Shown here: positions 1 to 64,000 of the stretch, piece by piece
Numbering within the stretch: the first letter of the stretch is position 1
Layout of the letters: each line of letters begins with the position of its first letter
Assembly: GCA_903928915.1 (NCBI GenBank)
Contig: CAIYSL010000098.1
Coordinates: 99,179 to 163,178 of the forward strand
Direction of reading: 5' to 3'
Length of the DNA: 64,000 bases
DNA from: an uncultured Syntrophobacterales bacterium
GTDB taxonomy: Bacteria > Desulfobacterota > Syntrophia > Syntrophales > UBA5619
Program-made: the position numbers and the translations under genes
Notes under the pieces: generated by a model
Told to the model about the DNA's origin: nothing
Seen by the model: only the letters and a program-made list of their open reading frames with translations
Database searches by the model: none

Positions 1-1
1 C

Positions 2-1759
2 GAATATGAGTCGGCGCTCTCGCTTATCCGGCGGATCGGCGTCCCTGAGCGGCGCAGCCCCGGCACGGGGCTTGCCTTTTCCGAGCTTTCCGAACGGGCC
101 GGCCTGCCCGCGCTCCTCGCCCGGGAGATCGACGCCTTCCTGGCCGCGCCCCGCGCCGACGGGGAGCAGCTCTTCATCGTGCCCCTGGACGAGCGGCTCT
201 CCTTCTACCTCTGGGAATGCCTCTTTCGGCCCCTGGGCGCTCAGGTCAACTTCGCCCCCTGGCTCCCCTTCTCCCACTTCGCCCCGGCCCAGCGCCTGGC
301 CGAGGCGATCCAGCGGAAAAAGGGGCTCGCCCCGGTGCGGCGCGACCTCGTCGCCGAACTCACGGCCCGGTGGACAGAACTCGACGAGGCGGACCGCTCC
401 GCCTTCGAAGGGGCGATCACCCTCTGCGACGAGTTGGAGCGCCTGAAGCCGCTCATGGGGGCCGAGCGGCAGCCCCTCGCCGAGTACCTGATCTCCGTCA
501 AGAAGCTCCGGCTCCACGGCAGGCGGTCCGCCCCGATCCAGGTGGTGGCCCTGGGCGACGCCACCGGCATCCCCTACGGCCGCGCCGTGATCCTGCCCAT
601 GAACAGCGGCGTGTTCCCGGCCAAGCCCTTCAGCGGGCCTTATCTCAACCTGATCCACCTGCCGCGCCTCTATCGGACCCAGTACGAGGCAGAGGACCTG
701 GCCCTGCGCCAGTTTCTTTCCTTCGGGAGATCCGCGCATCTGGCGGCCCTCTACGACCAGGCAACCGGCGCGGCGCCCTCGGCCCACTTCTCCTTTCTCG
801 CCACCGAATTCGGCAGGCCTGTGGTGAAGCGCCGGCTCGTCCCGACGCCCTTCACCGTCCCCGAGGCCGGCTTCGTGATCGAGAACACGGCAGAGCTGAA
901 AGAGAAGCTCCAGCGCCACGTCTGGTCCTTCACTTCGCTGCAGAAGTTCTTCACCTGCCCCTGCCGCTTCATCGTCGAAGACCTGGAGAAAATCGAGCCG
1001 CCCGCCTGCTTCGAGGTGGAAGAGGGCGCGGCTCTTCTCATCGGCGATTTCCTCCACCGCTTCTTTGCCGAGCTCAAGGACCATCCCCCTGCGAGCGACC
1101 GCTGGCAGGAGCGCTTCGATGCGGCCTGGGACAAGGACCGGGACCTGATGGAAAAGCTCCCGGACCAGGCAGCCCGAAAGGCCATCGTCAAGAGCTATCT
1201 TGCCGACATCGCGGCCTGGGAGAAGGAGACGGGCCAGCCGCTCCTCTTCTCCGACACCGTCACCGCTGCGGAGCTGAAGCTTCAAGCCCCCTTCGGCGAG
1301 GGCCGCTACCAGCTTACAGGCCGCATCGACCGCCTGCAAGCCGAAGGGGCCGAAGGAGAAAGGCTTCTCATCACGGACCTGAAATACAAGGAGAAAAAAG
1401 AGGCCTCGGAAAAGACCCGGCTTGCGGAGCTCGTGGACAAGCCCGACCACTTCGACGACCGGTTCCAGCTCGTCATCTACGCCTACCTGGCCCTAAAAAA
1501 CAAAAAGGCCGAGCCCGGAAGCCTGGGCGTCACCTATCTCTTCCTACGGCCGAAAACCCAAGGGGATTACGAAGGCCGCCTGGCTAACGACGATCTCGCG
1601 GCCTGCGACGCCACGCTGGACAAGATCGCCCAGCGGCTCGACACCCTCATCGCCACCGACCGCTTTGTCCCCAACTTCCGGGCCGCAGGTTGCAGCTATT
1701 GCCCCCACAAGGCCCTCTGCCTCAAGCCCGACCTTTACCGGACCGGAGGCCGCGCCTGA
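2..1759 (+). CDS. AddB-like PD-(D/E)XK exonuclease subunit, 5' end outside window
   Basis: The reading frame is open from base 2 with no stop, so the visible 585 residues are the C-terminal part of a longer protein whose start lies outside the window. It resembles the AddB/RexB-type nuclease subunit of a RecBCD-like double-strand break repair complex. Seen in the sequence: a cysteine pair in FFTCPCRF (about base 950), a nuclease core with GRIDRL followed by LITDLKYKEK (about base 1370, the D-x-K of the PD-(D/E)XK fold), and a terminal C-x2-C-x5-C (CSYCPHKALC, about base 1690). In AddB the split cysteines bind a 4Fe-4S cluster that pins the nuclease domain. The stop TGA overlaps the ATG of the helicase gene by one base, so the two are surely co-translated. 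The exact subfamily within the exonuclease group is not certain. Confidence 0.85.
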   Translation, partial: EYESALSLIRRIGVPERRSPGTGLAFSELSERAGLPALLAREIDAFLAAPRADGEQLFIVPLDERLSFYLWECLFRPLGAQVNFAPWLPFSHFAPAQRLAEAIQRKKGLAPVRRDLVAELTARWTELDEADRSAFEGAITLCDELERLKPLMGAERQPLAEYLISVKKLRLHGRRSAPIQVVALGDATGIPYGRAVILPMNSGVFPAKPFSGPYLNLIHLPRLYRTQYEAEDLALRQFLSFGRSAHLAALYDQATGAAPSAHFSFLATEFGRPVVKRRLVPTPFTVPEAGFVIENTAELKEKLQRHVWSFTSLQKFFTCPCRFIVEDLEKIEPPACFEVEEGAALLIGDFLHRFFAELKDHPPASDRWQERFDAAWDKDRDLMEKLPDQAARKAIVKSYLADIAAWEKETGQPLLFSDTVTAAELKLQAPFGEGRYQLTGRIDRLQAEGAEGERLLITDLKYKEKKEASEKTRLAELVDKPDHFDDRFQLVIYAYLALKNKKAEPGSLGVTYLFLRPKTQGDYEGRLANDDLAACDATLDKIAQRLDTLIATDRFVPNFRAAGCSYCPHKALCLKPDLYRTGGRA

Positions 1760-4581
1760 TGAAGAGCCTCTTTGTCACCGCCTCGGCCGGCTCCGGCAAG
1801 ACCTATCGCCTGACCCAGGAGGTGCGCGCCCATCTGGATAGGGCCGGGGAATTTACCGTCGCCGCCACCTTCACCAAGGCTGCAGCCGCGGAGATGGAAA
1901 AGCGGATCCTGGAGGCGATCGACAAGGGCAAGGATAGCCCGGCCGAGAAGCTTTCTCTCATCATGCGGGCGGCCAAGGTCCACTTCTCCACCATCGACGC
2001 CCTCTTCCACCGCTTCCTGGCCACCGAGGCCCAGCTTCCCCAGGTGGCGGACGAACACGAGCGGGCCCTCATCACGGAGCTTGCCGACGCCCGCTTCTTC
2101 CAGGCCCCCCGGGTGCTCGCGGACCTGGAGAGCATCGTGATCGCGGCCCGCATCCTGCGCCTTTCCCCCGAATCGCTCCTGGCGGCCCTGGACGAGGGAA
2201 GAGAGGCCCTGGAGGCCTGGGAGTGCCCGGATGCGCTTCTGGATCAGCTCAAGGCCGAACAGGCTCGCCTCACGGCGGCCTACGAGGACCTGCGCACCCA
2301 GGTTCAGGCCGTGGCCCCAGCCACCAAGGGGACCCTGGCCACCCAGGTCGCGGCCCCGCTCCTTTCTCCCCTCTCCGCCGTGGATTTGAAACGGGCCCTT
2401 TGGCTCAAAGAGGACGTCTCCGAGGTGAAGGTGGCCAAGGCCGACCGCGCAACCGAGACCTTTGCGACCCTGCAGAGGCTCTACCCCCCCATGCGCCGGA
2501 TCGTGGCCGAGCACCTGATCAACACGAAAAGGCTCCGAAGCGCGCTCCTCAAGCGCTTCAGCAGCCTTCGCGCCGAGGTGGTGGCTGCGGAAAAGGAAAA
2601 GCTCGGCCGGCTCTATTTCGACGACCTGCCCAGGCAGCTTATCGACCTCGACGGGCCCGCAAGCCCGGACCGGCCGCTCTACATGGCCCGCCTCTACGAG
2701 CTCGGGTTCCACCGCATCAGCCATCTCCTCCTCGACGAGTTCCAGGACACGTCGCAAATCCAGTACGACCTGCTCAAACCCCTGATCGACGATATCCTCG
2801 CCTCCGTGGGGGAGGATGCCCAGGGCGAGCGGTCCGTCTTTCTCGTGGGGGACTGGAAGCAGTCGATCTACCAGTGGCGGGGCGCGGCGCCCGAGGCGCT
2901 AAGATCCGCGCTCAGCCCGGCCCTTGTAAGCGGCCAGCTTGCCTCCGAAGAGCTTCCCCACAACTACCGCTCCACACCGCTTCTGATCGCCTTTTTCAAC
3001 CACCTCGTGAAGGCACTCTTTGCCGGCACGGAAAAGCAAAACCTCCAGGCCCCGCCCGAGAAGCCCAAGCGCCCCTACGCCGGCCTCTCGGAGGTCGCGG
3101 TCCTCCCGGCCCCCTGCGAGCGCGGCGACGAGCCTGCCTACGAAAAGCTGGTCGAGGCCCTGCTCCGCAAAAAGGAAGAGACCGGCTGCCCCTGGGGCGC
3201 CATCGCCATCCTCTGCCGCACCAACCTCCACATGGACAAGATCGCCGCGGCGCTCGCCAAAGAAGGCATCCCCACCTCGGGGATCAAGGGCCGCGAGCTT
3301 CTGGCCCTCCGCGAGGGCACGGCGCTCTGGTTTTCGCTCCTTTCGCTCTTTTCGGACCACGACGGTCGCTTCATCCCCCGCGCCCTTGGCCAGCTCGGCT
3401 ATGGCGAGACGCTCACCGCCGCGCTTACGAATCTTGCCCAAACCGTTGCCCAGGCGCCCCGGCCCCACCGCTTCAGCGCCCTGGCCTCGGCCCTCCACGG
3501 CCTTGCCCCCCATTTTCCCCGCCTCCTCGTGGAGACCCTCTGGGACGAGGCGGAGCGCTACTTCGACCAGCCCGACGCCGGCGACACCGCCGCCTTCCTT
3601 TCCTATGTGCTGGCCCTGTCGCACCTCATCACCGTGCCCGAGGGGGAGCACGCCGACCGGGTGAAGCTCGCCACGATCCACGCGACCAAGGGGCTGGAGT
3701 TCCCCCATTGCTTCCTCTTCTGGAAAGAGGGGCAGGACCGCTCGCCCGAGATCCCCCATCCCGGCGATGGCTGCCCCTTGAGCCTGAACCAGAAGGAGCT
3801 GGAATTTCTCGCCACCGGCCCCATCCCCGGGGCCAGGGTTATCGCCGAGGCGGCGGAAGAAGCCAGGGAAGAAAAAGCCGACGAGACGGCGAACCTCCTC
3901 TATGTGGCGGCCACGCGCGCGGCCCAGAGCCTGACCATCATTCCCAGGGCCGACAAGGAAGGCGGGCTCAAGGGATTCAGCAGCCTCATGGAGCAAACTG
4001 CCCGAAAGCCCATCCGCGATGCCGAGCGGACCGAATCGGGCTGGCGACGCGACTACGGCCTTGCCGAGCCCGAGCCCAGGGACTACGAGGAGCTCTCAGC
4101 GCCGGCGCTTCCCGAAGGGCCAGCCGCACCCCTGGACAGCGACGAGATGGACCCGGCCCTGCGCTCCGCGGACATCGAGGCCGGAATCGAGCGCGGGCTC
4201 CGCATCCATGCGGCCCTGGCGCAGGTGACCGCAGAACACCCGACCATCCCACCCGGCATCCTCACCCCCGAGGAGCAGGAGGCGGTCAACCGCTTCCTCG
4301 CCACTCCTGGGGTGCGCGAGATCCTCTTTCGCCCCGGCCGGGTCCTGACGGAGCAGCACATCTCCGACACCCACTGCTTCGGCATCGTGGACCGCCTCAT
4401 CATCGCCCCGGATCGCCTCACCCTCATCGACTTCAAGACCGGCCGCGTCGGCCACCTGGGCGAGAAATACAAAACGCAGATGGACCGCTACCGGACTATC
4501 CTCCAGGGCCTTTTTCAGGGGAGACCGGTCGAATGCTACCTACTGTTCATGGATGAACCGCAACATATTGTGATGATATGA
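1759..4581 (+). CDS. AddA-like UvrD/REP helicase-nuclease
   Basis: This is a 940-residue superfamily 1 helicase with a C-terminal nuclease, the expected partner of the upstream AddB-like protein in DNA end resection. The start is the ATG inside the ATGA overlap with that gene; a longer reading from 1690 would begin inside it. Motifs in order are Walker A ASAGSGKT (residues 8-15), Walker B LLLDEFQDTS, VGDWKQSIYQWRG, the arginine motif LPHNYRST, IHATKGLEF and LLYVAATRA. The C-terminus has FGIVDRLI, LIDFKTG and QMDRYR, a PD-(D/E)XK nuclease. It is shorter than classical Bacillus AddA (about 1230 residues), as in many deltaproteobacterial versions. After its stop the base composition becomes visibly richer in A and T. 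Confidence 0.9.
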   Translation: MKSLFVTASAGSGKTYRLTQEVRAHLDRAGEFTVAATFTKAAAAEMEKRILEAIDKGKDSPAEKLSLIMRAAKVHFSTIDALFHRFLATEAQLPQVADEHERALITELADARFFQAPRVLADLESIVIAARILRLSPESLLAALDEGREALEAWECPDALLDQLKAEQARLTAAYEDLRTQVQAVAPATKGTLATQVAAPLLSPLSAVDLKRALWLKEDVSEVKVAKADRATETFATLQRLYPPMRRIVAEHLINTKRLRSALLKRFSSLRAEVVAAEKEKLGRLYFDDLPRQLIDLDGPASPDRPLYMARLYELGFHRISHLLLDEFQDTSQIQYDLLKPLIDDILASVGEDAQGERSVFLVGDWKQSIYQWRGAAPEALRSALSPALVSGQLASEELPHNYRSTPLLIAFFNHLVKALFAGTEKQNLQAPPEKPKRPYAGLSEVAVLPAPCERGDEPAYEKLVEALLRKKEETGCPWGAIAILCRTNLHMDKIAAALAKEGIPTSGIKGRELLALREGTALWFSLLSLFSDHDGRFIPRALGQLGYGETLTAALTNLAQTVAQAPRPHRFSALASALHGLAPHFPRLLVETLWDEAERYFDQPDAGDTAAFLSYVLALSHLITVPEGEHADRVKLATIHATKGLEFPHCFLFWKEGQDRSPEIPHPGDGCPLSLNQKELEFLATGPIPGARVIAEAAEEAREEKADETANLLYVAATRAAQSLTIIPRADKEGGLKGFSSLMEQTARKPIRDAERTESGWRRDYGLAEPEPRDYEELSAPALPEGPAAPLDSDEMDPALRSADIEAGIERGLRIHAALAQVTAEHPTIPPGILTPEEQEAVNRFLATPGVREILFRPGRVLTEQHISDTHCFGIVDRLIIAPDRLTLIDFKTGRVGHLGEKYKTQMDRYRTILQGLFQGRPVECYLLFMDEPQHIVMI

Positions 4582-4695
4582 GCATGGATAACTGCCAAGC
4601 AGGTGCCTCTGCCTGGCCCCAAAACGAATCCATTTCTTGAATTGGGACTTGCGTTAGAGTTGATAGAATCTATGGAGGACAGTTCAGCTTCCAGC

Positions 4696-6930
4696 CTATC
4701 CCCGGGAGCCAAGCATAGCCAGAGCCTTGCTGGCAGAGCCCTTGACCTTCGGCTCATAGGACGTGAAGGAAAACAGGCTGCCCGACTTTTCGATCTCGTT
4801 TAACAAAGACTTTGCCTCTGGATCTCCTATACTACCAAGTGCAAGACAGATCTTCATCTGCAAGTCTACCCTAAGTTCTGTGCTCATCTCGCTCTTAGCT
4901 TTAAACATTTCAATTAGCGTCTGGACCGCGGGTCGGTATTTGAGAGAGCCCAGAGCAGCTACGACTGCAGCCTTGACTTGGCCATCTACCAGCGGCAAAG
5001 CTGCCAGAAGGATCTCCCCGCGACTTTCACCACCAATGCCAATTATACCTTTGAGGACTTCGCGCTGGACCCGTGAATCATCATGGCGAAATAATGGTGC
5101 CAATGCTTTTACCTCATCCTCACCGCCGATTCGTCCCAGTAGCCAGACCAGATTGCGCAACTCATACCAGGCGCGGTCCGGAGTGAGCCGTCTAACGATC
5201 GGCGGGATTGCTGCCTGACCGATCTCGGAGATTAGGTTGAGGAGCCGAACCCGTTCAGCAGAATCCTCACTGTCCCGCAGCAGATTGAGAAGCGGATTAA
5301 TGTCTTGAGAACCCAAAGAAACCAGATGACGAGCGGCCAGATCGCGTTGACCTGTTCCGTTTGTATGAAACTCTTCAATGATTGGGTCAAGGATATCGGC
5401 CACAGCCAATCGAGAGAGCAGTTTGTCAGCCTTTGATGAAACTTCTCCTTCTGCTCGAACTCCATAGCTGGACTTGCGTTGTAACGCCTCGACGACCGGT
5501 AGGCTGTCGCCCAATTTTTTATTGTGCAATGCCTGCTTGGCCATGTCAACCAAGCATTCACCAATTACCACGTAGCTGTCGCTTGCAGCCGTTTCGGAAG
5601 CCATCCAAGAGAGAAGCGTTTCTCTCCATTCTACGGCCAAGGTCATCCGCTGTTGCCCGGGAAGACTGCCAATAAGGCGTGCAATAATATCCGAGATAGC
5701 GCCACGAACATCCTCACATCCATGGGACAGTCTCCGCACCAATTGCCCCATCATCCATTTAGCCGGAGCTGCCGCTCCCTTGACCAGAAGCTCGTTGATA
5801 ATACTAGTCAGCTCTTCGGCTGCTTCTAAATTAGGCTGACCCACGTCGAGATCGCTGAAGAAGGCGGCCCAGCGATTCTGAATTTCCTGAAGCTGTTTAT
5901 CTTCTTCCTTTCCCTCGCTACCTAGCCTTTCGTTGAAGGACTGGATGCACTCGGCTCCCTTTTCCGTTAACATCAGGCGCTCGAGGGCCTTGTTGGCTGA
6001 GGCACCTCCAGCCCTGTTAGTGCTCGATTGCTGCTCCTTCTGCTTTTTCAACAACTCGATAATCTCTTGTATCTTTCCGCATTCCAATCCTTCAACAACA
6101 CGCGTCAGCAAATTATTGTCGAGCATGTGGGTATTACTCAGGATCACTTCAGCGAGGATGCTGGCATCAAGATGCGATAGCTCATAAACCATTTGCTCTG
6201 AGAACTCGTCTTTGCGATCCTCCTCAGCGATTGTATCGAGTGAGCGCAGCATCCTGATTATCTGCGCTGACGTTTCCGCATAAGACACCGTCCCAACCTG
6301 AGCAACAAGCTGTTCAATGCCTGCATGCAAAGTTCGTATCAGCCATCCCGGGTCGCCTGACGATAACTCGCGGAGTTTTTCCAGTCTGTCGATTCTGTTA
6401 GGATCACGGACCACTGTTAACAGGGTGGCGATTGCCTCCTCCGATATGTTTGAGTTTTCCACATTGAGCGCTTGGTCTGTATAACGTATCTGATTTATGG
6501 TTATGTTTGGTATTTTGCTTAGATGATAAGCGAGATCCAGTTCCCTTTCGCCACCTGCTCTATTGGTCTTCTTGCACATTAATTCAAGAAAATATGTAAG
6601 TTCTCGCTTTTCGATCTCCCTGTGAAACGCAATGCTGCGGATTCCGCAGTTAACCATCAACATTAGGATGATGGCGACCTGCGGCCTTTCCATATATTTC
6701 TGGGTCAATGCTTCTCCATTGATAAGCAGTGACTTTTCCCACGCAACAAGCGTCAAAGGGTTTTGTTCGGCAAGCAATGCTCCTAGAGAGTCATGCAAAC
6801 GGTTAACCGTATTGACGATCAGAGAATTGGTTAATGGATAAAGCCGCATATTGATCATTGCGGAATTCATGATCACAACCACTTCCATGACCTTGTCCTG
6901 GAAGAACATCGCTGCCGTAACCCCCATCAT
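4696..6930 (-). CDS. HEAT-repeat protein of unknown role
   Basis: This is a 744-residue, almost wholly alpha-helical protein. The N-terminal ~130 residues (LTNSLIVNTVNRLHDSL, SLLINGEAL, ELTYFLELM) form a hydrophobic helical domain of unknown function. The C-terminal third (about residues 520-740) shows HEAT/PBS-lyase-type repeats such as LVSLGSQDINPLLNLLRD, GIGGESRGEILLAALP and IGDPEAKSLLNEIE. Such repeats usually act as protein-binding scaffolds; no catalytic motif is visible and no signal peptide is evident. The gene is AT-richer than the addAB-like pair to its left and stands alone, in the opposite orientation. The start has two tandem ATG codons without a strong ribosome-binding site, so an internal start a few residues in is possible. 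Partner and process cannot be deduced. Confidence 0.75.
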   Translation of the reverse strand: MMGVTAAMFFQDKVMEVVVIMNSAMINMRLYPLTNSLIVNTVNRLHDSLGALLAEQNPLTLVAWEKSLLINGEALTQKYMERPQVAIILMLMVNCGIRSIAFHREIEKRELTYFLELMCKKTNRAGGERELDLAYHLSKIPNITINQIRYTDQALNVENSNISEEAIATLLTVVRDPNRIDRLEKLRELSSGDPGWLIRTLHAGIEQLVAQVGTVSYAETSAQIIRMLRSLDTIAEEDRKDEFSEQMVYELSHLDASILAEVILSNTHMLDNNLLTRVVEGLECGKIQEIIELLKKQKEQQSSTNRAGGASANKALERLMLTEKGAECIQSFNERLGSEGKEEDKQLQEIQNRWAAFFSDLDVGQPNLEAAEELTSIINELLVKGAAAPAKWMMGQLVRRLSHGCEDVRGAISDIIARLIGSLPGQQRMTLAVEWRETLLSWMASETAASDSYVVIGECLVDMAKQALHNKKLGDSLPVVEALQRKSSYGVRAEGEVSSKADKLLSRLAVADILDPIIEEFHTNGTGQRDLAARHLVSLGSQDINPLLNLLRDSEDSAERVRLLNLISEIGQAAIPPIVRRLTPDRAWYELRNLVWLLGRIGGEDEVKALAPLFRHDDSRVQREVLKGIIGIGGESRGEILLAALPLVDGQVKAAVVAALGSLKYRPAVQTLIEMFKAKSEMSTELRVDLQMKICLALGSIGDPEAKSLLNEIEKSGSLFSFTSYEPKVKGSASKALAMLGSRG

Positions 6931-7040
6931 CCCATGGATCTCTTGATGGCAAAAAACATTACGAAAAGCTAAAAGGAATCAATACGCTGTTATGCGAAGT
7001 CTTGGTCATTACACATAAACGACAAAGGACCTGGAAACAT

Positions 7041-7280
7041 TTAGTGACCTTTTCTTTTCAAATCAGTCCTTCTGCGCTCTAATTCAGCTTTTATCTTTTC
7101 CAGTTCGTATATAATTCTCTCCGTATCCATCGGCTGATAGCCTACATCTTTGATTTCAGTAATCTTATTAATGTAATAATCCATACCCCCGAGCAATGTA
7201 CAAACGATAAGCGTAACGAGCACAATGATCGTCATCCAGAACAGATCTCTATGTCTCCTCCTTTTTCTTCTTATTCTCAT
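7041..7280 (-). CDS. Small single-pass membrane protein, unknown
   Basis: This is a 79-residue protein starting at the ATG of MRIRRKRRRHRDL; a longer reading to 7361 adds 27 residues that look unlike coding sequence. It has a strongly basic N-terminus, one clear membrane segment (MTIIVLVTLIVCTLLGG) and a charged, probably coiled-coil C-terminal tail (YELEKIKAELERRR). The positive-inside rule places the N-terminus in the cytoplasm and the coil outside. It lies about 110 bases upstream of the HEAT-repeat gene on the same strand, so a joint function is possible but not shown. No family was recognised. Confidence 0.45.
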   Translation of the reverse strand: MRIRRKRRRHRDLFWMTIIVLVTLIVCTLLGGMDYYINKITEIKDVGYQPMDTERIIYELEKIKAELERRRTDLKRKGH

Positions 7281-7532
7281 TTCTATTGTGTCGTCATATG
7301 AGCCCACAGAACGCTCCTTTAAAAGCCCAATGCCCGCACAACTTGATCCATCAATCAGCACTTCCTTCGGGGCTGGTCACATTGTGGACCAATACTTTTT
7401 TAAAAATGGTCAGATCTCTTTCTCACTGCCTCAGTGCATACATGAGACAGGGGAAATATGCAATCCCGTATTCCGCTGCGCCTGGGAGTCGCTCAAGGTC
7501 TTCATGCAGGAGGCGGTGCCGGAAAAGGCACC

Positions 7533-7561
7533 TGAACCGCCCCGGGTTTTCCGGAGCCTCC
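7533..7561. repeat. IS3 terminal inverted repeat, left
   Basis: This 29-bp repeat begins TGAACCGCCCCGGG and pairs with 8813-8841 at 25 of 29 positions. It lies just beyond the orfB stop codon. Confidence 0.85.
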
Positions 7562-7562
7562 G

Positions 7563-8791
<1,229 letters not shown>

Positions 8792-8812
8792 ATCTCCATC
8801 CTCTCACAGAAT

Positions 8813-8841
8813 GGAGCCTCCGACAATCCCGGGGCGGTTCA
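8813..8841. repeat. IS3 terminal inverted repeat, right
   Basis: This 29-bp repeat ends CCCGGGGCGGTTCA and is the inverted partner of 7533-7561. It lies about 20 bases upstream of the orfA start. Confidence 0.85.
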
Positions 8842-8958
8842 GTCGACGTGTCCGTCATCTGGCGATGAGCGCATCGCTCATCGTGCCCCCAGGTTTTCCC
8901 TCCTGCGGGCGCCGGCAGCCAACTTCATCCCGCCACAACAGGTTGTGCCTCATTTTTT

Positions 8959-8987
8959 TTGACACACAAGAGGCCGACCGCTATTCT
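8959..8987 (+). promoter_or_regulatory. Candidate sigma-70 promoter downstream of the IS
   Basis: TTGACA (8959-8964), a 17-base spacer and TATTCT (8982-8987). It lies in a stretch (8842-9273) with no recognisable gene and faces the LamG protein gene, about 280 bases upstream of it. A weak hairpin (CACAAC/GTTGTG, 8934-8947) followed by a T-run just before it could end transcription coming from the left. Confidence 0.4.
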
Positions 8988-9141
8988 TCAACCATACGAA
9001 AGCAAGTTCTTATCGATTTCGGCGCGGGAGATGGCGCGCTTGCAAGAACCTCGAGCATTATACTATTCTTCCTGAATGAAAGCGTCGGGCGGGTTATGAG
9101 TATCCACCCTTATCCTGCAGCATGAATTTCGTAACTTTTTT

Positions 9142-9171
9142 TTGACATACCGACGGGTATGTGATTAACCA
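9142..9171 (+). promoter_or_regulatory. Candidate promoter with operator for the LamG gene
   Basis: TTGACA (9142-9147) with a weak -10 (TAACCA) 18 bases on. An inverted repeat ACATACC-GACG-GGTATGT (9145-9162) overlaps the -35 and spacer, as expected of a repressor site. The preceding run TTTTTTTTGACA is nearly the same as that at 8953-8964, so two similar promoters stand in tandem. The start codon is about 100 bases downstream. Confidence 0.4.
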
Positions 9172-9273
9172 CATGCGCATCCATAAAAGCCCCACCCAAT
9201 TTCTGAAGCGATGTCTGGTGCTGAATATGTTGCTCAAATTCCCACGGATCATGCGAACCTGGAGGGCGATACC

Positions 9274-12200
9274 ATGAAAAAGATCATCGGGGTTCTTGTT
9301 CTTCTCCTGTCACTTGCATCCACGGCTCTTGCCCAGAACGGCGGCTATGCCGTCAAGTTCGACGGTATCAACGGCTACGCTGCGGCATCATTGGCTAGCG
9401 GCAATACCAATAGCACCATGACGATGGAATTCTGGTTTGCGCGAGCAAGCGACCAGGCAGGGCTCAAATACTTGGGGGAGTTACATTCATTGGCAGGGCT
9501 GAACAGAAGAAGAGTAATGCCTTTTATCAGCAACGGCGAAATAGGCATTTATGCCGCACCGAATACCGATGACGATAATAACTCGATTAACTTATTTACC
9601 GGCGTTGTACCCCCGCTTCATATATGGACGCATATTGCCGTGGTAGTAAACGGGTCGAATATAAGAATGTATATCAACGGCAAAGAATATGTGAATACCA
9701 GCCTCACCGATTCCTATCAACTCACCGGGACCGAAGCGCTATTGATCGCAACCGATAATTTGGCCTCAACTTATGCAAACATCAAAGTGGATGACGTGAG
9801 AATATGGAGCATCAACCGCACCCAGGCACAAATATATGCAACCATGTATAAAGAATTGGCAGGGAATGAAGCGAATTTATTGGCTTATTATAAACTGAAC
9901 AACGGCGCGGGAGGCGTCTTTGAGGATAACAAAACTGCGGCTCCTTATCACGGAACGTTATCAGGAGGAATAACTTGGCAGGCCTCCGGTGCGTTTGCCG
10001 GAACGAGAACCGGGCTCTACTTTGACGGTACCGACAACTACGTCGATTGCGGAAACGGGGCCCACGTACAGTTTAACGGAGCGCAAAATCTTACCGTTGA
10101 AGCGTGGGTCAAACCGACCGCGGCTCAATGGGGATCGATCGTATCAAAATTCCAGCACGCTGCGGCGCACGAAGGGTACAGCCTCGAAATGTTTTCCGAT
10201 TACAGAATATCTTTATTGTTCGGGAATAACTGGTCAGATTGGAATGCATATACTACAACAAATTCCCTAACTCCGAATACATGGAATCATGTTGCCGCCA
10301 CTTATGACGGCAGCACAGTAAGGATTTATATAAACGGCCGTCTTGATGGTTCCGGTTCCTGGGGCAACGGATGTACTGATTCGGGAACGCCCCTGGTTAT
10401 AGGAGCCCGAATGGGTACTGTGACATTTGGAACATTCTTTGGCGGGTACATCGATGAGGTTCGCGTGTGGGCCACAGCCCGCACCGAAGCGCAGTTAAGC
10501 GAAAATATGGGTAGAACCCTTGCCGGAAACGAGGCGGGATTGCGGGCCTATTACCGGATCGATGAAACGGCGGGATCCACCACATACGATCAGACAAGCT
10601 ACGCTGCCAACGGAACGTTGACGAACATGAATACGGTGACCGACTGGTCTGCATCGGATGCATTCAACACCTGGATCGGCGCGGAAAGCAACGGCTGGAC
10701 CAATGCCGGAAACTGGACCAAGGGAGTTCCGACTTCAGATCAGAGCGTCGGAATCTACAAGTGGGATTTGGGAAATGAAGCCACGATCAACTCAACGCCG
10801 GCTGTTCGCAGCATGGTCGTTTCATCGACATCCTCGCCGACATTGAGTTCTGCGTTAACCATCAACGGCAATCTGATTCTGGAAAAGAATTTTGACTTGA
10901 ACGGAAACAACATCACGCTCAGTTCTACATCTTACCTTCGGGAAGGGACAGGGGTACTGTCCGGAGTCGCGGGAACGATATCGACAACCAGAAATCTATC
11001 ATCCCCTGCCGCTCTCGATGTCGGCGGGCTCGGTTTAAGAATTTCTTCAACAATCAACCTTGGATCCACCACAATTACCCGAGGGCATGCTGTACAAACC
11101 GGCAATGGTAACAGTTCTATCAAGAGATACTATGACATCTCCCCAACGAACAACTCATCCGTAAACGGAACAATAGTATTTCCTTATTTGGATTCCGAAT
11201 TGAACGGGTTGACCGAGAATAATTTTGTGCTGTTCCGCTCGGCAGACGGCGGAACAACCTGGACCAATCAGAGCGGGACGCTATCACCTGCGAACAATAC
11301 CGTCACCAAGTCAGCGATTCCCAGTTTTTCCCGGTGGACGGTCGGAGACAGCGCATTGCCGTTGAATGCTTTACCTCCGGGGATGGATGTCCAGGGGAAC
11401 GGCGTCTCGATCGCGGACGGCGATTCCACCCCCTCCACGGCCGACGGTACCGATTTCGGCAACACCAGCACGACGTCGGGGACATTGGTCCGCACCTTCA
11501 CGATCCGCAATACCGGAGGATTGAATCTGAACCTGACCGGGTCGCCGAAGGTAGCGGTGGGCGGGGCCCATGGAGCGGACTTCACAATCGCCACCCAGCC
11601 TTCCTCTCCGGTAGCCGGCGGCGGGAGCACCACCTTCCAGGTGACCTTCCGGCCCTTGGCTGCGGGACTCCGCACCGCGACCATCTCCATAGCCAGTGAC
11701 GACGCGGGCAAGAATCCCTACGACTTTGCCATCCAGGGCATCGGCACTGACCAATCCGACGGCGACGGCGTACCCGACTGGGTGGAACAGGGGCCGAACG
11801 GAAACGATCCTACCTATGACGGAAACGGTGACGGAATACCCGATTGGCAGCAGAATAACGTCTCCTCGTTCCACTCCCGCGGTCCGGATGGCAACGACCA
11901 TTATGTAACCTTGGCGGTTCCCCCGGGCCGGGTCATCGATTATCTGTATGCTGCGAGTAGCGTTGACACGCCGCCCCCGGAGGGGGTCAGCTTTCCCTAC
12001 GGCCTATTTGCGTTCGGTATAACCGGATTGTCCTGGGGCGGGTCCACAACCATGACTCTTTACCTGGGTGGCGAACCGCCACAGACATACTACAAGTACG
12101 GGAAGACTCCTGAGAATCGGCAGAATCACTGGTATGAGTTCTCTTATGATGGGGAGACGGGCGCCGAGGTGGTGGGCAATACCGTCGTCTTACACTTTGT

Positions 12201-13512
12201 GGACGGGAAACGGGGAGACCATGACCTGGAGATCAACGGCAGAATCACGGATCCCGGAGGACCTGCCCGGATTGAATCGCATGCGGCGCTCTATTTCCCC
12301 TATCTGGCCTCGACCGCAGACGAGCAGACGGAGATCGGGATCATCAACACCGAGAACTTTGCCACCACATCCATCGTCTCCTTTTACCGGGACAACGGAG
12401 ATCTGATCCAGGCCGCCAGGATCCCGATAGGTCCGCACGGAAAGGCAACCATCTTATCTCACAACATCCCCCCCAATAGTGCCAGCGCGATCGTTTCGGG
12501 GGACGGCAAGCGGCTGGGCTATGCCAGGAACGTCACCGGCCAGGGCAAGAGATGCGCATGGCCTGCCGACACCTACCTGCAGAAATCCCTCCCCGTGCCC
12601 CACACGGCGGTCGACAGTCACTGGGCAACGGCCCTTTCCCTCTTCAACCCGAATGATGAGCAGGCGGAGGTTACCCTGACTTATGAATCCGGGGTAACCG
12701 ACACACACGTGCTGAATGCACGGTCGCGGAAATTCTTCTGGCTGGAAAAGATGAAATCTGTCATTGCGATCAATTCCACGGGGTACATCTCGGCGCTGGA
12801 AATGTTCGACAGCCTGGTTCCCGGCGGGGATAGTGCCGCCCTGCTGCTCAAAGAGCGTTCCCTGAATGAACTCTATGTGCCCTCTCTTCTCTTCGGTGCC
12901 GGGGAGTTTACCGGTATTGGCCTCAAGAACTACTACAATGGCATCGTGACTGTCGCCGGCCACAATGCAACGGGCGTGACGCAGGAAATCTCCTTTGGCA
13001 CACAACCGTTGGGTACGTCGAAACCACAAAGCCAAATAGCGTTCAATCTGTCCGGGATGCTCGGGGAGGGAAGCGTGTGGGCGAGGATATCCGGCGTGGC
13101 GGATTTCACCACTCCGGTCGGCACTCCGTTGCTTCATTTCCACGGTATTGCAGTCTATGGGAAAGAGGATACCGCAAGACTGGCAGCGGTTAATCTGAAC
13201 ACCCTCAGATTCAGAGAGGGCTTCCTCGGCATCGTCGGAGACGATGCAACCCTGTCGCTTCTCAATCCGAACACGGTGGAAGCTGCCGTTACCGCTACAG
13301 GCTACAACGCTTCCGGCGAAGTCCTGGCTGTTAACGCCATGAAAATCGCCGCCGGATTTACCTGGACAGGAACGGCAGGTGATCTGTTGAATGGCGCCTC
13401 TATTGCCGGCATCACCCATATCAAGGTTGCATCCGATACCTATCTCTGTGGGTTTGAGGCGGTCTCCGCCAATGATCGGCTGGAAATGCTGCCTGTCATG
13501 GAAAGCAATTAG
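9274..13512 (+). CDS. Large secreted LamG-domain / choice-of-anchor D protein
   Basis: This 1412-residue surface protein starts at ATG 9274, preceded by GGAGGG; an upstream in-frame start at 9211 would spoil the signal peptide. Signal peptide residues 1-21 end ASTALAQ. Two LamG/concanavalin-like jelly-roll domains follow, the first near residues 25-215 ([27 protein letters not shown]) and the second near 244-420 ([33 protein letters not shown]). Then come a WxGAxSNxWTNAGNW segment (~470) and a choice-of-anchor D Ig-like domain (~722-823). Two calcium-loop-like DGDGVPDW / NGDGIPDW motifs (~829-860) follow. The ~500-residue C-terminal region is built of beta-rich repeats ([22 protein letters not shown]). 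LamG domains bind glycans or proteins, so a role in adhesion or polymer binding is inferred. No sortase or autotransporter signal is seen. Confidence 0.85.
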
Positions 13513-13534
13513 CCGGGGGGGAAGTGGACGCAGC

Positions 13535-13716
13535 GGCTTGGTGGGCCCCAACGGCGCGGGCAAGACCAACATCTTTCGGCTCATCATGGGCGAGGTAATG
13601 AGGTAAGCTCCCTCGTGAACCGGGTCTTTGCCATCGACCACGGCCGGATGCAGGTCTTTGATGGCTCCTACGACTACTACCTGGAGAAGACCAGCCGGGA
13701 GCAACGGGCGGCGTGA
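13535..13716 (+). pseudogene. ABC-F ATPase remnant A (internally deleted)
   Basis: Frame 13391 onward reads GLVGPNGAGKTNIFRLIMGE, the Walker A region of the first ATPase domain of an ABC-F protein. About 20 bases later another frame gives NRVFAIDHGRMQVFDGSYDYY and then the extreme C-terminus LEKTSREQRAA with its stop at 13714-13716. Over 400 residues that normally separate these are missing. The 3' part is nearly identical to remnant B. Confidence 0.75.
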
Positions 13717-13773
13717 GGCCGCGGAGAGGCTGGGACAAAATATCAAATGTTCCCGGTAAGGCTAGATTTCCTG

Positions 13774-14070
13774 CTATGCGGCAACGAAGTCGATTTTGAC
13801 CTTCATCCCCGTGGCGGCAGCGACCTTTTCCAGGGTCTTGAGCGTAAAGCCTTCATACTCGCCGCTCTCGATCCTTGAAATGGCCTGTTGGCTGGTGCCC
13901 ATCAGCTTGGCCAATTGCTGCTGAGACAATCCTTTCTGCTCACGCAGGGCGGTGATCTTCATGGCCAGTTGCAGGGCCTGCCTTTCTTCGTCATAGTGCC
14001 TTTTGAACTCGGGATCCTTCAGGCCTTCCCGCAACCTGCTCTGGAACGTCCGAACACCTGCTCTTTTCAT
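13774..14070 (-). CDS. XRE-family antitoxin-like repressor (orphan)
   Basis: This 98-residue protein has a C-terminal Xre helix-turn-helix (KITALREQKGLSQQQLAKLM, then SQQAISRIESGEYEGFTLKTLEKVAAATGMKV). The N-terminal LREGLKDPEFKRHYDEERQAL is typical of antitoxins that accompany RelE/HigB-type toxins. The ATG at 14070 is chosen because AGGAGG lies seven bases before it; a GTG at 14115 sits right at the predicted transcription start. It probably binds its own promoter (14122-14150). No toxin gene is found on either side: ABC-F debris flanks it at 13716 and 14167. It is therefore an orphan antitoxin or a stand-alone regulator. Confidence 0.8.
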   Translation of the reverse strand: MKRAGVRTFQSRLREGLKDPEFKRHYDEERQALQLAMKITALREQKGLSQQQLAKLMGTSQQAISRIESGEYEGFTLKTLEKVAAATGMKVKIDFVAA

Positions 14071-14121
14071 CCTGTACCTCCTGCGGGAAACCTTTACAAA
14101 CCCACCTCCCGGCACGGCCGA

Positions 14122-14150
14122 ATGCTACATCATGTTTGATGTATTGTCAA
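14122..14150 (-). promoter_or_regulatory. Promoter and palindromic operator of the XRE gene
   Basis: Read on the - strand: TTGACA (14145-14150), a 17-base spacer and TAGCAT (14122-14127). A perfect inverted repeat TACATCA-n4-TGATGTA (14126-14143) fills the spacer and touches the -10, the classical arrangement for autorepression by the Xre protein encoded downstream. Confidence 0.75.
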
Positions 14151-14166
14151 GCATTCTCCCGGCCCT

Positions 14167-14378
14167 TGCCAAAGCCCACGCACCGCCAGTCCCAGGAGGT
14201 GCTGCTGGCGGCCCTGAAGAACTTCACGGACACCGTGGCCCTGGAGAGCCACGACCGCCACTTCCTGCGGTCGCTCGAGAACCGGGTCTTTGCCATCGAC
14301 CACGGCCAGATGCAGGTCTTTGATGGCTCCTACGACTACTACCTGGAGAAGACCAGCCGGGAGCAGCGGGCGGCGTGA
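14167..14378 (+). pseudogene. ABC-F ATPase remnant B (C-terminal ~70 codons)
   Basis: One open frame encodes the end of the second ATPase domain: SQEVLLAALKNFTDTVALES, then HDRHFLRSLENRVFAIDHGQ (the SHDR switch motif is included), then MQVFDGSYDYYLEKTSREQR before the stop at 14376-14378. The stretch before SQEVLL (PKPTH) looks like a decayed Walker B / DEPTNHLD. There is no start region, so this is a 5'-truncated copy. It lies between the XRE gene and the 3' end of the sigma-factor gene. Confidence 0.8.
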
Positions 14379-14426
14379 GGGTTTGAAAGGGGCGACTGAA
14401 GGAGGAAGACCTGGAGGAGACCACCC

Positions 14427-15005
14427 CTATTTCCGGTCGCAGGCCAGCGCGCCCTGTTCATCGTGGTACAGGACACAGGCCTCCTGCATCTTCTGCCGGA
14501 GTTTTCCCCTTGCCCTGTGGAGCCGGATCTTGACCGCCTCCAAGCTGACGCCGAGGATCTCGGCAATCTCGTTGTCCTGCAGCTCTTCCAGTTCACTCAG
14601 GATCAGGACGGAGCGATAGCCCTCCGGCAGGGCATCGACGAGCCCGCGGATGCAATCGTTCATCTCCTCACGGATGACCCGCTGTTCTCCCCCGATCGTC
14701 TCGGCGGGGATATATTCCAGTCCACTTTCCTCTGCGGAGAACGCGGATGGGAGACCCTTGCCCGGGTGGGCAGAGGACTGCCGGAGCCGGTCGATGGCTG
14801 CATGGGTGGCGATCCGGTAGACCCAGGTGCTCAATTTCGCCTCGCCGCGAAAATGCTCCAGGGCAAGACCGACCTTGACGAAGACGTCCTGAGTCAGATC
14901 TTCCGCCTCGGCCCGGCCCACCATCCGGGCCAGATAGCGGAAGATCTTCTCATGAAAGTCTTCGTAAATCTGCTGGAACTGCTGTCCGTCGCCGTTCATG
15001 TTCAT
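14427..15005 (-). CDS. ECF-family RNA polymerase sigma factor
   Basis: This 192-residue sigma factor has region 2 (FHEKIFRYLARMVG, AEDLTQDVFVKV, FRGEAKLSTWVYRIATHAAI) and region 4 (ALPEGYRSVLILSELEELQD, NEIAEILGVSLEAVKIRLHR). A cysteine/histidine-containing tail (CVLYHDEQGALACDRK) could sense redox state or metal. No anti-sigma factor is adjacent. Instead it is the last gene of a four-gene run with an AhpD-like protein, a small membrane protein and a DGC-domain protein, 24 bases from the AhpD gene. ECF/AhpD pairing is a known arrangement in anti-sigma-less ECF groups, so the AhpD-like partner may tie sigma activity to thiol redox state (inference). Confidence 0.92.
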   Translation of the reverse strand: MNMNGDGQQFQQIYEDFHEKIFRYLARMVGRAEAEDLTQDVFVKVGLALEHFRGEAKLSTWVYRIATHAAIDRLRQSSAHPGKGLPSAFSAEESGLEYIPAETIGGEQRVIREEMNDCIRGLVDALPEGYRSVLILSELEELQDNEIAEILGVSLEAVKIRLHRARGKLRQKMQEACVLYHDEQGALACDRK

Positions 15006-15029
15006 GCTCTCCCTGCCTATCCTACCATT

Positions 15030-15287
15030 TCAGCAGGAACAACCACAAGACGGCTTTGGCGCCTCGCACTGGGAGGCCGCCTCTTTATCCACCAGCTTCA
15101 GGGCCAGGGCATCCATGCTGGCGGCCGCTCCCTTGCGGACGGCCTTGGCCTGGTCCACCGCCTCCCTGATCTCGCTTCGTTCGATGCCCATCTCCAGGGC
15201 CTTGCCGACATGAAACGCCAGGCAGGGATGGCAGTTGGCGCCCACCGATGCCGCAACGGCGAGCAGTCTTTTCATTCGTTCGTCCAT
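15030..15287 (-). CDS. AhpD-like carboxymuconolactone decarboxylase family protein
   Basis: This 85-residue all-helical protein has the AhpD-type active site CHPC inside ASVGANCHPCLAFHVGKAL, followed by GIERSEIREAVDQAKAVRKG. AhpD proteins are thiol-disulphide peroxidase partners. A second cysteine cluster ends the protein (CEAPKPSCGCSC), suggesting a metal site or an additional redox centre. It is transcribed between the small membrane protein and the ECF sigma gene and is likely part of the same regulon. The true decarboxylase activity of the family name is unlikely for this short form. Confidence 0.88.
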   Translation of the reverse strand: MDERMKRLLAVAASVGANCHPCLAFHVGKALEMGIERSEIREAVDQAKAVRKGAAASMDALALKLVDKEAASQCEAPKPSCGCSC

Positions 15288-15303
15288 GGAAACCTCCTCC
15301 TGC

Positions 15304-15522
15304 TTATTTTGTAGACCCCAGACGCTGCTTCAGCGCCTGAACCTCTTTTCGCAATTCCTCGACCTCCTCGGCCCGGTCCCTTCTCCCGCAGCACCAGCTC
15401 CTGCCCGTCCTATGCCGTCCGGAGAGGCAGCCGGCGACGCAAAGGATCATGCAGATCAGGGGCAAGATCCACCAGTAACCCAATAATGATTGAGGGGTGA
15501 ACTCCCAGCCAAACATACCCAT
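15304..15522 (-). CDS. Small membrane protein with C-terminal coiled coil
   Basis: This 72-residue protein starts at an ATG preceded by AGGAGGT. It has one membrane segment (WWILPLICMILCVAGCLSG) containing two cysteines, a basic cytoplasmic segment with a CC pair (SWCCGRRDR), and a short coiled coil (EEVEELRKEVQALKQRL). It sits 10 bases after the DGC-domain gene and 16 bases before the AhpD gene, so the four genes form one operon. It is unknown, but similar small cysteine-containing membrane proteins accompany ECF/AhpD modules. It could anchor the sigma factor or a redox partner (inference). Confidence 0.65.
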   Translation of the reverse strand: MGMFGWEFTPQSLLGYWWILPLICMILCVAGCLSGRHRTGRSWCCGRRDRAEEVEELRKEVQALKQRLGSTK

Positions 15523-15532
15523 TTACCTCCTT

Positions 15533-16075
15533 TCATTTTTCTCGGCCGCAAAAACCTGCAGGCTGAGCCGAACCACAGCCCGACGATGCCGGCCCCTTCG
15601 CCCCCTTCCCGAGCGCCGAAATGACCGTGTCGGCCACCAGTCTTGCGACCCGGCGGCGTTCTGCTTCCGGCACCGCTTCGATGTCGAAAAGATCCGTGTA
15701 CTTCTTGTAGACCGCCAGGGCATCGAAGAGAACGAGCCGCTCTTCCGCAACGAGATGCTTCATCACCCTCCCGTGGCACTGGAGGAAGCATCCGTCGATG
15801 ACCACCACCTTTTCCGACGCCCTCATCCATTGGGCAATGGCAGAGCCGGGGACCGTGAACATCTCTCCGTGGCAGCCGCGGCGGTAGGGCTCTTCCTTGG
15901 ACACCAGGTTGGCGGCCAGGCGGGCGATCTCCCCGCGGATGCAGGCGCCTTCGCAGGAGATGACCGGGATCTTCCCCTCCCGCGCATTCTGGCTACCCCA
16001 TTTCTCCCCGACGGGGCAGGAGCCCACTGTCCCCTCGATCTTGATCGAAAAATCGCTCTTTGGTTTCATATCCAT
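15533..16075 (-). CDS. DGC-domain putative zinc-binding protein
   Basis: This 180-residue cysteine-rich protein fits the putative zinc-binding DGC family: VGSCPVGEKWG, VISCEGACIRGEIARLAANL, YRRGCHGEMFTVPG and the signature VVIDGCFLQCHGRVMKHL. The cysteines probably bind zinc or another thiophilic metal. It is the first gene of the operon with the membrane protein, AhpD-like protein and ECF sigma factor, which points to a metal or redox stress response. The biochemical role of the family is not established. The GC-rich C-terminal tail (SSGCGSAQPAGFCGREK) adds two more cysteines. Confidence 0.8.
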   Translation of the reverse strand: MDMKPKSDFSIKIEGTVGSCPVGEKWGSQNAREGKIPVISCEGACIRGEIARLAANLVSKEEPYRRGCHGEMFTVPGSAIAQWMRASEKVVVIDGCFLQCHGRVMKHLVAEERLVLFDALAVYKKYTDLFDIEAVPEAERRRVARLVADTVISALGKGAKGPASSGCGSAQPAGFCGREK

Positions 16076-16238
16076 TCCTGCCTTTCCTTTTTGCCCTATA
16101 GACGAAAGAGAAGGGGGAAAGGATACATCAGGCTTTGAGGTTCATTTCTGCGGTGGCGGGATTTTCAGACAAAGGGATTGGGGAGCTTGTGATGGATCGC
16201 CCTCTTGGGCAGGGGCATCGGAAGGCCGCGGAACGCGA

Positions 16239-18752
16239 TTATGCGGTTATCGTTGGTGCCAGCGCTTTGCGGATGGCAGCGGCCAGTTGACAGGTGCTGA
16301 CCGGCTTCTTGAGGAACACCATGATGGCGGACGAAGCCGTGGCGTCTTCTCTTGACCTGTCGACGTACCCGGACATGATGACGATGGGGATGTCGATTTT
16401 CGCCTGTTTCATATTTTTTGCCAGCTCCAGCCCGGTCATGTGCGGCATGGAATGATCCGTGATGACGAGGTCATACGCTTCCGGATTGTTTTGAAAAGTC
16501 GTGAGCGCTTCCCGGCTGTCCATGAACGCTGTCACTCGGTATCCGAGATTCGTGAGAATCGTCCGGAACGATTCGACAATGGCCTTCTCGTCATCAACGA
16601 GCAGAATCCTCTCCGTGCCGCCTGTCATCATTGACTGTTCCTGCCGGTCGACATCAGTGCTTTCCTGTTCCGTTGCCGGTATGATGATGCTGAAAGCAGT
16701 GCCTTTGCCCGGCTCACTGTGAACGCTTACGCTGCCGCCGAGTTTTTTCACGATGCCGTGGACCACCGAAAGCCCGAGGCCGGTTCCTTCTCCCTGCCCT
16801 TTGGTGGTGAAGAACGGTTCGAAAATATGCCCGAGCGCTTCCGGCGGTATGCCGCAACCGGTGTCGGATATCCGCAGCAGGATGTGTTTCCCGGTTTTGA
16901 TGTCGGGATGCGTGTTCGTGAATTCTTCGTCGGCCAGGAGGTCCTCGAAGTCTATGGTGATGCAACCGGGATTCATACCGATCGCGTGGACGGAGTTCGC
17001 GCACAGGTTCACGATCATCTGATGGATCTGCGACGGGTCGGCCATGATGGCCGCGTTGCTCGCGATATTCGTCCGGATGTCGATCACTGCGGGCGTCGAC
17101 GCTCTGAGCAGTTTGACCGCTTCCTTGATGATCAGCGCCGGGAGCACCCGGCTTGACTCGGCTGTTGTCTGCCTGCTGAACGTGAGAATCTGCCGGGTGA
17201 GATCGCGCGCTCTCATTGTCGCGGTGCGTATTTCGCGGAGATACTGTTTCGTCTTCTTCGGATTATCGGGAATCATCAGCGACAGTTCCGCGTAGCCGAG
17301 CACGCCCGCGAGGATATTGTTGAAGTCGTGCGCGATTCCGCCCGCCAGCGTGCCTATCGCCTCCATTTTCTCCGCCTGCTGCATGCGTTTTTCCAAGCTG
17401 ACCTTTTCGGTTATGTCGGTGCCTACTGCCAGGAAGCTGTGGACGCCGCCTTTCTCGTTCTTCAAGGGTATTATTATCGTGGAATGCGTTGTTTCCTCAT
17501 TCTTCGAAAGGCCGTGCCGGAGAATGCCCGTCCATGTTCTTCCCGCCATGAGGGCTTCTTTTATATCTTCCTCCACGGCGGCTCTTGATGGAGAAGCGGG
17601 AAGGACGGTCCCGATCAATTCGTTTTCGTTTTTTCCGAGGAATTTTTGAGCAGTCGGATTGGCGAATATGATTTTTCCGCCGAGGTCGGTGCAGATGATC
17701 GTCTCTGTTGAATGCGCGGTCACCTGTTTCATCATCTCTATCGTTTTTTCCACCGGGGTGCTTATTGTATGGGAAAAAGCCGACATTGCCGCACTTGCGA
17801 TTATGAGGAACAGCAATGCGACAAGAGAGACGAACAGAAGGGTTTTGCGCATGGGCATTAATATTTCGTCCATGTTTTGGGTGAAAATCACGGTCCATCC
17901 CGTGTTCGGAACGCGCGCGAATCCCGCCATGTTCACCCTGTCTCCGACATGGTATTTGCCGTAGCCGGTTTTCTGGTTTTTTATCTCTCCCCCAATATCC
18001 TGCATCCCGGGCTCATCATCCTCGATGGTCCTTTTGAGCAGGTATTCTTTTTTCGGATGAGATATGAACGTTCCTTGTCCGTCGATCAAGCTCGCGAATC
18101 CGGTTTCCCCTGTCTTTACTCTGGATATGTTATTGTTAATGAAATCCATGCCCAGCGTTAAGACGGCGATTCCGAGGAACTCCTTGCCGTTGTATATCGG
18201 AGCGCTCACGATGATGATCTGTTGTCCGGTAAGCGGTGATACGACGGGTCCTAGTATGCTGGTTTTCCCCTCTTTGGCTTTGATGAAATAATCCCGGTTC
18301 GAAAAATTCATGGTTTTAGGGATGGCCTGTTGATCGAGTACAGACGGGTCTTTTGTCAGGATATCTGTTTTTACGATGCCGTTCCTGTCCGCCAGAAAGA
18401 ATCTTCTGTAGAATGGTTTTTCCCGGCTGAGCATCGGTCTTAAATGAGCGTCGGCTGCCGTGTAATTTTTTTCGGACAGGGCGTTGACCACGGCAGGATC
18501 GGCCGCTATGAGGGCGGCAAGGTGAACTTGACTGTTGAGAGACGTTTCTATGACTGCAGACAGGCCGTTTGCTATTTGAATTGATTTTTCTGCGGCTTGT
18601 TTTTCGAGGGAGGAAGAGAGGTTGCTGTAGATGATAATGCCGGCGATCACAAACGGAATGAATAATGCCGCTGTTCCGGCAAGCATGATCTTTGCGTGGA
18701 GCGGCAGGTCGGCAACTCTTTGCTTCATTCTGTTCTTAACAGCAGGAAACAT
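16239..18752 (-). CDS. Membrane hybrid histidine kinase (dCACHE-PAS-HisKA-HATPase-REC)
   Basis: This is an 837-residue sensor kinase. TM1 (about 24-46) and TM2 (about 308-332) enclose a ~260-residue periplasmic double-CACHE ligand domain (FYRRFFLADRNGIVKTDI, GKTSILGPVVSPLTGQQ). A PAS domain follows (~345-450), then HisKA with phospho-accepting His ~474 (GGIAHDFNNILAG). The HATPase has its N box at NLCANSVHA, DTGCGIP and GEGTGLGLSVVHG, and the protein ends in a receiver domain with the phosphate-accepting Asp ~766 (LVITDHSMPHM). No response regulator or output gene lies next to it, so its target is elsewhere. CACHE domains often bind amino or organic acids. It is AT-richer than the operon to its left. 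Confidence 0.93.
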   Translation of the reverse strand: MFPAVKNRMKQRVADLPLHAKIMLAGTAALFIPFVIAGIIIYSNLSSSLEKQAAEKSIQIANGLSAVIETSLNSQVHLAALIAADPAVVNALSEKNYTAADAHLRPMLSREKPFYRRFFLADRNGIVKTDILTKDPSVLDQQAIPKTMNFSNRDYFIKAKEGKTSILGPVVSPLTGQQIIIVSAPIYNGKEFLGIAVLTLGMDFINNNISRVKTGETGFASLIDGQGTFISHPKKEYLLKRTIEDDEPGMQDIGGEIKNQKTGYGKYHVGDRVNMAGFARVPNTGWTVIFTQNMDEILMPMRKTLLFVSLVALLFLIIASAAMSAFSHTISTPVEKTIEMMKQVTAHSTETIICTDLGGKIIFANPTAQKFLGKNENELIGTVLPASPSRAAVEEDIKEALMAGRTWTGILRHGLSKNEETTHSTIIIPLKNEKGGVHSFLAVGTDITEKVSLEKRMQQAEKMEAIGTLAGGIAHDFNNILAGVLGYAELSLMIPDNPKKTKQYLREIRTATMRARDLTRQILTFSRQTTAESSRVLPALIIKEAVKLLRASTPAVIDIRTNIASNAAIMADPSQIHQMIVNLCANSVHAIGMNPGCITIDFEDLLADEEFTNTHPDIKTGKHILLRISDTGCGIPPEALGHIFEPFFTTKGQGEGTGLGLSVVHGIVKKLGGSVSVHSEPGKGTAFSIIIPATEQESTDVDRQEQSMMTGGTERILLVDDEKAIVESFRTILTNLGYRVTAFMDSREALTTFQNNPEAYDLVITDHSMPHMTGLELAKNMKQAKIDIPIVIMSGYVDRSREDATASSAIMVFLKKPVSTCQLAAAIRKALAPTITA

Positions 18753-18785
18753 GACCAGCCTCCAACCGTTTCTCTCTGCCTGATT

Positions 18786-18815
18786 ATATTGTCATTCCTT
18801 CTCCATAAATGTCAA
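18786..18815 (-). promoter_or_regulatory. Candidate promoter of the histidine kinase
   Basis: On the - strand, TTGACA (18810-18815), an 18-base spacer and CAATAT (18786-18791), about 35 bases upstream of the start codon. A TATAAT is also present three bases farther on, but the spacing would be too long. Confidence 0.45.
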
Positions 18816-18872
18816 GAAGGCTACTTGCTCTTTGTGGTGTGATGGTCAGGACTTCGCCTAACGGTCTTAGGC

Positions 18873-19320
18873 TCATTGCATTTTACCTCTTAGCACCTTA
18901 TACGGTGTTTTGCCATTAAGTGATCCATGGGGCGGTATAAATCATAAAAGCTTTCCCATTGCTCAAGCTTATTGAGGAGATCGACATCGTCTCTGTAAAA
19001 CAGCAATTGATAAGACTCACGCTCATCAGTGCCGTGTGACCGTTCGACTTTGCCATTTAGGCGTGGACTTCGGGGTTTGATATAAACATGTCTAATGCCC
19101 AGGTCTTCGACATGCCAATGAAATTTGGCTTGAAACTCGTGGCCGTTGTCTGTTCGCACTGTTTGAATTCGAAAGGGAAATTTCGAGATCACATGATCCA
19201 TAAAGCCGATGGCGTTGACCTGAATCACCCCCAAAGCAAGATCCAAAGGGAGGATCTGTTCTCTTACCGGGGTCTGCCCATTTCCAATTCCGCGATGATC
19301 CTGCTGCTGATTGGCCTGCA
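18873..19320 (-). pseudogene. IS481-type transposase remnant
   Basis: The C-terminal half of an IS481-like DDE transposase is recognisable: HVISKFPFRIQTVRTDNGHE, then YIKPRSPRLNGKVERSHGTDE and WESFYDLYRP. Its 5' half is missing. Near 18930 one C appears lost from a C-run: the frame in use ends in MDHLMAKHRIRC, whereas the shifted frame gives the family-typical ending HGSLNGKTPYKVLRGKMQ with a stop at 18873-18875. No inverted repeats were found. It abuts ABC-F remnant C. Confidence 0.8.
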
Positions 19321-19375
19321 GATCTTCGCTTACAATTATTCAATGCGACGATTGATGAAATAAGTTCATGTCCTA

Positions 19376-19446
19376 AAATGCAGGTCTACGAGGGCTCCTA
19401 CGCATACTACCTGGAGAAGACCAGCCGGGAGCAACGGGCGGCGTGA
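19376..19446 (+). pseudogene. ABC-F ATPase remnant C (last ~22 codons)
   Basis: The frame reads MQVYEGSYAYYLEKTSREQR then AA and a stop at 19444-19446. It has the same terminus as remnants A and B but lacks everything upstream. Ten bases after the stop begins the HigBA promoter. Confidence 0.7.
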
Positions 19447-19456
19447 GGAAAAGGGC

Positions 19457-19485
19457 TTGACAAGCGTCACGTGACAAGTTAATAT
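19457..19485 (+). promoter_or_regulatory. HigBA promoter with central palindrome
   Basis: TTGACA (19457-19462), exactly 17 bases, TAATAT (19480-19485). The spacer contains the perfect palindrome GTCACGTGAC (19466-19475) and two direct TGACAAG repeats (19458-19464, 19472-19478), good operator candidates for the HigA antitoxin. The expected transcription start coincides with the GTG of the toxin gene. Confidence 0.8.
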
Positions 19486-19491
19486 ACTGTC

Positions 19492-19773
19492 GTGATTAAA
19501 TCTTTTTCCGATAAGCACACGCAAACGCTCTTCATGACAGGCCAATCGAAACGGCTTGCACCGGACCTGCTGCGCAGGGCGATCAGGCGTCTGGAATATA
19601 TCGACTTGGCCTCCTGTCTGGATGATCTGAAGGCGCCGCCGAGCAATCGTCTGCACGCCTTGAAGGGAGACAGGGCAGGCCAATTCGCCATTTCCATCAA
19701 CGATCAATGGCGCATCTGCTTTCGCTTCCAGGACGGCGATGCCTACGATGTGGAGATCACGGATTATCATTAA
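19492..19773 (+). CDS. higB: HigB-type (RelE superfamily) mRNA-interferase toxin
   Basis: This 93-residue protein matches the RelE/HigB toxin fold: IKSFSDKHTQTLFMTGQSKR, then LRRAIRRLEYIDLASCLDDL, LHALKGDRAGQFAISINDQW, RICFRFQDGDAYDVEITDYH. HigB toxins cut mRNA on the ribosome; the C-terminal R-I-C-F-R and the final D-Y-H carry the usual catalytic and rRNA contacts. It starts with GTG, with no Shine-Dalgarno and at the predicted transcription start, so leaderless translation is likely. Toxin precedes antitoxin, as usual for higBA, with 10 bases between the genes. It is flanked on both sides by ABC-F fragments, which suggests arrival or survival as a unit. Confidence 0.93.
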   Translation: MIKSFSDKHTQTLFMTGQSKRLAPDLLRRAIRRLEYIDLASCLDDLKAPPSNRLHALKGDRAGQFAISINDQWRICFRFQDGDAYDVEITDYH

Positions 19774-19783
19774 GGAGAAGACC

Positions 19784-20098
19784 ATGGCGATCGAAAACAA
19801 AGGACCGCGGACCATCAGCCCCACCCACCCGGGAGAGATGCTCCGGGAGGATTTTCTGACCGACTATGGACTGACCACGGCCGGGCTGGCAGAGGCGTTG
19901 GGTGTGTCGCGGCAGACGATCAACGAGATCCTTCGGGAAAAGCGGGCCGTCAGCCCCGTGATGGCCCTGCGGCTGGCCCAACTCTTCGGCAACGCGCCGG
20001 AGTTCTGGCTGAACGCCCAGCGGGCCTATGACCTCTGGCAGGCTAAAAGGGACAATCAGACCGACATCGAAAAGATCAAGCCCCTGCGCGCCGCGTGA
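19784..20098 (+). CDS. higA: HigA-type antitoxin (XRE)
   Basis: This 104-residue HigA antitoxin has the family N-terminus (ISPTHPGEMLREDFLTDYGL) and an Xre helix-turn-helix (TTAGLAEALGVSRQTINEIL). The FGNAPEFWLNAQRAYDLWQA segment that follows typifies the HigA/VapI group. The ATG at 19784 is chosen because GGAG lies just before it and it follows the toxin stop by 10 bases; a longer frame from 19739 is an overlap artefact. It neutralises HigB and should repress the promoter at 19457-19485. Confidence 0.95.
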   Translation: MAIENKGPRTISPTHPGEMLREDFLTDYGLTTAGLAEALGVSRQTINEILREKRAVSPVMALRLAQLFGNAPEFWLNAQRAYDLWQAKRDNQTDIEKIKPLRAA

Positions 20099-20112
20099 TC
20101 GCGGAGCGTCCC

Positions 20113-20196
20113 CTGCCGTCACCACCTACAGCGGCAACTACGACTTCTATTTTCAGGAGCGGGAAATCCGGCGGGAGCAGCTCCTTGCCCACCCTG
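20113..20196 (+). pseudogene. ABC-F ATPase remnant D (end of first ATPase domain)
   Basis: The frame reads AVTTYSGNYDFYFQEREIRR then EQLLA, which matches the end of the first ATPase domain and start of the linker in ABC-F proteins. It begins right after higA and breaks off where the beta-helix gene ends (20197). The linker and final codons that would follow reappear 5.4 kb away as remnant E. Confidence 0.6.
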
Positions 20197-22449
20197 TCAC
20201 CTCTGATCCATGCCCACCGGATTGCCGTTAGGCAGCGTGACCCCTGCCGTCTCCAGCAGCCTTTGCGGGAAATTCTGCACGCCGGCAGCTGAAAGCACCG
20301 ATTGCGGCACGTGTTGCGGCCCCTGAATCAGAATGTTACCCAGATAATTCAGGTTGGTCGGGTAATATGTACCGTTTTCCCAGTAAGGGCAGACATTGAA
20401 GTACCAAAGGTTTGTCAGGTAATTACCGCTGAAGGTGATATCTCCGTAGGTCTGGCAGCCCCCCAGGTCAAAACCGTACAGAATGTTGTTCAGGCCGCTG
20501 TAGGGAGGATACGGCAACAGGTTGTCAGGCGCAGCGGGCGGCCCGAAATCGGTGAAACCGGTTGGATTATCATAGGAGACGTTTCCCTTCAGCATGATGT
20601 AACGGCTTCCCCCATCGGTGTAAAAGGTGTTGCCGCCACCGCCGATCCTCTTGTTTCGGGCTACATTCCCTTCTATCAGCAGGGCATCCTCCATGGAACT
20701 CCCCTGCTGTCCGGTTGTGTAGATGGCACCCCCGTCCCAGACTACCTGGAGAAAGCGCTGGATCAGGTTGTTGACGATCCGGTTGCCGCTGTTGACGGTC
20801 GGCGCCGTAATCGTCATCCACTGTCCGCGGGTCGCATGCGGCAGGCCGGGAAACATGCCTGGATCGAGCAGCCCCCAGCCCCAGCCCATGGCAATGCCGG
20901 ACCACGGGACATCGCTGATGGTATTGTTGCTGATCAGGGTGTTGCGGCTGAAGCCGACATAGATGCCGGCCGCATCCACATACTCCTGCCCTGTCTGGTA
21001 GATCACGTTGTTTGTAATCCGGTTGTCCCGCGTCAACTGTTCGGAAGAGACCGGATGATGATCAATACCGCTGATCCCTCCCAACTGGATGGCCGCTGAG
21101 GAGATATCGGCAAACAGACAGTCCTCGATGCTGTTCCCCTGGCTTCCGCTATCGAAATCAAGGCCAACACCCCCCAGATGCATGAACACCGTCTCTTTGA
21201 AGGAGATGTTTCGGGCGTAGGCTAACCGGACATTCCCCGGTGTCCGCACCGGTTCCTGCACATGGCCGATAACATTAGCGGCGTATCCATCACCGACCAG
21301 ATGAAATCCGCTCTGGTCAGAGACATACCCGTTCACCGCTGGGTCGTTCCAGGTCCCATAGGCGAAGGTCAACCCTTCAAAACGGATATGCTCAACCGGT
21401 TGCGAGGGGCGGCCCTGGGCGTCAAGCAGCGCATCGCGCACCGGCAGCTCCACCTGGGCGGTTGCCATATCCTCCCCCGGACGCGGCATGTAGTAGAGCA
21501 TACCGCCGGACGGGTCTGACTCGTCCAGATACCACTCGCCTGGCTCATCCAAGAACTGTTTGGCATTCTCAAACCGTGTCACCTGCCAGAAGCTCCACAA
21601 GCCAGGCTGCCTGGTTTCGTTTGCCAGAAAGAGATTCGCATTCCTCCAGGGTTGCGCCTTCATGACCAGCAGGCCGGTCCGGGCAGGCACCGTCAGGGGA
21701 GGTCGACCCTCGGGGGGTACGTACGGAAGAAACTGTGGGTACGGGGTATATCCGGGATACGGTATCCGTGACTCCAGCGGTACGGTCATCATTTTCCACT
21801 GGGTGATGATGACCGCCTCGATCTTCGAGATATTGGTCCATTGCGATGGATCCTGCCAGGCCTCAAGCGGCTCGCTGGTCGGCAACAGATACTGGATACC
21901 GTCTGGTTTGGGTACTCCGTTCAGGTAGTAGAAGGCCGGCCGGAACGAGGGCGGGTAGTCAATGGTTCGTGCCCGTACGGCACGTACGCCGTTGACATAC
22001 AGCTGACGCGAGGAGACCTTGCCCACCACGGCCCTGTAGACCCCGGGCACGGAATTGTCCGGGGTCCAGTTTCTTACCTGCACGGAACCGGCGATTATCG
22101 GCCGTTCATTCGGCGCCGCCCGGTACACCACGGGGCGGCCCGGTTGACCGGAATCCCGCCAGTCCAGTGTCAGCGTCTGATCCAGGCGGTAAGTGCCCCC
22201 CTTAAGCGTGACAACGATATCGCCGCTCCTCTGGGCCTGCGGCAGCGACCGGATGGCATTCCGCGCCTGCTTGATGGTTGCAAACGGCGAGTCAGCTGTA
22301 CCGGCAGCGTTGTCGCTACCCTGCGGGGAAACCCAGAATTCGATGCGGGCAGGGGATGTCTCAGTGCTGCAGCCATTCAGTCCCGCCAGTGCCAGAATCG
22401 TCAGCACCAAGACAGCCATGGCGCCGTATGTAATCCGAACCGCTCTCAT
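20197..22449 (-). CDS. Right-handed parallel beta-helix lipoprotein
   Basis: This 750-residue exported protein has a lipoprotein signal with lipobox LNGC (Cys ~27), so it is probably anchored in a membrane. The N-terminus has the family opening WVSPQGSDNAAGTADSPFAT, then IKQARNAIRSLP. The middle and end (about 340-680) show beta-helix coils: IRFEGLTFAYGTW, NISFKETVFMHLGG, NRITNNVIYQTGQE, NTLISNNTISDVPWSGIAMG, NRIVNNLIQ. The fold is shared by polysaccharide lyases and glycosidases of GH120/GH141-like type, so action on a glycan is a fair guess. No catalytic residue can be assigned. GAGGGGGAA precedes the ATG. It lies 27 bases downstream of the thaumatin-like gene on the same strand, so the two are one operon. 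Confidence 0.85.
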   Translation of the reverse strand: MRAVRITYGAMAVLVLTILALAGLNGCSTETSPARIEFWVSPQGSDNAAGTADSPFATIKQARNAIRSLPQAQRSGDIVVTLKGGTYRLDQTLTLDWRDSGQPGRPVVYRAAPNERPIIAGSVQVRNWTPDNSVPGVYRAVVGKVSSRQLYVNGVRAVRARTIDYPPSFRPAFYYLNGVPKPDGIQYLLPTSEPLEAWQDPSQWTNISKIEAVIITQWKMMTVPLESRIPYPGYTPYPQFLPYVPPEGRPPLTVPARTGLLVMKAQPWRNANLFLANETRQPGLWSFWQVTRFENAKQFLDEPGEWYLDESDPSGGMLYYMPRPGEDMATAQVELPVRDALLDAQGRPSQPVEHIRFEGLTFAYGTWNDPAVNGYVSDQSGFHLVGDGYAANVIGHVQEPVRTPGNVRLAYARNISFKETVFMHLGGVGLDFDSGSQGNSIEDCLFADISSAAIQLGGISGIDHHPVSSEQLTRDNRITNNVIYQTGQEYVDAAGIYVGFSRNTLISNNTISDVPWSGIAMGWGWGLLDPGMFPGLPHATRGQWMTITAPTVNSGNRIVNNLIQRFLQVVWDGGAIYTTGQQGSSMEDALLIEGNVARNKRIGGGGNTFYTDGGSRYIMLKGNVSYDNPTGFTDFGPPAAPDNLLPYPPYSGLNNILYGFDLGGCQTYGDITFSGNYLTNLWYFNVCPYWENGTYYPTNLNYLGNILIQGPQHVPQSVLSAAGVQNFPQRLLETAGVTLPNGNPVGMDQR

Positions 22450-22476
22450 GATTCCCCCTCAACAAGCTCAGCCCTG

Positions 22477-25476
22477 CTATTTTGGACAGAATGTGATGGT
22501 GTAGTTTACGTTGGTTGCATCACCCTTCCCGGTGCAGGTAAACGTCCCCGACTTGTCGTCATAGGGATAGGTGTACGATGCGGGTGAAGCGGCATGGAAA
22601 AGCTTGTAATACGGCAGGGCCGTGCCGACCCAGGCCGAATTTGATGAAATCCCCTTGACCGTGCCGAAGTCATTCATCCAGTCCGGGTAGCCGCAGCAGT
22701 TCGAACCGACCCCTGCCGTGTAGCAGGAGTTTGCGTATATTGGGCCGGTACACTGAAACAGCGGGAGATTCGTGCCGCACGAAAGAGCAGCCGGCGGATT
22801 TTGCTGGCTGCACGCTTTAAGCGGCGAAAGGCAGCCGACATAAGTCCCTGAGGCATTCCTCAGCTGCAGTTCCGCCGGGCAGGTAGCCGCAGGAAGAACC
22901 AGGTTGCTTCCGCCCCATGTTGAAGGATCGGTCAGCCCTCTCCCGTAGGAGCTGCAGTCCGAGACACACCCCGGGCTACCGCAATAAAACTTGTTCACAC
23001 ACGTATTGATAGAGGTATCGCAAACCCAGTTGTAATCAAGGGTATTCCAGCAATCGGTATTGCTGCTGCAGCTGGTGCTGGACAGCTCGTCTGCAGTCCC
23101 CCTTCCATAGGTACCGGTAACCGGTGCAATCTGAACCGGCACGTTTGCCCCATCAACCAGACTGATGTCATAAAAGTCAGTACCCTTTGAGGGCAGGAAC
23201 ATGTTCAGTTCTGCCAGGGTCGGCGAATCTTCGCCGCTGTTGCGGCAGTTGGCGGATGGTTGCGGACTCAGCTGCTCATCAAAACACTTGCCGGTATCGC
23301 AGGTAAATGTTGCCGGGGTGCACAGATTCTGCCCCTGACCACTGCACTGATAGGCGGAACACTGCCGGTACCCGCAGACACCGATCGTCACATCCTGACC
23401 GGCAATACTTGTCTTCATCGGAACACAGGTGTAATTACTGCCTGCACCCTTGACCGCATCACAGCTTGCATCATCCCCTAGGGTGCACTCGTTGGCAGTG
23501 AACTGCTGGCCGGCATCAAAAATGGGAGTATCGGACTGATTGCATTTACCCCCCACGATGGCTGCATTTCCGGAGTACGGGCCGCAGTTACTGTCTGATC
23601 TGCAGTGAACCGGATATGACAGAGGACTGACAAGCGGCTGCACCAGTGCCCGACTTCCCGGATTCACCGATTTCGCATCGCACTGGGCATCGGTTCCGGC
23701 AAAGAGCGGGTCACAGGCTGAACCCACACTGACGCAGCCGGTCCTGGGCCAGAAGCGCCCTGCCCAGGGTGTGGGGACAAAGAGCGGTGTGGTGCCGCCG
23801 GCCCCGAGCTTCCAGCTGTTCCCCCGGTTGGCGGGAGGCTGGGAGGCACAGACACCCTGCGGGGCGGTTGTGGTAAAACAGAACTGGTTGCTTGCGCAGT
23901 CGCTGTTAGTCGAGCATGAAACCGCAGGGGCAACGATCTGGCTCCTTTCCACCGGAATCGGGACATAGATGCAGTTCTTCCAGCCGCACTGCCCGGTGGC
24001 TGTATTGCAGAACTGGTTGCTGCTGCAATCGGCATCGCTGGTGCAGCCGCTGCCCACTTTGTCATTGTAAGAAGGGGTGCCGCCGCAATAGGTGTTTGGC
24101 TCCCGGCAGTCTCCATTCTGCTTGCAGGGGTAGGTTGTGCAAAGATTATAGCAGTTGCTGTCTTTCATGCAATCGCTCGTGAGCGGCGGACAGGTGCCGC
24201 CGTTACAATCGGCGGAAGATCTGCACTTGACAGCCATCGTGTTGCCGGAGGCGGCAGCCCAGACCTCGCTGCTGCAGTTGTTGAACAGGTTGATCACTCT
24301 GCCGGGCATACCGGTCGGCCCGGTTGTGCCGATGAGCGTCGCATGGACCATATTGGCATCAGTAATGGTCGCACCGGTCAGATCGGTTTCTTCAAGGTTC
24401 GCACTGCCCAGATCGGTATTGCTGAGGTTGGACGTCCTGAGGTTGCTTCCACTGAGGTTGGCCCTGTTCAGGTTCTTGTTGCTCAGATCAACCCCTTCCA
24501 GATTGCAATTTGCACAGCTGCCGGTTGCAATCAGTTTCTGCAGGTCCTCTTCCGAATAGGTCGCAGAGCCTCCGTCCACAAACAGCGAGGGGGCGGTAAC
24601 CTCCAAGCCGCCCATGGCCACTGGTGCTGTTCCAAAAAGGATTCTGGCAGTAAAGATAATGCGATTGGTGGATGTATCGTACGATGGAGACTTGGTGAGC
24701 GCGACGATCTGCGCTCCTCCGGCCTGCCCGTCGCGGGTATCGTAGGCGATGGAGATATTGGGCTGAGCGGAAGCAAAGCGCGTCTGCCAGGTCTGGAGGT
24801 AATCATTCAGAGGGATGACGGTTGACTTCCGACCCGGGGCATTGGTGTAACTGAAGACGCTGCCGTACGGTTGCTGCAGGGTGATGGTAACGGTGCCATC
24901 GCCGACAGGGGCGGAAAAGCTGCAGCGGCTGGCCGCCATCAGCTGCGACCACTCTTCAGCACCAGGTTGGGCATTATTCAGAATGATGATTTTTATATCG
25001 CTGACCTGCAGGTTGCTGATCGGCTTCTGATTGCCGTTCAGGTAGGTAACGGTAAAGCCGAGCTGTCCGGTCGTGCTGTTGTACGACGGTTTTTCCAGCA
25101 TACAGAAGATATCCAGAAACCCTTTGTCAGGCAGCGTGGCACGCACCAGCGCATTCGGGGCAACGGAGCCGTACACCCGAGGCCAGATGGAGTTGACCAG
25201 ATTGTTGACAGTATCGTACCCGGCCTCCTCGGCGGGTCGGTCGGTGAAGTACAGTACCGTTCCCGGTACATCGGTCAAGGTCAAGACAAGCTTGTTGCCG
25301 GTGGTGTCGCCGGAGATGGCAACAAAGCTCCCCGTGCTGGCGATCATCTCATAGATGCGCAGCGCTTCGTTGCGTGTACCGCTGCTGTCACGGCTGCATC
25401 CTGCCGGCAGCCCGACTGCCAGAAAGATCAACAACACGAGAACTGCACGCACTGAAACGTTGGCTGGAACTGGCAC
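22477..25476 (-). CDS. Lipoprotein with pentapeptide repeats and thaumatin-like domain
   Basis: This 999-residue protein starts at GTG 25476, preceded by AAGGAG; an upstream ATG adds 18 residues before the signal. The lipobox LPAGC gives a lipid-anchored Cys. An N-terminal beta-rich region (~30-310) precedes about a dozen pentapeptide repeats (~320-380: NLEGVDLSNKNLNRANLSGS). From ~392 to the end a thaumatin-family domain is recognisable: VINLFNNCSSEVWAAASGN, SWKLGAGGTTPLFVPTPWAG, the hallmark DFYDISLVDGANVPVQIAP, CPAELQLR, NCCGYPDWMNDFGTVKG, and the ending SYTYPYDDKSGTFTCTGKG with TITFCPK. It is about three times the usual ~200 residues because cysteine-rich DADCSSNQFC / SNTDCWNTLDYNWVC-type segments are inserted. 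Thaumatin-like proteins are best known from plants as beta-glucan-binding defence proteins; the bacterial role is unknown. Confidence 0.85.
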   Translation of the reverse strand: MPVPANVSVRAVLVLLIFLAVGLPAGCSRDSSGTRNEALRIYEMIASTGSFVAISGDTTGNKLVLTLTDVPGTVLYFTDRPAEEAGYDTVNNLVNSIWPRVYGSVAPNALVRATLPDKGFLDIFCMLEKPSYNSTTGQLGFTVTYLNGNQKPISNLQVSDIKIIILNNAQPGAEEWSQLMAASRCSFSAPVGDGTVTITLQQPYGSVFSYTNAPGRKSTVIPLNDYLQTWQTRFASAQPNISIAYDTRDGQAGGAQIVALTKSPSYDTSTNRIIFTARILFGTAPVAMGGLEVTAPSLFVDGGSATYSEEDLQKLIATGSCANCNLEGVDLSNKNLNRANLSGSNLRTSNLSNTDLGSANLEETDLTGATITDANMVHATLIGTTGPTGMPGRVINLFNNCSSEVWAAASGNTMAVKCRSSADCNGGTCPPLTSDCMKDSNCYNLCTTYPCKQNGDCREPNTYCGGTPSYNDKVGSGCTSDADCSSNQFCNTATGQCGWKNCIYVPIPVERSQIVAPAVSCSTNSDCASNQFCFTTTAPQGVCASQPPANRGNSWKLGAGGTTPLFVPTPWAGRFWPRTGCVSVGSACDPLFAGTDAQCDAKSVNPGSRALVQPLVSPLSYPVHCRSDSNCGPYSGNAAIVGGKCNQSDTPIFDAGQQFTANECTLGDDASCDAVKGAGSNYTCVPMKTSIAGQDVTIGVCGYRQCSAYQCSGQGQNLCTPATFTCDTGKCFDEQLSPQPSANCRNSGEDSPTLAELNMFLPSKGTDFYDISLVDGANVPVQIAPVTGTYGRGTADELSSTSCSSNTDCWNTLDYNWVCDTSINTCVNKFYCGSPGCVSDCSSYGRGLTDPSTWGGSNLVLPAATCPAELQLRNASGTYVGCLSPLKACSQQNPPAALSCGTNLPLFQCTGPIYANSCYTAGVGSNCCGYPDWMNDFGTVKGISSNSAWVGTALPYYKLFHAASPASYTYPYDDKSGTFTCTGKGDATNVNYTITFCPK

Positions 25477-25575
25477 GGCTTTCTCCTTGTCACGTTCTGT
25501 GAACTGCGAGAACAAAACACACCCACGCATACATTGTCATACTTGACTGATAAGACGTTGCTTTCTTATGGGGTG

Positions 25576-25605
25576 AATATAGGTGGCCGGTTTCTTGTAT
25601 GTCAA
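25576..25605 (-). promoter_or_regulatory. Promoter of the thaumatin/beta-helix operon
   Basis: On the - strand, TTGACA (25600-25605), 18 bases, TATATT (25576-25581), about 100 bases upstream of the GTG start. The rest of 25477-25853 holds only ABC-F remnant E. Confidence 0.6.
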
Positions 25606-25639
25606 GAGAATTCCCACCCAGCATATCGGAGGCGGTGGA

Positions 25640-25818
25640 AAGCTATTTTCGAGACAAGGGAGCGTGGCTTCGAGGGTGATATCGGGATTGGACCGAAGAT
25701 CACGCCGGAGCAGCGGACGATCAAGTTCGAGTTTGCCGAGCCGCCCCGGAGCGGCGACGACGTGGTGAATAGATTGGACATCCCGGAGAAGACCAGCCGG
25801 GAACAACAGGCGGCGTGA
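25640..25818 (+). pseudogene. ABC-F ATPase remnant E (linker joined to C-terminus)
   Basis: The frame reads ITPEQRTIKFEFAEPPRSGD, typical of the inter-domain linker just before the second ATPase domain of ABC-F proteins. Within about ten codons it passes directly into EKTSREQQAA and a stop at 25816-25818. The whole second ATPase domain is deleted. The last 36 bases match remnants A-C with a few substitutions. Confidence 0.7.
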
Positions 25819-25889
25819 GGGCCTGGCAAGACTGACGCAGGCCTTCGCGGTGATTGCCATGCCGCTCGGATAAGCGTATAGACGATTCC

Positions 25890-26192
25890 ATGGCGGATGA
25901 ACTCGATCCTGTTGAAATTCCCATAGACGGCGTGCTTGATCTCCATACCTTTCAACCGCGGGAGGTGGGAGAACTGGTCGTGGATTACCTGGAACTGTGC
26001 CGGGAGAGAGGTATTAGTGAGATACGGATCATCCACGGCAAAGGGACGGGACAGCTGCGACGCACGGTGCACGCCATCCTCGGCAGAAACCCGATGGTCC
26101 AGTCGTTTCACTTGGCCGGGGAAGGCGGCGGCTGGGGCGCCACGATCGTACAGCTCAGAACAGGAGAGAAGAAATCGGATTCACATTCTTAA
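25890..26192 (+). CDS. Smr-domain protein (MutS2 C-terminal type)
   Basis: This 100-residue stand-alone Smr domain has the motif LDLHTF near the start and IIHGKGTGQLRRTVHAIL in the middle, then FHLAGEGGGWGATIVQL. Smr domains are nucleases acting on branched DNA or on RNA of stalled ribosomes; the D-L-H and H-G-K-G-T residues are the conserved core. The ATG at 25890 is preferred over an in-frame 25854 start because the family begins here. It follows ABC-F remnant E and stands alone on the + strand. Confidence 0.92.
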   Translation: MADELDPVEIPIDGVLDLHTFQPREVGELVVDYLELCRERGISEIRIIHGKGTGQLRRTVHAILGRNPMVQSFHLAGEGGGWGATIVQLRTGEKKSDSHS

Positions 26193-26425
26193 ACGTTGCG
26201 GGGAGGGCTGACCTTATCACACCGTTTCACTATACTCTCGCCAAATTGCCTCACAGACAATTGCGGCATTCACCATGGAAACGCCCAGAATCACGCTCGG
26301 TAGGCTGGAAATGCAGCCTCTCTCTTGTGCCCGGATGAGGCAGAAGGAAAGGCTGAGCGGCCTGAAGCTGCAGTGGGAATAAGGATAGGCTTCCCCCGGG
26401 TCTACGTCGAACCCGGTGCAGTTTT

Positions 26426-27316
26426 CTATCTCAGGAGCTTGCCACGCAACTGCGCCTGTGTGGCGGCGTCCAGACCGAGGCCGTAGGTGATGTAGCCGGC
26501 CATCGACCCGTAGCTTGCCGCTGCCTGGTCAAACCCGGCAGCGAGGTAGCGCTGATCCGCCACCATCGTGGGCAGGTAGGCATCTGCGTGGTCCTTGCCG
26601 TACGCCGCCACCAGGGCCTGATAGGACGCCTGAATCGAAGCCGCAGAATAGGTATTGGTGAGCAGGTAGTCCTGGACGATCACGCTCTGCGGGACATCCA
26701 GCAAACTGAGCAGGACCGCGGTCACCCAGCCTGTACGGTCCTTGCCGGCGCTGCAGTGGTACACCTGAGAGCCGCCGGTCGTTGCAAGCGCGCGGAAGAG
26801 TTGTGCCAAGCGGTCGCGCATCCCCGGATCCGTAACAAGCGCCCTGCTGGTACTCTCCATCATGGCGAAGGCCTCGGCCGCCGAGTTCGGGGCCGGTATT
26901 TTGTCGATGTATTCTCCCAGGATATCGATGTTGAGGTAGTTCGCGCCCGCGGGGGGGATGTCGGGCTTTTTCGCGATCTCCCCCGGGCTGCGAAGGTCGT
27001 AGACGGCCAGGATGCCCAGGGTATTCAGGGTTGCCAGATCGGATGCCGAAGGCGCCAGGGCGTTCGAACGGTAGACGACCCCGCGGCGCAGTTGCCGACC
27101 GCTCGCGGTGCGATACGCCTCCTGGTCGTCGGTTCCTGCGATGTCGCGGAAATTGTCGACCGATTCCAGCCGCGGGGTGGGCGCTACCGCGAGGTCGCTG
27201 CCACCTCCGCAACCCGCAAGCCAAAGACTGAAGAGCAGCGGCACCAGGAGGCCCAACGGCAAGACGTTCACGACCTTCCCCGCTCGGCGCATATTGGAAT
27301 GAGATATCGCTTTCAT
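26426..27316 (-). CDS. Secreted tyrosine-specific protein phosphatase (lipoprotein)
   Basis: This 296-residue protein has a lipoprotein signal (LLFSLWLAGC) and a Y_phosphatase3-type domain: DNFRDIAGTDDQEAYRT, GVVYRSNALAPSASDLATL, VYDLRSPGEI. The active-site P-loop is HCSAGKDRTGW (Cys nucleophile and Arg both present, ~195). The family resembles bacterial LipA/MptpB-type phosphatases acting on phospho-Tyr or phosphoinositides. AGGAGAAAG precedes the ATG. It lies on the same strand as, and ~100 bases downstream of, the metallophosphoesterase gene, so both may act on phosphate esters outside the cytoplasm. Confidence 0.9.
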   Translation of the reverse strand: MKAISHSNMRRAGKVVNVLPLGLLVPLLFSLWLAGCGGGSDLAVAPTPRLESVDNFRDIAGTDDQEAYRTASGRQLRRGVVYRSNALAPSASDLATLNTLGILAVYDLRSPGEIAKKPDIPPAGANYLNIDILGEYIDKIPAPNSAAEAFAMMESTSRALVTDPGMRDRLAQLFRALATTGGSQVYHCSAGKDRTGWVTAVLLSLLDVPQSVIVQDYLLTNTYSAASIQASYQALVAAYGKDHADAYLPTMVADQRYLAAGFDQAAASYGSMAGYITYGLGLDAATQAQLRGKLLR

Positions 27317-27416
27317 GGTTCCGTTCTTTCTCCTGTCCTGAGATATAACCGAAGCACTACCCTGGCAGAGGGCCGATCGGGCGCATTGTCGGGATTGGAG
27401 ATGCCCGCATCGTCGC

Positions 27417-29177
27417 CTACCCTATTGCCGACCCGCAGTTGGCGATCTTCGCCTGCATCTCCGGCGTCAGTTGCTTCACGAGCTCGGCATTGTAGGCCAT
27501 GGACCCGGTATCCAGCCGGATCGCGTCGGTGGCGCCGAAGATCCGCGCGGCGCCGACGGCATACCCCCGCGACTTCGCCGCAGGCGTCTGCGGGGCCACC
27601 GCGGGGTCGACATTGGTGATGAGAATCGAAACGGTGTTGTCGCTGTTGCGGCGGATGTCGAAGGTCCTGAACTGCTGGGGGAAATCCCTCAGCGATGCGG
27701 TCTCGACCTCCCAGAAGCCGTACTCCGGCCCCTTCCCCGCGGGCGCCGGCTGCGGGGTCACGACATTCACGTGCCGATGTCCCGCGATCCAGAGGATGAG
27801 GTTCGGGTAGTTGTGGAGGACGGGCAGCAGCGCGGCCTCCGTAAACCCGGGGGAACGGAAGAAAGAGAAACTCGTCGTGTCGGTCAGGCTGTTCTGGGGG
27901 TTGATCGGGATGTGGGCCGCGATGATCATCAGCTTGCCCTCGTCCTGGCCTTTCTGGAGTTCGGCCGTGAGCCAGTCGAGCCGGGCCTGGTCGAGACCGC
28001 CCAGGGCATACATCGGCTGGTTGGGTCCCTTGACGGCATCGTCGAGGGCGATGACCTTGATCGGCACACCCGCCTTCGGCTCGAAGCTGTACGAGGCGAA
28101 GGCGTTGTCGAGGCTGGCCTGGGTGAAGCCGTGGCCGACCGGTTTCGACGTGGTGGTGAAGAACTCGCGCATGAAGCCCTGGGTAGCAGAACCGGGGGAT
28201 GCGAGGGAACGGCGGTCGGGGTCGGCCGCGACCGTCGGCGGCGTGGGAAACCGCCCTTCCGGCCCGGCCTTGATGATGTCCCCGTAGGGCGTCGTGCCGT
28301 CGACCACCCCCATGTAGCAGCCGGTTCCCTGGAGGGCCGCAGCGGACGGGATCGGGGAGTTCTCGAAGTTGATCACCGCAGAACTGATGCGGGCCGACAA
28401 TGTTTTTTCGTTTTCCCAGAACGAGCCCAGGAAGTACTGATCGTGGTTGCCGATCACCTGATACCAGGGGATCGTCCGGTCGAGCCCGGCTGCCTGGAAC
28501 GGCCGCTGATAGTCGATGGCGTCGGCCCCGTCATGGGCGCCGGAGCTGGGGGTGACGAGCCTGCCGTCAAGAACGTCGATGTACCATCTCAGTTCATTGT
28601 ACTGCGCGTTGTTGGTGGCGTCCCCCAGGGAAATGCCGAAATCGAACGGCGCCCTCTTGTGCAGGACGTTGATCGTCCTAATGGTGGCGTCGAGGACCTG
28701 GGTCGAGGCGAGAATGACCGGTGAATAGGCCGACGACATCCCGGCAGAGGCCGGGCCGTACTGTGCGCTCCAGCCGACGTAATTCGCCTGGGCCGGGGAC
28801 TCCTTGTCGCAGATGTGGATGTCGCTCAGGGAAAAGAAGCTCAAGAGACGCGCCGCATTCGGGGAGCCGGCATAGCCGGGCGCAAGCTCGGTGCGCTTCA
28901 CGTACCCCAGCCCGGGGCCGGCCTGCCAGGCGCTGTACCCGTATTGCGCGTACAAGGGCACATCCGCCGGATTGATCTTTGGGGTGGATGGGGGCAGTCC
29001 CACGGGCATGATCTGCTGCTGGGCCGTCGTGAAGACCTGATCGGCGATCGGCCATTCCAGCGTGCCGCCGCCGTTGCCGCCGCATCCGTAACCGAACGAA
29101 CCCAATGAAATCCATGCCGCGGCTCCGGCGGACAATTTCATGAATTCCCGCCGAGTAAGACCGGTGCGCGATTTCAT
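27417..29177 (-). CDS. Tat-exported metallophosphoesterase (TIGR03768-like)
   Basis: This 586-residue protein has a twin-arginine signal (LTRREFMKLSAGAAAWISLG). The ATG at 29177 gives the proper signal; the frame upstream to 29312 is unlike coding sequence. Calcineurin-like metal motifs are spread over the protein: SLSDIHICD, GISLGDATNN, VIGNHDQYF, IIAAHIPINP and WIAGHRHVNV. These provide the D-x-H, G-D, G-N-H-D and G-H-x-H ligands of a two-metal phosphatase. Tat export suggests the metals are loaded in the cytoplasm. Its substrate is unknown. It is probably co-transcribed with the secreted tyrosine phosphatase. Confidence 0.88.
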   Translation of the reverse strand: MKSRTGLTRREFMKLSAGAAAWISLGSFGYGCGGNGGGTLEWPIADQVFTTAQQQIMPVGLPPSTPKINPADVPLYAQYGYSAWQAGPGLGYVKRTELAPGYAGSPNAARLLSFFSLSDIHICDKESPAQANYVGWSAQYGPASAGMSSAYSPVILASTQVLDATIRTINVLHKRAPFDFGISLGDATNNAQYNELRWYIDVLDGRLVTPSSGAHDGADAIDYQRPFQAAGLDRTIPWYQVIGNHDQYFLGSFWENEKTLSARISSAVINFENSPIPSAAALQGTGCYMGVVDGTTPYGDIIKAGPEGRFPTPPTVAADPDRRSLASPGSATQGFMREFFTTTSKPVGHGFTQASLDNAFASYSFEPKAGVPIKVIALDDAVKGPNQPMYALGGLDQARLDWLTAELQKGQDEGKLMIIAAHIPINPQNSLTDTTSFSFFRSPGFTEAALLPVLHNYPNLILWIAGHRHVNVVTPQPAPAGKGPEYGFWEVETASLRDFPQQFRTFDIRRNSDNTVSILITNVDPAVAPQTPAAKSRGYAVGAARIFGATDAIRLDTGSMAYNAELVKQLTPEMQAKIANCGSAIG

Positions 29178-29399
29178 GAAACCCTCGCCGGGTTCCGCAG
29201 TGGTGTTGCTCTTTCGCTTTCGATCCCCTGATCCCTTCATGTGCCGTATTCTCTTCTTTCCTCCGTATCCTCGAAAAGGGCAGCGCCGAGTCCTGAACTC
29301 GCACTGCCCCATTCAACTACTACAGCATCGGCATCGGCGCGGGAAAGCTTTAATGGACTGATTGGGGAATTCGACCTACCACCGAAGAGGGCGCCCTTC

Positions 29400-29532
29400 C
29401 AATGACGAGCCGCGACCGAGCGCTCATGAACCGCGTGGCCCTCCCGGCTCGTCGAGGTGGCCAACCGCACCATCACCGCCTACAGCGGCGACTACGACTT
29501 CTGCCTGAAGGAGCGGGAGATCCGGCGTCTCG
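29400..29532 (+). pseudogene. ABC-F ATPase remnant F (end of first ATPase domain)
   Basis: SRDRALMNRVAL resembles the SHDR-x-FLNRV motif of the first ABC-F ATPase domain. After a frame change, VANRTITAYSGDYDFCLKER and EIRRL follow, closely like remnant D. The similarity to D ends abruptly after GAGATCCGGCG at about 29527. The fragment ends just before the SUI1-type gene. Confidence 0.6.
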
Positions 29533-29553
29533 GGCCACGTGCGAAAGTGCTTG

Positions 29554-29922
29554 CTAGCCGCCGGCCAATTTCACGGTATATCCCAAGGCGCCAAGCTCCT
29601 GCCGCAGCACGTCACGATGATCGCCCTGGATCTCGATCCGGCCCGCCTTGACCGTGCCCCCGGTTCCGCACCGCTGCTTGAGCCTCCTTGCCAGGGCTTT
29701 GAACCCCTCGTCGTCCAGGGGCAGGCCCGAGATGATCGTCACGCCCGCGCCCTTCCGCCCTTTCGTCTCCCGGCTGATGCGGACGATGCCGTCCCGGGGA
29801 GGGCCGGGCGTCGCCTTACGGCAGACGCACTCCTTGGCGGAGTGACCGCATTCCGGGCACATCTTTCCCAGTTCCGTTGAATAGACGAGGCCTTCCTGCC
29901 TGTTGATCGCTATCTTCATCAT
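29554..29922 (-). CDS. SUI1/YciH-type translation factor
   Basis: This 122-residue homologue of eukaryotic eIF1 (bacterial YciH) has an N-terminal zinc-knuckle-like segment (CPECGHSAKECVC) and the SUI1 core (VRISRETKGRKGAGVTIISG, then LARRLKQRCGTGGTVKAGRI, IEIQGDHRDVLRQEL). YciH is thought to influence start-codon selection. Two tandem ATG codons open the gene. It is monocistronic and unrelated to its neighbours. Between it and the desulfoferrodoxin gene (29923-30367) I see no gene or clear signal. Confidence 0.93.
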   Translation of the reverse strand: MMKIAINRQEGLVYSTELGKMCPECGHSAKECVCRKATPGPPRDGIVRISRETKGRKGAGVTIISGLPLDDEGFKALARRLKQRCGTGGTVKAGRIEIQGDHRDVLRQELGALGYTVKLAGG

Positions 29923-30367
29923 TCCCAGCCATGCGTTTCTTCCATATCGTCACAGACCGCGTCCAACGTCAAGCGCTTATCCACGGCGACCTCTTCCCCA
30001 GGGCCTGGGTGGCCAGGAATGCCCCGTGGCGATGGCGCGGCCCCGGTGTCTCCCCCGGGACTCGCCTCCCGGAGAGAGAGATTCCGGGAAGTTGATCGAG
30101 GGCTTGTCAGGGAGGGGGCGGACATCTGTGAAGACGCCTTGCCGGGTCCATTCCCCTTGCCATTCCCGATGGGAGTGACTAATAATGAACTGTCCAGCGT
30201 TTCCCGATCGGCCCTTTTCCCGCATCTTTTTCAACAGGCGGCGGCAGGACGGATCCGTCATGCCCTGGGCATGGCCGGGGAAGTGCGTTACAGGTTGAGG
30301 CAAGGCGGCAGGGAGATCGACATGCCGATGGAGGAAACCGAACCATTCACCGGAGGAGGAGTTCATC

Positions 30368-30742
30368 ATGACCAAGAGAGACGAAGTGTACAAGTGTGAG
30401 CTTTGCGGGAATATCGTGGCGGTTGTGCATGCGGGCGGCGGTGAGCTGGTCTGCTGCGGCAAGCCCATGAAGCTGATGGCCGAGAACACGACGGACGGGG
30501 CCAAGGAAAAGCATGTCCCGGTAGTCGAGAAGGTACCGGGCGGGATCAAGGTCAAGATCGGCAGCGTACCCCATCCCATGGAGGAAAAGCATTACATCGA
30601 GTGGATCGAGATCATCGCCGACGGGAAGTCCTGCCGCCAGTTCCTGGCCCCCGGACAGGCCGCCGAGGCGTTCTTCCCCGTCGAGGCCGCGTCGGTCGTG
30701 GCCCGGGAATACTGTAACCTCCACGGCTTGTGGAAGGCTTGA
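30368..30742 (+). CDS. dfx: Desulfoferrodoxin (superoxide reductase)
   Basis: This 124-residue two-iron superoxide reductase reduces superoxide to peroxide in anaerobes without making oxygen. Centre I is the desulforedoxin knuckle: YKCELCGN and ELVCCGKPM give four cysteines. Centre II, the catalytic Fe(His)4Cys site, is formed by [18 protein letters not shown] and the final CNLHGLWK. A strong GGAGGAG lies just before the ATG. The next gene encodes a NapH-like ferredoxin membrane protein, which could supply electrons, though rubredoxin is the usual donor. Confidence 0.97.
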
Positions 30743-30926
30743 GGCAGCGTTTCTCTGCTGCTATTGAAACAACCCTGACTAGTCCGGCATCCCCGGCCTC
30801 GCTCCATGTCCCGGACATGGCGAGCCCTGGATGCCAGCTACCGGCGCCGCCGGCCGTGGGGCGCCTCTTGTTCGGGGACGAGCCGCAGCGCATCGTGAGG
30901 TCCTGAAACGGCGGAAGGATACGATC

Positions 30927-31823
30927 GTGAGACGCATCATCGATCCTATACGGAAACTCATTCCCTTCATTCTCTTCAGCGCCCTTTCCGCCATCTTGAT
31001 GTTCAAATGGCCGGGCTTTCTTTTCTTTGCGTGGATCGGGGCCTGTGTATCCATCGGGATTTACGCAGCGGACCGATATAAAGGGCGGGCCAAGCAGACC
31101 GGTCGCAGGATCGCCATCATCCTCATGGCGCCCGTATTCCTCGTGTTTCTCGGAATCATGCAGCGGGAAAACCTGCAACTGGAGGAGACGGTCTTCTACC
31201 TCGCCTATTTCATCACCGGGGGAATCTTTACCAGAGTGCTCATCCACTATGCGATCGCAAAAGTCGGCGGTCCGCTCGTATTCGGCCGCGGCTTCTGCGG
31301 CTGGGCATGCTGGACGGCTGCCCTGCTCGAGTGGCTGCCGATTCGGGAGAACAAGCCCATTCCCGAGAAATACCAATATATGCGCTACCCGGTACTCATC
31401 ATCTCCCTTGCCGTGCCCTTCATCATGATCCAGGCCGGCTACGACTATATCTCCCAGCACGTTTATGACACCCCCGGCCAGGTCATCAGCCATCACAAAT
31501 ACCATCAGTTGCTGTTTTTTCTCGTCGGGAACGCGCTCTATTATGCCGCCGCCTTGCCGCTGGCGTTCATCTTCCGAAAGAAGCGGGCCTTCTGCAAGAT
31601 AGCCTGCCCCGTATCCCTGGTGATGAAGATACCCGCGCGGTATTCTCTGATCAAGAAAACACCGACCGGCGAGAGGTGCACCGAGTGCGGCGCCTGCAAC
31701 AGGAACTGCCCGATGGATGTGGATGTTATGGGATACGTTCGCAGCGGCAGGAGGGTGGAATCGACGGAGTGCATACTGTGCAATGCCTGCGTACACGTGT
31801 GTCCGGCAAATGCGCTCCGGTGA
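30927..31823 (+). CDS. NapH-like membrane 4Fe-4S protein
   Basis: This 298-residue polytopic membrane protein has about five hydrophobic segments (LIPFILFSALSAILMF, IAIILMAPVFLVFLGI, VLIISLAVPFIMI). The conserved pair FCGWACW and FCKIACPVSL is typical of NapH/CcoG-type proteins. Two C-terminal ferredoxin motifs follow, CTECGACNRNCPMD and CILCNACVHVCPAN. It likely passes electrons from the quinone pool or a ferredoxin across the membrane. The GTG at 30927 is taken as start because the reading upstream (to 30831) is basic and not family-like. The tetrahaem cytochrome gene is downstream on the opposite strand. From 31824 to 32112 no convincing gene is seen. Confidence 0.85.
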   Translation: MRRIIDPIRKLIPFILFSALSAILMFKWPGFLFFAWIGACVSIGIYAADRYKGRAKQTGRRIAIILMAPVFLVFLGIMQRENLQLEETVFYLAYFITGGIFTRVLIHYAIAKVGGPLVFGRGFCGWACWTAALLEWLPIRENKPIPEKYQYMRYPVLIISLAVPFIMIQAGYDYISQHVYDTPGQVISHHKYHQLLFFLVGNALYYAAALPLAFIFRKKRAFCKIACPVSLVMKIPARYSLIKKTPTGERCTECGACNRNCPMDVDVMGYVRSGRRVESTECILCNACVHVCPANALR

Positions 31824-32112
31824 TGCCGAAATCGTGATCGATCGCGGAAGCACCGGGAGCATACCGGTGCAGGCGCGTGGAACGGGCAATCGATTCTGAT
31901 CGACGAATCAGGATTGAGGCGTAAGCGTCCCTGATGGCAGGCATGTCAGAGGGAGAGTCTTCTCGCACGATAGGCGGGGGGGCTCCGATGAAGGACGTTC
32001 TTTCGATGAACGCTCTGACCGGGGGGAACGGGCATCGCTTCTTCTGGCTCGCCCGGTCTGATCCTGAGAGCTGCCTTCTCCCGGTTGAGAATGTTTCCTT
32101 ACGGGATGAACC

Positions 32113-32481
32113 CTATGGTTTCTTGTGACACCTTCTGCAGGTGTTTTCATCAGCCCTGTGTCCATGGTGGCACTCGTTGCAGTCGAGCTCTCCGTAATGC
32201 GGATTCTCATGCCAGTTGAGGATCAGGTTATCCGTCCGCTTCACAAGCTTATCATACGGCCCGTGACAGCTCAGACACTTACCCATGCCGACCTTTGCCC
32301 CGGCAACCACTTTCTCCGTCTCATGGCAGCTATGGCAGTTGAGCCCCGTCTTAATGTGTTTGTCTGAACTGAAGGGGGCAGCGGCAAAAAGCAGCTGCGC
32401 CGTAAGCACACCGACGAGTAGCAGCGACAAGAGCACACCGAATATCTTCACAACCATCCTTCCCTTTCCAACCATTTTCAT
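32113..32481 (-). CDS. Small tetrahaem cytochrome c
   Basis: This 122-residue exported cytochrome has a signal segment (KIFGVLLSLLLVGVLTAQLL, ending FAAAP). It carries four CXXCH haem sites (CHSCH, CLSCH, CNECH, CRRCH) plus extra histidines (HIKTG, WHENPHYGE, HHGH) that can be distal ligands. It resembles cytochrome c3-family / small tetrahaem cytochromes of anaerobic respirers and would work in the periplasm. AAAGG lies before the ATG. Neighbouring NapH-like and desulfoferrodoxin genes suggest a local electron-transfer set, though on the other strand. Confidence 0.93.
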   Translation of the reverse strand: MKMVGKGRMVVKIFGVLLSLLLVGVLTAQLLFAAAPFSSDKHIKTGLNCHSCHETEKVVAGAKVGMGKCLSCHGPYDKLVKRTDNLILNWHENPHYGELDCNECHHGHRADENTCRRCHKKP

Positions 32482-32636
32482 ACGCCTTTCATCATTCTGT
32501 CACACCGGATGACCTCCGGCATTGCGCAGACGCCGGTGAAGAACGCGCGGACACGCCAGGAGGACACCCGCTTATTTTAGACGGCCTCCACCCGGGGACC
32601 ACGAACCATGCGGATTTTCGCTTATCATTAACATCA

Positions 32637-33908
32637 TCAACCCTTGCCGGAAAAGATGAATTTTTCTTCTCCCCGATTCTGATACAGGAGCCGGGACACA
32701 ACGTTTAACCGCAGGCAGATATTTCCTTCCCCCCTTTTCGGGTTTGCTGCCGGCCACGTGCAGAAAGAAAAAAAAGCGACTCCGATAAGCCCCAGAATGG
32801 CGGCTCCTTGGAAAATGGCCTCTATCCCCCAAAATCCCAAAGCAACTGCTCCTGCAAGAGGGGCCAGCACCGTGCCAAAGTTCAGGGCGCTACTGAAGAC
32901 GCCCATGGCAAGCCCCATGCCGTAAAGATTCCCCTCCTGGACCAGAAGGGCCGAGCTGGCAGGCAATGAAACCACTCTAAATATGCCTATGGCGATGCTC
33001 AAGGCAAGAAGATGACCGAAACCCTGAGCCAAGGGAAGACAACTGGTAAGGAGGGCCGTCATGGAACCGCCGCAGATAACCATCCAACGACGATTCAGCT
33101 TGTCGGACATGCCGCCCATAGGTCTCAGAAGCACTGCGGTGACAACCGTGCCGGCCCCCATGATGATACCCATCTCAATACCCGTCAGTTTCAGACGGTC
33201 ATACATGAATATCGGAATAAAAATCGCAAAAAGCGCTATGGAGAAGGACCGCGTAAGGATGAAACCAGACAGGCCGATCAGCATCCTGCCTGCCCTGAGA
33301 ACATGGAGAGTCGCTCGCCTCCGCTCTGCTCTGGCCGGTTCATGGGCGGGAGCAATCGTCACGAGCAGCAGGGCCGACAGCAAAGAAAGGAAACAGAGAG
33401 CGGCAAGACTCAGGAAAATGCCGGTGAACCCGGCGACATCTTTTACCACCCCTCCCAAAGCAGGGCCTATCGCTTGCGCACTGTAATAGGAAATATCGAA
33501 GGTCCCCATGGCCCGGGCCTCTCTCCTGGCCGGCGCAATATCACCGACGAAAGCCAGAGAGATCGGTCGGATCAGAGCGACGCCGATACCCTGCAAAATC
33601 CTAAGGGAAATCAAGGCCAGTGGCCCTGGCATGAGGAGATACCCCAGAGAGACCATCAGGCATATGCAAAGGCCGGCGAGGATGGGTTCGCGACGTCCCC
33701 GATGGTCTGACCACCATCCGATGAGCGGCGACATGAGCATCTTGGCAACGGCGTATGCCGAAAAAATCAGCGCGATATGGAACGCGGTTGCACCGGCACT
33801 GACGGCATAAACCGAGAAGAACGGGTCGATGATTCCCAGTCCAAGGGAAATCAGAAAGTTGATGACAAAGAGTCCTCGGTAGGCGTTTCTCTTGACGTCA
33901 TCGCTCAC
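32637..33908 (-). CDS. Major facilitator superfamily transporter
   Basis: This 423-residue MFS exporter or uptake permease has twelve hydrophobic segments and the loop 2-3 signature LIGWWSDHRGRREP, with a related loop RPMGGMSDKLNRR in the second half. The GTG at 33908 (VSDDVKRNAYRGLFVINFLI) is chosen, with AGAGGG upstream; the reading to 34010 adds a non-membrane, R/G-rich stretch. The last ~40 residues are hydrophilic (NICLRLNVVSRLLYQ). The substrate is not predictable; multidrug or sugar type are both possible. Confidence 0.87.
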   Translation of the reverse strand: MSDDVKRNAYRGLFVINFLISLGLGIIDPFFSVYAVSAGATAFHIALIFSAYAVAKMLMSPLIGWWSDHRGRREPILAGLCICLMVSLGYLLMPGPLALISLRILQGIGVALIRPISLAFVGDIAPARREARAMGTFDISYYSAQAIGPALGGVVKDVAGFTGIFLSLAALCFLSLLSALLLVTIAPAHEPARAERRRATLHVLRAGRMLIGLSGFILTRSFSIALFAIFIPIFMYDRLKLTGIEMGIIMGAGTVVTAVLLRPMGGMSDKLNRRWMVICGGSMTALLTSCLPLAQGFGHLLALSIAIGIFRVVSLPASSALLVQEGNLYGMGLAMGVFSSALNFGTVLAPLAGAVALGFWGIEAIFQGAAILGLIGVAFFSFCTWPAANPKRGEGNICLRLNVVSRLLYQNRGEEKFIFSGKG

Positions 33909-34105
33909 GGCATATTCCCTCTTTCCAACAACTGCCGCCCCAGCAGAAGCTTCGGAGACTCTTCGTCCCCGCCGCCCAGGAGGCGATGAGATCGACCCGT
34001 TTCGGAACAAGAACTCCGAGCACCGGCTACTCGTGCCCGGTCAGCGAACTCGCAGCCCTGCCCAGCGAAAATGACGCCGCGCGCGTCGGAAATCCCCTCC
34101 GCTGG

Positions 34106-34146
34106 CCAGCCCCCCGAAACCTGCAACACATCTTTCGGGGGGCTGG
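34106..34146 (-). terminator. Very strong hairpin after the 34166-35062 gene
   Basis: A perfect 14-bp stem, CCAGCCCCCCGAAA (34106-34119) with its complement at 34133-34146, and a 13-base loop. It lies 20 bases past the stop of the secreted-protein gene. No T-run follows on the - strand, so it may be a rho-assisted terminator or an mRNA-stabilising hairpin. Confidence 0.65.
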
Positions 34147-34165
34147 TCAGTTCACCCATCATTTC

Positions 34166-35062
34166 CTATTCGGTGTACGGCGGTTCCCCGTGGATGGATC
34201 TTGTCAATTCCAGGGCCTTCTTGACCTGGTCCTTGGTTCCCCGGAAAACAATCCACACCGCACCTTCCGCACCGCTGACGCCACCGGCACTGGACTGGAA
34301 GGCGGTTGCCCCGGTCAGGATCTTGATGGCCTCCAGCTCGGTGACAATTTCTCCGGTAAGCAGCCACATGGAGGGGACGTTGTAACCGGGGAATGCCGAT
34401 GGCGAACCGCCGGCGGGAGCGGGAAGCGTTTCCACCGGCTCGCGCATTTTCAGGGTCAGATCCACCACATCGCCTGCAACCAACTTATCAAGTCCAACCG
34501 GAATGACGACGTGAACCTTACGTGCGATTGAGATGGGCCAGGTGGCCCCCAGCGTTCCCCCCACCGGATCGAGAATATTGGTCGCCGCCAACTTGTTCTT
34601 ATAATCCAGGGCATTGGCCCCCTTGATGACCACGTCGCCCGCCTTCAGCTTCTTGGCGGCTTCGGGAAGGGGGATGTCAAGAACCTTGCCCTTATCCAGA
34701 ACGAGGTGGTTGATCGGTTTCACTTGGGGCAGGTATTTTTTCCCTTTCTCGGGCTCAACTCTCCCCGTCACAAATGCCGCATGGTCGGCTTTCTTCCCGG
34801 TGATCTCCTCTGCCACGTAGGCATTGGTTGTACCCTTGATAATGATGACCATGCCGTTTTCAAGGGCATTCTTGACGATCGGCATCTGGGCCACAGCCTT
34901 GCCGATCAGCCGCTTGGATTCGGCCACTGTCAGGATCACCCCGCTCTGGACGATCTTATCCGATCCTGATTCCGCCGCGGACAGGACCCCTGGAAATACC
35001 AGGGACCATCCGATGGCAATCACCAACAAAAAGGTAACCCCGCTGAATACTTTCTTCATCAT
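34166..35062 (-). CDS. Secreted protein of unknown function
   Basis: This 298-residue protein has a clear signal peptide (FLLVIAIGWSLVFPGVLSAAE). The mature part is a compact alpha/beta protein with the phrases GVILTVAESKRLIGKAVAQM, GMVIIIKGTTNAYVAEEITG, KKADHAAFVTGRV, GDVVIKGANALDYKNKLAAT, GATWPISIARKVHVVIPVGL and LTGEIVTELEAIKILTGATA. The many glycine-hydrophobic strands and conserved KGTTN / KGAN pair suggest a ligand-binding domain, but I recognise no family. Gene order (monocistronic, ending at a strong hairpin, with GGAGGAG before the start) gives no further clue. Confidence 0.7.
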   Translation of the reverse strand: MMKKVFSGVTFLLVIAIGWSLVFPGVLSAAESGSDKIVQSGVILTVAESKRLIGKAVAQMPIVKNALENGMVIIIKGTTNAYVAEEITGKKADHAAFVTGRVEPEKGKKYLPQVKPINHLVLDKGKVLDIPLPEAAKKLKAGDVVIKGANALDYKNKLAATNILDPVGGTLGATWPISIARKVHVVIPVGLDKLVAGDVVDLTLKMREPVETLPAPAGGSPSAFPGYNVPSMWLLTGEIVTELEAIKILTGATAFQSSAGGVSGAEGAVWIVFRGTKDQVKKALELTRSIHGEPPYTE

Positions 35063-35212
35063 GTGTGCTGCTCCTCCTTTCGTTGTTAGACTGATTTCGC
35101 CGTAACGACAAGAACCTTAACCCCAAACCACCACCGGGCGCCAGCGTAGCCCCGTACCTTCATCGCCATAACCGGACACTCCCGATCCAACTGCCACTCC
35201 CGATAACGAAGT

Positions 35213-36706
35213 CTATATCGTGATGCCCTGCTTGAAGATGCCAATCTCAAAATACTTGTTCACTTCATTGCGAGTACGGTATTCTCCATTGACCGTCAGG
35301 AGAATCTTCTCATACAGGGAGACTGCGGTTTCCTTAATGCCACTCCCCTCGAGCAGGACGCCGGCGTTGAAGTCTATCCAATGCCCCTTCTTCTCATAGA
35401 GCGCCGTATTGGAAGAAATCCGGAAGGTCGGAGCGGCAAATCCACCGGGTGTGCCGCGTCCGGTCGTAAATACGATGAGATTACACCCTGCGGCGATCTG
35501 TGACGTGACCCCGATGAAATCGTTACCGGCACTGCTGAGCAATACCAACCCGCACTTGCGATGCCGTTCACCGGAACGCAAAACGTCGGTCACGATAGCT
35601 GTGCCGCCTTTTTGTATGCATCCCAACGATTTTTCTTCCAGCGTCGTCAGACCTCCCGCTTGATTGCCCTGAGTCAAGTTGCCTATCGCCGATTCACCGT
35701 GGCTTTCAAAATATGCTTTGTAGTCGTTTATCATCTCAACGATCGCGTTGTAGATTCTTTCATCTTGGGCACGGTTCATCAGAAACTGTTCCGCCCCGAA
35801 CATCTCAGGGACCTCGGTCATGATTACGCTGCCGCCCCGGCGGATGATCATACCGCTCACCTCGCCCACCAGAGGATTCGCAGTAATTCCCGACAAGCCG
35901 TCAGACCCGCCGCAGTTGACCCCTACAACCAGTTTAGAAAACGGAACCGATGTGCGTCGAAATGAGTTGACATAGTCATAGATCTCACTACAGCGCGTAA
36001 GCCCTTCTTCAATCTCGTCCCCCACCTCCTGCATGATGAGGATCTTGACTGCATCGGGGTCCACATCCCCGAGAATCGGGTTGAAAACCGAAGGGGCATT
36101 GACTTCACAGCCAAGGCTCAGGAAAAGAGTCCCCCCGGCATTCGGATTGCGAGCCAGACCGGCCAGAATTTCCTGCATGTTCAGCAGGTCATCCCCCACT
36201 TGGCAACAGCCATAGGCATGAGGCAGCGCGATGAAGCCGTCGAAATGATCCGATACAGGGAACCGTGCGTTGGCCTCGGCCGCGATCCTCTGCGCTGAAC
36301 CATTCGCACACTGGACTGTGGGGATTACGAAGATGTAGTTTCTTATCCCCGCTTGGTTGTCTTTGCGCAAATAGCCTTGGAAATACCTCTCTTCCTCCTC
36401 TCCGATTCTCGCTCCTTCCATTCTCGGTTCGTACCGGTAGGATACTATCCCTTCCAGTTCGCTGCGGACATTATGCGTGTGTACCCATTGCCCCTGCTTG
36501 ATATCTCTTGTGGCAACACCGAAGGGGCACCCGTATTTCAGCACCGTGGTTCCGGCTGCAATGTCCTGAACGGCCATTTTATGGCACGGAGGGATGCCGT
36601 CAAGGACCTCGATCTCCCGTCCGGTAACCTCGACTGACTGTCCCTTGCGCAACCCCGTCGGTGCGACAACAACCAGATCCCGTTCATCGATCCGAATCAC
36701 GTCCAT
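35213..36706 (-). CDS. UxaA-family hydro-lyase (altronate/galactarate dehydratase type)
   Basis: This 497-residue protein combines an N-terminal SAF domain (~1-85: GLRKGQSVEVTGREIEVLDG, MAVQDIAAGTTVLKYGCPFG) with the C-terminal UxaA/GarD catalytic domain. The latter shows GYLRKDNQAGIRNYIFVIPT, HAYGCCQVGDDLLNMQ, LFLSLGCEVN, VVGVNCGGSDGLSGITANP, VLLSSAGNDFIGVTS and FTTGRGTPGGFAAPTFRIS. These iron-dependent enzymes dehydrate sugar acids or related hydroxy acids. Here it stands by a Liv importer and CoA enzymes, not hexuronate genes, so its substrate may be another hydroxy-dicarboxylate. The ATG at 36706 is preferred over a TTG one codon earlier. The 250 bases to livF hold no gene. Confidence 0.88.
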   Translation of the reverse strand: MDVIRIDERDLVVVAPTGLRKGQSVEVTGREIEVLDGIPPCHKMAVQDIAAGTTVLKYGCPFGVATRDIKQGQWVHTHNVRSELEGIVSYRYEPRMEGARIGEEEERYFQGYLRKDNQAGIRNYIFVIPTVQCANGSAQRIAAEANARFPVSDHFDGFIALPHAYGCCQVGDDLLNMQEILAGLARNPNAGGTLFLSLGCEVNAPSVFNPILGDVDPDAVKILIMQEVGDEIEEGLTRCSEIYDYVNSFRRTSVPFSKLVVGVNCGGSDGLSGITANPLVGEVSGMIIRRGGSVIMTEVPEMFGAEQFLMNRAQDERIYNAIVEMINDYKAYFESHGESAIGNLTQGNQAGGLTTLEEKSLGCIQKGGTAIVTDVLRSGERHRKCGLVLLSSAGNDFIGVTSQIAAGCNLIVFTTGRGTPGGFAAPTFRISSNTALYEKKGHWIDFNAGVLLEGSGIKETAVSLYEKILLTVNGEYRTRNEVNKYFEIGIFKQGITI

Positions 36707-36962
36707 CAAGATTCCGCCCCCACGTTACGGTCCTGCAAACAGGCGCCGGAAGATCTTCCCGCCATCGCTCACTGGGAATCGAAGACCTCCCCAGATCGGA
36801 GATTCGATAATGGCTCCCTTGCGTTCTTTCTCGATTGCGGTCATTTCGGTTCGCAAGGGCCAGTGTACTCATGCACTAATCTACAGAGTCATTCCGTTTC
36901 TGCTTGCCTCTGCAACCGAGAATTCGGCCTGACTTTTCAGCTCCCGGAGACGCTCGTGATGC

Positions 36963-37727
36963 TTACGCGCCTGCCCGCTCATCGCGTCTTCGCTGACGCG
37001 CCTCTTTGATATGGGTGTGAGCCCCGAGGTAGTGCGCCTTCATCTCTTCGTTCGCCAACAAATTTGCCGCCGTATCGGATAGCATCACCCGTCCCGTCTC
37101 CAGTACGAAGCCCCGGTTGGCAATCAGAAGCGCCATCCGCGCGTTCTGCTCGACCAAAAGTATGGTCGTACCCGTTTTGTTGATCTCCTTGATGACGCGG
37201 AACACCTCCTGAACCAAGACCGGCGCCAGGCCCAGCGATGGTTCGTCGAGGAGCAGGATCTTCGATCCGGACATCAATCCGCGCCCGATGGCCAGCATCT
37301 GCAGTTGCCCCCCGGATAGCTGCCAGCCCAGACGCCCGCTGAAATCCGCAAGCTGAGGGAATATCGCAAAGACGCGGTCGAGGTCATTCTTGATCTCTCC
37401 TCGGGAGGCGCGCTTCCGCGGAGTCGCACCCAGCATCAGGTTGTCCAGCACGGTAAGCCCCGGAAAAATTCGCCGCCCTTCCGGAACACAAGCGATTCCG
37501 ATCTCCGCGATATCCTCGGCCTCCATTCCCGTGATGTCCTGATCCAGGAACCGGATACTTCCCTTCAACGGTTTGAGTATGCCCGTGATGGTCATGATGG
37601 TCGTGCTCTTGCCGGCGCCGTTGGCGCCGAGCAGGGCAACGATCTCTCCCGATTTTACGTCCAGGGTTACGCCTTTGAGCGCCTGAATGGCGCCGTACCA
37701 CGTTTCGATACCCTCAACCTTAAGCAT
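36963..37727 (-). CDS. livF: Branched-chain amino acid-type ABC transporter ATPase LivF
   Basis: This 254-residue ATPase of a Liv/HAAT importer has Walker A LLGANGAGKST, signature LSGGQLQML, Walker B ILLLDEPSLGLAP and the H-loop region LLVEQNARMAL. It belongs to the LivF type by its VEGIETWYGAIQALKGV opening. Its ATG overlaps the end of the livMG gene by eight bases, fixing the start; the reading to 37802 is an artefact. A short basic tail (HIKEARQRRRDERAGA) is unusual. It pairs with the LivG half of the fused upstream protein. Confidence 0.95.
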   Translation of the reverse strand: MLKVEGIETWYGAIQALKGVTLDVKSGEIVALLGANGAGKSTTIMTITGILKPLKGSIRFLDQDITGMEAEDIAEIGIACVPEGRRIFPGLTVLDNLMLGATPRKRASRGEIKNDLDRVFAIFPQLADFSGRLGWQLSGGQLQMLAIGRGLMSGSKILLLDEPSLGLAPVLVQEVFRVIKEINKTGTTILLVEQNARMALLIANRGFVLETGRVMLSDTAANLLANEEMKAHYLGAHTHIKEARQRRRDERAGA

Positions 37728-39555
37728 TACCCACCTCCGTTCCCAGATAGGCGTCGACCACCTCCCGGTTCTTCTCGATCTCCTCAGCGGGCCCTTCCGC
37801 AATCTTTCGGCCGAAGTTCAGCACAGTGATGTGGTCGGAGACGTTCATAACCAGGTTCATATCATGCTCGACCAGCAAGATCGTGATGCCCCGGGTGCAG
37901 ATCTGAAACAGGAGGTCCACCAGCGCTTCTGTCTCAGCGGCATTCAACCCGGCTGCCGGCTCGTCCAGGAGCAGGAGCTGGGGATCGGAGGCCAGGGCCC
38001 GCGCCAGTTCGAGCAGGCGCTGCTGGCCGTAGGGCAGGCTGTTGGCCTGGGCATCCTCCTTGCCTTTGAGGCCGACGAATTCCAGCATCTCCAGCGCCTT
38101 CGCCCGTATTCCGGCCTCCTCGGCCTTTTGGGAGGGTAGATGCAAAATGCTGGCAAGAAGTCCCGCCCGGGAGTGGCAATGTCGACCGATGAGCACGTTC
38201 TCCAGCACCGTGAGCTCCCCGAAGAGGCGGATGTTCTGGAAGGTCCTGGCCATGCCCAGGGAGGTGATGGCATGCGGTTTCTTCCCGGCAATGGCCGCAC
38301 CGCCCAAGATGATTTCCCCGGCTGTGGGGACATAGAGGCCGCTGAGCATGTTGAGGATCGTCGTTTTTCCGGAACCGTTCGGTCCGATGAGCGCCTGAAT
38401 TTCGCCCCGTCGGACCTCCATGTCCACCCCGTCCACAGCTTTGAGGCCGCCAAAGTGCTTGGCCAACCCCTTGACGGTGAGCAACACCTCTCCCGATCCC
38501 GCACAATCCTCAGGCTGGAAGGCCGCTTTCTTTCCCGGGTACGTTCCCCGGGGCGAAGCGCCCCCCCCAACCTGCCGTCCCCCCCGCGAGTCGGCGTTCC
38601 ACCAGGTCCGCAACCGCAGGGTGAGGGGCATGCTCTTCACCAGGCCGGCAATACCGCTGGGCATGAAGATCATGATGGCAACGATGCCGGCGGCATAGAC
38701 CATCATGTAGGAATCCTTCAAGAACCGCAGGACCTCCGGCAGCATTGTCAGGAGCGTCGCACCCACGATGGAACCGATGACCGATCCGTTGCCCCCCAGC
38801 ACCGTCATGACCAGCAGGATTACCGACTGCTCAAAGGAAAAGGTATCCGGGCTGATGTAGTGCGAGCCACTGTGGGCGAACATCCATCCCCCGAAACCGC
38901 CGTAGCCCGCCGACAGCGCAAAGGCCATGACCTTGTAGTATGTCGTGTCCACCCCCATGGCTCCGGCCGCCATCTCGTTCTCCCGGATGGCCATGAATGC
39001 CCGTCCCACGCGGGAGTTCTTGAGGTGGATGGTGCCCCAGGACAGAAGGATCAGGGAGACGGCCGCCACGTAGAAGAAGGCGCCCGGGTCTTTCAGCTCA
39101 AGGGAACCGATCCAGGGAGAAGGAATCGTGGTGATGCCGTCGGACCCCTTGGTCAGCCAGATTTCATTGACCAGTATGAGCTGGAGGATGATTCCGAAGC
39201 CGATCGTCGCCATGGCCAGGTAATGGCCCGACAGCTTCAGTGTGGGAATGCCCAGCAACACCCCGCAGAGGGCTGCCATGAAGAACGCGGCGAACATCCC
39301 CGCCCAAACGGGCAATCCCAGTTGGGTGGTGAGGATGGCAGAGGTGTAGGCCCCCACGCCCCAAAAAGCCGCCTGGGCCAGCGACAGCTGCCCGGCGAAT
39401 CCCAGGACGATGTTCAGCCCCAGACAGGCAATCGAAAAACTGATGGACAGGTTGATCAGGTTCAGCCAGTAGTTGCTCGTCACGAACCGGGGAAGGAGCA
39501 GGACAGTGACGACCACAGCGGCAAGAATGAGCAGATTCTTCATGATTGTCTTCAT
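37720..39555 (-). CDS. livM: Fused LivM permease - LivG ATPase
   Basis: This 611-residue single protein joins a LivM-type permease (~1-310: LNIVLGFAGQLSLAQAAFWG, ten or so membrane segments) to a LivG-type ATPase (~360-611). The latter has Walker A LIGPNGSGKTT, signature LPYGQQRLLELARALASDPQ and Walker B LLLLDEPAAGLNAAE. A ~40-residue G/R/P-rich linker (RGGRQVGGGASPRGTYPGKK) connects the two. LivM-LivG fusions occur in some bacteria but most have separate genes. The frame is continuous, without a hidden restart. It sits ten bases downstream of livH, in a livJ-H-MG-F operon. Confidence 0.95.
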   Translation of the reverse strand: MKTIMKNLLILAAVVVTVLLLPRFVTSNYWLNLINLSISFSIACLGLNIVLGFAGQLSLAQAAFWGVGAYTSAILTTQLGLPVWAGMFAAFFMAALCGVLLGIPTLKLSGHYLAMATIGFGIILQLILVNEIWLTKGSDGITTIPSPWIGSLELKDPGAFFYVAAVSLILLSWGTIHLKNSRVGRAFMAIRENEMAAGAMGVDTTYYKVMAFALSAGYGGFGGWMFAHSGSHYISPDTFSFEQSVILLVMTVLGGNGSVIGSIVGATLLTMLPEVLRFLKDSYMMVYAAGIVAIMIFMPSGIAGLVKSMPLTLRLRTWWNADSRGGRQVGGGASPRGTYPGKKAAFQPEDCAGSGEVLLTVKGLAKHFGGLKAVDGVDMEVRRGEIQALIGPNGSGKTTILNMLSGLYVPTAGEIILGGAAIAGKKPHAITSLGMARTFQNIRLFGELTVLENVLIGRHCHSRAGLLASILHLPSQKAEEAGIRAKALEMLEFVGLKGKEDAQANSLPYGQQRLLELARALASDPQLLLLDEPAAGLNAAETEALVDLLFQICTRGITILLVEHDMNLVMNVSDHITVLNFGRKIAEGPAEEIEKNREVVDAYLGTEVGNA

Positions 39556-39565
39556 TGGCGCCCCC

Positions 39566-40447
39566 CTATGCCTTCTCGGCGATCTTCTCGCCGAAAAACC
39601 CCTGCGGACGCAGGAGGAGAACCAGGATCAGAATGATGAAGGCGAAGGCGTCGCGGTAGGCGGTCGAGATGTAGTATGAGGCGAATACCTCGATCACGCC
39701 CAAGAAGATCCCTCCGAGGATCGCCCCGGGTATACTCCCGAATCCGCCCACAATGGTCGAACAGAAGGCCTTGAGGCCGATCATGGCCCCCATGTCTTTG
39801 GTCACGAAGAAAATGGGCCCGACCAGGATTCCTGCCGCTGCACCGAGGATCGAGCTGTATGCGAAGGTGATAGCGATCATCTGCGCCACGGGGATGCCCA
39901 GCAGCCGGGCCATCTGCTTGTCCTGGGCCGTGGCAAGCATCTTCTTGCCCAGGATGGTCTTTTCGAAGAAGAAGTACTGGAAACCGAGCAGGATCAAGGT
40001 GCACAGGATGATCACTATGTATTGGGGGTCCACAAACACGCCAAAGATGTTCAGTGCCGTCGGGGAGGTCGGCCGCGGCATGGAGAGCGGTTCGGCGCCG
40101 AAGATGAGCTGCGCCCCGTTCTTGAGGAAGATGCCCACTCCGATCGTGCTGATCACCACGGGCAGGAAGCTCCGATGGCGCAAGGGATAGTAGGCGATGC
40201 GCTGGAAGACGATGCCGAAGATGCCCATGAAGACGACGGTAATCACGCAGGTCAGGGCGAAGGGGGTGTTCAGACTGTTCATCAGCCACACGGCGACGAA
40301 AGCCGGGACCATCGCGAATTCCCCCTGAGCAAAATTTACGACATTGACCGCGTTGAAGATCAGGACGAATCCCAGAGCCACAAGGGCGTAAATGGAACCC
40401 ATGGCCAGGCCTGCGGCGACCATCTGAAGATTTGTAGACCAATCCAT
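39566..40447 (-). CDS. livH: Branched-chain amino acid-type ABC permease LivH
   Basis: This 293-residue inner-membrane permease has the LivH hallmarks (GLAMGSIYALVALGFVLIFN, AVNVVNFAQGEFAM, MARLLGIPVAQMIAITFAYS, GGFGSIPGAILGGIFLGVIE). The ATG at 40447 follows AGGAGGGAG; the frame extending to 40549 has no coding character. It forms the channel together with the LivM half of the next protein. It lies 88 bases downstream of the substrate-binding protein gene. Confidence 0.96.
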   Translation of the reverse strand: MDWSTNLQMVAAGLAMGSIYALVALGFVLIFNAVNVVNFAQGEFAMVPAFVAVWLMNSLNTPFALTCVITVVFMGIFGIVFQRIAYYPLRHRSFLPVVISTIGVGIFLKNGAQLIFGAEPLSMPRPTSPTALNIFGVFVDPQYIVIILCTLILLGFQYFFFEKTILGKKMLATAQDKQMARLLGIPVAQMIAITFAYSSILGAAAGILVGPIFFVTKDMGAMIGLKAFCSTIVGGFGSIPGAILGGIFLGVIEVFASYYISTAYRDAFAFIILILVLLLRPQGFFGEKIAEKA

Positions 40448-40535
40448 CGAACACTCCCTCCTCGACGTCCGGTCCCGCATGCGGGCATGCGCGGGACCGG
40501 ACGCCTTCCGTGTTGATCCCTCATTTGGGAGGTGC

Positions 40536-41681
40536 TTATTTCTTTGCACCCAGGTTAACGATCTTCAACAGCTTCGGCTCGCCCTTCTCGATCTGGACGA
40601 TGCTCACCTCGCTCAGGCCGTCACCGTTGGGCGTAAAGGAGAAGTTTCCCTGGACGCCTTTGTATCCCTGCATGGCCAGGATGGCTGTGCGGATCTTGCC
40701 GCGATCCTCCCCGGCTTTCTTGATGGCTTCGACCAGGATCTTCAGGCCGTCATAGGTCCAGACGGCGAGGCTGTCATAGTTTTCGTTGTATTCCTTCTTG
40801 TAGGCCTCGGCATAGCGCTTGTTCTCCGCGCTCTGTCCCGGCACGAAATCTACCACGGCCCAGATCCCCTCGGAAGCCTCCTTGGCAAGGTTCAGGGCAT
40901 CTTTCGAGGCGCTGCTGGGAGAACCGAGGAACTTGAAGGGGGAACCGAGCTGGCGCAACTGCCTCTGGAGCACCGCCGTGGCTTCCTGGTGTCCGTAGAA
41001 GACCAGGATCTGGGCTCCGGCGTTCTTCATGGCCAGGAGTTCGGCGGTGAAGTCCTTTGCCCCGGTCGAGGACTTCTCCCGTTTCACCACGGTCAGCCCC
41101 AATTCCTTTGCGCCTTTTTCCACCAGGTCAGCACCACCCGTGCCAAAGGCATCCGAATCGTGCAGTATCCCTATCTTGGTAAACTTGGTGTCTTCCTTGA
41201 TATACTTCACCATAGCCCCGGCGGCGATGGAGTCGTCGGGCCGCACGCGGAACAGCCAGGGGTTTCCCTGCTTGGTGATGTTGACATTGGTGGCGCCGAT
41301 AATCGTGGGGATGCCGTAGTTCTTGATGGCATCTGCTGTGGCAAAGACCTGGGTGCTGTAGAGGTAGCCCATCAGGGCCAGCACCTTCTCCTGCTCCACG
41401 GCCTTCTGCAGCGCCGCAAGCGCGCCGGGGTTCGTGGACTGGTTGTCGATGACCCTCAGGTCGATCTTCTTCCCATTCACGCCGCCGGCGCCATTGATCT
41501 CCTTGAGGGCCAGTTTGATCGCTTTGAGTTGGAGAGACCCCCCTGCCGCGTGCACGCCGGTGATGGGGGGTGTAAATCCGATCCGGATCTCGTCAGCCGC
41601 CGTTGCACTACCGCTGCAGACCACGGCCACAACCATGAGGCACAAGAACGTTACCGATAAGATGCGTCTTAGATTGACCAT
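40536..41681 (-). CDS. livJ: Periplasmic amino-acid-type ABC binding protein (LivJ/LivK family)
   Basis: This 381-residue exported type I periplasmic binding protein has the signal VTFLCLMVVAVVCSGSATAA, then EIRIGFTPPITGVHAAGGSL, KIDLRVIDNQSTNPGALAAL, NVNITKQGNPWLFRVRPDDS, KIGILHDSDAFGTGGADLVE and YDSLAVWTYDGLKILVEAI. The family binds leucine-type amino acids but also many carboxylates and aromatic acids; the neighbourhood of CoA enzymes makes a catabolic acid plausible. GGAGGGAGGAAGG precedes the ATG. It is the first gene of the liv operon. Confidence 0.95.
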   Translation of the reverse strand: MVNLRRILSVTFLCLMVVAVVCSGSATAADEIRIGFTPPITGVHAAGGSLQLKAIKLALKEINGAGGVNGKKIDLRVIDNQSTNPGALAALQKAVEQEKVLALMGYLYSTQVFATADAIKNYGIPTIIGATNVNITKQGNPWLFRVRPDDSIAAGAMVKYIKEDTKFTKIGILHDSDAFGTGGADLVEKGAKELGLTVVKREKSSTGAKDFTAELLAMKNAGAQILVFYGHQEATAVLQRQLRQLGSPFKFLGSPSSASKDALNLAKEASEGIWAVVDFVPGQSAENKRYAEAYKKEYNENYDSLAVWTYDGLKILVEAIKKAGEDRGKIRTAILAMQGYKGVQGNFSFTPNGDGLSEVSIVQIEKGEPKLLKIVNLGAKK

Positions 41682-41912
41682 GCCTTCCTCCCTCCTTCGG
41701 TTTCATAAGATCTGATAGGAACACATTTACGGTGAACCGATTCAATCTCTAATCCATCCTGCCTCCTGGGAACTGAACGAACGATCACCCCCTTTCGATT
41801 GGTGCATTTTGATCCGTTTACATTTCACCTCTGTCATTACTGACTCGTACGATATCGGCGAAGATTTTTCGGGTTTGGTTTTCTTCTTCCCCTTCCCTGG
41901 CCCTACGCATCC

Positions 41913-43367
41913 TCATCTTTCTGATTCCGCGGCGATTCCGCAGAGCCTCTTGGCCTTGCGCTGCTTGGCCTTCATGTCGACCAGACGGGAAATCATGATC
42001 CGCTGCGCCTGCGGCGAGCCGGCCCCGTGCATCGATTCGGTGAGGTATCCCACCGCGGCAGATCCCAGCGTGAGGTTTTCGATCAGCCGCAGGATGCGCA
42101 TCCGGTCCTTCACGGCCACACCTTCTGCGCCCTGGTAGTATTTTTCGATCCAATTTCCGATCTCCGGCGAAAGCAGGTCCGCCTCCGAAGGCAGGGTGAC
42201 CATCAGGCCGCCGGCGATATCCTGGGCAAGACGCGCTATTTCGTAGGGGAACCGGGTGACGTTCTGCTTGTGCACATTGGCAAGAAGGGTGTCGACCATG
42301 TATGTTCCGCTGGGCTCCGGACGGCCCTCAGAGGCGCAGGCGATGCAGCCGCAGTAGAGCGTCTCGTTGAGCTGGTTCATCTCGATGATCTTGTCCTTGA
42401 TGTGGGAGGCCCTGGCGGCCCCGTTGTATTCGGCGACCGTCTGCGTCGCGCCGATCAGCACGTCGCCGACCCCCACCTTGCAGGCGTAGCTCTGGCGGTG
42501 GTAGGAAGCGAACTTCTCCACCAGCGCGCCGGCAAACTCATACTCCCGGTGCATGAAAACCCTCTCCCAGGGAACGAACACACGGTCGAAAACCACCAGA
42601 GCCTCGTGCCCGCCGAACATGGCATTGCCGACGTCGACGCGGCCCGCTTCGAGCTTCCGGGTGTCGCAGGACTGGCGTCCGATGATATACGTGATTCCCT
42701 GCGTATCGCTGGGTACGGCAAAGGAGACGGCATACTCCTTGTCCTCCTCGCGCATCGCGACGGTCGGCATGACGATGATCTCGTGAGAGTTCACCGCGCC
42801 GGTCTGGTGGGCCTTGGCGCCGGTGACGACGATGCCGTTCGGCCCTTCCTCCACCACATGCAGGTAGAGATCCGGGTCGGCCTGATCCCGCGGGGCGAGG
42901 CCCCGGTTTCCCTTGGGATCAGTCATCGCGCCGTCGCAGGTCAGATCGTTCTCCTGTACGTGGGCGAGAAATTTGATGAACCGTTCATTGTAGTTCGTGC
43001 CGTATTTGGCGTCGATGTCATACGTGACGATGGACAGCGCGTTGAGCGCGTCCAACCCCACGCACCGCTGGAAGCAGCAGGCCGTGTGGCCCCCGAGCAT
43101 CCGCCCCATCTTGCTCTTTTTCACCAGGTCTTCCCGGTTCTGATGGATATGGCAGAACCGGTTGATCTTCTTGCCCGACAGATGGGACACCGCCGTCAAC
43201 AGCTCCGCGCTCTCCGGCCGCATGGCCAGATCATAGGTGGCGGCCACGGCGTTCATCGAGGGCCGCAGGATCGGGTCGTCCACCACATTCTCGACCCGCT
43301 TGCCGAACATATACACCACCAGTTTGAGTTTCTTCAGGCTTTCCTCATATTGCTGTGCCGTCATCAT
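41913..43367 (-). CDS. 4-Hydroxybutyryl-CoA dehydratase / HpaB-family flavoprotein
   Basis: This 484-residue FAD protein belongs to the 4-hydroxyphenylacetate 3-hydroxylase superfamily and looks like its anaerobic branch, 4-hydroxybutyryl-CoA dehydratase/vinylacetyl-CoA isomerase (AbfD type). Seen: TACCFQRCVG, giving a C-x3-C pair, and YHRQSYACKVG downstream, giving His and Cys. In AbfD two cysteines of this kind plus a His and a Cys hold a 4Fe-4S cluster; the hydroxylases lack them. Other family segments are VTGAKAHQTGAVNSHEIIVM, FDRVFVPWERVFMHREYEFA and GGLMVTLPSEADLLSPEIGN. AAGGAG precedes tandem ATGs at 43367. Lying between porB and livJ, it is probably part of the catabolic transcript. 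The exact CoA substrate is uncertain. Confidence 0.82.
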   Translation of the reverse strand: MMTAQQYEESLKKLKLVVYMFGKRVENVVDDPILRPSMNAVAATYDLAMRPESAELLTAVSHLSGKKINRFCHIHQNREDLVKKSKMGRMLGGHTACCFQRCVGLDALNALSIVTYDIDAKYGTNYNERFIKFLAHVQENDLTCDGAMTDPKGNRGLAPRDQADPDLYLHVVEEGPNGIVVTGAKAHQTGAVNSHEIIVMPTVAMREEDKEYAVSFAVPSDTQGITYIIGRQSCDTRKLEAGRVDVGNAMFGGHEALVVFDRVFVPWERVFMHREYEFAGALVEKFASYHRQSYACKVGVGDVLIGATQTVAEYNGAARASHIKDKIIEMNQLNETLYCGCIACASEGRPEPSGTYMVDTLLANVHKQNVTRFPYEIARLAQDIAGGLMVTLPSEADLLSPEIGNWIEKYYQGAEGVAVKDRMRILRLIENLTLGSAAVGYLTESMHGAGSPQAQRIMISRLVDMKAKQRKAKRLCGIAAESER

Positions 43368-43399
43368 GGCAAGATATCTCCTTTCATTCCCTTCGCCGG

Positions 43400-44293
43400 T
43401 TATCCCGCCCTGTTCGGGACCTGGCACTTGCCGAGCAGGCACTGCCATTCGTCATCCACCTGCTTCTGGAGGCGGTCGCGCTCCTCGGCAGACATCTTCT
43501 TGAATCGGCCCTGATGGTTCAGGTAGGCATCCACGCTCTCCTTCTCCGGCATCGGACTCAGCCGCCATGTATCTCCGTCGATCACTTCGTACAGCGGAAA
43601 CACGCGGCTTCGAACAGCCTGGCGGGCAACCTCGATCGACAGTTCCGTGGCATGCCGCCAGCCGGTCGGGCAGGAGGCATACAGATGGATAAACCGCGAA
43701 CCTTTGATATGGGTTGCCTTCTCGAGCTTCGCCTTGAGGTCTTCCGGCGCACCGATGCTGGCGGTGGCCGTGTAGGGGATGCGGTGCGCCGCCATGATTT
43801 CCACCATGTTCTTCTTCCGCTGGCCTTTCCGGGCCGAATCGGGAGTGGTGGTGGTCCACCCGCCGGCCGGTGTCGCTGAGGAGCGCTGGATGCCCGTGTT
43901 CATGTAGGCTTCGTTGTCGTAGCAGATAAATAAGATGTCGTCGTTTCGCTCCACCACCCCGGAAAGGGGTTGAAAGCCGATGTCGAAGGTGCCGCCGTCG
44001 CCGGCAAAGGCCAGGACGGTCGTATGATGATTTCCCTGACAGGTTAACCCAGCCTTGATTCCGGCGGCGACGGATGCAGTTGCTCCAAAGGCGACCGAAA
44101 CGACCGGCACGGTCAGGCAGGTGTAGGGGTAGATGCCGATCAGGCTCGACCAGCATCCGGCCGTCATCACCACAATCGTATCCTCGCCCAGAACCGACAA
44201 CGTCTGTTTCATTGCCACGGTGGCGCCGCAGCCGGGACACCCATAGTGACCCGGCACAAATAGCTCCCTCTTTCCCTTGATTTGTTCACTCAT
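43400..44293 (-). CDS. 2-Oxoacid:ferredoxin oxidoreductase beta subunit
   Basis: This 297-residue TPP-binding subunit of a PorGDAB/Vor-type enzyme has GHYGCPGCGATVAMKQTLSV, the TPP/Mg motif AFAGDGGTFDIGFQPLSG and N in YDNEAYMNTG, and SRFIHLYASCPTGWRH. It decarboxylates a 2-oxoacid to acyl-CoA, reducing ferredoxin. Its ATG overlaps the stop of the alpha gene as ATGA, so start and coupling are clear; the reading from 44311 begins inside that gene. The C-terminal ~40 residues are charged. Substrate (pyruvate, branched-chain or aryl oxoacid) is not decided by sequence. Confidence 0.93.
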   Translation of the reverse strand: MSEQIKGKRELFVPGHYGCPGCGATVAMKQTLSVLGEDTIVVMTAGCWSSLIGIYPYTCLTVPVVSVAFGATASVAAGIKAGLTCQGNHHTTVLAFAGDGGTFDIGFQPLSGVVERNDDILFICYDNEAYMNTGIQRSSATPAGGWTTTTPDSARKGQRKKNMVEIMAAHRIPYTATASIGAPEDLKAKLEKATHIKGSRFIHLYASCPTGWRHATELSIEVARQAVRSRVFPLYEVIDGDTWRLSPMPEKESVDAYLNHQGRFKKMSAEERDRLQKQVDDEWQCLLGKCQVPNRAG

Positions 44294-45453
44294 GGCAACA
44301 CCTCTGCCCAAAGCGACATCCCTGCCTCGACTGCGGTCCCGTCTCCGGAAATCGCCTGCCTTACCATCGGGATGATCGTGTCCACGGTCATATCATTGCC
44401 GCCGACACCCGCAACAAAGCCTGTTATTCTGAGCTCCCCCCGACGATCGAAGAAGCCCGCTTTCACCTCCTGGGCGACAATCCCCTCGGCCCCGAAAGAG
44501 ACATCTCGATCGATGACAATCACGTGTTTGACCTTTGCAATCGCCCTTTGCAGCACTTCGCGGGGAAAGGGCCGGATCATCGCAAGCCGCAGGCTGCCTA
44601 TCTTCAATCCCTCTTCCCGTAGCCGGTCGACAGCCAGCCGCATGGTGCCTGTCGCTGTGCCGATGCCGATGATGCACAGGTCGGCATCCTCCGTTCGATA
44701 CGCTTCCACGGTGGGATGCAATCGATTAAAATGGCGGTTGTACCGTTCGGCAACCTGATCCCAGAGCCGTGCTACCGCGAGGGTGTCGCCCTGGCGTTTG
44801 TACTTGATGGAGCTGAAGAGGTCTGCGCCGCAGACGATGCTGAAGGTCTTGGGATCGTCCACATCGAGCTTGTTAAGCGCCCGATAGGGGGGAAGAAAGA
44901 GATCAACGGTTTCCTGATCCGGCACATCCAGCGGCTCGGAGGTATGGGTCAAATAAAATGCGTCCAGATTGATCATCACCGGTAACAGCGCCTGTTCGGC
45001 AACCGCATAGGCGATCAGGATGGAGTCGAGCACATCCTGGGCATCGACGCAGTAGTACTGAATCCAGCCGGTGTCGCGTTGGGAGAGCGAATCGGTGTGG
45101 TCGCAGTACAGGTTCCAGGGAGGGGCCATCGCGCGGTTGCAGTTTACCATCACCACCGGCACCCGCTCCCCGGCGGTAAAATGCAGCATCTCATGCATGT
45201 AGGCCAACCCCTGCGAAGAGGTTGCCGTAAATGTCCTGGCGCCTGCCATGGACGCGCCCATGCAACTGGACATGGCAGTATGCTCGGACTCCACCGGCAG
45301 GTACTTGGCCTTCAGCTCGCCCCGGCCTATGATATCGGCCAGACTCTCTACGATAACGGTCTGTGGGGTGATCGGATATGCCGAAACCACTTGAACACGG
45401 GCCAGCTTCACGGCCATAGTAGCGGCTTCGGTCCCCATCATGACTGCTTTCAT
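44290..45453 (-). CDS. 2-Oxoacid:ferredoxin oxidoreductase alpha subunit
   Basis: This 387-residue alpha subunit is of PorA/VorB type: VQVVSAYPITPQTVIVESLA, YLPVESEHTAMSSCMGASMA, TATSSQGLAYMHEMLHFTAG, RAMAPPWNLYCDHTDSLSQR, GTATGTMRLAVDRLREEGLK and MIRPFPREV. It binds the pyrimidine part of TPP with the conserved Glu in PVESEH. It overlaps both neighbours by a few bases (porB downstream, the PorD-like gene upstream), so all four subunits are translationally coupled. Confidence 0.94.
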   Translation of the reverse strand: MKAVMMGTEAATMAVKLARVQVVSAYPITPQTVIVESLADIIGRGELKAKYLPVESEHTAMSSCMGASMAGARTFTATSSQGLAYMHEMLHFTAGERVPVVMVNCNRAMAPPWNLYCDHTDSLSQRDTGWIQYYCVDAQDVLDSILIAYAVAEQALLPVMINLDAFYLTHTSEPLDVPDQETVDLFLPPYRALNKLDVDDPKTFSIVCGADLFSSIKYKRQGDTLAVARLWDQVAERYNRHFNRLHPTVEAYRTEDADLCIIGIGTATGTMRLAVDRLREEGLKIGSLRLAMIRPFPREVLQRAIAKVKHVIVIDRDVSFGAEGIVAQEVKAGFFDRRGELRITGFVAGVGGNDMTVDTIIPMVRQAISGDGTAVEAGMSLWAEVLP

Positions 45454-46640
45454 ACGCTAATGTCCTCCATTGTAATCACCCCCCGTGGGCATTCATAGGC
45501 ACAGATACCGCATCCCTTGCAGTGGTCCAGATCGACCTCCACGGTGACATTCCTCCCCTCGGGCCGGATGCTGGCGTCCGGACAGAAGGAGACACACTTC
45601 AGGCAAAGGTTACAGGTGCCGCAGGAAAGGCATCGCTCCGCTTCCTGCATCGCCCCCTCTCGGTCCCAGGTTTCCTTCTGTTTGTCCCGCATCTCGGCAG
45701 CCGGAAAACGCTCAATTCTTATACTTTCGGTGCTCACTGCCAGCGGAGAACGGTCCATTGCCGGCTGCTCAAGGCCCTTGCGGCGCAGACCATCGGACGC
45801 CTTCTTTGCCAGCAAGCGGCCTGCGGCGATGTAATGGGCGATCATGGGTACCTTGAAGGGTGTAAGGTTCTTCGGCAATTGGACGGAGACAACGCTTCCG
45901 ATGACCGATCCAGCGGCAAAGGGATCGCAGGCGACTGCACCTGAAGGAGCACAGAATTCTTCCGAAAGTCCGGTCGGGTCGAGAATGACCAGGTCCGCCT
46001 GTGCCGGCGGTTCGCCCGGTTTGGCAACACCAATATTGGCTCCCGTTTCAAGTCTGATATCGGCCAGACGGATCAGGCGGTTGATTTCATGCGACAGTAC
46101 CGTAGGCTCGATTTTCCCCGGTGAAAGCCCGACAAGCGCTCCGCCAGCCTGATCGGATGGCTCCAAGACAGCGACCCGGTATCCTTGGCAACCGAGGTAA
46201 AATGCACAGGAGAGCCCCAGCGGCCCCGAGCCGATGATCGTGACCCGCTGATCTGTCCTCTCGCTTTTCTCAATCGTGACATCCGTCGCGAGATCACCCA
46301 GGAACCGCTCCATTTCCTGGATGGATATCGTCCGATCGATTCTCCTGCGAACGCATTTGGTCTGGCAGGGGTGATAGCACAGGCGGCCGGTCAGACCGGG
46401 CAAGGGGTTATAGGCCAACAGCAGGGCGAGGCCACCTTCAATATCCCCGCGGGTGACGGCACCAAGATGGCGCGGAATGGGGATACCTGCAGGGCAATGC
46501 TGAGCGCACGGCGCCAACTTGTCGGCAACCAGCGGTGTTAGATAACGCCAGTCGCCCGTCTGATTCCAGACCATGGTACCGATCGTGGTCGGTGCGGTCG
46601 GTAGCTCTGACAAAGTCTTAATGACGGTTCTTGTCTGCAT
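45450..46640 (-). CDS. PorD-like subunit fused to a short GltD-type flavin domain
   Basis: This 396-residue protein has a GltD-like N-terminus with clustered cysteines (LAPCAQHCPAGIPIPRHLGA and GRLCYHPCQTKCVRRRID) and one Rossmann motif (VTIIGSGPLGLSCAFYLGCQ). A shortened nucleotide-binding part lacks the usual second GxGxxG. The C-terminus has two ferredoxin motifs, CLSCGTCNLCLKCVSFCP and CKGCGICAYECP. It probably carries electrons between the 2-oxoacid oxidoreductase and NAD(P)H or ferredoxin. AGGAGAA precedes the ATG, which overlaps porG by 23 bases. It is about 50-100 residues shorter than typical GltD relatives. Confidence 0.85.
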   Translation of the reverse strand: MQTRTVIKTLSELPTAPTTIGTMVWNQTGDWRYLTPLVADKLAPCAQHCPAGIPIPRHLGAVTRGDIEGGLALLLAYNPLPGLTGRLCYHPCQTKCVRRRIDRTISIQEMERFLGDLATDVTIEKSERTDQRVTIIGSGPLGLSCAFYLGCQGYRVAVLEPSDQAGGALVGLSPGKIEPTVLSHEINRLIRLADIRLETGANIGVAKPGEPPAQADLVILDPTGLSEEFCAPSGAVACDPFAAGSVIGSVVSVQLPKNLTPFKVPMIAHYIAAGRLLAKKASDGLRRKGLEQPAMDRSPLAVSTESIRIERFPAAEMRDKQKETWDREGAMQEAERCLSCGTCNLCLKCVSFCPDASIRPEGRNVTVEVDLDHCKGCGICAYECPRGVITMEDISV

Positions 46641-47202
46641 TCAATTCTCCTGAAATGCTGAATACTGCGTGATATGCCACTTCGGCGGCAGCCATGTTCT
46701 GCTTCTGGTTCACCGGTACGCCCGTTGCAATGGCTTCCAGAAGGTTCGCAAGCTCGAGGTCACCGGAAATTCTGGCATAGGCGCCGAGAATGACGGTATT
46801 GATGATCGGTGCCGACTTCGATCCCAACCCATGCTGAAGTGCGATTTTCACGGCATCCACCCCGGCCACCCGAAAGGAGTCCTTAACGGGATTATGGTTT
46901 TCATTCTCCCTGCAGTTGAGCAAGATCAGGGCATCCGGCTTGGCACAACGTGTCACATCCACTTTACGAAGCAGCGTGAAATCAAGCACGATGACGACGG
47001 CGGGGTTCTTGATGTCTCCTCGCTCGGCAATGGGAGCGCTATCCAATCTGACAAAGGCGGAAACGGCAGCGCCCTTTCGCTCCATACCGAAGGAAGGAAA
47101 AGCCTGAACGTAGAGGCCTTGCTTAAAATAGGCATGTGCCAATATTTTTGATGCAACGACGGCTCCCTGCCCGCCTCTTCCATGAAACCGAATACCGACC
47201 AT
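46618..47202 (-). CDS. 2-Oxoacid:ferredoxin oxidoreductase gamma subunit
   Basis: This 194-residue gamma subunit is of PorG type: IRFHGRGGQGAVVASKILAH, VQAFPSFGMERKGAAVSAFV, LNCRENE, GSKSAPIINTVILGAYARIS, NQKQNMAAAEVAYHAV. It binds the CoA substrate side of the enzyme. It is the first structural gene after the IclR regulator, 35 bases downstream of it, so the regulator and the whole por set may be on one transcript. Confidence 0.93.
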   Translation of the reverse strand: MVGIRFHGRGGQGAVVASKILAHAYFKQGLYVQAFPSFGMERKGAAVSAFVRLDSAPIAERGDIKNPAVVIVLDFTLLRKVDVTRCAKPDALILLNCRENENHNPVKDSFRVAGVDAVKIALQHGLGSKSAPIINTVILGAYARISGDLELANLLEAIATGVPVNQKQNMAAAEVAYHAVFSISGELNADKNRH

Positions 47203-47237
47203 GTCCCTATTCCTCGCAGTTAAATGGTGTCCCGAAG

Positions 47238-48044
47238 CTATATCCCGCTCAATGAACTTGAGATTTTTGCAGCCGTTTCGGATACCAAGTTCGCGAACGT
47301 CTTGCTCGTCTCTGCGGTTACCCGATCCTTAGGCGCTGATATGCTGATGGCTGCAACGCATTCCCCCTTGGAGTTCAATATCGGTGCACCGACGCAGTAG
47401 ACCCCTACCAGGGCTTCTTCGTCATCGAATGCAACCTTCCTGACCCGAACTTTCTCTATTTCCTGAATCAGTTCATCGATATTCGCAATCGTGTTCTTGG
47501 TGTGCTTCTTGAAAGATGTATTCAGGCTGTAAATCTGCCGGATATCTTCATTGCTGAAGTAGGACAGCAATATCTTGCCGGTTGCGGCACAGTAACCCGG
47601 GAATCTCGCACCAGCCGTCGTTGAAATTCGAAGCAGCGCTTCCGATTCCAACCGGTAGATATAGCGGATTCCATTATGCTCCCACACGGCAGCGTTCACC
47701 GTCTCTCCACATATTTCGTATAGTTCCATCAGAAAGGGAGCCATGACTGTACGAAGAAATCTCTCTCGCTTGGAATCCATCCCGATTTCCAGTGTCCGTA
47801 CGCCAAGACCGTACATTCTTGTTCGACTATTCTGCTGAACGAATTTTCGCGCCACAAGAGTAGAGAGAACTCGATGGACCGTGCCTTTGACCATGCCGAG
47901 TTTCTGGCTGATTTCCGTGATAGAGAGATCACGGCCTTGGTCAATGACAAGCTCGAGAATTGAAAGTGCTTTATCGAGTGAGGTTACTCGGTATTTGTTT
48001 CCAGGATTCGATGGAGTCTCCGATTTTGATGGCACCTTATTCAC
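47238..48044 (-). CDS. IclR-family transcriptional regulator
   Basis: This 268-residue regulator has an N-terminal winged helix (SLDKALSILELVIDQGRDLS, ITEISQKLGMVKGTVHRVLS) and an IclR effector domain (CGETVNAAVWEHNGIRYIYR, RFPGYCAATGKILLSYFSNE, VAFDDEEALVGVYCVGAPIL). IclR proteins sense small acids and control catabolic operons. It starts with GTG, after GGGAGG, and is transcribed with the por genes. It is a likely local controller of the por/dehydratase/liv block. No certain operator was found upstream. Confidence 0.95.
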   Translation of the reverse strand: MNKVPSKSETPSNPGNKYRVTSLDKALSILELVIDQGRDLSITEISQKLGMVKGTVHRVLSTLVARKFVQQNSRTRMYGLGVRTLEIGMDSKRERFLRTVMAPFLMELYEICGETVNAAVWEHNGIRYIYRLESEALLRISTTAGARFPGYCAATGKILLSYFSNEDIRQIYSLNTSFKKHTKNTIANIDELIQEIEKVRVRKVAFDDEEALVGVYCVGAPILNSKGECVAAISISAPKDRVTAETSKTFANLVSETAAKISSSLSGI

Positions 48045-48244
48045 GGGAAGATCCTCCCTGTGGTGTAGCTCCGTATTGTGAGCCTTTATTAGGCATACGG
48101 GAAAATTAAATCAAGGAAAATATTCTGCATGTTTAATGCCAAGTTCTCATATACGGAACAATAGGTGGTTCACAGTGAGATCTTGCTTGATGCCTTTGCA
48201 GGCGCCCCGTTCTACCGGACACTTTGAATCTGGAAATAAGTATC

Positions 48245-48652
48245 GGAATGGGTGAAGGAATAAACCCGAAGCATGCTTCCCGGGGTCGCACGCATTCCAT
48301 CCCCCTCGGGCATGCCATGGCCTCGCTCGGCGCGGAAGGGTGGATCATGCTGACACAAGTGCGCAGCTGCCCGGTGCACTGCCGAACGTCGTCGCAGGCA
48401 TGCGTACCGGATTCGGCTCAGCCTGCGGCACTTGATCGCCGCTGAGACGATGGCAACCACTGTTGGGCTGAGGTATACGCGATTCTCTCTCGCGACTTCC
48501 GCCGCACAGTAGTCATCGTCTTCGGCATGATTGCGATCGATATCCTGCGGCTGTTGCTGGCGCCGCTGGAGCGCTCATACGAACGAGAGATGGGGAATGG
48601 CGGACCGCACACGCTTCCGCTGCCGATCGAATGGTCTGTCTGTGGGCGATAA
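48245..48652 (+). pseudogene. Decayed SsuC/TauC-type ABC transporter permease
   Basis: Pieces of a binding-protein-dependent permease appear in order but in changing frames. HAMASLGAEGWIML (frame 2) is followed by LPGALPNVVAGMRTGFGSAC (frame 1), LIAAETMATTVGL (frame 3), and ILSRDFRRTVVIVFGMIAID / ILRLLLAPLERS (frame 2). These correspond to the coupling-helix EAA loop and the last membrane segments of SsuC/TauC proteins. At least three frameshifts make it non-functional; the 5' half is missing. Confidence 0.55.
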
Positions 48653-48673
48653 GCGGTACGCACACAGGCTGTG

Positions 48674-48795
48674 GGCTCGATTGTACCGTTCATACCGATT
48701 GGCGCGAACTGGATCATCATCTCGGAATCAGATATGCTTCTGATATTGCCAAACATGCTGCGATGACACCGGTTATTTTACCATTGGGGTGTTGA
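48674..48795 (+). pseudogene. Possible creatininase-family gene fragment
   Basis: GSIVPFIPIGA (frame 2) followed after a shift by ELDHHLGIRYASDIAKHAAM and TPVILPLGC recalls the start of creatininase-family amidohydrolases (PIGATEQHGPHLP... then IA..AA..TPVLVLP). It directly follows the decayed permease and runs into the 3' end of the alcohol dehydrogenase gene. The similarity is short, so this is a tentative call. Confidence 0.35.
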
Positions 48796-49936
48796 ACAAG
48801 TTTGAGACCTCCGCATCGCTCGGTCTGCGGGGGTTCGCTTGCGTTGGAACTGCAGCCATCGCCTCCGCGACCATTCTTGGAAGTAGCTTGAATTTCACTC
48901 CTAATTCTCTGAAAGTCAACGCGAGTCCAACATCGGTAAATAAATCCCTGACCGCCTTGACCGACATCTTGGCAGCGCAACGGGTCGTCATGCCGCTGAC
49001 GTCCTCGCCCAACGCCGCTGCGATGGATGCGTATTTCTCCGGACAGGTAAGAATGTTGTATTCCATCACAACCGGGAGGTAGAGCGAGCATGCCGCTCCA
49101 TGGCTTAAATGATAGTGAGCGCCCACCGGATGGGCCATGGAGTGAACCAGACCGACTCCCGCATTGGAAAAAGCGAATCCTGCCAGATAGCACCCAAGCT
49201 GCATGTGCTCCGCCGCTTCCATGTCCGCTGGATTCCCCACAAACCTTCGCAGGTATCTTCCGATCAGCGTTATCGCAGAAAGGGCCAGCCCTTCGGTTAC
49301 TACCGTACTATTCTGCGACACATAACTCTCCACCGCATGGGTCAAAGCGTCTCCCCCCGTCTCCGCCGCCACCCGCGGGGGAAGAGAAACCAGAAGTTCA
49401 GGATCCAGGAAGGCGCACTTGGGAATTAGATGTGGCGCACCGCGCAGCACCATCTTCACCTTCTTAACGGGGTCCGTGATCACGGATACCCCGGTGACTT
49501 CAGATCCAGTACCTGCCGTCGTAGGAATTGCATAGATGGGCGCCACCGGACCGGGGACGGCTTTTCCGCGGCTGTATTCACTGATGTCTCCCCGATGCGA
49601 AACCATGAGACTGACGGATTTCGCGCCGTCGATTGAACTTCCTCCGCCGACCCCGATAACCATCGTACATCTGTTCTTCCGATAAACCGCTGCAGCTTTT
49701 TCGATAGCCCCGATGGGCGGATCGGGCTCGATTCCGTGAAAAATGTGATGGCGAATACCCGCGCCGTCCAACACTCCCGTGACCCTCTTCAGAATGCCAG
49801 ATTGGGAGATTCCCCTATCCGTGATGACAAGGGGAACCGCATCTGCCGGGATCTCATCTGCAAGCTGATTAACAGATCTGGGCCCGAAAACCAACTTGCC
49901 GGGATTATTCTGTATATAGACTCTCTGCAAATCCAT
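48773..49936 (-). CDS. Iron-containing (type III) alcohol dehydrogenase
   Basis: This 387-residue Fe-dependent alcohol dehydrogenase has the NAD site VIGVGGGSSIDGAKSVSLM, PTTAGTGSEVTGVSVITD, and the metal ligands in ETGGDALTHAVESY (Asp, His) and GLVHSMAHPVGAHYHLSHG (two His). Members oxidise or form 4-hydroxybutyrate, butanol, propanediol or similar. GGAGTACAGG precedes the ATG at 49936, so the upstream reading to 49978 is not used. It could act with the dehydratase and CoA-transferase in this window as a 4-hydroxybutyrate dehydrogenase (inference). It is divergent from the tct operon. Confidence 0.92.
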   Translation of the reverse strand: MDLQRVYIQNNPGKLVFGPRSVNQLADEIPADAVPLVITDRGISQSGILKRVTGVLDGAGIRHHIFHGIEPDPPIGAIEKAAAVYRKNRCTMVIGVGGGSSIDGAKSVSLMVSHRGDISEYSRGKAVPGPVAPIYAIPTTAGTGSEVTGVSVITDPVKKVKMVLRGAPHLIPKCAFLDPELLVSLPPRVAAETGGDALTHAVESYVSQNSTVVTEGLALSAITLIGRYLRRFVGNPADMEAAEHMQLGCYLAGFAFSNAGVGLVHSMAHPVGAHYHLSHGAACSLYLPVVMEYNILTCPEKYASIAAALGEDVSGMTTRCAAKMSVKAVRDLFTDVGLALTFRELGVKFKLLPRMVAEAMAAVPTQANPRRPSDAEVSNLFNTPMVK

Positions 49937-49994
49937 TCCCTGTACTCCTTCCTTTTGGGTTATGTGTAATACTATCACGTTGTCGATCTTAAAG

Positions 49995-50008
49995 AGAAGA
50001 TTTCTTCT
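49995..50008. promoter_or_regulatory. Palindrome in the adh-tctC divergent region
   Basis: AGAAGA-TT-TCTTCT is a perfect 14-bp palindrome, 59 bases upstream of the alcohol dehydrogenase start, in the 332-base region between the divergent adh and tctC genes. It could be a binding site for an IclR- or GntR-type regulator. I see no clear sigma-70 promoter beside it. The rest of 49937-50268 holds only GC runs (about 50090-50110). Confidence 0.4.
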
Positions 50009-50268
50009 GCTGGTGCCAAGAGTCTTTCAGGGGCGTGCTGCTGTTCATGCGCGAGCCAACCACCGCGCCTCCTCACCCCTGCGCTGTATATGCCCCCCCC
50101 CCGGCCGGGGCTAACTCGATCATTGACGGATTTCGGGAACCGTGCGAGAGTTCACCGCGTACGTTCAACAGCGGTGCTGCACTTTCGCAAAACCGGACGG
50201 TACGGGGGCAGCAAGCGTCAACCTGATGCTGGGGTAAACGGTTTTTACTACTGAGTGGAGGATTGACA

Positions 50269-51243
50269 ATGAGAACACATCTGCGGACAGCGCTGGTACT
50301 GGGGCTTTTGATTGCGGGGTTCCTCCTTCCCGCACCGGGGTTTGCCTGGCAACCCCAGCGACCCGTACAGTACATCGTCCCCTGGGCCGCCGGCGGCGGG
50401 AGCGACATCATCGCCCGCCAGGTGGTGGCCATCATCGACCTGGAAAAGCTCGCGCCGGTCCCCTTTGTCGTGGAAAACCGGGTAGGCGGAAACGCCATGG
50501 TCGCCCTGAACTACACCATGGGGAAGAAGGGCGACCCCCACGTCCTGATGTTCGCCACCTTCACCAACCTGGCGGTCCCGCTGATGGAAAAGCTCCCCAA
50601 CAGCCTCAAGGACGTCACCCCCATCGCCCGCTTCCTGCTGGACGAACAGATGATCTGGGTCCCCTGGAATTCGCCCTACAAGTCGCTCAAGGACATGGTC
50701 GAGGCGGCCAGGAAGGCCCCCAATTCGATCAAGATCTCCGGGGCGTCGATCGGGAGCGAGGACCACTTCGTCGATGCGCTGTTCCAGTCCGTGGCCGGGG
50801 TGAAGCTGAACTACATCGCCTTTCGGGGCGGAGCCGACGCCGTGCTGGCCATCCTCGGCGGCCACGTGGACGCGGCCTGGCTGAACCCCTCCGAAGCGGT
50901 GGACCATTACGCCGTCAAGAAGCTCCGGCCGCTGGGCGTGGCCAGCCAGGCCCGCCTGAAGACCGGGATGACCGACGTGCCCACCTTCAAGGAACAGGGG
51001 TTCGACGTGGTGTTCGACAGCCACTTCCGCGGCGTCACCGGCGCCCCGGGCATGCCGGCCGAGGCGGCGGCCTACTACGTGGACCTGATGAAGCGCGTCA
51101 CCCAGACGGCGAGATGGGACAAGTACATCAAGGACACCATGGTGAGCGCCGCGTTCATGGGGGGCAAGGAGTTCGGGGAGTATCTGCGCAACAGCGAGAA
51201 CCTCGTTCGCAGGCTGATGGCCCTGCCCGGGGTGATGAAGTAG
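50269..51243 (+). CDS. tctC: TctC/Bug-family tripartite carboxylate binding protein
   Basis: This 324-residue periplasmic binding protein of the tripartite tricarboxylate transporter family has the signal LVLGLLIAGFLLPAPGFAW and then PVQYIVPWAAGGGSDIIARQ, the Bug-family ligand loop. KLNYIAFRGGADAVLAILGG and LGVASQARLKTGMTDVPTFK follow. The ATG at 50269 has GAGG upstream. Bug proteins bind citrate-like or aromatic carboxylates. It heads a tctC-B-A operon. Confidence 0.95.
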   Translation: MRTHLRTALVLGLLIAGFLLPAPGFAWQPQRPVQYIVPWAAGGGSDIIARQVVAIIDLEKLAPVPFVVENRVGGNAMVALNYTMGKKGDPHVLMFATFTNLAVPLMEKLPNSLKDVTPIARFLLDEQMIWVPWNSPYKSLKDMVEAARKAPNSIKISGASIGSEDHFVDALFQSVAGVKLNYIAFRGGADAVLAILGGHVDAAWLNPSEAVDHYAVKKLRPLGVASQARLKTGMTDVPTFKEQGFDVVFDSHFRGVTGAPGMPAEAAAYYVDLMKRVTQTARWDKYIKDTMVSAAFMGGKEFGEYLRNSENLVRRLMALPGVMK

Positions 51244-51276
51244 GAGCGGCCTGCCCGGCATTTCCGGAGATGCGGC

Positions 51277-51747
51277 ATGCGTAGGAAAGACCTGATCAGC
51301 GCGCTCGTCCTGTTGGCCGGGGCGGTCGGCGTGGGAATCGAGGCGTGGCGGCTGGGCCTCTGGTCGGGGCCCGGCATCCCCGGCCCCGGGTTCCTGCCGC
51401 TTCTGCTGGCAATCGGCTTGGCGGTCGGAGCGGGCGGGATCCTTGTGGAGGCCGCCCTGGCCGGGGCGGACAACGCCGCGGGCGGCGGTGCAGGATGGTT
51501 CAGCGACCGGGCGGCGATCACACGCCTGGCGGTCCTCTTAGCCTGCATCGTGGCCCTCGTGGCGGCGGTGGAGCCGCTGGGGATGCTCCCGGCCGTGGGC
51601 CTGTTCCTGCTGGTGTTCCTGTCCCTGTACCTGCGCGGCCGATGGCCCGCCATCCTGCTGATCTCCGGTCTGACCCCCGTCTGCCTGCACCTGATCTTCG
51701 AGCGGTGGCTGAAGTTCACCCTGCCGCGCGGCTTTTGGGGGTTCTGA
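51277..51747 (+). CDS. tctB: TctB small membrane subunit
   Basis: This 156-residue protein has four membrane segments (SALVLLAGAVGVGIEAW, LPLLLAIGLAVGAGGIL, RLAVLLACIVALVAAVEPLG, MLPAVGLFLLVFLSLYL) and the TctB-type start GPGIPGPGFLPLLLA. It is the small, poorly conserved membrane partner of TctA. Its stop overlaps the TctA start (TGATG). Confidence 0.9.
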   Translation: MRRKDLISALVLLAGAVGVGIEAWRLGLWSGPGIPGPGFLPLLLAIGLAVGAGGILVEAALAGADNAAGGGAGWFSDRAAITRLAVLLACIVALVAAVEPLGMLPAVGLFLLVFLSLYLRGRWPAILLISGLTPVCLHLIFERWLKFTLPRGFWGF

Positions 51748-53261
51748 TGGAAACCTTCGAAATGCTGATGCGGGGCTTCAGCATCGCCCTGACGCCGACC
51801 AACCTCTTCTTCGGGGCGATCGGCTGCATCTTCGGCACCTTTGTCGGGGCGATGCCGGGGATAGGCGCCCCGACCGGGATCGCGGTCCTGCTGCCGCTCA
51901 CCTTCGGGATGAACCCCACCAGCGGGATCATCATGCTGGCCGGGATCTACTACGGCTCCATGTACGGGGGAACGATCACCTCGGTCCTGGTGAACGTGCC
52001 GGGCGAGTCGGCCTCGGTGATGACGGCGCTGGAGGGGCACAAGATGGCCCTCCGGGGCCGCGCCGGCGCGGCGCTTACCGTGTCGTCGGTGGGCTCCTTC
52101 ATCGCCGGGACGATCGGCGTGGTGGGCCTGATGCTCCTGGCAGAGCCGGTCGCCGGCTTCGGCCTTAGGTTCGGGCCGGCCGAGCAGTTCGCCCTGTTCC
52201 TGTTCGCCTTCACCAGCCTCGTGGGGTTCTCCTCCGACTCCCGCTCCAAGACCCTCGTCGCCATCGCCGCGGGCCTGCTGATCGCGACCATCGGCAACGA
52301 CCCCCTCTCCGGCCGCACGCGCTTCACCTTCGGCAGCCTCGACCTGATGGGCGGGATCGACTTCGTTACCGTGGCCGTGGGGATCTTCGGGATCGGTGAG
52401 GTCCTGATCGCCTTCGAGCAGAACTACAAGATGGAGTTCGTGGAATCGCGCCTGGGGCTCCGCAACATCTTCCCCACGGCACAGGAGTGGGCCGCTTCTG
52501 CCTGGCCGATCTGCCGCGGCACAGTCCTGGGGTTTCTGGTGGGCATCCTGCCGGCAGCCGGGGCCACGGTCGCCGCGTTCATGTCCTACGGCGTGGAAAA
52601 GCAGCTCTCGCGCACGCCCGAACAGTTCGGCAACGGGGCGATCGAGGGGGTGGCGGGACCCGAGGCGGCCAACAACTCGGCGACCGCGGGGGCCATGGTG
52701 CCGCTTCTGACCCTGGGCATCCCCGGCTCCGCCTCCACGGCGGTGATGCTCGGAGCCTTCATGATCTGGGGGCTCCGGCCCGGGCCGCTGCTGTTCTCGA
52801 AAAACCCCGATTTCGTCTGGGGGCTGATCGCCAGCATGTATGTGGGTAACGTCCTTCTCCTGATCCTGAACGTGGGGTTCATCCCCGCCTTCGTGCGGAT
52901 GCTCCGCATCCCCTTCTCGGTCCTGATGGCCCTGGTGGTGGTCTTCTGCGTGCTGGGCTCCTACACCCTGGGCGGGAGCGTCTTCGACATCTGGGTGATG
53001 GCGGCCTTCGGGGTGCTCGGCTACCTGATGCGGAAGCTGGACTTCCCCCAGGCCCCGCTCGTGTTCGCCGTGGTCCTGGGGCCGCTGGTGGAGGTGACCT
53101 TCCGCCAGGCCCTCACCATGTCGCAGGGCTCGGCCGCGATCTTCGTGGCGAGCCCGATCGCCGTGACCCTGGTGGCGGCCGCCGGTTTGGTCCTCGTCGG
53201 CCCGCTCGTCTGGTCGCTCCGGCGGAGGGCCGGGGCCGCGGGAACGGCGGGCGGCACGTAG
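51747..53261 (+). CDS. tctA: TctA large membrane subunit
   Basis: This 504-residue permease of the tripartite tricarboxylate transporter has the TctA signatures GTFVGAMPGIGAPTGIAVLL, YYGSMYGGTITSVLVNVPGE, GILPAAGATVAAFMSYGVEK and VAGPEAANNSATAGAMVPLL, then TLGIPGSASTAVMLGAFMI. The start overlaps the tctB stop by one base; the open frame runs upstream to 51345 only because the GC-rich tctB gene lacks stops in this frame. Uptake is driven by an ion gradient. Confidence 0.96.
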   Translation: METFEMLMRGFSIALTPTNLFFGAIGCIFGTFVGAMPGIGAPTGIAVLLPLTFGMNPTSGIIMLAGIYYGSMYGGTITSVLVNVPGESASVMTALEGHKMALRGRAGAALTVSSVGSFIAGTIGVVGLMLLAEPVAGFGLRFGPAEQFALFLFAFTSLVGFSSDSRSKTLVAIAAGLLIATIGNDPLSGRTRFTFGSLDLMGGIDFVTVAVGIFGIGEVLIAFEQNYKMEFVESRLGLRNIFPTAQEWAASAWPICRGTVLGFLVGILPAAGATVAAFMSYGVEKQLSRTPEQFGNGAIEGVAGPEAANNSATAGAMVPLLTLGIPGSASTAVMLGAFMIWGLRPGPLLFSKNPDFVWGLIASMYVGNVLLLILNVGFIPAFVRMLRIPFSVLMALVVVFCVLGSYTLGGSVFDIWVMAAFGVLGYLMRKLDFPQAPLVFAVVLGPLVEVTFRQALTMSQGSAAIFVASPIAVTLVAAAGLVLVGPLVWSLRRRAGAAGTAGGT

Positions 53262-53322
53262 GCGGGACAGCACACATGAGTACCGCGGAAATAACGATTC
53301 ATACGATCGATACGGAGGATTC

Positions 53323-55206
53323 ATGCAGCCATTGGGAAATCGGACACTGAGGGTCGGCCTTGCCGGGGCCGGCAGCATCTCCTTCAACCACCTTGTCGCC
53401 TGGAGGACCGTGCCCGACCTCGAGGTCGTGGCAGTTGCCAACCCGACGATCCAGAAGGCCAAGGACCGCGCCGCCGAGTTCGGGATCCCCGCCTTCTACG
53501 CAAGCGTCGCCGAGATGCTGGACAAGCACGACCTGGACATCATCGACATCGCCTCCTCCCGGAGCAGCCACCCCGAGAACATCCGGATGGCCGCCGCCAA
53601 GGGCGTCCACATCTTCTGCCAGAAGCCCCTGGCCGACACGCTCGCCGAGTCGGAGAAGCTGGTCGCCGAGGTGGAAGGGGGCGTGCGGATGATGGTGAAC
53701 GACAACCGCCGCTTCAGGTCCGACTTCCGGCAGATCCGCGCCTGGATCCAGGCGGGCAAGGTCGGGGAGATCCGCCAGGTGGCCATGACCATGTACCGCT
53801 CCGGGTATCTTCCCGGGCCGGACGGGCAGCGGCCGGCGATCGTGAAATTCCCGGCCATGGCCAAGGAACGGCGCCTGCTGATCGCCGAGACCCTGATCCA
53901 TCAGCTCGACGTCCTGCGCTCGCTGGTCGGGGACATGGCCGTGGTCGCCTGCCGGGCGAACCAGACCGAAGACGGACTCCTGGGCGAGACAATGGCGACG
54001 ATCCTGCTGGACACGGAAGCGGGGGCGCCGGTGGTCCTGGTGGGCAGCTTCGTGGCCCCGGGGTTCGGGGTCGCCGTGTCCGACCGCCTGGAGCTGATCG
54101 GGAGCAGGGCGAGCGTCATCCTCGACAAGGAGACCCTGACCCTGATGGGCCCCGAGCCCCAGAGTCTGACCTACGACTCCAAGAAGGAGTACCAGCACTG
54201 CTTCGACGCGGCCCAGCAGCATTTCGTGGCCTGCCTCCGCTCGGGCGCCCCCTTCGAGAGCACCCCGCAGGACAACCTGAAGACCCTCCGTCTGGTGGAG
54301 GACGCCTACGACCGGGCGGCAGAGGCCCCCCATCCCCTCGTGGTGCCGGTGGCAAATTCCGGCGGCAGGACCCTGCCGAACCTGAAAGCGCCGGCCAAGG
54401 CCTGCGACTGCCACATCCACGTCTTCGACCGCCGTTTCCCGCCGCCCGGTCCTGCCAAGCGGCTCGTGACCGATGCCAGCGCCGCGGAGTACCGGCTCTT
54501 CCAGAAGCGGATCGGCACGGGCAGGGTCGTCATCGTGACCCCCAGCGCCTACGGCACCGCCAACGACGTCACCCTCGACGGCATCGCCCAGTTCGGCCAG
54601 GAAAACGCCCGCGGGGTCGCGGTCGTCACCCCCGAGATCACCGAGGCGGAGCTGAGAAGAATGGCCGATGCAGGCATCCGGGGGATCCGCTTCACCCTCT
54701 TCGACCCCTCCACGGCGGTGACCGGGTTCGACATGATCGAGCCCCTGGCCCGGCGTGTCAACGACCTGGGCTGGCACGTCCAGCTCCATCTGATGGCCGA
54801 CCAGATCGTGGAGCACGAGGCGCTCCTGATGCGCATCCCCACACCGATCGTGTTCGACCATCTGGGCCGCCTGCCCCAGCCGCAGGGCATCGCGCACCCC
54901 GCCTTCGGGATCATCCGCAGGCTGCTCGACCGCGGAAAGACCTGGGTCAAGCTGTCGAGCATCTACCAGGACAGCAAGGCCGGCCCGCCGACCTACGCGG
55001 ACCAGGGAGACGTCGCCCGCGCCTTCCTGAAGGCCGCGCCGGAGCGGATGGTCTGGGGGAGCGACTGGCCGCACCCGACGGAGAAGGGCGAAAAGCCCGA
55101 CGACGCTCTGCTGTTCGACCTGACCGCGGTCTGGGCGCCGGACGAGCGGCTCCGGCAGCGGCTGCTGGTGGACAACCCGGCGGCCCTGTACGGGTTTCCG
55201 CGGTAA
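53323..55206 (+). CDS. Gfo/Idh/MocA dehydrogenase fused to LigI-type lactonase
   Basis: This 627-residue bifunctional protein has an N-terminal Gfo/Idh/MocA oxidoreductase (~1-345: RVGLAGAGSISFNHL nucleotide motif, IFCQKPLADT). The C-terminus is an amidohydrolase-2 domain (~362-627: ACDCHIHVFD with metal-binding H-x-H, IRFTLFDPS, HLMADQIVEHEALL, VFDHLGRLPQP, WVKLSSIYQD, MVWGSDWPHP). The latter resembles 2-pyrone-4,6-dicarboxylate hydrolase and sugar lactonases. LigC and LigI catalyse exactly these two kinds of successive steps in protocatechuate 4,5-cleavage, so the fusion probably oxidises an aldehyde/hemiacetal to a lactone and opens it. A sugar substrate is equally possible. Placed right after tctCBA, it likely handles the imported compound. 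Confidence 0.87.
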   Translation: MQPLGNRTLRVGLAGAGSISFNHLVAWRTVPDLEVVAVANPTIQKAKDRAAEFGIPAFYASVAEMLDKHDLDIIDIASSRSSHPENIRMAAAKGVHIFCQKPLADTLAESEKLVAEVEGGVRMMVNDNRRFRSDFRQIRAWIQAGKVGEIRQVAMTMYRSGYLPGPDGQRPAIVKFPAMAKERRLLIAETLIHQLDVLRSLVGDMAVVACRANQTEDGLLGETMATILLDTEAGAPVVLVGSFVAPGFGVAVSDRLELIGSRASVILDKETLTLMGPEPQSLTYDSKKEYQHCFDAAQQHFVACLRSGAPFESTPQDNLKTLRLVEDAYDRAAEAPHPLVVPVANSGGRTLPNLKAPAKACDCHIHVFDRRFPPPGPAKRLVTDASAAEYRLFQKRIGTGRVVIVTPSAYGTANDVTLDGIAQFGQENARGVAVVTPEITEAELRRMADAGIRGIRFTLFDPSTAVTGFDMIEPLARRVNDLGWHVQLHLMADQIVEHEALLMRIPTPIVFDHLGRLPQPQGIAHPAFGIIRRLLDRGKTWVKLSSIYQDSKAGPPTYADQGDVARAFLKAAPERMVWGSDWPHPTEKGEKPDDALLFDLTAVWAPDERLRQRLLVDNPAALYGFPR

Positions 55207-55297
55207 GCGCCGACAACGCCTCGCGGAGGCCAATTTTGACTGAGGATATGGGTCTTACCCCAATGCCCGGGGACAACGATACGAAAGGAGCAATGAA

Positions 55298-55717
55298 ATG
55301 AAGAACCTGCTATGCGCCTTCGCCACCCTCTTCCTGTTGCTGGCCCAGTGTTACTCCGTTACGGCCGGTGAAACAGCCAAGCAGAAGCAGCCGAGCTCCC
55401 AGAGGATTCACCAAGCCACGCAAGAGGACAGGCAGAAACAGACTAAGGAGAATGTGAAGAAGCAGACACCAGCGGATAAGGGCGTAGAGCGGGATACTCT
55501 CCACGCCATGACGGGCACGAAGAAGCCAAAAGACCAAAAGCAAGACACGCAGCCCCAACAGAAAAAGAAAGAGCCCAAGCTCACCGAGAAAGAAAAGAAA
55601 CAATTGAAGGAGCTGGAGAAGAAGATGAAAGACCAGAAGGCGCAAAACGAGATGGTGGGCAACATCCAGAAGAGTACTCATGACTCTCAGAAGAGTGTGA
55701 CGCGCAATATTCGTTAG
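55298..55717 (+). CDS. Small secreted lysine/glutamine-rich protein
   Basis: This 139-residue protein has a signal peptide (LLCAFATLFLLLAQCYSVTA) and a highly charged low-complexity mature part rich in K, Q, E and T (KKPKDQKQDTQPQQKKKEP, LTEKEKKQLKELEKKMKDQK), probably a coiled coil or disordered. AAAGGAG lies before the ATG. Its A-rich codons differ strongly from the GC-rich genes on both sides, which suggests a separate origin. I recognise no family. Confidence 0.6.
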   Translation: MKNLLCAFATLFLLLAQCYSVTAGETAKQKQPSSQRIHQATQEDRQKQTKENVKKQTPADKGVERDTLHAMTGTKKPKDQKQDTQPQQKKKEPKLTEKEKKQLKELEKKMKDQKAQNEMVGNIQKSTHDSQKSVTRNIR

Positions 55718-55938
55718 AGTCCCGGGGACATTCTCACTGCAGGCACCGAAAGGTACCTAACAATGCAGCATGTTAGCCCGGCAGACGATGGAAAGCCAGA
55801 GGCACTCTGACCTATCACCCGAAAGGGTGGCTCAGATACGATCAAATTCGCTTGACACGCAAGTGCATCCCTTCGTAAGCTCCCGACCCGAAATGGCAAA
55901 TGCCTTTGTCGGTCAAACGCACGAGAGGGTGCATGGTA

Positions 55939-56036
55939 GTGTACCGTGATCTCTACCATAAGAAACTGACGACCAACCCGCACTCCCCCGTCGGGGGGAA
56001 TCGAACCCGACGGACTGTCGGGGGCTAATACCATTG
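55939..56036 (+). pseudogene. Truncated copy of the CoA-transferase 5' end
   Basis: GTG at 55939 opens a frame VYRDLYHKKLTT, matching the start MYRDLYEKKLTT of the gene at 56455 at ten of twelve residues. The ~30 bases before it also align with that gene's upstream region. After T12 the similarity ends, and the frame stops at about 56028. It is a broken duplicate, separated from the intact gene by the VOC gene. Confidence 0.55.
55988..56013. repeat. Inverted repeat (hairpin) before the VOC gene
   Basis: CCGTCGGG (55988-55995) and CCCGACGG (56006-56013) form an 8-bp stem with a 10-base loop. The loop and right arm contain a tRNA T-loop-like GGTTCGATTCC (reverse strand). It lies inside the broken CoA-transferase copy. 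It may end upstream transcription; no T-run follows. Confidence 0.45.
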
Positions 56037-56055
56037 AAATGGACAGGAGGATGGA

Positions 56056-56385
56056 ATGGCTGAAGGAGCGACCCTAGGTCACGTAGGAGTCAAGGTGAAG
56101 GACATCAATGGAACGATGCGGCTGATCGAGGATCTGCTGGGGTTTCACGTAAGCAGGAAAAAGGGAGATGGCGAGATCCCGTCGGCTGTCTGGTTTGCGG
56201 AAGGGTTGCAGTTGGTCCATGATCCCGATTTCGGTGGCCCTGAGGGCCGGTTAGACCACCTGGCAATTTTGGTTTCAGACAGGGATGCCATGGCGCAGGA
56301 ATGTACGCGCAGGGGATTCTCCGAGGTGCGCCCGAACTGGTATGCCCTGCCGGACGGACTGATACTCGAGTTCCTCGGCAAGTAA
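56056..56385 (+). CDS. VOC/glyoxalase-fold protein
   Basis: This 109-residue single vicinal-oxygen-chelate protein has the opening LGHVGVKVKDINGTMRLIED, LLGFHV, then LDHLAILVSDRDAMAQECTR and the end LPDGLILEFLG. The metal ligands H9 and the terminal E fit the fold. VOC enzymes include epimerases (methylmalonyl-CoA), glyoxalases and dioxygenases; this short form cannot be assigned further. AGGAGG lies close to the ATG. The CoA-transferase gene follows 69 bases later. Confidence 0.85.
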   Translation: MAEGATLGHVGVKVKDINGTMRLIEDLLGFHVSRKKGDGEIPSAVWFAEGLQLVHDPDFGGPEGRLDHLAILVSDRDAMAQECTRRGFSEVRPNWYALPDGLILEFLGK

Positions 56386-56454
56386 CGGTGCGCCGGCGTT
56401 TACCCTTGATCTGTCAGAGCCTATCACGCGACCGCACCGGGGAGGCGCATTCCC

Positions 56455-57756
56455 ATGTATCGTGATCTCTATGAAAAAAAGCTGACCACAGCCGAGCAGG
56501 CGATTTCTTCCCTGCAAAACGGCAGCAGGATCGTCCACGGCATGGCCTCGGCGGAGCCGCCGGCCCTGCTGGGGGCGATCGCAAACCGGCTCCGGGCCGG
56601 CGATCTCACGGGCGTCGAGATGTACACCTTGCTCCCCTGGCGGCACGCCGCCGACACCTACCTGGCGCCGGACCTCTGCGACTGCGTCACCTCGTACACC
56701 TGGTTCGTCTCGCCCGCGGACCGCAACCTCGTCCGGGTGGGGCTGGACTACTACATCCCCAACCTGTTCCACCAGGTGCCGCGGCTGATCCGGGATTTCA
56801 TGGACGTGGATGCGGCGCTGACCACCGTTTCCCCAATGGACAAGAACGGCTTTTTCACCTTCGGCACGGTAAACGACTACATCTCCACGGCAGCCCGGTG
56901 CTGCAAGCGGCTGATCGTGGAGGTGAACCCGAACATGCCGCGGGTGTTCGGCGATTCGCTGCTGCATGTATCGGAAGTTGACGCGATCGTGGAAAACGCG
57001 GCCCCGCTGCTCGAGGCTGCGGCTGCCGCGCCGAAGCCCGAGGCCGAGGCCCTCGGCCGCATCGTCGCCGCGGAGGTGCCGGACGGGGCGACCATCCAGG
57101 TGGGCTTCGGCGGTATTCCCAACGCGGTCTGCCAGTACCTGGGCGACCGGAAAGACCTGGGCGTCCACAGCGAACTGTTCTGCCCCGGCGTGATGCACCT
57201 GATCAGGAACGGGGCGGTCACCGGACGCCGGAAAACGCTCCATCCCCGCAAGCATGTCTTCACCAACGCCCTGGGGGATGCGGAGCTGTACGGGTTCATC
57301 CACGACAACCCGAGCTGCGAAAGCTACCCGGTTTCTCACGTCAACGACCCGGCTACGATCGCCAGCCAGGACAACTTCATCTCCATCAACGCCACCATAG
57401 AGGTGGACCTCTTGGGGCAGTGCAATTCGGAGACCATCGACGGGTCTCAGTTCTCGGGAACCGGGGGTCAGCTCGATTTCGTGCGCGGGGCCTTCAACTC
57501 GAAGGGCGGAAAGTCGATCATCGCCTTCTACTCCACGGCGCGCGACGGGGCGATTTCGCGGATCGTGCCCAGGCTCGGCCCGGGCAATGCGATCACCGTC
57601 CCGCGGATGGATACCCACTACCTGGCCACGGAGTACGGCATCGTCAACCTGAAGGGCAAGTCCACCCGCGAGCGGGCCCTGGCCATCATCGGACTGGCCC
57701 ACCCCCGGTTCCGCGACGGCCTGCTGCGCCAGGCGGACGAGATGTCCCTGGTGTGA
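56455..57756 (+). CDS. Acetyl-CoA hydrolase / 4-hydroxybutyrate CoA-transferase family
   Basis: This 433-residue family I-type CoA-transferase has LQNGSRIVHGMASAEPPALL, VSPMDKNGFFTFGTVNDY, IQVGFGGIPNAVCQYL and the catalytic glutamate in GVHSELFCPGVM (~239). QCNSETIDGSQFSGTGGQLD and AISRIVPRLGPGNAITVPRM follow. It moves CoA between acetyl-CoA and another acid. 4-Hydroxybutyrate CoA-transferase (AbfT) is the closest role for the context of a dehydratase and Fe-ADH in this window, but acetate/succinate/propionate transferases share the fold. GGGGAGG precedes the ATG. Confidence 0.9.
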   Translation: MYRDLYEKKLTTAEQAISSLQNGSRIVHGMASAEPPALLGAIANRLRAGDLTGVEMYTLLPWRHAADTYLAPDLCDCVTSYTWFVSPADRNLVRVGLDYYIPNLFHQVPRLIRDFMDVDAALTTVSPMDKNGFFTFGTVNDYISTAARCCKRLIVEVNPNMPRVFGDSLLHVSEVDAIVENAAPLLEAAAAAPKPEAEALGRIVAAEVPDGATIQVGFGGIPNAVCQYLGDRKDLGVHSELFCPGVMHLIRNGAVTGRRKTLHPRKHVFTNALGDAELYGFIHDNPSCESYPVSHVNDPATIASQDNFISINATIEVDLLGQCNSETIDGSQFSGTGGQLDFVRGAFNSKGGKSIIAFYSTARDGAISRIVPRLGPGNAITVPRMDTHYLATEYGIVNLKGKSTRERALAIIGLAHPRFRDGLLRQADEMSLV

Positions 57757-57763
57757 TTTCCTG

Positions 57764-58123
57764 CTATCCCTTCATGGCATGCTCGGTCGCCCTTCGCAGG
57801 CGCAATGCCACGGTCTTGAGGATCTTCTGGAATTCAGCGGAGAGTTTATTGAACTCCTGGTCGAAGAAATCCCTGTCCACGATCCCGACCACGGTCTCGC
57901 CCTTTGCCACGGCCGTCGCCGAGCGCGGCTGCTTGTCGATGTAGGCCGTTTCGCCGAAGATGTCGCCCGGCTTCAGGACCTCGACGACCAGGCGCTTCCC
58001 TTCCACTCGCTTGGAGATCTCTACCGCACCCTCCTCCACGACGTATATCCAGTCTCCGTTCGACCCCTCTTCAAAGATCACGTGTCCGTCTTCGTACGTT
58101 TCGTAGCCTGCGATCTGGAACAT
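57764..58123 (-). CDS. Cyclic-nucleotide-binding domain protein
   Basis: This 119-residue single Crp-type cNMP-binding domain has EDGHVIFEEGSNGDWIYVVE, EGAVEIS, VLKPGDIFGETAYIDKQPRS (phosphate-binding cassette) and ATAVAKGETVVGIVDRDFF. There is no DNA-binding domain, so it acts as a free sensor or a subunit. AGGAGG before ATG 58123 fixes the start; the frame to 58243 is spurious. It is convergent with the CoA-transferase gene. Confidence 0.92.
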   Translation of the reverse strand: MFQIAGYETYEDGHVIFEEGSNGDWIYVVEEGAVEISKRVEGKRLVVEVLKPGDIFGETAYIDKQPRSATAVAKGETVVGIVDRDFFDQEFNKLSAEFQKILKTVALRLRRATEHAMKG

Positions 58124-58218
58124 GGGCGTCCTCCTCCGGGCGTTGCGCTTCCATCGGCGAAGCGGGTGTGCCGCAGGGGCCGGGCACTGGGGCCGTTTTC
58201 CACCGCAGGAGCGGCGCT

Positions 58219-59031
58219 CTACGGGGCCGGGGGCGCCTGCCACGCGACCTCCAGGAAGTCGAGATAGGACTGCACGATCGCATCACCCAGCCTGGCTGCC
58301 TGCGTCCAATCCTCCAGGGCCCTCGATCGGTCGCCCAGGTTGTCGTAGGCGTTTCCCCGCAAACGGTACCCCAGGCTTTCCCGGGGGCGCGCGGCGAGGA
58401 ATCGGGTAAACGTTTCCGCTGCCGCGGAAAACCGGGCATCGTTCAACTGCGACCTGCCCTGAGCCAGCAGGTGCCCCTCGTTCTGCGCGGAATTCTGTCT
58501 TCCCTCGCCGGATGCCCGCTTCGGCAGCCTGCCCCCCTGTTTCCCGGGCCCCCCTTCGGCAGGGAGCAGCTTGATCCGCTTTCCCGACGCGGTACCATCT
58601 TCCGCATCGTCCTGTTTTATCGTGAGCGAATAGGCGGTGCCGGATGGGTCCTGCACAGGGCGGACGACGAACCGGGCCGTCGGTTCCAAATCCAGCACGA
58701 CCCTCAGTATCCTCGTTTCGTTGTCCAGGTAGCTCCGCACCCGCTTTACCCATTTCCCTCCGGTGTCGACACTGCGGGGCCCGGTGCGGACCCGCAGGAC
58801 CCCTTTCATGTCCATCACCACCCGCGGCATCTCTTCCTCGATGATGAATAGTTCCGGTGCACAGGATCGATTGCAGGAAAGGGTGATCCGTTCCCCGCCC
58901 CCCTTGGCGCGATTGAAGGCAACATGGTTTACGATCAGGTCATCCTTCCTGTCGTCGCCGACGCAATATCCCGGTGCCCCCACGACGACCCAGAGGACAA
59001 GAAGAAGCCCCATAACGCCTTTGCCGTTCAT
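58219..59031 (-). CDS. Secreted AMIN-domain / TPR-like protein
   Basis: This 270-residue exported protein has the signal GVMGLLLVLWVVVGAPGYCV. An AMIN-like beta domain (~35-140: FIIEEEMPRVVMDMKGVLRV, RILRVVLDLEPTARFVVRPV) is of the kind that targets peptidoglycan or pilus secretins. After a basic linker a TPR pair ends the protein (FSAAAETFTRFLAARPRESL, YRLRGNAYDNLGDRSRALED). AGGAGG before ATG 59031 sets the start. The role is probably structural at the cell envelope. It is transcribed 95 bases upstream of the cNMP-binding gene on the same strand. Confidence 0.78.
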   Translation of the reverse strand: MNGKGVMGLLLVLWVVVGAPGYCVGDDRKDDLIVNHVAFNRAKGGGERITLSCNRSCAPELFIIEEEMPRVVMDMKGVLRVRTGPRSVDTGGKWVKRVRSYLDNETRILRVVLDLEPTARFVVRPVQDPSGTAYSLTIKQDDAEDGTASGKRIKLLPAEGGPGKQGGRLPKRASGEGRQNSAQNEGHLLAQGRSQLNDARFSAAAETFTRFLAARPRESLGYRLRGNAYDNLGDRSRALEDWTQAARLGDAIVQSYLDFLEVAWQAPPAP

Positions 59032-59374
59032 CGGAAACCTCCTGCCGGGGCAATCGCATCGCCCCTTGATTGCAGCCGCCCTCGCTTCTGCCCGTGCTGC
59101 CAGTATATCGGCAGTGACGCGGATGTAAACAGCAATCGCCGGTCGTTGCTTGACCCGCTTCACATATCCTCTATGGAATGCATCACAGATGAGGTGCGCC
59201 CGCCGCCGATGGCGCTACTGCCTGCGATCGGGAAGGAACGATCGAGGGATAGGGAATCGGGATGCCCACTCCGCTCGTCGCGGCTGATAAAACATCCGAA
59301 GCTGACCGCGATCAGGGGATTTCCGGCCATTGCCGCGGGTCAGCGGCCTGATTGTTCCCCCTGATTGTGACCTG

Positions 59375-59403
59375 TTGACATAGAGCGCCGTTTGCCCCAT
59401 ATT
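59375..59403 (+). promoter_or_regulatory. Candidate promoter of the R/G/P-rich secreted protein
   Basis: TTGACA (59375-59380), exactly 17 bases, CATATT (59398-59403), 85 bases upstream of the start. The 435-base gap 59032-59466 otherwise shows no gene. Confidence 0.5.
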
Positions 59404-59487
59404 CAGACGGGAGTTCGAAGGTTTTTCCCCGGCGCGGACGTCCCGCCGCGCTGTACGGTTTAACCGATGGCAGGAAGGAGGCACCAG

Positions 59488-60717
59488 GTGCAGACGCAGC
59501 GTTTCCGGATGGTTGTTTCGCTTGTCCTTTTGCTCGCCATAGTCCTTGTCTGCGGACCGGATCTCTCCGAGGGGGCCGCAGTCGTCCGCACGGAAAAGCG
59601 CCTCTACAACGCCGGCGAGCCGATCAACGTGCACTTCTCGAATTCGCCGGGCATCGACAGCGACTGGATCTGTATCGTCCCGGTCGGCGCTCCGGACACC
59701 GAGGCCGGGGATTTCCAGTACCTGCCCCGCGGGGTGGCAACGGGGGTCATCGGGTTCGCCCCCCGGACGCCGGGAAACTACGAGGTGCGGGCCTACTACC
59801 ACTACCGGCAGAGGGGCTACGCGGTAACCGGCCGCTACCCCTTTTCCGTGTCGAGCGTTGCCGTCATAGTGGGGGAACCGGTCACGGGGGAGACCGCGCC
59901 GCCCGCGGAGCAGGTGGTGATCGACCCTGTCCCGCCCCCCGAGGAGCCGCCGGCGGTTGAATACGCTGCCGAGCCGGACCTGGTCGTCCTGCCCGGAACC
60001 GACGTGTACGCCGCCCCCGGCGTCCAGGTGGACATCTTCTTCCAGCAGGGCTGGTGGTGGCGGCCCTGGGGCGGCTACTGGTACCGCTCGCGGTACTACG
60101 ATCGCGGCTGGGCCTACTACCACGGCAGACCGGTCTGGTACGTCAAGCTACCCCCTGACTGGCGGCACAATTACCGGAACCACACCTGGGGCGGCCACGC
60201 CTGGAACCCGCGCATCATCCCGCACCGCGGGATCGACCGGCATTGGCGCGACGGCGGGTGGCGCCACGACCACGGCTGGGCGGGCCAGGAAAGACCCGCC
60301 GTGCGCCGCGACCGGCCCGGAGATCGCAGGCCTGCCGTGCGCGGCGGCCGGCCCGGCGAGGGCAAACCCGGCGAAGGCCCGGCCGGGCCCGCGGTGCGCC
60401 GCGATCGGCCCGGTGCAGACCCCGGCAGGCCTGCCGGGAAGGGCGAAGGGGCGCCGGCCGCGAGACCGGAAAGACCGGCTCGGCCCGCGGTGCAGGGAGG
60501 CGAACCCGGTGCCGGCGTGGTTAAGCCTGCCGCGCCGGGCGGAGGGGTCCGTCCGGCCAGACCCGGCACTGCTGACAAACCCGCGGCGAGGGACGGCGCC
60601 GGCGACGGGAGACCCGGAGCCGGCAGGGGCGGCGAAGGCGCCCCGTCGGAAGACCGGGGAGGGGGAAGGCAGGGCGACGGCCCCGGCCGCGGCGGCGAGG
60701 GCGGCAGGAGGAGGTAA
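59488..60717 (+). CDS. Secreted protein with aromatic middle and R/G/P-rich tail
   Basis: This 409-residue exported protein starts at GTG 59488, chosen because AGGAGG lies seven bases before it; an ATG at 59467 would include the ribosome-binding site in the gene. After the signal (MVVSLVLLLAIVLVCG) comes an Ig-like domain (~25-125: YNAGEPINVHFSNSPGIDSD, WICIVPVGAP, PGNYEVRAYYHY). A proline-rich spacer follows, then an aromatic segment (FFQQGWWWRPWGGYWYRSR, YYDRGWAYYHGRPVWYV) and a ~150-residue basic, disordered tail of RPGxRRPAVRG-like repeats. It resembles surface proteins with WGxxY repeats. The function is unknown; the tail could bind polyanions. Confidence 0.7.
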   Translation: MQTQRFRMVVSLVLLLAIVLVCGPDLSEGAAVVRTEKRLYNAGEPINVHFSNSPGIDSDWICIVPVGAPDTEAGDFQYLPRGVATGVIGFAPRTPGNYEVRAYYHYRQRGYAVTGRYPFSVSSVAVIVGEPVTGETAPPAEQVVIDPVPPPEEPPAVEYAAEPDLVVLPGTDVYAAPGVQVDIFFQQGWWWRPWGGYWYRSRYYDRGWAYYHGRPVWYVKLPPDWRHNYRNHTWGGHAWNPRIIPHRGIDRHWRDGGWRHDHGWAGQERPAVRRDRPGDRRPAVRGGRPGEGKPGEGPAGPAVRRDRPGADPGRPAGKGEGAPAARPERPARPAVQGGEPGAGVVKPAAPGGGVRPARPGTADKPAARDGAGDGRPGAGRGGEGAPSEDRGGGRQGDGPGRGGEGGRRR

Positions 60718-60914
60718 CCTTGACAACGGGCGCATGTTGGCGGTAGATGCCCATATCGGGCAGCGTCCGAACATCCTGCGCACCTTCTTGCGGAACATGT
60801 CGAATTCCGGCCTAACCATCACCGGGCAACCTGTGGTAGTGTACCGGATCGGCCCGCCGAGAAGGAACGAAGCGCGGGGCGCCACCACAACACGGGAGAG
60901 AACGGAAACCGATT

Positions 60915-62577
60915 ATGGAGCAGAAAACACCGAAAGCACCCTGTAAGGAAGCCTGCCCGGCAGGAGTCGACGTGCCGCGTTACCTGCGGTTCATCGCCGC
61001 CGGCAGATACGCCGAGGCCCTGGCCGTCATCCGGGAGAGCATCCCCTTCCCTGCCGTCTGCGGCTACGTCTGCCCCGCCCCCTGCGAGCTCAAGTGCCAG
61101 CTCGCCGTTGCCGCCGACGCCCCCGAGGCCATCCGGACGCTCAAACGGTTCGCCGCCGACCAGGCAGCCCAGGCGCCGCCCCCGGACGTCGCGACGCCGC
61201 CGGCCACCGGCAAATCCGTGGCGATCGTGGGGGCCGGGCCGGCCGGCCTGACCGCGGCGTACTATCTTGCCCGGGCCGGGCATACCCCCACGGTGTTCGA
61301 GGCGCTCCCCGAGGCGGGCGGGATGATGCGGGTCGGGATCCCCGCCTACCGGCTCCCCCGGAACGTCCTGGACAGCGACATCGCCACGATCTGCACGGCC
61401 GGGGTTGAAATACGGACGGGCGTGCGGATCGAGTCGGCCGACGCGCTCCTGGTAGAGGGCTATTCCGCCGTGTTCGTCGCCCTGGGCGCCCACCGCGGGG
61501 CAAAGACGGGGATCGCCGGGGAGCAAAGCCCGGGGGTGGTGGACGCCCTCTCCTTCCTGGCCGAGGTGAACGCAGGGAAAGACCCGCGGGTGGCCGAGAC
61601 CGTGGCCGTCATCGGAGGCGGCAATTCCGCCGTGGATGCGGCGCGCACCTGCCTTAGGCTGGGAGCGAAGGAAGTGACGATCCTGTACCGCCGGAGCAGG
61701 GAGGAGATGCGGGCCTACCCGAGCGAGGTCGAGGAGGCCCTCCGCGAAGGGGTGCGCCTGGAACTCCTGGCAGTGCCGCAGCGGATCGTGGCCGCGGACG
61801 GGGGGCTCCGGGTGGAGTGCCTCCGCGCCGCAGCCGGCAGGAAAGACGCCGCGGGGCTTCCCGTCATAGTCGCGGAAAGCGAATTCAGCGCGGAGGCCCG
61901 GATGGTGATCGCAGCCGTGGGCCAGGAGCCGGCGATCCCCGCCGGGTTCGGCCTCCCGCTGGCCGGCAGGACCATCCGGGTCGGATCGGACGGCACGACG
62001 ACCGGGAAGGCCGGGGTGTTCGCCGGGGCCGACTGCGTGACCGGCCCCGGGTCGGTGATCGAAGCGATCGCCGGTGGCCGCCGGGCCGCCATGGCGATCG
62101 ACCGGTACCTCGGCGGAACCGGCGCGATCGCGGAGCGGCTGGCCCCGGCCGAGGCGCCGCTGCCCCCCGCCGGAACTGCCCCCCGCGGGGATCTACCCGC
62201 TCCCCACGGCCGGCCCGAACGCCGTCCCGCTTCTGCCCGTGGCCGAGCGGTTCGCCGGGTTCGCCACGGTGGAGCTGGCGCTTGCGCCCGAGACGGCCGT
62301 CGCCGAGGCCAAGCGGTGCCTGCGCTGCGACCTCCCGATCACCGTCGAGGCGGCCAAATGCCGCAACTGCTACGTCTGCCAGCTGGTATGCTCGCTGCGA
62401 TTCGAGGGGGCCTTCGCCGTAGCCAAGGCGGCCCTGCGGATCGACCCGGCCGTCACGCCGGGCGGCGAGACGCAGATCGCCATCACCTTCGAGGAGAAGT
62501 GCGACAGCTGCGGGCTCTGCGCCCGGTACTGCCCCTTCGGCGCCCTCTCGCGGGGGTGTGCGGGCACGGCGGCGTGA
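60915..62577 (+). pseudogene. GltD-like NAD(P)H:ferredoxin flavoprotein, frameshifted near 62165
   Basis: The first ~415 codons encode a GltD-type oxidoreductase with N-terminal cysteines (PCKEACPAGVDVPRYLRFI, CGYVCPAPCELKCQ), FAD motif VAIVGAGPAGLTAAYYLARA, NAD motif VAVIGGGNSAVDAARTCLRL and FAGADCVTGPGSVIEAIAGG. Near 62161-62167 a run of six C breaks the frame: the family C-terminus continues in the next frame as PELPPAGIYPLPTAGPN, AKCRNCYVCQLVCS and EEKCDSCGLCARYCPFGALS, ending at 62577. Removing one C restores a full ~554-residue protein with two ferredoxin clusters. It is either a real frameshift or a base-calling error. It lies directly upstream of the aldehyde oxidoreductase and probably is its redox partner. 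Confidence 0.85.
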
Positions 62578-62631
62578 CCGCGGAGGAACGGTAAACCACA
62601 GTACACGAGTACGGGAAAGGAGCAATTCGTT

Positions 62632-64000
62632 ATGCCGTCTGCGGCTGTGTGCGGCTATGCCGGTAAGATCCTGAGGGTCGACCTGACCACCGAACGGATC
62701 ACCGAGGAGGCGCTCGACGAGGCCACCCTGCGCAAGTGGGTGGGCGGAGTCGGCCTCGGGGCGAAGTATCTGTACGGGGAGGTCCCGCCCGAGGCGAAGT
62801 GGAACGACCCGGAAAACCGCCTGATCGTGGCCAGCGGCCCGCTCGGGGGCACCATGGTGGGGGGAACCGGGCTGGTCTCCTTCAGCACCAAGGGGATCCT
62901 GACCGGCGGCGCCACCTCCACCCAGGCCAACGGCTTCCTGGGGGCCTTCATGAAGACCTCGGGGTTCGACGCGGTCGTGTTCCAGGGAATCGCCAAGCGG
63001 TGGCTCTACCTGTACATCCACGACGCTACCGCCGAGCTCAGGGACGCGCGCCATCTGCTGGGGAAGAACACCTGGGACACGGAGGATTCTATCCGGCAGG
63101 AGCTGGGGTTCGCCGAGCAGCGGATGAGCGTCTTCTGCATCGGTCCGGCCGGGGAGAACCTGGTGAAGTTCGCCGGGATCTTCGGCGACAAGGACCACGC
63201 CGCCGGCCACAACGGTATCGGCGCAGTGATGGGCGTCAAGAAGCTGAAGGCCATCTGCGCCCCGCTCGGCGCCACGCCGATCAGGGTTGCGCACCCGCGA
63301 AAGCTGCTGGCGGCGATCGAGAACATCTGGCGCGAGGTGCAGGCCCACGAAGGGAGCCGCAGGATCTTCAACCTGGGGACCGGCGGCAGCTATCAGACCG
63401 GCGAGGAGCGCGTGGCGCTGGGGACGCTCCCCGTCAAGAACTACCTGACGAACCTCTACCCCGAGGCCCCGCTGATGACCTGCCAGTACGTGCGCGAACA
63501 CTGGCACGCAGTGCCGCGGCCCTGCTGGGCCTGCGGATCCCGCCACTGCCACATGGTCACCATCACCGACGGCCCCTACCGGGGGATGAAGGTGGAGGAG
63601 CCCGAGTACGAGATGTTCGCCGCCATGGGTTCGCTGGTCGGCAACACCGACCCGGTGGAGACGCTGGTCCTGGCCAACCTGATGACGCTGCTGGGGCTGG
63701 AGGGGAACGAGGCCGGGTTCCTGATCGCCATGCTGATCGAGCTGTACGAAAAGGGGTGTCTGACCAAAGAGGACACCGAGGGGCTGGAGCTCAACTGGGG
63801 GAACACCGCGGCCATCCGGACGCTGCTGGAGCGGATGGCCCGCCGGGAGGGGGCCTTCGCCGACATGCTGGCCGAGGGGATCAAGCACGCCGCCGAGCAG
63901 CTGGGGCCGGAGGCGAAGGCGTGCGGTGTCTACACCGTCAAGGGGCATGCCCCGCGCGGCCACGACCACCGGGGGATGTGGCGCGAGATGTTCGACACCT
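62632..64000 (+). CDS. Tungsten-type aldehyde:ferredoxin oxidoreductase (3' end outside window)
   Basis: The frame is open to the window's end (456 residues seen). It has the AOR-family N-terminal domain (YAGKILRVDLTTERITEEAL, WVGGVGLGAKYLYGEVPPEA, LIVASGPLGGTMVGGTGLVS, STKGILTGGATSTQANGFLG). Then come GPAGENLVKFAGIFGDKDHA, AGHNGIGAVMGVKKLKAI and the cluster segment PRPCWACGSRHCHMV. The next segments are EPEYEMFAAMGSLVGNTDP and KGHAPRGHDHRGMWREMF, which are tungstopterin-domain parts. Such enzymes oxidise aldehydes to acids with ferredoxin; some members reduce acids or aromatic CoA-esters. AAAGGAG precedes the ATG at 62632. The fourth cluster cysteine would lie outside the window. Confidence 0.92.
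   Translation, partial: MPSAAVCGYAGKILRVDLTTERITEEALDEATLRKWVGGVGLGAKYLYGEVPPEAKWNDPENRLIVASGPLGGTMVGGTGLVSFSTKGILTGGATSTQANGFLGAFMKTSGFDAVVFQGIAKRWLYLYIHDATAELRDARHLLGKNTWDTEDSIRQELGFAEQRMSVFCIGPAGENLVKFAGIFGDKDHAAGHNGIGAVMGVKKLKAICAPLGATPIRVAHPRKLLAAIENIWREVQAHEGSRRIFNLGTGGSYQTGEERVALGTLPVKNYLTNLYPEAPLMTCQYVREHWHAVPRPCWACGSRHCHMVTITDGPYRGMKVEEPEYEMFAAMGSLVGNTDPVETLVLANLMTLLGLEGNEAGFLIAMLIELYEKGCLTKEDTEGLELNWGNTAAIRTLLERMARREGAFADMLAEGIKHAAEQLGPEAKACGVYTVKGHAPRGHDHRGMWREMFDT

Follow-up and report, generated by a model that had tools for sequence, protein, structure and literature searches.

ABC-F gene fragments between toxin-antitoxin and other modules of a Syntrophales genome: probable scars of repeated insertion at a gene 3' end

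Results

ABC-F fragments and intervening genes

The window, i.e., the whole stretch of 64,000 nucleotides that was analysed, belongs to a draft genome of 141 contigs. Six fragment sites (A to F) were matched in tblastn and blastn searches of the window with the intact ABC-F protein of the same genome (544 aa, contig C105, positions 6610-8241). All six were intergenic and on the + strand, in agreement with the first-pass annotation of this DNA, which had described six ABC-F gene pieces in one orientation between genes. The fragments, identified by tblastn/blastn and numbered by residues of the C105 protein, and the genes around them, identified by Pfam matches unless otherwise noted, are as follows.

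13529-13718, + strand: fragment A, aa 29-50 (Walker A, 13529-13595) fused by internal deletion to aa 511-544 and stop codon (13607-13716), then GG
13748-14152, - strand: module 1, a toxin-antitoxin (TA) remnant with a HigA-like HTH antitoxin (13774-14115, Pfam HTH_3) and promoter motif (14126-14152), toxin gene missing
14166-14380, + strand: fragment B, aa 472-544 and stop codon (to 14378), then GG
14381-19375, no single strand: module 2 region, between B and C
14427-15005, - strand: ECF sigma factor, module 2
15030-15287, - strand: CMD-family protein, module 2
15533-16075, - strand: DGC-domain protein, module 2
16239-18752, - strand: hybrid histidine kinase, module 2
18890-19246, - strand: transposase (rve) fragment, module 2
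19375-19448, + strand: fragment C, aa 522-544 and stop codon (to 19446), then GG
19449-20118, + strand: module 3, HigBA pair with HigB toxin (19492-19773) and HigA antitoxin (19739-20098) (PF05015, TIGR02607)
About 20116-20189, + strand: fragment D, aa 237-260, end of first ATPase domain/linker
20197-22449, - strand: GH141/beta-helix-like lipoprotein gene, cargo between D and E
22477-25530, - strand: pentapeptide/thaumatin-domain protein gene, cargo between D and E
25696-25820, + strand: fragment E, linker aa 303-326 (25696-25767), deletion, last codons and stop codon (25782-25820), then GG
25854-26192, + strand: Smr-domain gene (PF01713), directly behind fragment E
26426-27316, - strand: tyrosine phosphatase-like gene, cargo between E and F (Pfam/NCBIfam)
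27417-29312, - strand: metallophosphoesterase gene (TIGR03768), cargo between E and F (Pfam/NCBIfam)
29387-29528, + strand: fragment F, aa 209-263 with a frameshift
29554-29922, - strand: SUI1-domain gene (PF01253), adjoining fragment F

Nucleotide identity between the fragments and the intact paralogue was 74-90%. Identity of the 3' ends among themselves was higher (92-96%), i.e., 96% over 110 bp between A and B and, compared with A, 93% over 71 bp for C and 92% over 39 bp for E, and fragments D and F were 84% identical at the DNA level. A common 3' boundary was noted for A, B, C and E, in which identity extended over the stop codon plus the next two bases (TGAGG) before giving way to sharp divergence, with a different follower behind each fragment. 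These 3'-end copies were of unequal length (about 39 to 213 bp); the other pieces, i.e., D, F and parts of A and E, were internal to the gene. No functional ABC-F gene, with both ATPase domains complete in a single open reading frame, was present among these fragments. The earlier statement that the window lacks an intact copy thus held for the window itself, with the qualification that an intact paralogue sits on another contig, C105. An intact relative (L043:7673-9307) scored 410.5 bits against the ABC-F ribosome protection-like family NF000355 (cut-off 380).

Selection is relaxed on the ABC-F lineage of the window (fragment B and genome G019), as dN/dS was about 0.5 for B compared with G019, against about 0.05-0.15 in most pairwise comparisons of intact genes. 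In G019, a 51-bp remnant of the same antitoxin gene as in the window lay immediately behind a decayed ABC-F 3' end (L046:1-222). The adjacency of ABC-F gene and antitoxin was therefore either in place before the two genera separated or acquired by transfer. Genome G030, which is without an intact gene of the subfamily, carries a solitary, decayed ABC-F 3' end on the reverse strand (L045, about 10100-10498), likewise shortened by an internal deletion.

Both TA modules (1 and 3) occupied nearly every base between their flanking fragments. The tandem HigB-like toxin and HigA-family antitoxin of module 3 (19492-20098) scored 59.5 bits vs. 27 for PF05015 and 108.7 bits vs. 47.7 for TIGR02607. Homologous HigBA modules started at the equivalent of 19449 in G011, ended at that of 20118 in G006 and spanned 19456-20098 in G001, the first two of these limits (19449 and 20118) being the exact edges of the gap between C and D. 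For module 1, homology with G001 extended over 13748-14098 (89%). The toxin gene beside the antitoxin (13774-14115) was absent from the window and the promoter motif was kept. In four relatives (G012, G010, G008 and G009), an open reading frame of some 120 codons, likened by eye to a RelE/Gp49 toxin, lay between the corresponding antitoxin and the 26-27-bp motif, and nothing but this toxin-like piece was missing in the window. Gene-end copies bracketing homologues of the TA modules of the window were not found in G001, G006 or G008-G012. Repeats near the TA homologues on contigs C187 and C74 of G001 were palindrome-containing intergenic repeats, and dispersed intergenic repeats of 130-230 bp, strongly palindromic at the centre (GTTAAGTCACTTC...GAAGTGACTT and GCCGCGGC types) were noted in the same genome at L237:226-5373 and L238:12056-14132.

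Module 2 and the cargo around D, E and F were not addiction genes, and the cargo between D and E encoded two large secreted proteins. There was no integrase gene among the annotated genes of region 9211-31823, and module 2 contained the transposase fragment listed above. Further downstream, an intergenic segment ahead of a desulfoferrodoxin gene (29994-30359) was 74-78% identical to one that precedes a different gene in G019 (L046:2920-3237) and is possibly a mobile or regulatory non-coding element.

Repeat content of the contig and genome

When 243 kb of the 250-kb contig was compared with itself by BLAST, the six fragments were the only direct repeats less than 25 kb apart at E<1e-6, with the one exception of ABC1/ABC2 domain similarity inside one other ABC-F gene. 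A search of the whole 4.34-Mb genome returned no further ABC-F debris outside the window, the sole other match being the intact paralogue. Thus, the observation of six fragments was confirmed well beyond chance, because neither the contig self-comparison nor the genome search showed like repeats. Both circumstances that the first-pass annotation had named as fatal to its finding were ruled out, i.e., an origin of the fragments from unrelated families, since one ABC-F protein aligned to all of them, and an equal density of such debris elsewhere, since the comparison run on the contig and the genome-wide count that had been proposed placed it in the window only.

Inverted repeats of at least 30 nt were not found in the fragment region. 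A tRNA gene as target was ruled out, the window containing none, and so was an RNA element at the fragments, the sole Rfam match in the window being the ALIL pseudoknot (RF01497) of an IS3 element at 8397-8513. This pseudoknot, the usual frameshift element of IS3-type transposons, adjoins a 302-aa open reading frame (7563-8513).

ABC-F loci of related genomes

The ABC-F subfamily is sporadic in the order (about 16 of 155 genomes). In G033, an intact ABC-F gene was followed by a convergent TA pair (TIGR02683/TIGR02684) and then by a second, 87-bp copy of the ABC-F 3' end (95% identity), the insert between the two copies consisting of the two TA genes alone, without transposase or integrase. The junction of GCGGCCTGA with AAAACTGATATTTCAAGACCTGAC lay directly behind the single ABC-F gene of the congener G063, and the same junction lay behind the far copy in G033; the G063 locus is the empty site of the G033 insertion. 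At diagnostic sites, the far copy of G033 had the letters of G063 and the near copy did not, for which reason the TA module of G033 seems to have brought its own copy of the gene end. The motif that marks the empty site is a dispersed repeat in that genus, and truncation at the ABC-F stop codon was common only to the G033 and G063 loci. With up to two mismatches, the dispersed repeat around TTAACTGGGGGCTGAAAACTKATATTTCAAGACCTGACC occurred at seven sites in three genomes (G033, G063 and G059).

The interval behind the ABC-F stop codon held a different addiction module in each of these three congeners, i.e., a TA module in G033 and restriction-modification (R-M) modules in G063 and G059; no bracketing repeat or duplicated end was found for the R-M modules of the latter two. 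Elsewhere in G059 (L098, about 10499-11444), the 5' end of engB was duplicated (74 bp, 89%) around a BrnT/BrnA-like pair identified by eye.

A second parallel was noted in G052, a genome without an intact gene of the ABC-F subfamily, in which a HigBA pair lay between two ABC-F 3' ends that were 97% identical over 60 bp. Here too the insert consisted of two TA genes alone, with no transposase or integrase. The outer ABC-F copy was followed by TGATTGAGCAATGG, which closely resembles TGATGGAGCAATGG, the native flank in G059, and looks like a native ABC-F flank. The inner copy adjoined a further TA pair, made up of a ParE-like toxin and a ParD-like antitoxin.

Survey of TA and ABC-F loci

Sixty TA loci of the order, i.e., the 30 top-scoring matches to TIGR02684 and the 30 to TIGR02607, were chosen regardless of ABC-F genes and scored as bracketed if they lay between direct repeats with a minimum length of 50 bp and a minimum identity of 78%. 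Long direct repeats bracketed 9 of these 60 best-scoring loci compared with 10 of 600 random windows taken from that order (Fisher p = 1e-5). Of the nine, G066 and G067 probably represent one ancestral event; the control windows were drawn from about 25 loci without matching of intergenic content, and most of the genomes appear to be draft assemblies. Two of the 10 control matches themselves bracketed TA modules, namely the ABC-F case of G033 and the engB 5' end of G059. Lengths of the flanking direct repeats were 60 bp in G052, 87 bp in G033, at least 110 bp in the window (A and B) and 287 bp in G114.

Gene ends duplicated around TA modules were the 3' ends of the ABC-F gene, of a WYL regulator gene (287 bp) and of a 102-aa zinc-ribbon-like gene, and the 5' ends of an archease gene and a PLD-like gene; the archease case narrowly fails the formal identity or spacing thresholds and is outside the nine. 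About half of the repeats that bracketed TA genes elsewhere were dispersed intergenic repeats as opposed to gene ends. At L258 of G057, three copies of the archease 5' end separated a VapBC-like pair and a second TA pair, an array like that of the window made with another gene.

A duplicated 3' end was found only in G033 among the first set of relatives of the order with the ABC-F subfamily, in none of 24 further members of the subfamily in relatives, and in none of 80 other ABC-F loci with 566 kb of downstream sequence covered, 4 of the 80 belonging to the same subfamily and the rest to others. The earlier proposal, in which modules of this lineage land preferentially in the ABC-F gene or at its 3' end, was thus borne out in part, with support for the 3' end. 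It agreed with the 3' ends in the window, G033 and G052 and with the different addiction modules behind the ABC-F stop codon of the three congeners, but D, F and half of E, which are not 3' ends, did not fit simple 3'-end insertion, and, G033 apart, the surveyed loci lacked the duplication. Nor is the preference exclusive, because TA modules of the order were also bracketed by ends of the other genes named above (WYL regulator, zinc-ribbon-like, archease, PLD-like and engB).

Discussion

Small modules, including TA modules, have probably (we estimate a probability of about 0.6) been inserted repeatedly at the 3' end of a single ABC-F gene, with duplication of that end, and the fragments in the window would be the scars. 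In favour of this reading are the common boundary ahead of four different followers, the tight fit of the TA modules in their gaps, the clean G033 insertion with its empty site in G063, the bracketed HigBA pair of G052, the excess of long repeats around TA genes and the relaxed selection on the ABC-F lineage. An incoming module that has a gene end at its flank, or is otherwise linked to one, would recombine into the same gene end of a new genome, the incoming DNA bringing its own copy of the end and integrating through it. Each insertion would leave the gene whole on the near side and displace the old end to the far side of the module, and repetition would give arrays of gene, module, end, module and end, such as A-antitoxin-B and C-HigBA. 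Most simply, the route would be a homologous single crossover of a circle or fragment, with no transposase; an integrase now lost and template switching are other candidates. Redundant ABC-F gene bodies would later decay by deletion. TA modules would resist deletion, because their loss kills the cell, so that short adjoining ABC-F pieces would be left as spacers, the debris being preserved by addiction. At least some of the array would have arisen by longer duplications or in a different way, because D and F are internal and adjoin modules without a 3' end, and larger duplications of the gene may account for the internal pieces D, E and F. No relative was found in which module 2 or the cargo of D, E and F was inserted alone, or in which the locus of the window was preserved as before insertion. 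The unequal lengths of the 3'-end copies, the non-addiction genes in the array, the share of dispersed repeats among those around TA genes and the dispersed nature of the G063 motif also speak against this reading.

It is unlikely that the array arose instead by tandem duplication of the ABC-F gene and ordinary decay, with unrelated genes entering dying copies. Such a history, for which at least four 3'-end copies and two middle copies are needed, draws on the internal deletions in A and E, which are typical of decay, and on D and E, which could be one gene copy split by insertion of the two cargo genes. Tandem copies would have common downstream sequence, yet identity ends exactly at TGAGG in all four 3' ends, and the G033 and G052 loci and the general enrichment of repeats around TA genes would go unexplained. 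As a general cause, tandem duplication is also argued against by the clean single-module case of G033 with its empty site.

Integrase-driven, site-specific integration at the ABC-F 3' end is likewise improbable. The modules would then be small integrative elements, past or present, with an attachment site that mimics the gene end, as at tRNA genes, and the use of the same gene in three genomes and an identity that ends exactly at the 3' end of a restored gene do recall classical attL/attR pairs. Against this, no integrase was found in the modules of the window or in that of G033, modules of 0.5-0.9 kb hold TA genes only, and repeats elsewhere in the order (60 to 287 bp) lie at 5' ends and at unrelated genes. 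As for a fixed crossover core, the repeats differed in length and start point, with few diagnostic sites for the placing of crossovers. Least credible is chance survival of debris, with no module insertion, in a repeat-rich and fast-changing part of an incomplete genome, for although the assembly is such a draft and transposase remnants lie nearby, no other repeats like the fragments occur in 243 kb of contig, the junctions of the fragments with TA modules are tight to the base and parallel cases occur in other genomes.

If repeated insertion of modules at gene ends is extended from the window to the order, TA modules might spread as mobile units that lack a recombinase, each equipped with a duplicate of a host gene end as homology arm. 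They would enter on either side of that gene, which stays unbroken, and could accumulate one after another at a favoured target, e.g., the 3' end of the ABC-F gene. This wider proposal we consider tentative and somewhat doubtful. It addresses the open question of how chromosomal TA modules move without a plasmid, phage, integron or transposon, and gene-end duplication around a TA module, together with an empty site in a sister species, offers a concrete and searchable signature of such moves. Insertion of this kind would also account for gene debris that persists as spacers between modules.

Integrative elements insert in the 3' ends of tRNA genes and some protein genes via tyrosine recombinases. 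As with such elements, a gene end is duplicated here and the gene restored; in contrast with them, the modules have no integrase, repeat length varies and 5' ends are also used. Integron cassette arrays with TA cassettes similarly combine small modules, TA genes included, with repeats as separators, whereas the separators here are pieces of a protein-coding gene, no integrase was seen and modules lie in both orientations. Unlike the ABC-F ribosome protection-like proteins (NF000355), the ABC-F sequences of the window are fragments only.

Insertion with long target duplication was reportedly described for R-M genes by Nobusato et al. in 2000 and Furuta et al. in 2010 (summaries in PMC3874152 and PMC3031569). 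The present case resembles that process in that addiction-type units are inserted, no transposase is visible and the flanking direct repeats are long copies of target sequence, variable in length and of the order of 100 bp. Comparisons of closely related genomes have revealed such extended duplications, roughly 100 bp long and of variable size, at R-M genes (PMC3874152, PMC3031569, PMC1643837). An empty site with a single copy of the repeat is likewise seen when G063 is compared with G033, and not for the window. The cargo at the duplicated ends differs, being TA as opposed to R-M genes, the target is repeatedly a gene end (the ABC-F 3' end in three genomes) and the insertions are stacked in series. 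No report of such insertion for TA modules or ABC-F genes was found in the literature searched, the two primary papers on the phenomenon lying outside that search. Thus, a style of insertion known for restriction systems, and hardly described for TA genes, seems to extend here to TA modules, which links these modules to the mode of insertion proposed for R-M genes.

Follow-up and report, generated by a model that had tools for sequence, protein, structure and literature searches.

A 999-residue protein of an uncultured Syntrophobacterales bacterium ends in a thaumatin-like (TLP) domain that is expanded by four inserts, and its gene is adjoined by a gene for a GH141-family enzyme. Judged by sequence, residues 390–999 are a genuine thaumatin domain (PF00314), a family that includes antifungal and sweet-tasting proteins of plants, and genome comparison indicates that the two genes have moved between distant bacteria by horizontal transfer. 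The TLP gene product is probably exported and lipid-anchored, and its business end is thaumatin-like (GH152/GH64 superfamily) with an intact acidic cleft. Bacterial TLPs were known already; the expanded architecture and the mobile GH141 partner are new. Features of the window, that is, the whole stretch of 64,000 nucleotides that was analyzed, are collected in Table 1.

The TLP reading frame is genuine. An AAGGAG ribosome-binding site was observed immediately 5' of its GTG. The sigma-70-like promoter is a consensus match only, and such matches occurred at chance level over the region (2 observed vs 2.9 expected from shuffles). The preliminary description of this DNA lacked the strand of the gene, but its motifs and coordinates were correct.

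Table 1. Positions of features in the window
Feature	Position	Strand	Basis or remark
TLP lipoprotein gene	22477–25476	−	GTG start 25476, stop 22477; 999 aa
Sigma-70-like promoter, TTGACA-18-TATATT	25576–25605	−	11/12 consensus match, ~100 nt further upstream
Predicted lipoprotein signal peptide, lipobox LPAG-C (Cys27)	25396–25476	−	Sequence, by eye
Tandem-duplicated ~100 aa domain	24577–25341	−	Copies within residues 46–172 and 184–300
Pentapeptide repeats, about 12 (residues 324–383)	24328–24507	−	Pfam Pentapeptide, E 5.6e-13
Thaumatin domain with inserts (residues 390–999)	22480–24309	−	Pfam, PDB TLPs, osmotin alignment
Cysteine-rich insert 1 (residues 411–550)	23827–24246	−	Osmotin/PDB TLP alignment
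Cysteine-rich insert 2 (residues 582–722)	23311–23733	−	Osmotin/PDB TLP alignment
Cysteine-rich insert 3 (residues 791–835)	22972–23106	−	Osmotin/PDB TLP alignment
Insert 4 (residues 906–950)	22627–22761	−	Osmotin alignment
Partner lipoprotein-like gene, GH141-family right-handed beta-helix enzyme	20197–22449	−	27 bp downstream of TLP gene
IS3-type transposase frames, overlapping	7563–8471 and 8471–8791	−	
ALIL frameshift pseudoknot of the IS3-type element	8397–8513		Rfam RF01497
Terminal inverted repeats of the IS3-type element	7517–7571 / 8803–8857		

The thaumatin domain and its inserts

The Pfam Thaumatin profile matched the protein in three collinear stretches with a score of 55.9 bits (cut-off 27.4; E 6.1e-15). 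The TLP part alone, searched against the PDB, matched the cherry TLP 2ahn in four ordered collinear pieces (E 1.3e-17), followed by apple TLP, osmotin, NP24, and zeamatin. Against osmotin, the real TLP part scored 24.5 bits vs at most −1.1 bits in 60 shuffles. All five acidic-cleft (REDDD) residues were kept in register with osmotin (R574, E756, D770, D775, and D973 or D974); the osmotin sequence of this alignment is consistent with the fragments from the PDB search. The motifs quoted in the preliminary description were all located, namely DFYDISLVDGAN at residues 767–778, YPYDDKSGTFTC at 970–981, and FCPK at 996–999. TLPs have 16 (or 10) conserved cysteines that form 8 (or 5) disulfides; 13 of the 16 were aligned here, and positions 147, 156, and 175 were lost. 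Cysteines 147 and 156 of TLPs are disulfide-bonded to each other, and C147–C156 was the only canonical disulfide lost as a whole pair. The strict TLP signature, the PROSITE-type (PS00316-type) pattern G-x-[GF]-x-C-x-T-[GA]-D-C, is built on eukaryotic members without being the definition of the family; it matched osmotin and was absent from the window protein and from the other bacterial TLPs tested. At this site the window protein reads TFTCDTGKC. An AlphaFold model of residues 390–999, made from a two-row alignment, was unusable (pLDDT 29) for judging the three-domain fold of TLPs.

Plant PR-5 TLPs have 205–220 residues, whereas the window domain has about 610 because of its four inserts, whose boundaries are approximate and most of which are cysteine-rich. 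Insert 1 separates the first TLP strand from GRFWPRTGC. The cysteine-rich inserts of the preliminary description were confirmed; the 610 residues contain 52 cysteines. In the 73%-identical homologue L024, 56 of the 57 aligned cysteines were conserved, the exception being Cys185, a residue outside the TLP region. The motif C-x(3)-[DN]-C is repeated, exactly or nearly so, with starts at residues 418, 478, 521, 625, and 803. Its C-x(3)-[DN]-C ... C spacing is like that of Myxo_Cys_RPT (TIGR04201), a repeat described from myxobacteria, but the insert repeats score under the curated cut-off of 25 bits (L024: 20.3 bits, E 7e-4; window insert 1: 12.8 bits). Because of this weak match to a bacterial repeat, no eukaryotic source is needed for the inserts, and what had been read as eukaryote-like knots is better explained as a bacterial cysteine-rich repeat. 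A eukaryotic knottin origin was rejected, as the sole PDB match was a squash trypsin inhibitor at a non-significant E of 1.6.

The idea that a bacterial TLP is in itself undescribed was not supported. PF00314 was present in 14 of the 395 genomes of the phylum, and thaumatin-domain proteins of Legionella were reported in 2014 (PMC4256840). A Bifidobacterium TLP annotation is on record (PMC8227663), and a TLP tree includes bacterial entries (PMC13106811). The claim of an unusual architecture was supported. The Legionella and phylum TLPs, like the window protein, are exported bacterial proteins that contain a thaumatin domain, and some have cysteine-rich inserts (L043, L046, and L049 in the phylum). 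The core is different, however: it scored 67 bits with a plant TLP, while no phylum TLP apart from the L024 homologue gave more than 27 bits, and only L045 shares the N-terminal module. This plant-closer score may reflect an exchange with eukaryotes, or else that bacteria have been sampled sparsely. In a tree of TLP cores, the window pair joined the plant TLPs weakly (support 0.65–0.87), the plant rows being HMMER-selected fragments.

Plant PR-5 TLPs (PF00314; GH152; cherry Pru av 2, 2ahn, and osmotin, 1pcv) share the collinear core, REDDD, and the 13 of 16 cysteines with the window domain. They differ from it in length, in their C147–C156 pair, and in the strict signature; the window domain is bacterial and is fused to a duplicated domain and pentapeptides behind a lipoprotein signal. 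The laminaripentaose-producing beta-1,3-glucanases of GH64, a bacterial beta-1,3-glucanase family, belong to the same GH64-TLP superfamily (PMC13106811), but the Pfam model of GH64 did not match the window protein at E ≤ 10. The related Desulfuromonadia TLP L074 matched the bacterial GH64 beta-1,3-glucanase model weakly (E 1.5e-4). Three loci in other genomes of the phylum (L051, L053, and L054) showed a short C-terminal, small-TLP-like stretch behind an apparent outer-membrane beta-barrel/inverse-autotransporter-like domain. A further TLP-matching frame of the phylum (L055; G266:C23:38148-38567) has one in-frame TGA and is probably decayed or contains a sequencing error.

The N-terminal half

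The lipoprotein signal named in the preliminary description is probable. LPAGC was found by eye at residues 23–27, and the lipobox of the L024 homologue is LASC; the Pro at position −3 is atypical and non-canonical, which counts against a lipoprotein on the envelope. The pentapeptides, also named there, were confirmed as about 12 tandem A(D/N)LXX repeats. Three things had been missed there: the GH141 neighbor, the horizontal movement of the two genes, and the duplicated domain. The two copies of this domain matched each other by blastp at E 2.9e-8 and by hhalign with a probability of 97%, and a Pfam search of the domain gave no match at E ≤ 10. AlphaFold modeled the N-terminal part with a pLDDT of 55; Foldseek of this model against the PDB returned no match at E ≤ 0.001, with TM-scores of 0.22 or less among the matches listed.

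Among the 395 phylum genomes, the full tandem module was observed only in the host of the TLP gene and in G268. The G268 protein (L045) is lipoprotein-like and carries the module directly before its TLP, without pentapeptides. Duplicated domain and TLP thus occur together more than once, and the pentapeptide repeats appear to be an additional, optional spacer. Single-copy relatives of the domain were detected in G261 and G174. This Pfam-less exported domain of about 100 residues, with a signature like FSDRP...PNA...PTALFID (also written FSDRP ... PPNA ... PTALFID), is duplicated in the TLP proteins (window 24577–25341; L045:451-1320) and single in small exported proteins (L080:1312-2109; L081:449-1006).

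Partner gene, transfer, and selection

The partner matched Pfam GH141_M and, over the beta-helix, BT_1002 of B. thetaiotaomicron (5mqp; E 2.7e-53). Aspartates D572 and D612 of the partner fall on 5mqp chain residues 528 and 569 (spacing 40 vs 41). These two would correspond to D523 and D564 of BT_1002 if the chain offset is five, and the identical offset at both aspartates supports this reading. D523 and D564 were proven essential by mutation (PMC12786026, PMC10154630; for GH141 catalytic residues also PMC5593877). The family (BT_1002, Xyn141E, and the Wf141 endo-fucanases) comprises a fucosidase, a xylanase, and endo-fucanases, and the substrate of the partner is unreadable from its sequence.

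The pair recurs in the Geobacter sp. UBA6169 MAG (L024) with protein identities of 73% for the TLP and 82% for GH141, and the intergenic gaps are 27 and 29 bp in the two genomes. A single block of 5.2 kb with 77% DNA identity spans both genes and excludes the flanks, yet RimO of the host and of the Geobacter MAG is just 48% identical; horizontal transfer of the pair was concluded from this difference. The TLP was absent from all six same-genus genomes, and of the 277 genomes in the class of the Geobacter MAG, 3 have TLPs. The contig of the window is native, because POR-alpha, encoded on it 19 kb away, has an orthologue with 76% identity in a same-genus genome (27% in the Geobacter MAG). Cross-phylum transfer was considered and rejected: whether the phylum was sampled from the Geobacter MAG or from the window, the same places came up, and the transfer was therefore within the phylum. 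A plasmid tblastn with two TLP queries gave no match. Elsewhere, the two families occur apart, with a GH141 relative in a genome where no TLP was detected (G309) and a TLP without an adjoining GH141 (G268).

Both genes are under purifying selection. The dN/dS between the host and L024 was about 0.13 in each gene and was lowest in the TLP protein for residues 723–790, the core around the cleft (0.03), these ratios being approximate because synonymous sites are near saturation.

Upstream of the two genes, also on the minus strand, lie an exported lipoprotein-like tyrosine phosphatase (26426–27316; Y_phosphatase3, E 8e-58) and an exported Tat-signal metallophosphoesterase (27417–29312). The window also contains an IS3-type insertion sequence that looks intact (7517–8857) and, on the plus strand at 9211–13512, a 1433-residue protein with a Laminin_G_3/ConA-like lectin domain. 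The C-terminal part of this protein has a 61% identical paralogue about 135 kb off on the same contig, and weaker paralogues were found elsewhere in the genome.

Proposed function and alternatives

We favor, with about even confidence, the reading that the two proteins form a cell-envelope polysaccharide-processing pair in which the TLP is a GH152-type beta-glucan hydrolase or binder. The intact cleft, the strongest constraint in its region, and the GH141 partner make envelope-bound polysaccharide processing the likeliest function. Both proteins would be located at the cell envelope and act together on a complex polysaccharide. The TLP would bind or endo-hydrolyze beta-1,3- (or mixed 1,3/1,4-) glucan, and the GH141 partner would cut a fucosyl- or xylan/pectin-type linkage. 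The cysteine-rich inserts could make the extracellular protein more rigid and alter the rim of the cleft; the duplicated domain and the pentapeptide rod may form a stalk or provide binding modules. REDDD contains the catalytic pair presumed for GH152, and one GH152 member, a TLP from a whitefly, proved to be an endo-beta-1,3-1,4-glucanase (PMC11800479). Several points tell against glucan processing. The pair has been seen in just two genomes, and each of the two families also occurs apart from the other. Inserts of 140 residues lie beside the cleft strands and could obstruct catalysis or abolish it. In plants, glucanase activity is low or absent in many TLPs that carry REDDD.

The main rival, which we consider possible but rather unlikely, is a non-catalytic surface protein: the TLP would be a degenerate, disulfide-armored binding or structural module (adhesin, biofilm), and GH141 a chance or loosely linked neighbor. 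The huge cysteine-rich inserts, the pentapeptide rod, and the duplicated beta-rich domain resemble a stalked surface protein, and relatives of the two genes are found apart. However, REDDD is complete, the lowest dN/dS falls exactly around the cleft, the GH141 catalytic pair is retained, and the two genes moved jointly. An inhibitor of xylanases or other enzymes, modulating the GH141 partner or foreign glycosidases, is very improbable. Some small plant TLPs do inhibit xylanases (PMC3048497) and GH141 includes a xylanase (PMC5593877), but the structure of these small TLPs has no acidic cleft, whereas the cleft region is the most constrained part of the window protein.

The plant-like score of the core bears on two other explanations. 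PR-5 TLPs are antifungal (PMC13148976, PMC3048497), and an antifungal or inter-microbial weapon of PR-5 type, permeabilizing or digesting the walls of competing fungi or other eukaryotes, would agree with this score. We regard such a weapon as improbable: a lipid anchor is ill-suited to a diffusible toxin, the GH141 partner suggests polysaccharide use, and the Geobacter MAG relative is of a sediment/anaerobe type. The host of the TLP gene is a sediment-type bacterium. Eukaryotic contamination or an assembly artifact, which could likewise place the core nearer to plant than to other bacterial TLPs, was refuted by the independent Geobacter MAG homologue and by synteny, and is barely conceivable; the start signals are prokaryotic, the layout is operon-like, the lipoprotein signal is bacterial, and contig genes have same-genus orthologues.

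More tentatively, and with considerable doubt, the polysaccharide-processing pair may be a mobile bacterial two-enzyme cassette of GH141 and an expanded GH152-type thaumatin, whose plant-TLP-like core, possibly of eukaryotic origin, was rebuilt with bacterial cysteine-rich inserts and anchored to the surface. Such a cassette, if real, would provide the first thaumatin-domain glucanase of bacteria for which a partner is known. To our knowledge, TLP research has been almost confined to plants, fungi, and animals. An expanded TLP with an intact cleft that is genetically tied to a GH141 enzyme retaining both catalytic aspartates gives the testable proposal that bacterial TLPs may serve glucan use over defense, and here the thaumatin domain travels between distant bacteria within a two-gene unit.
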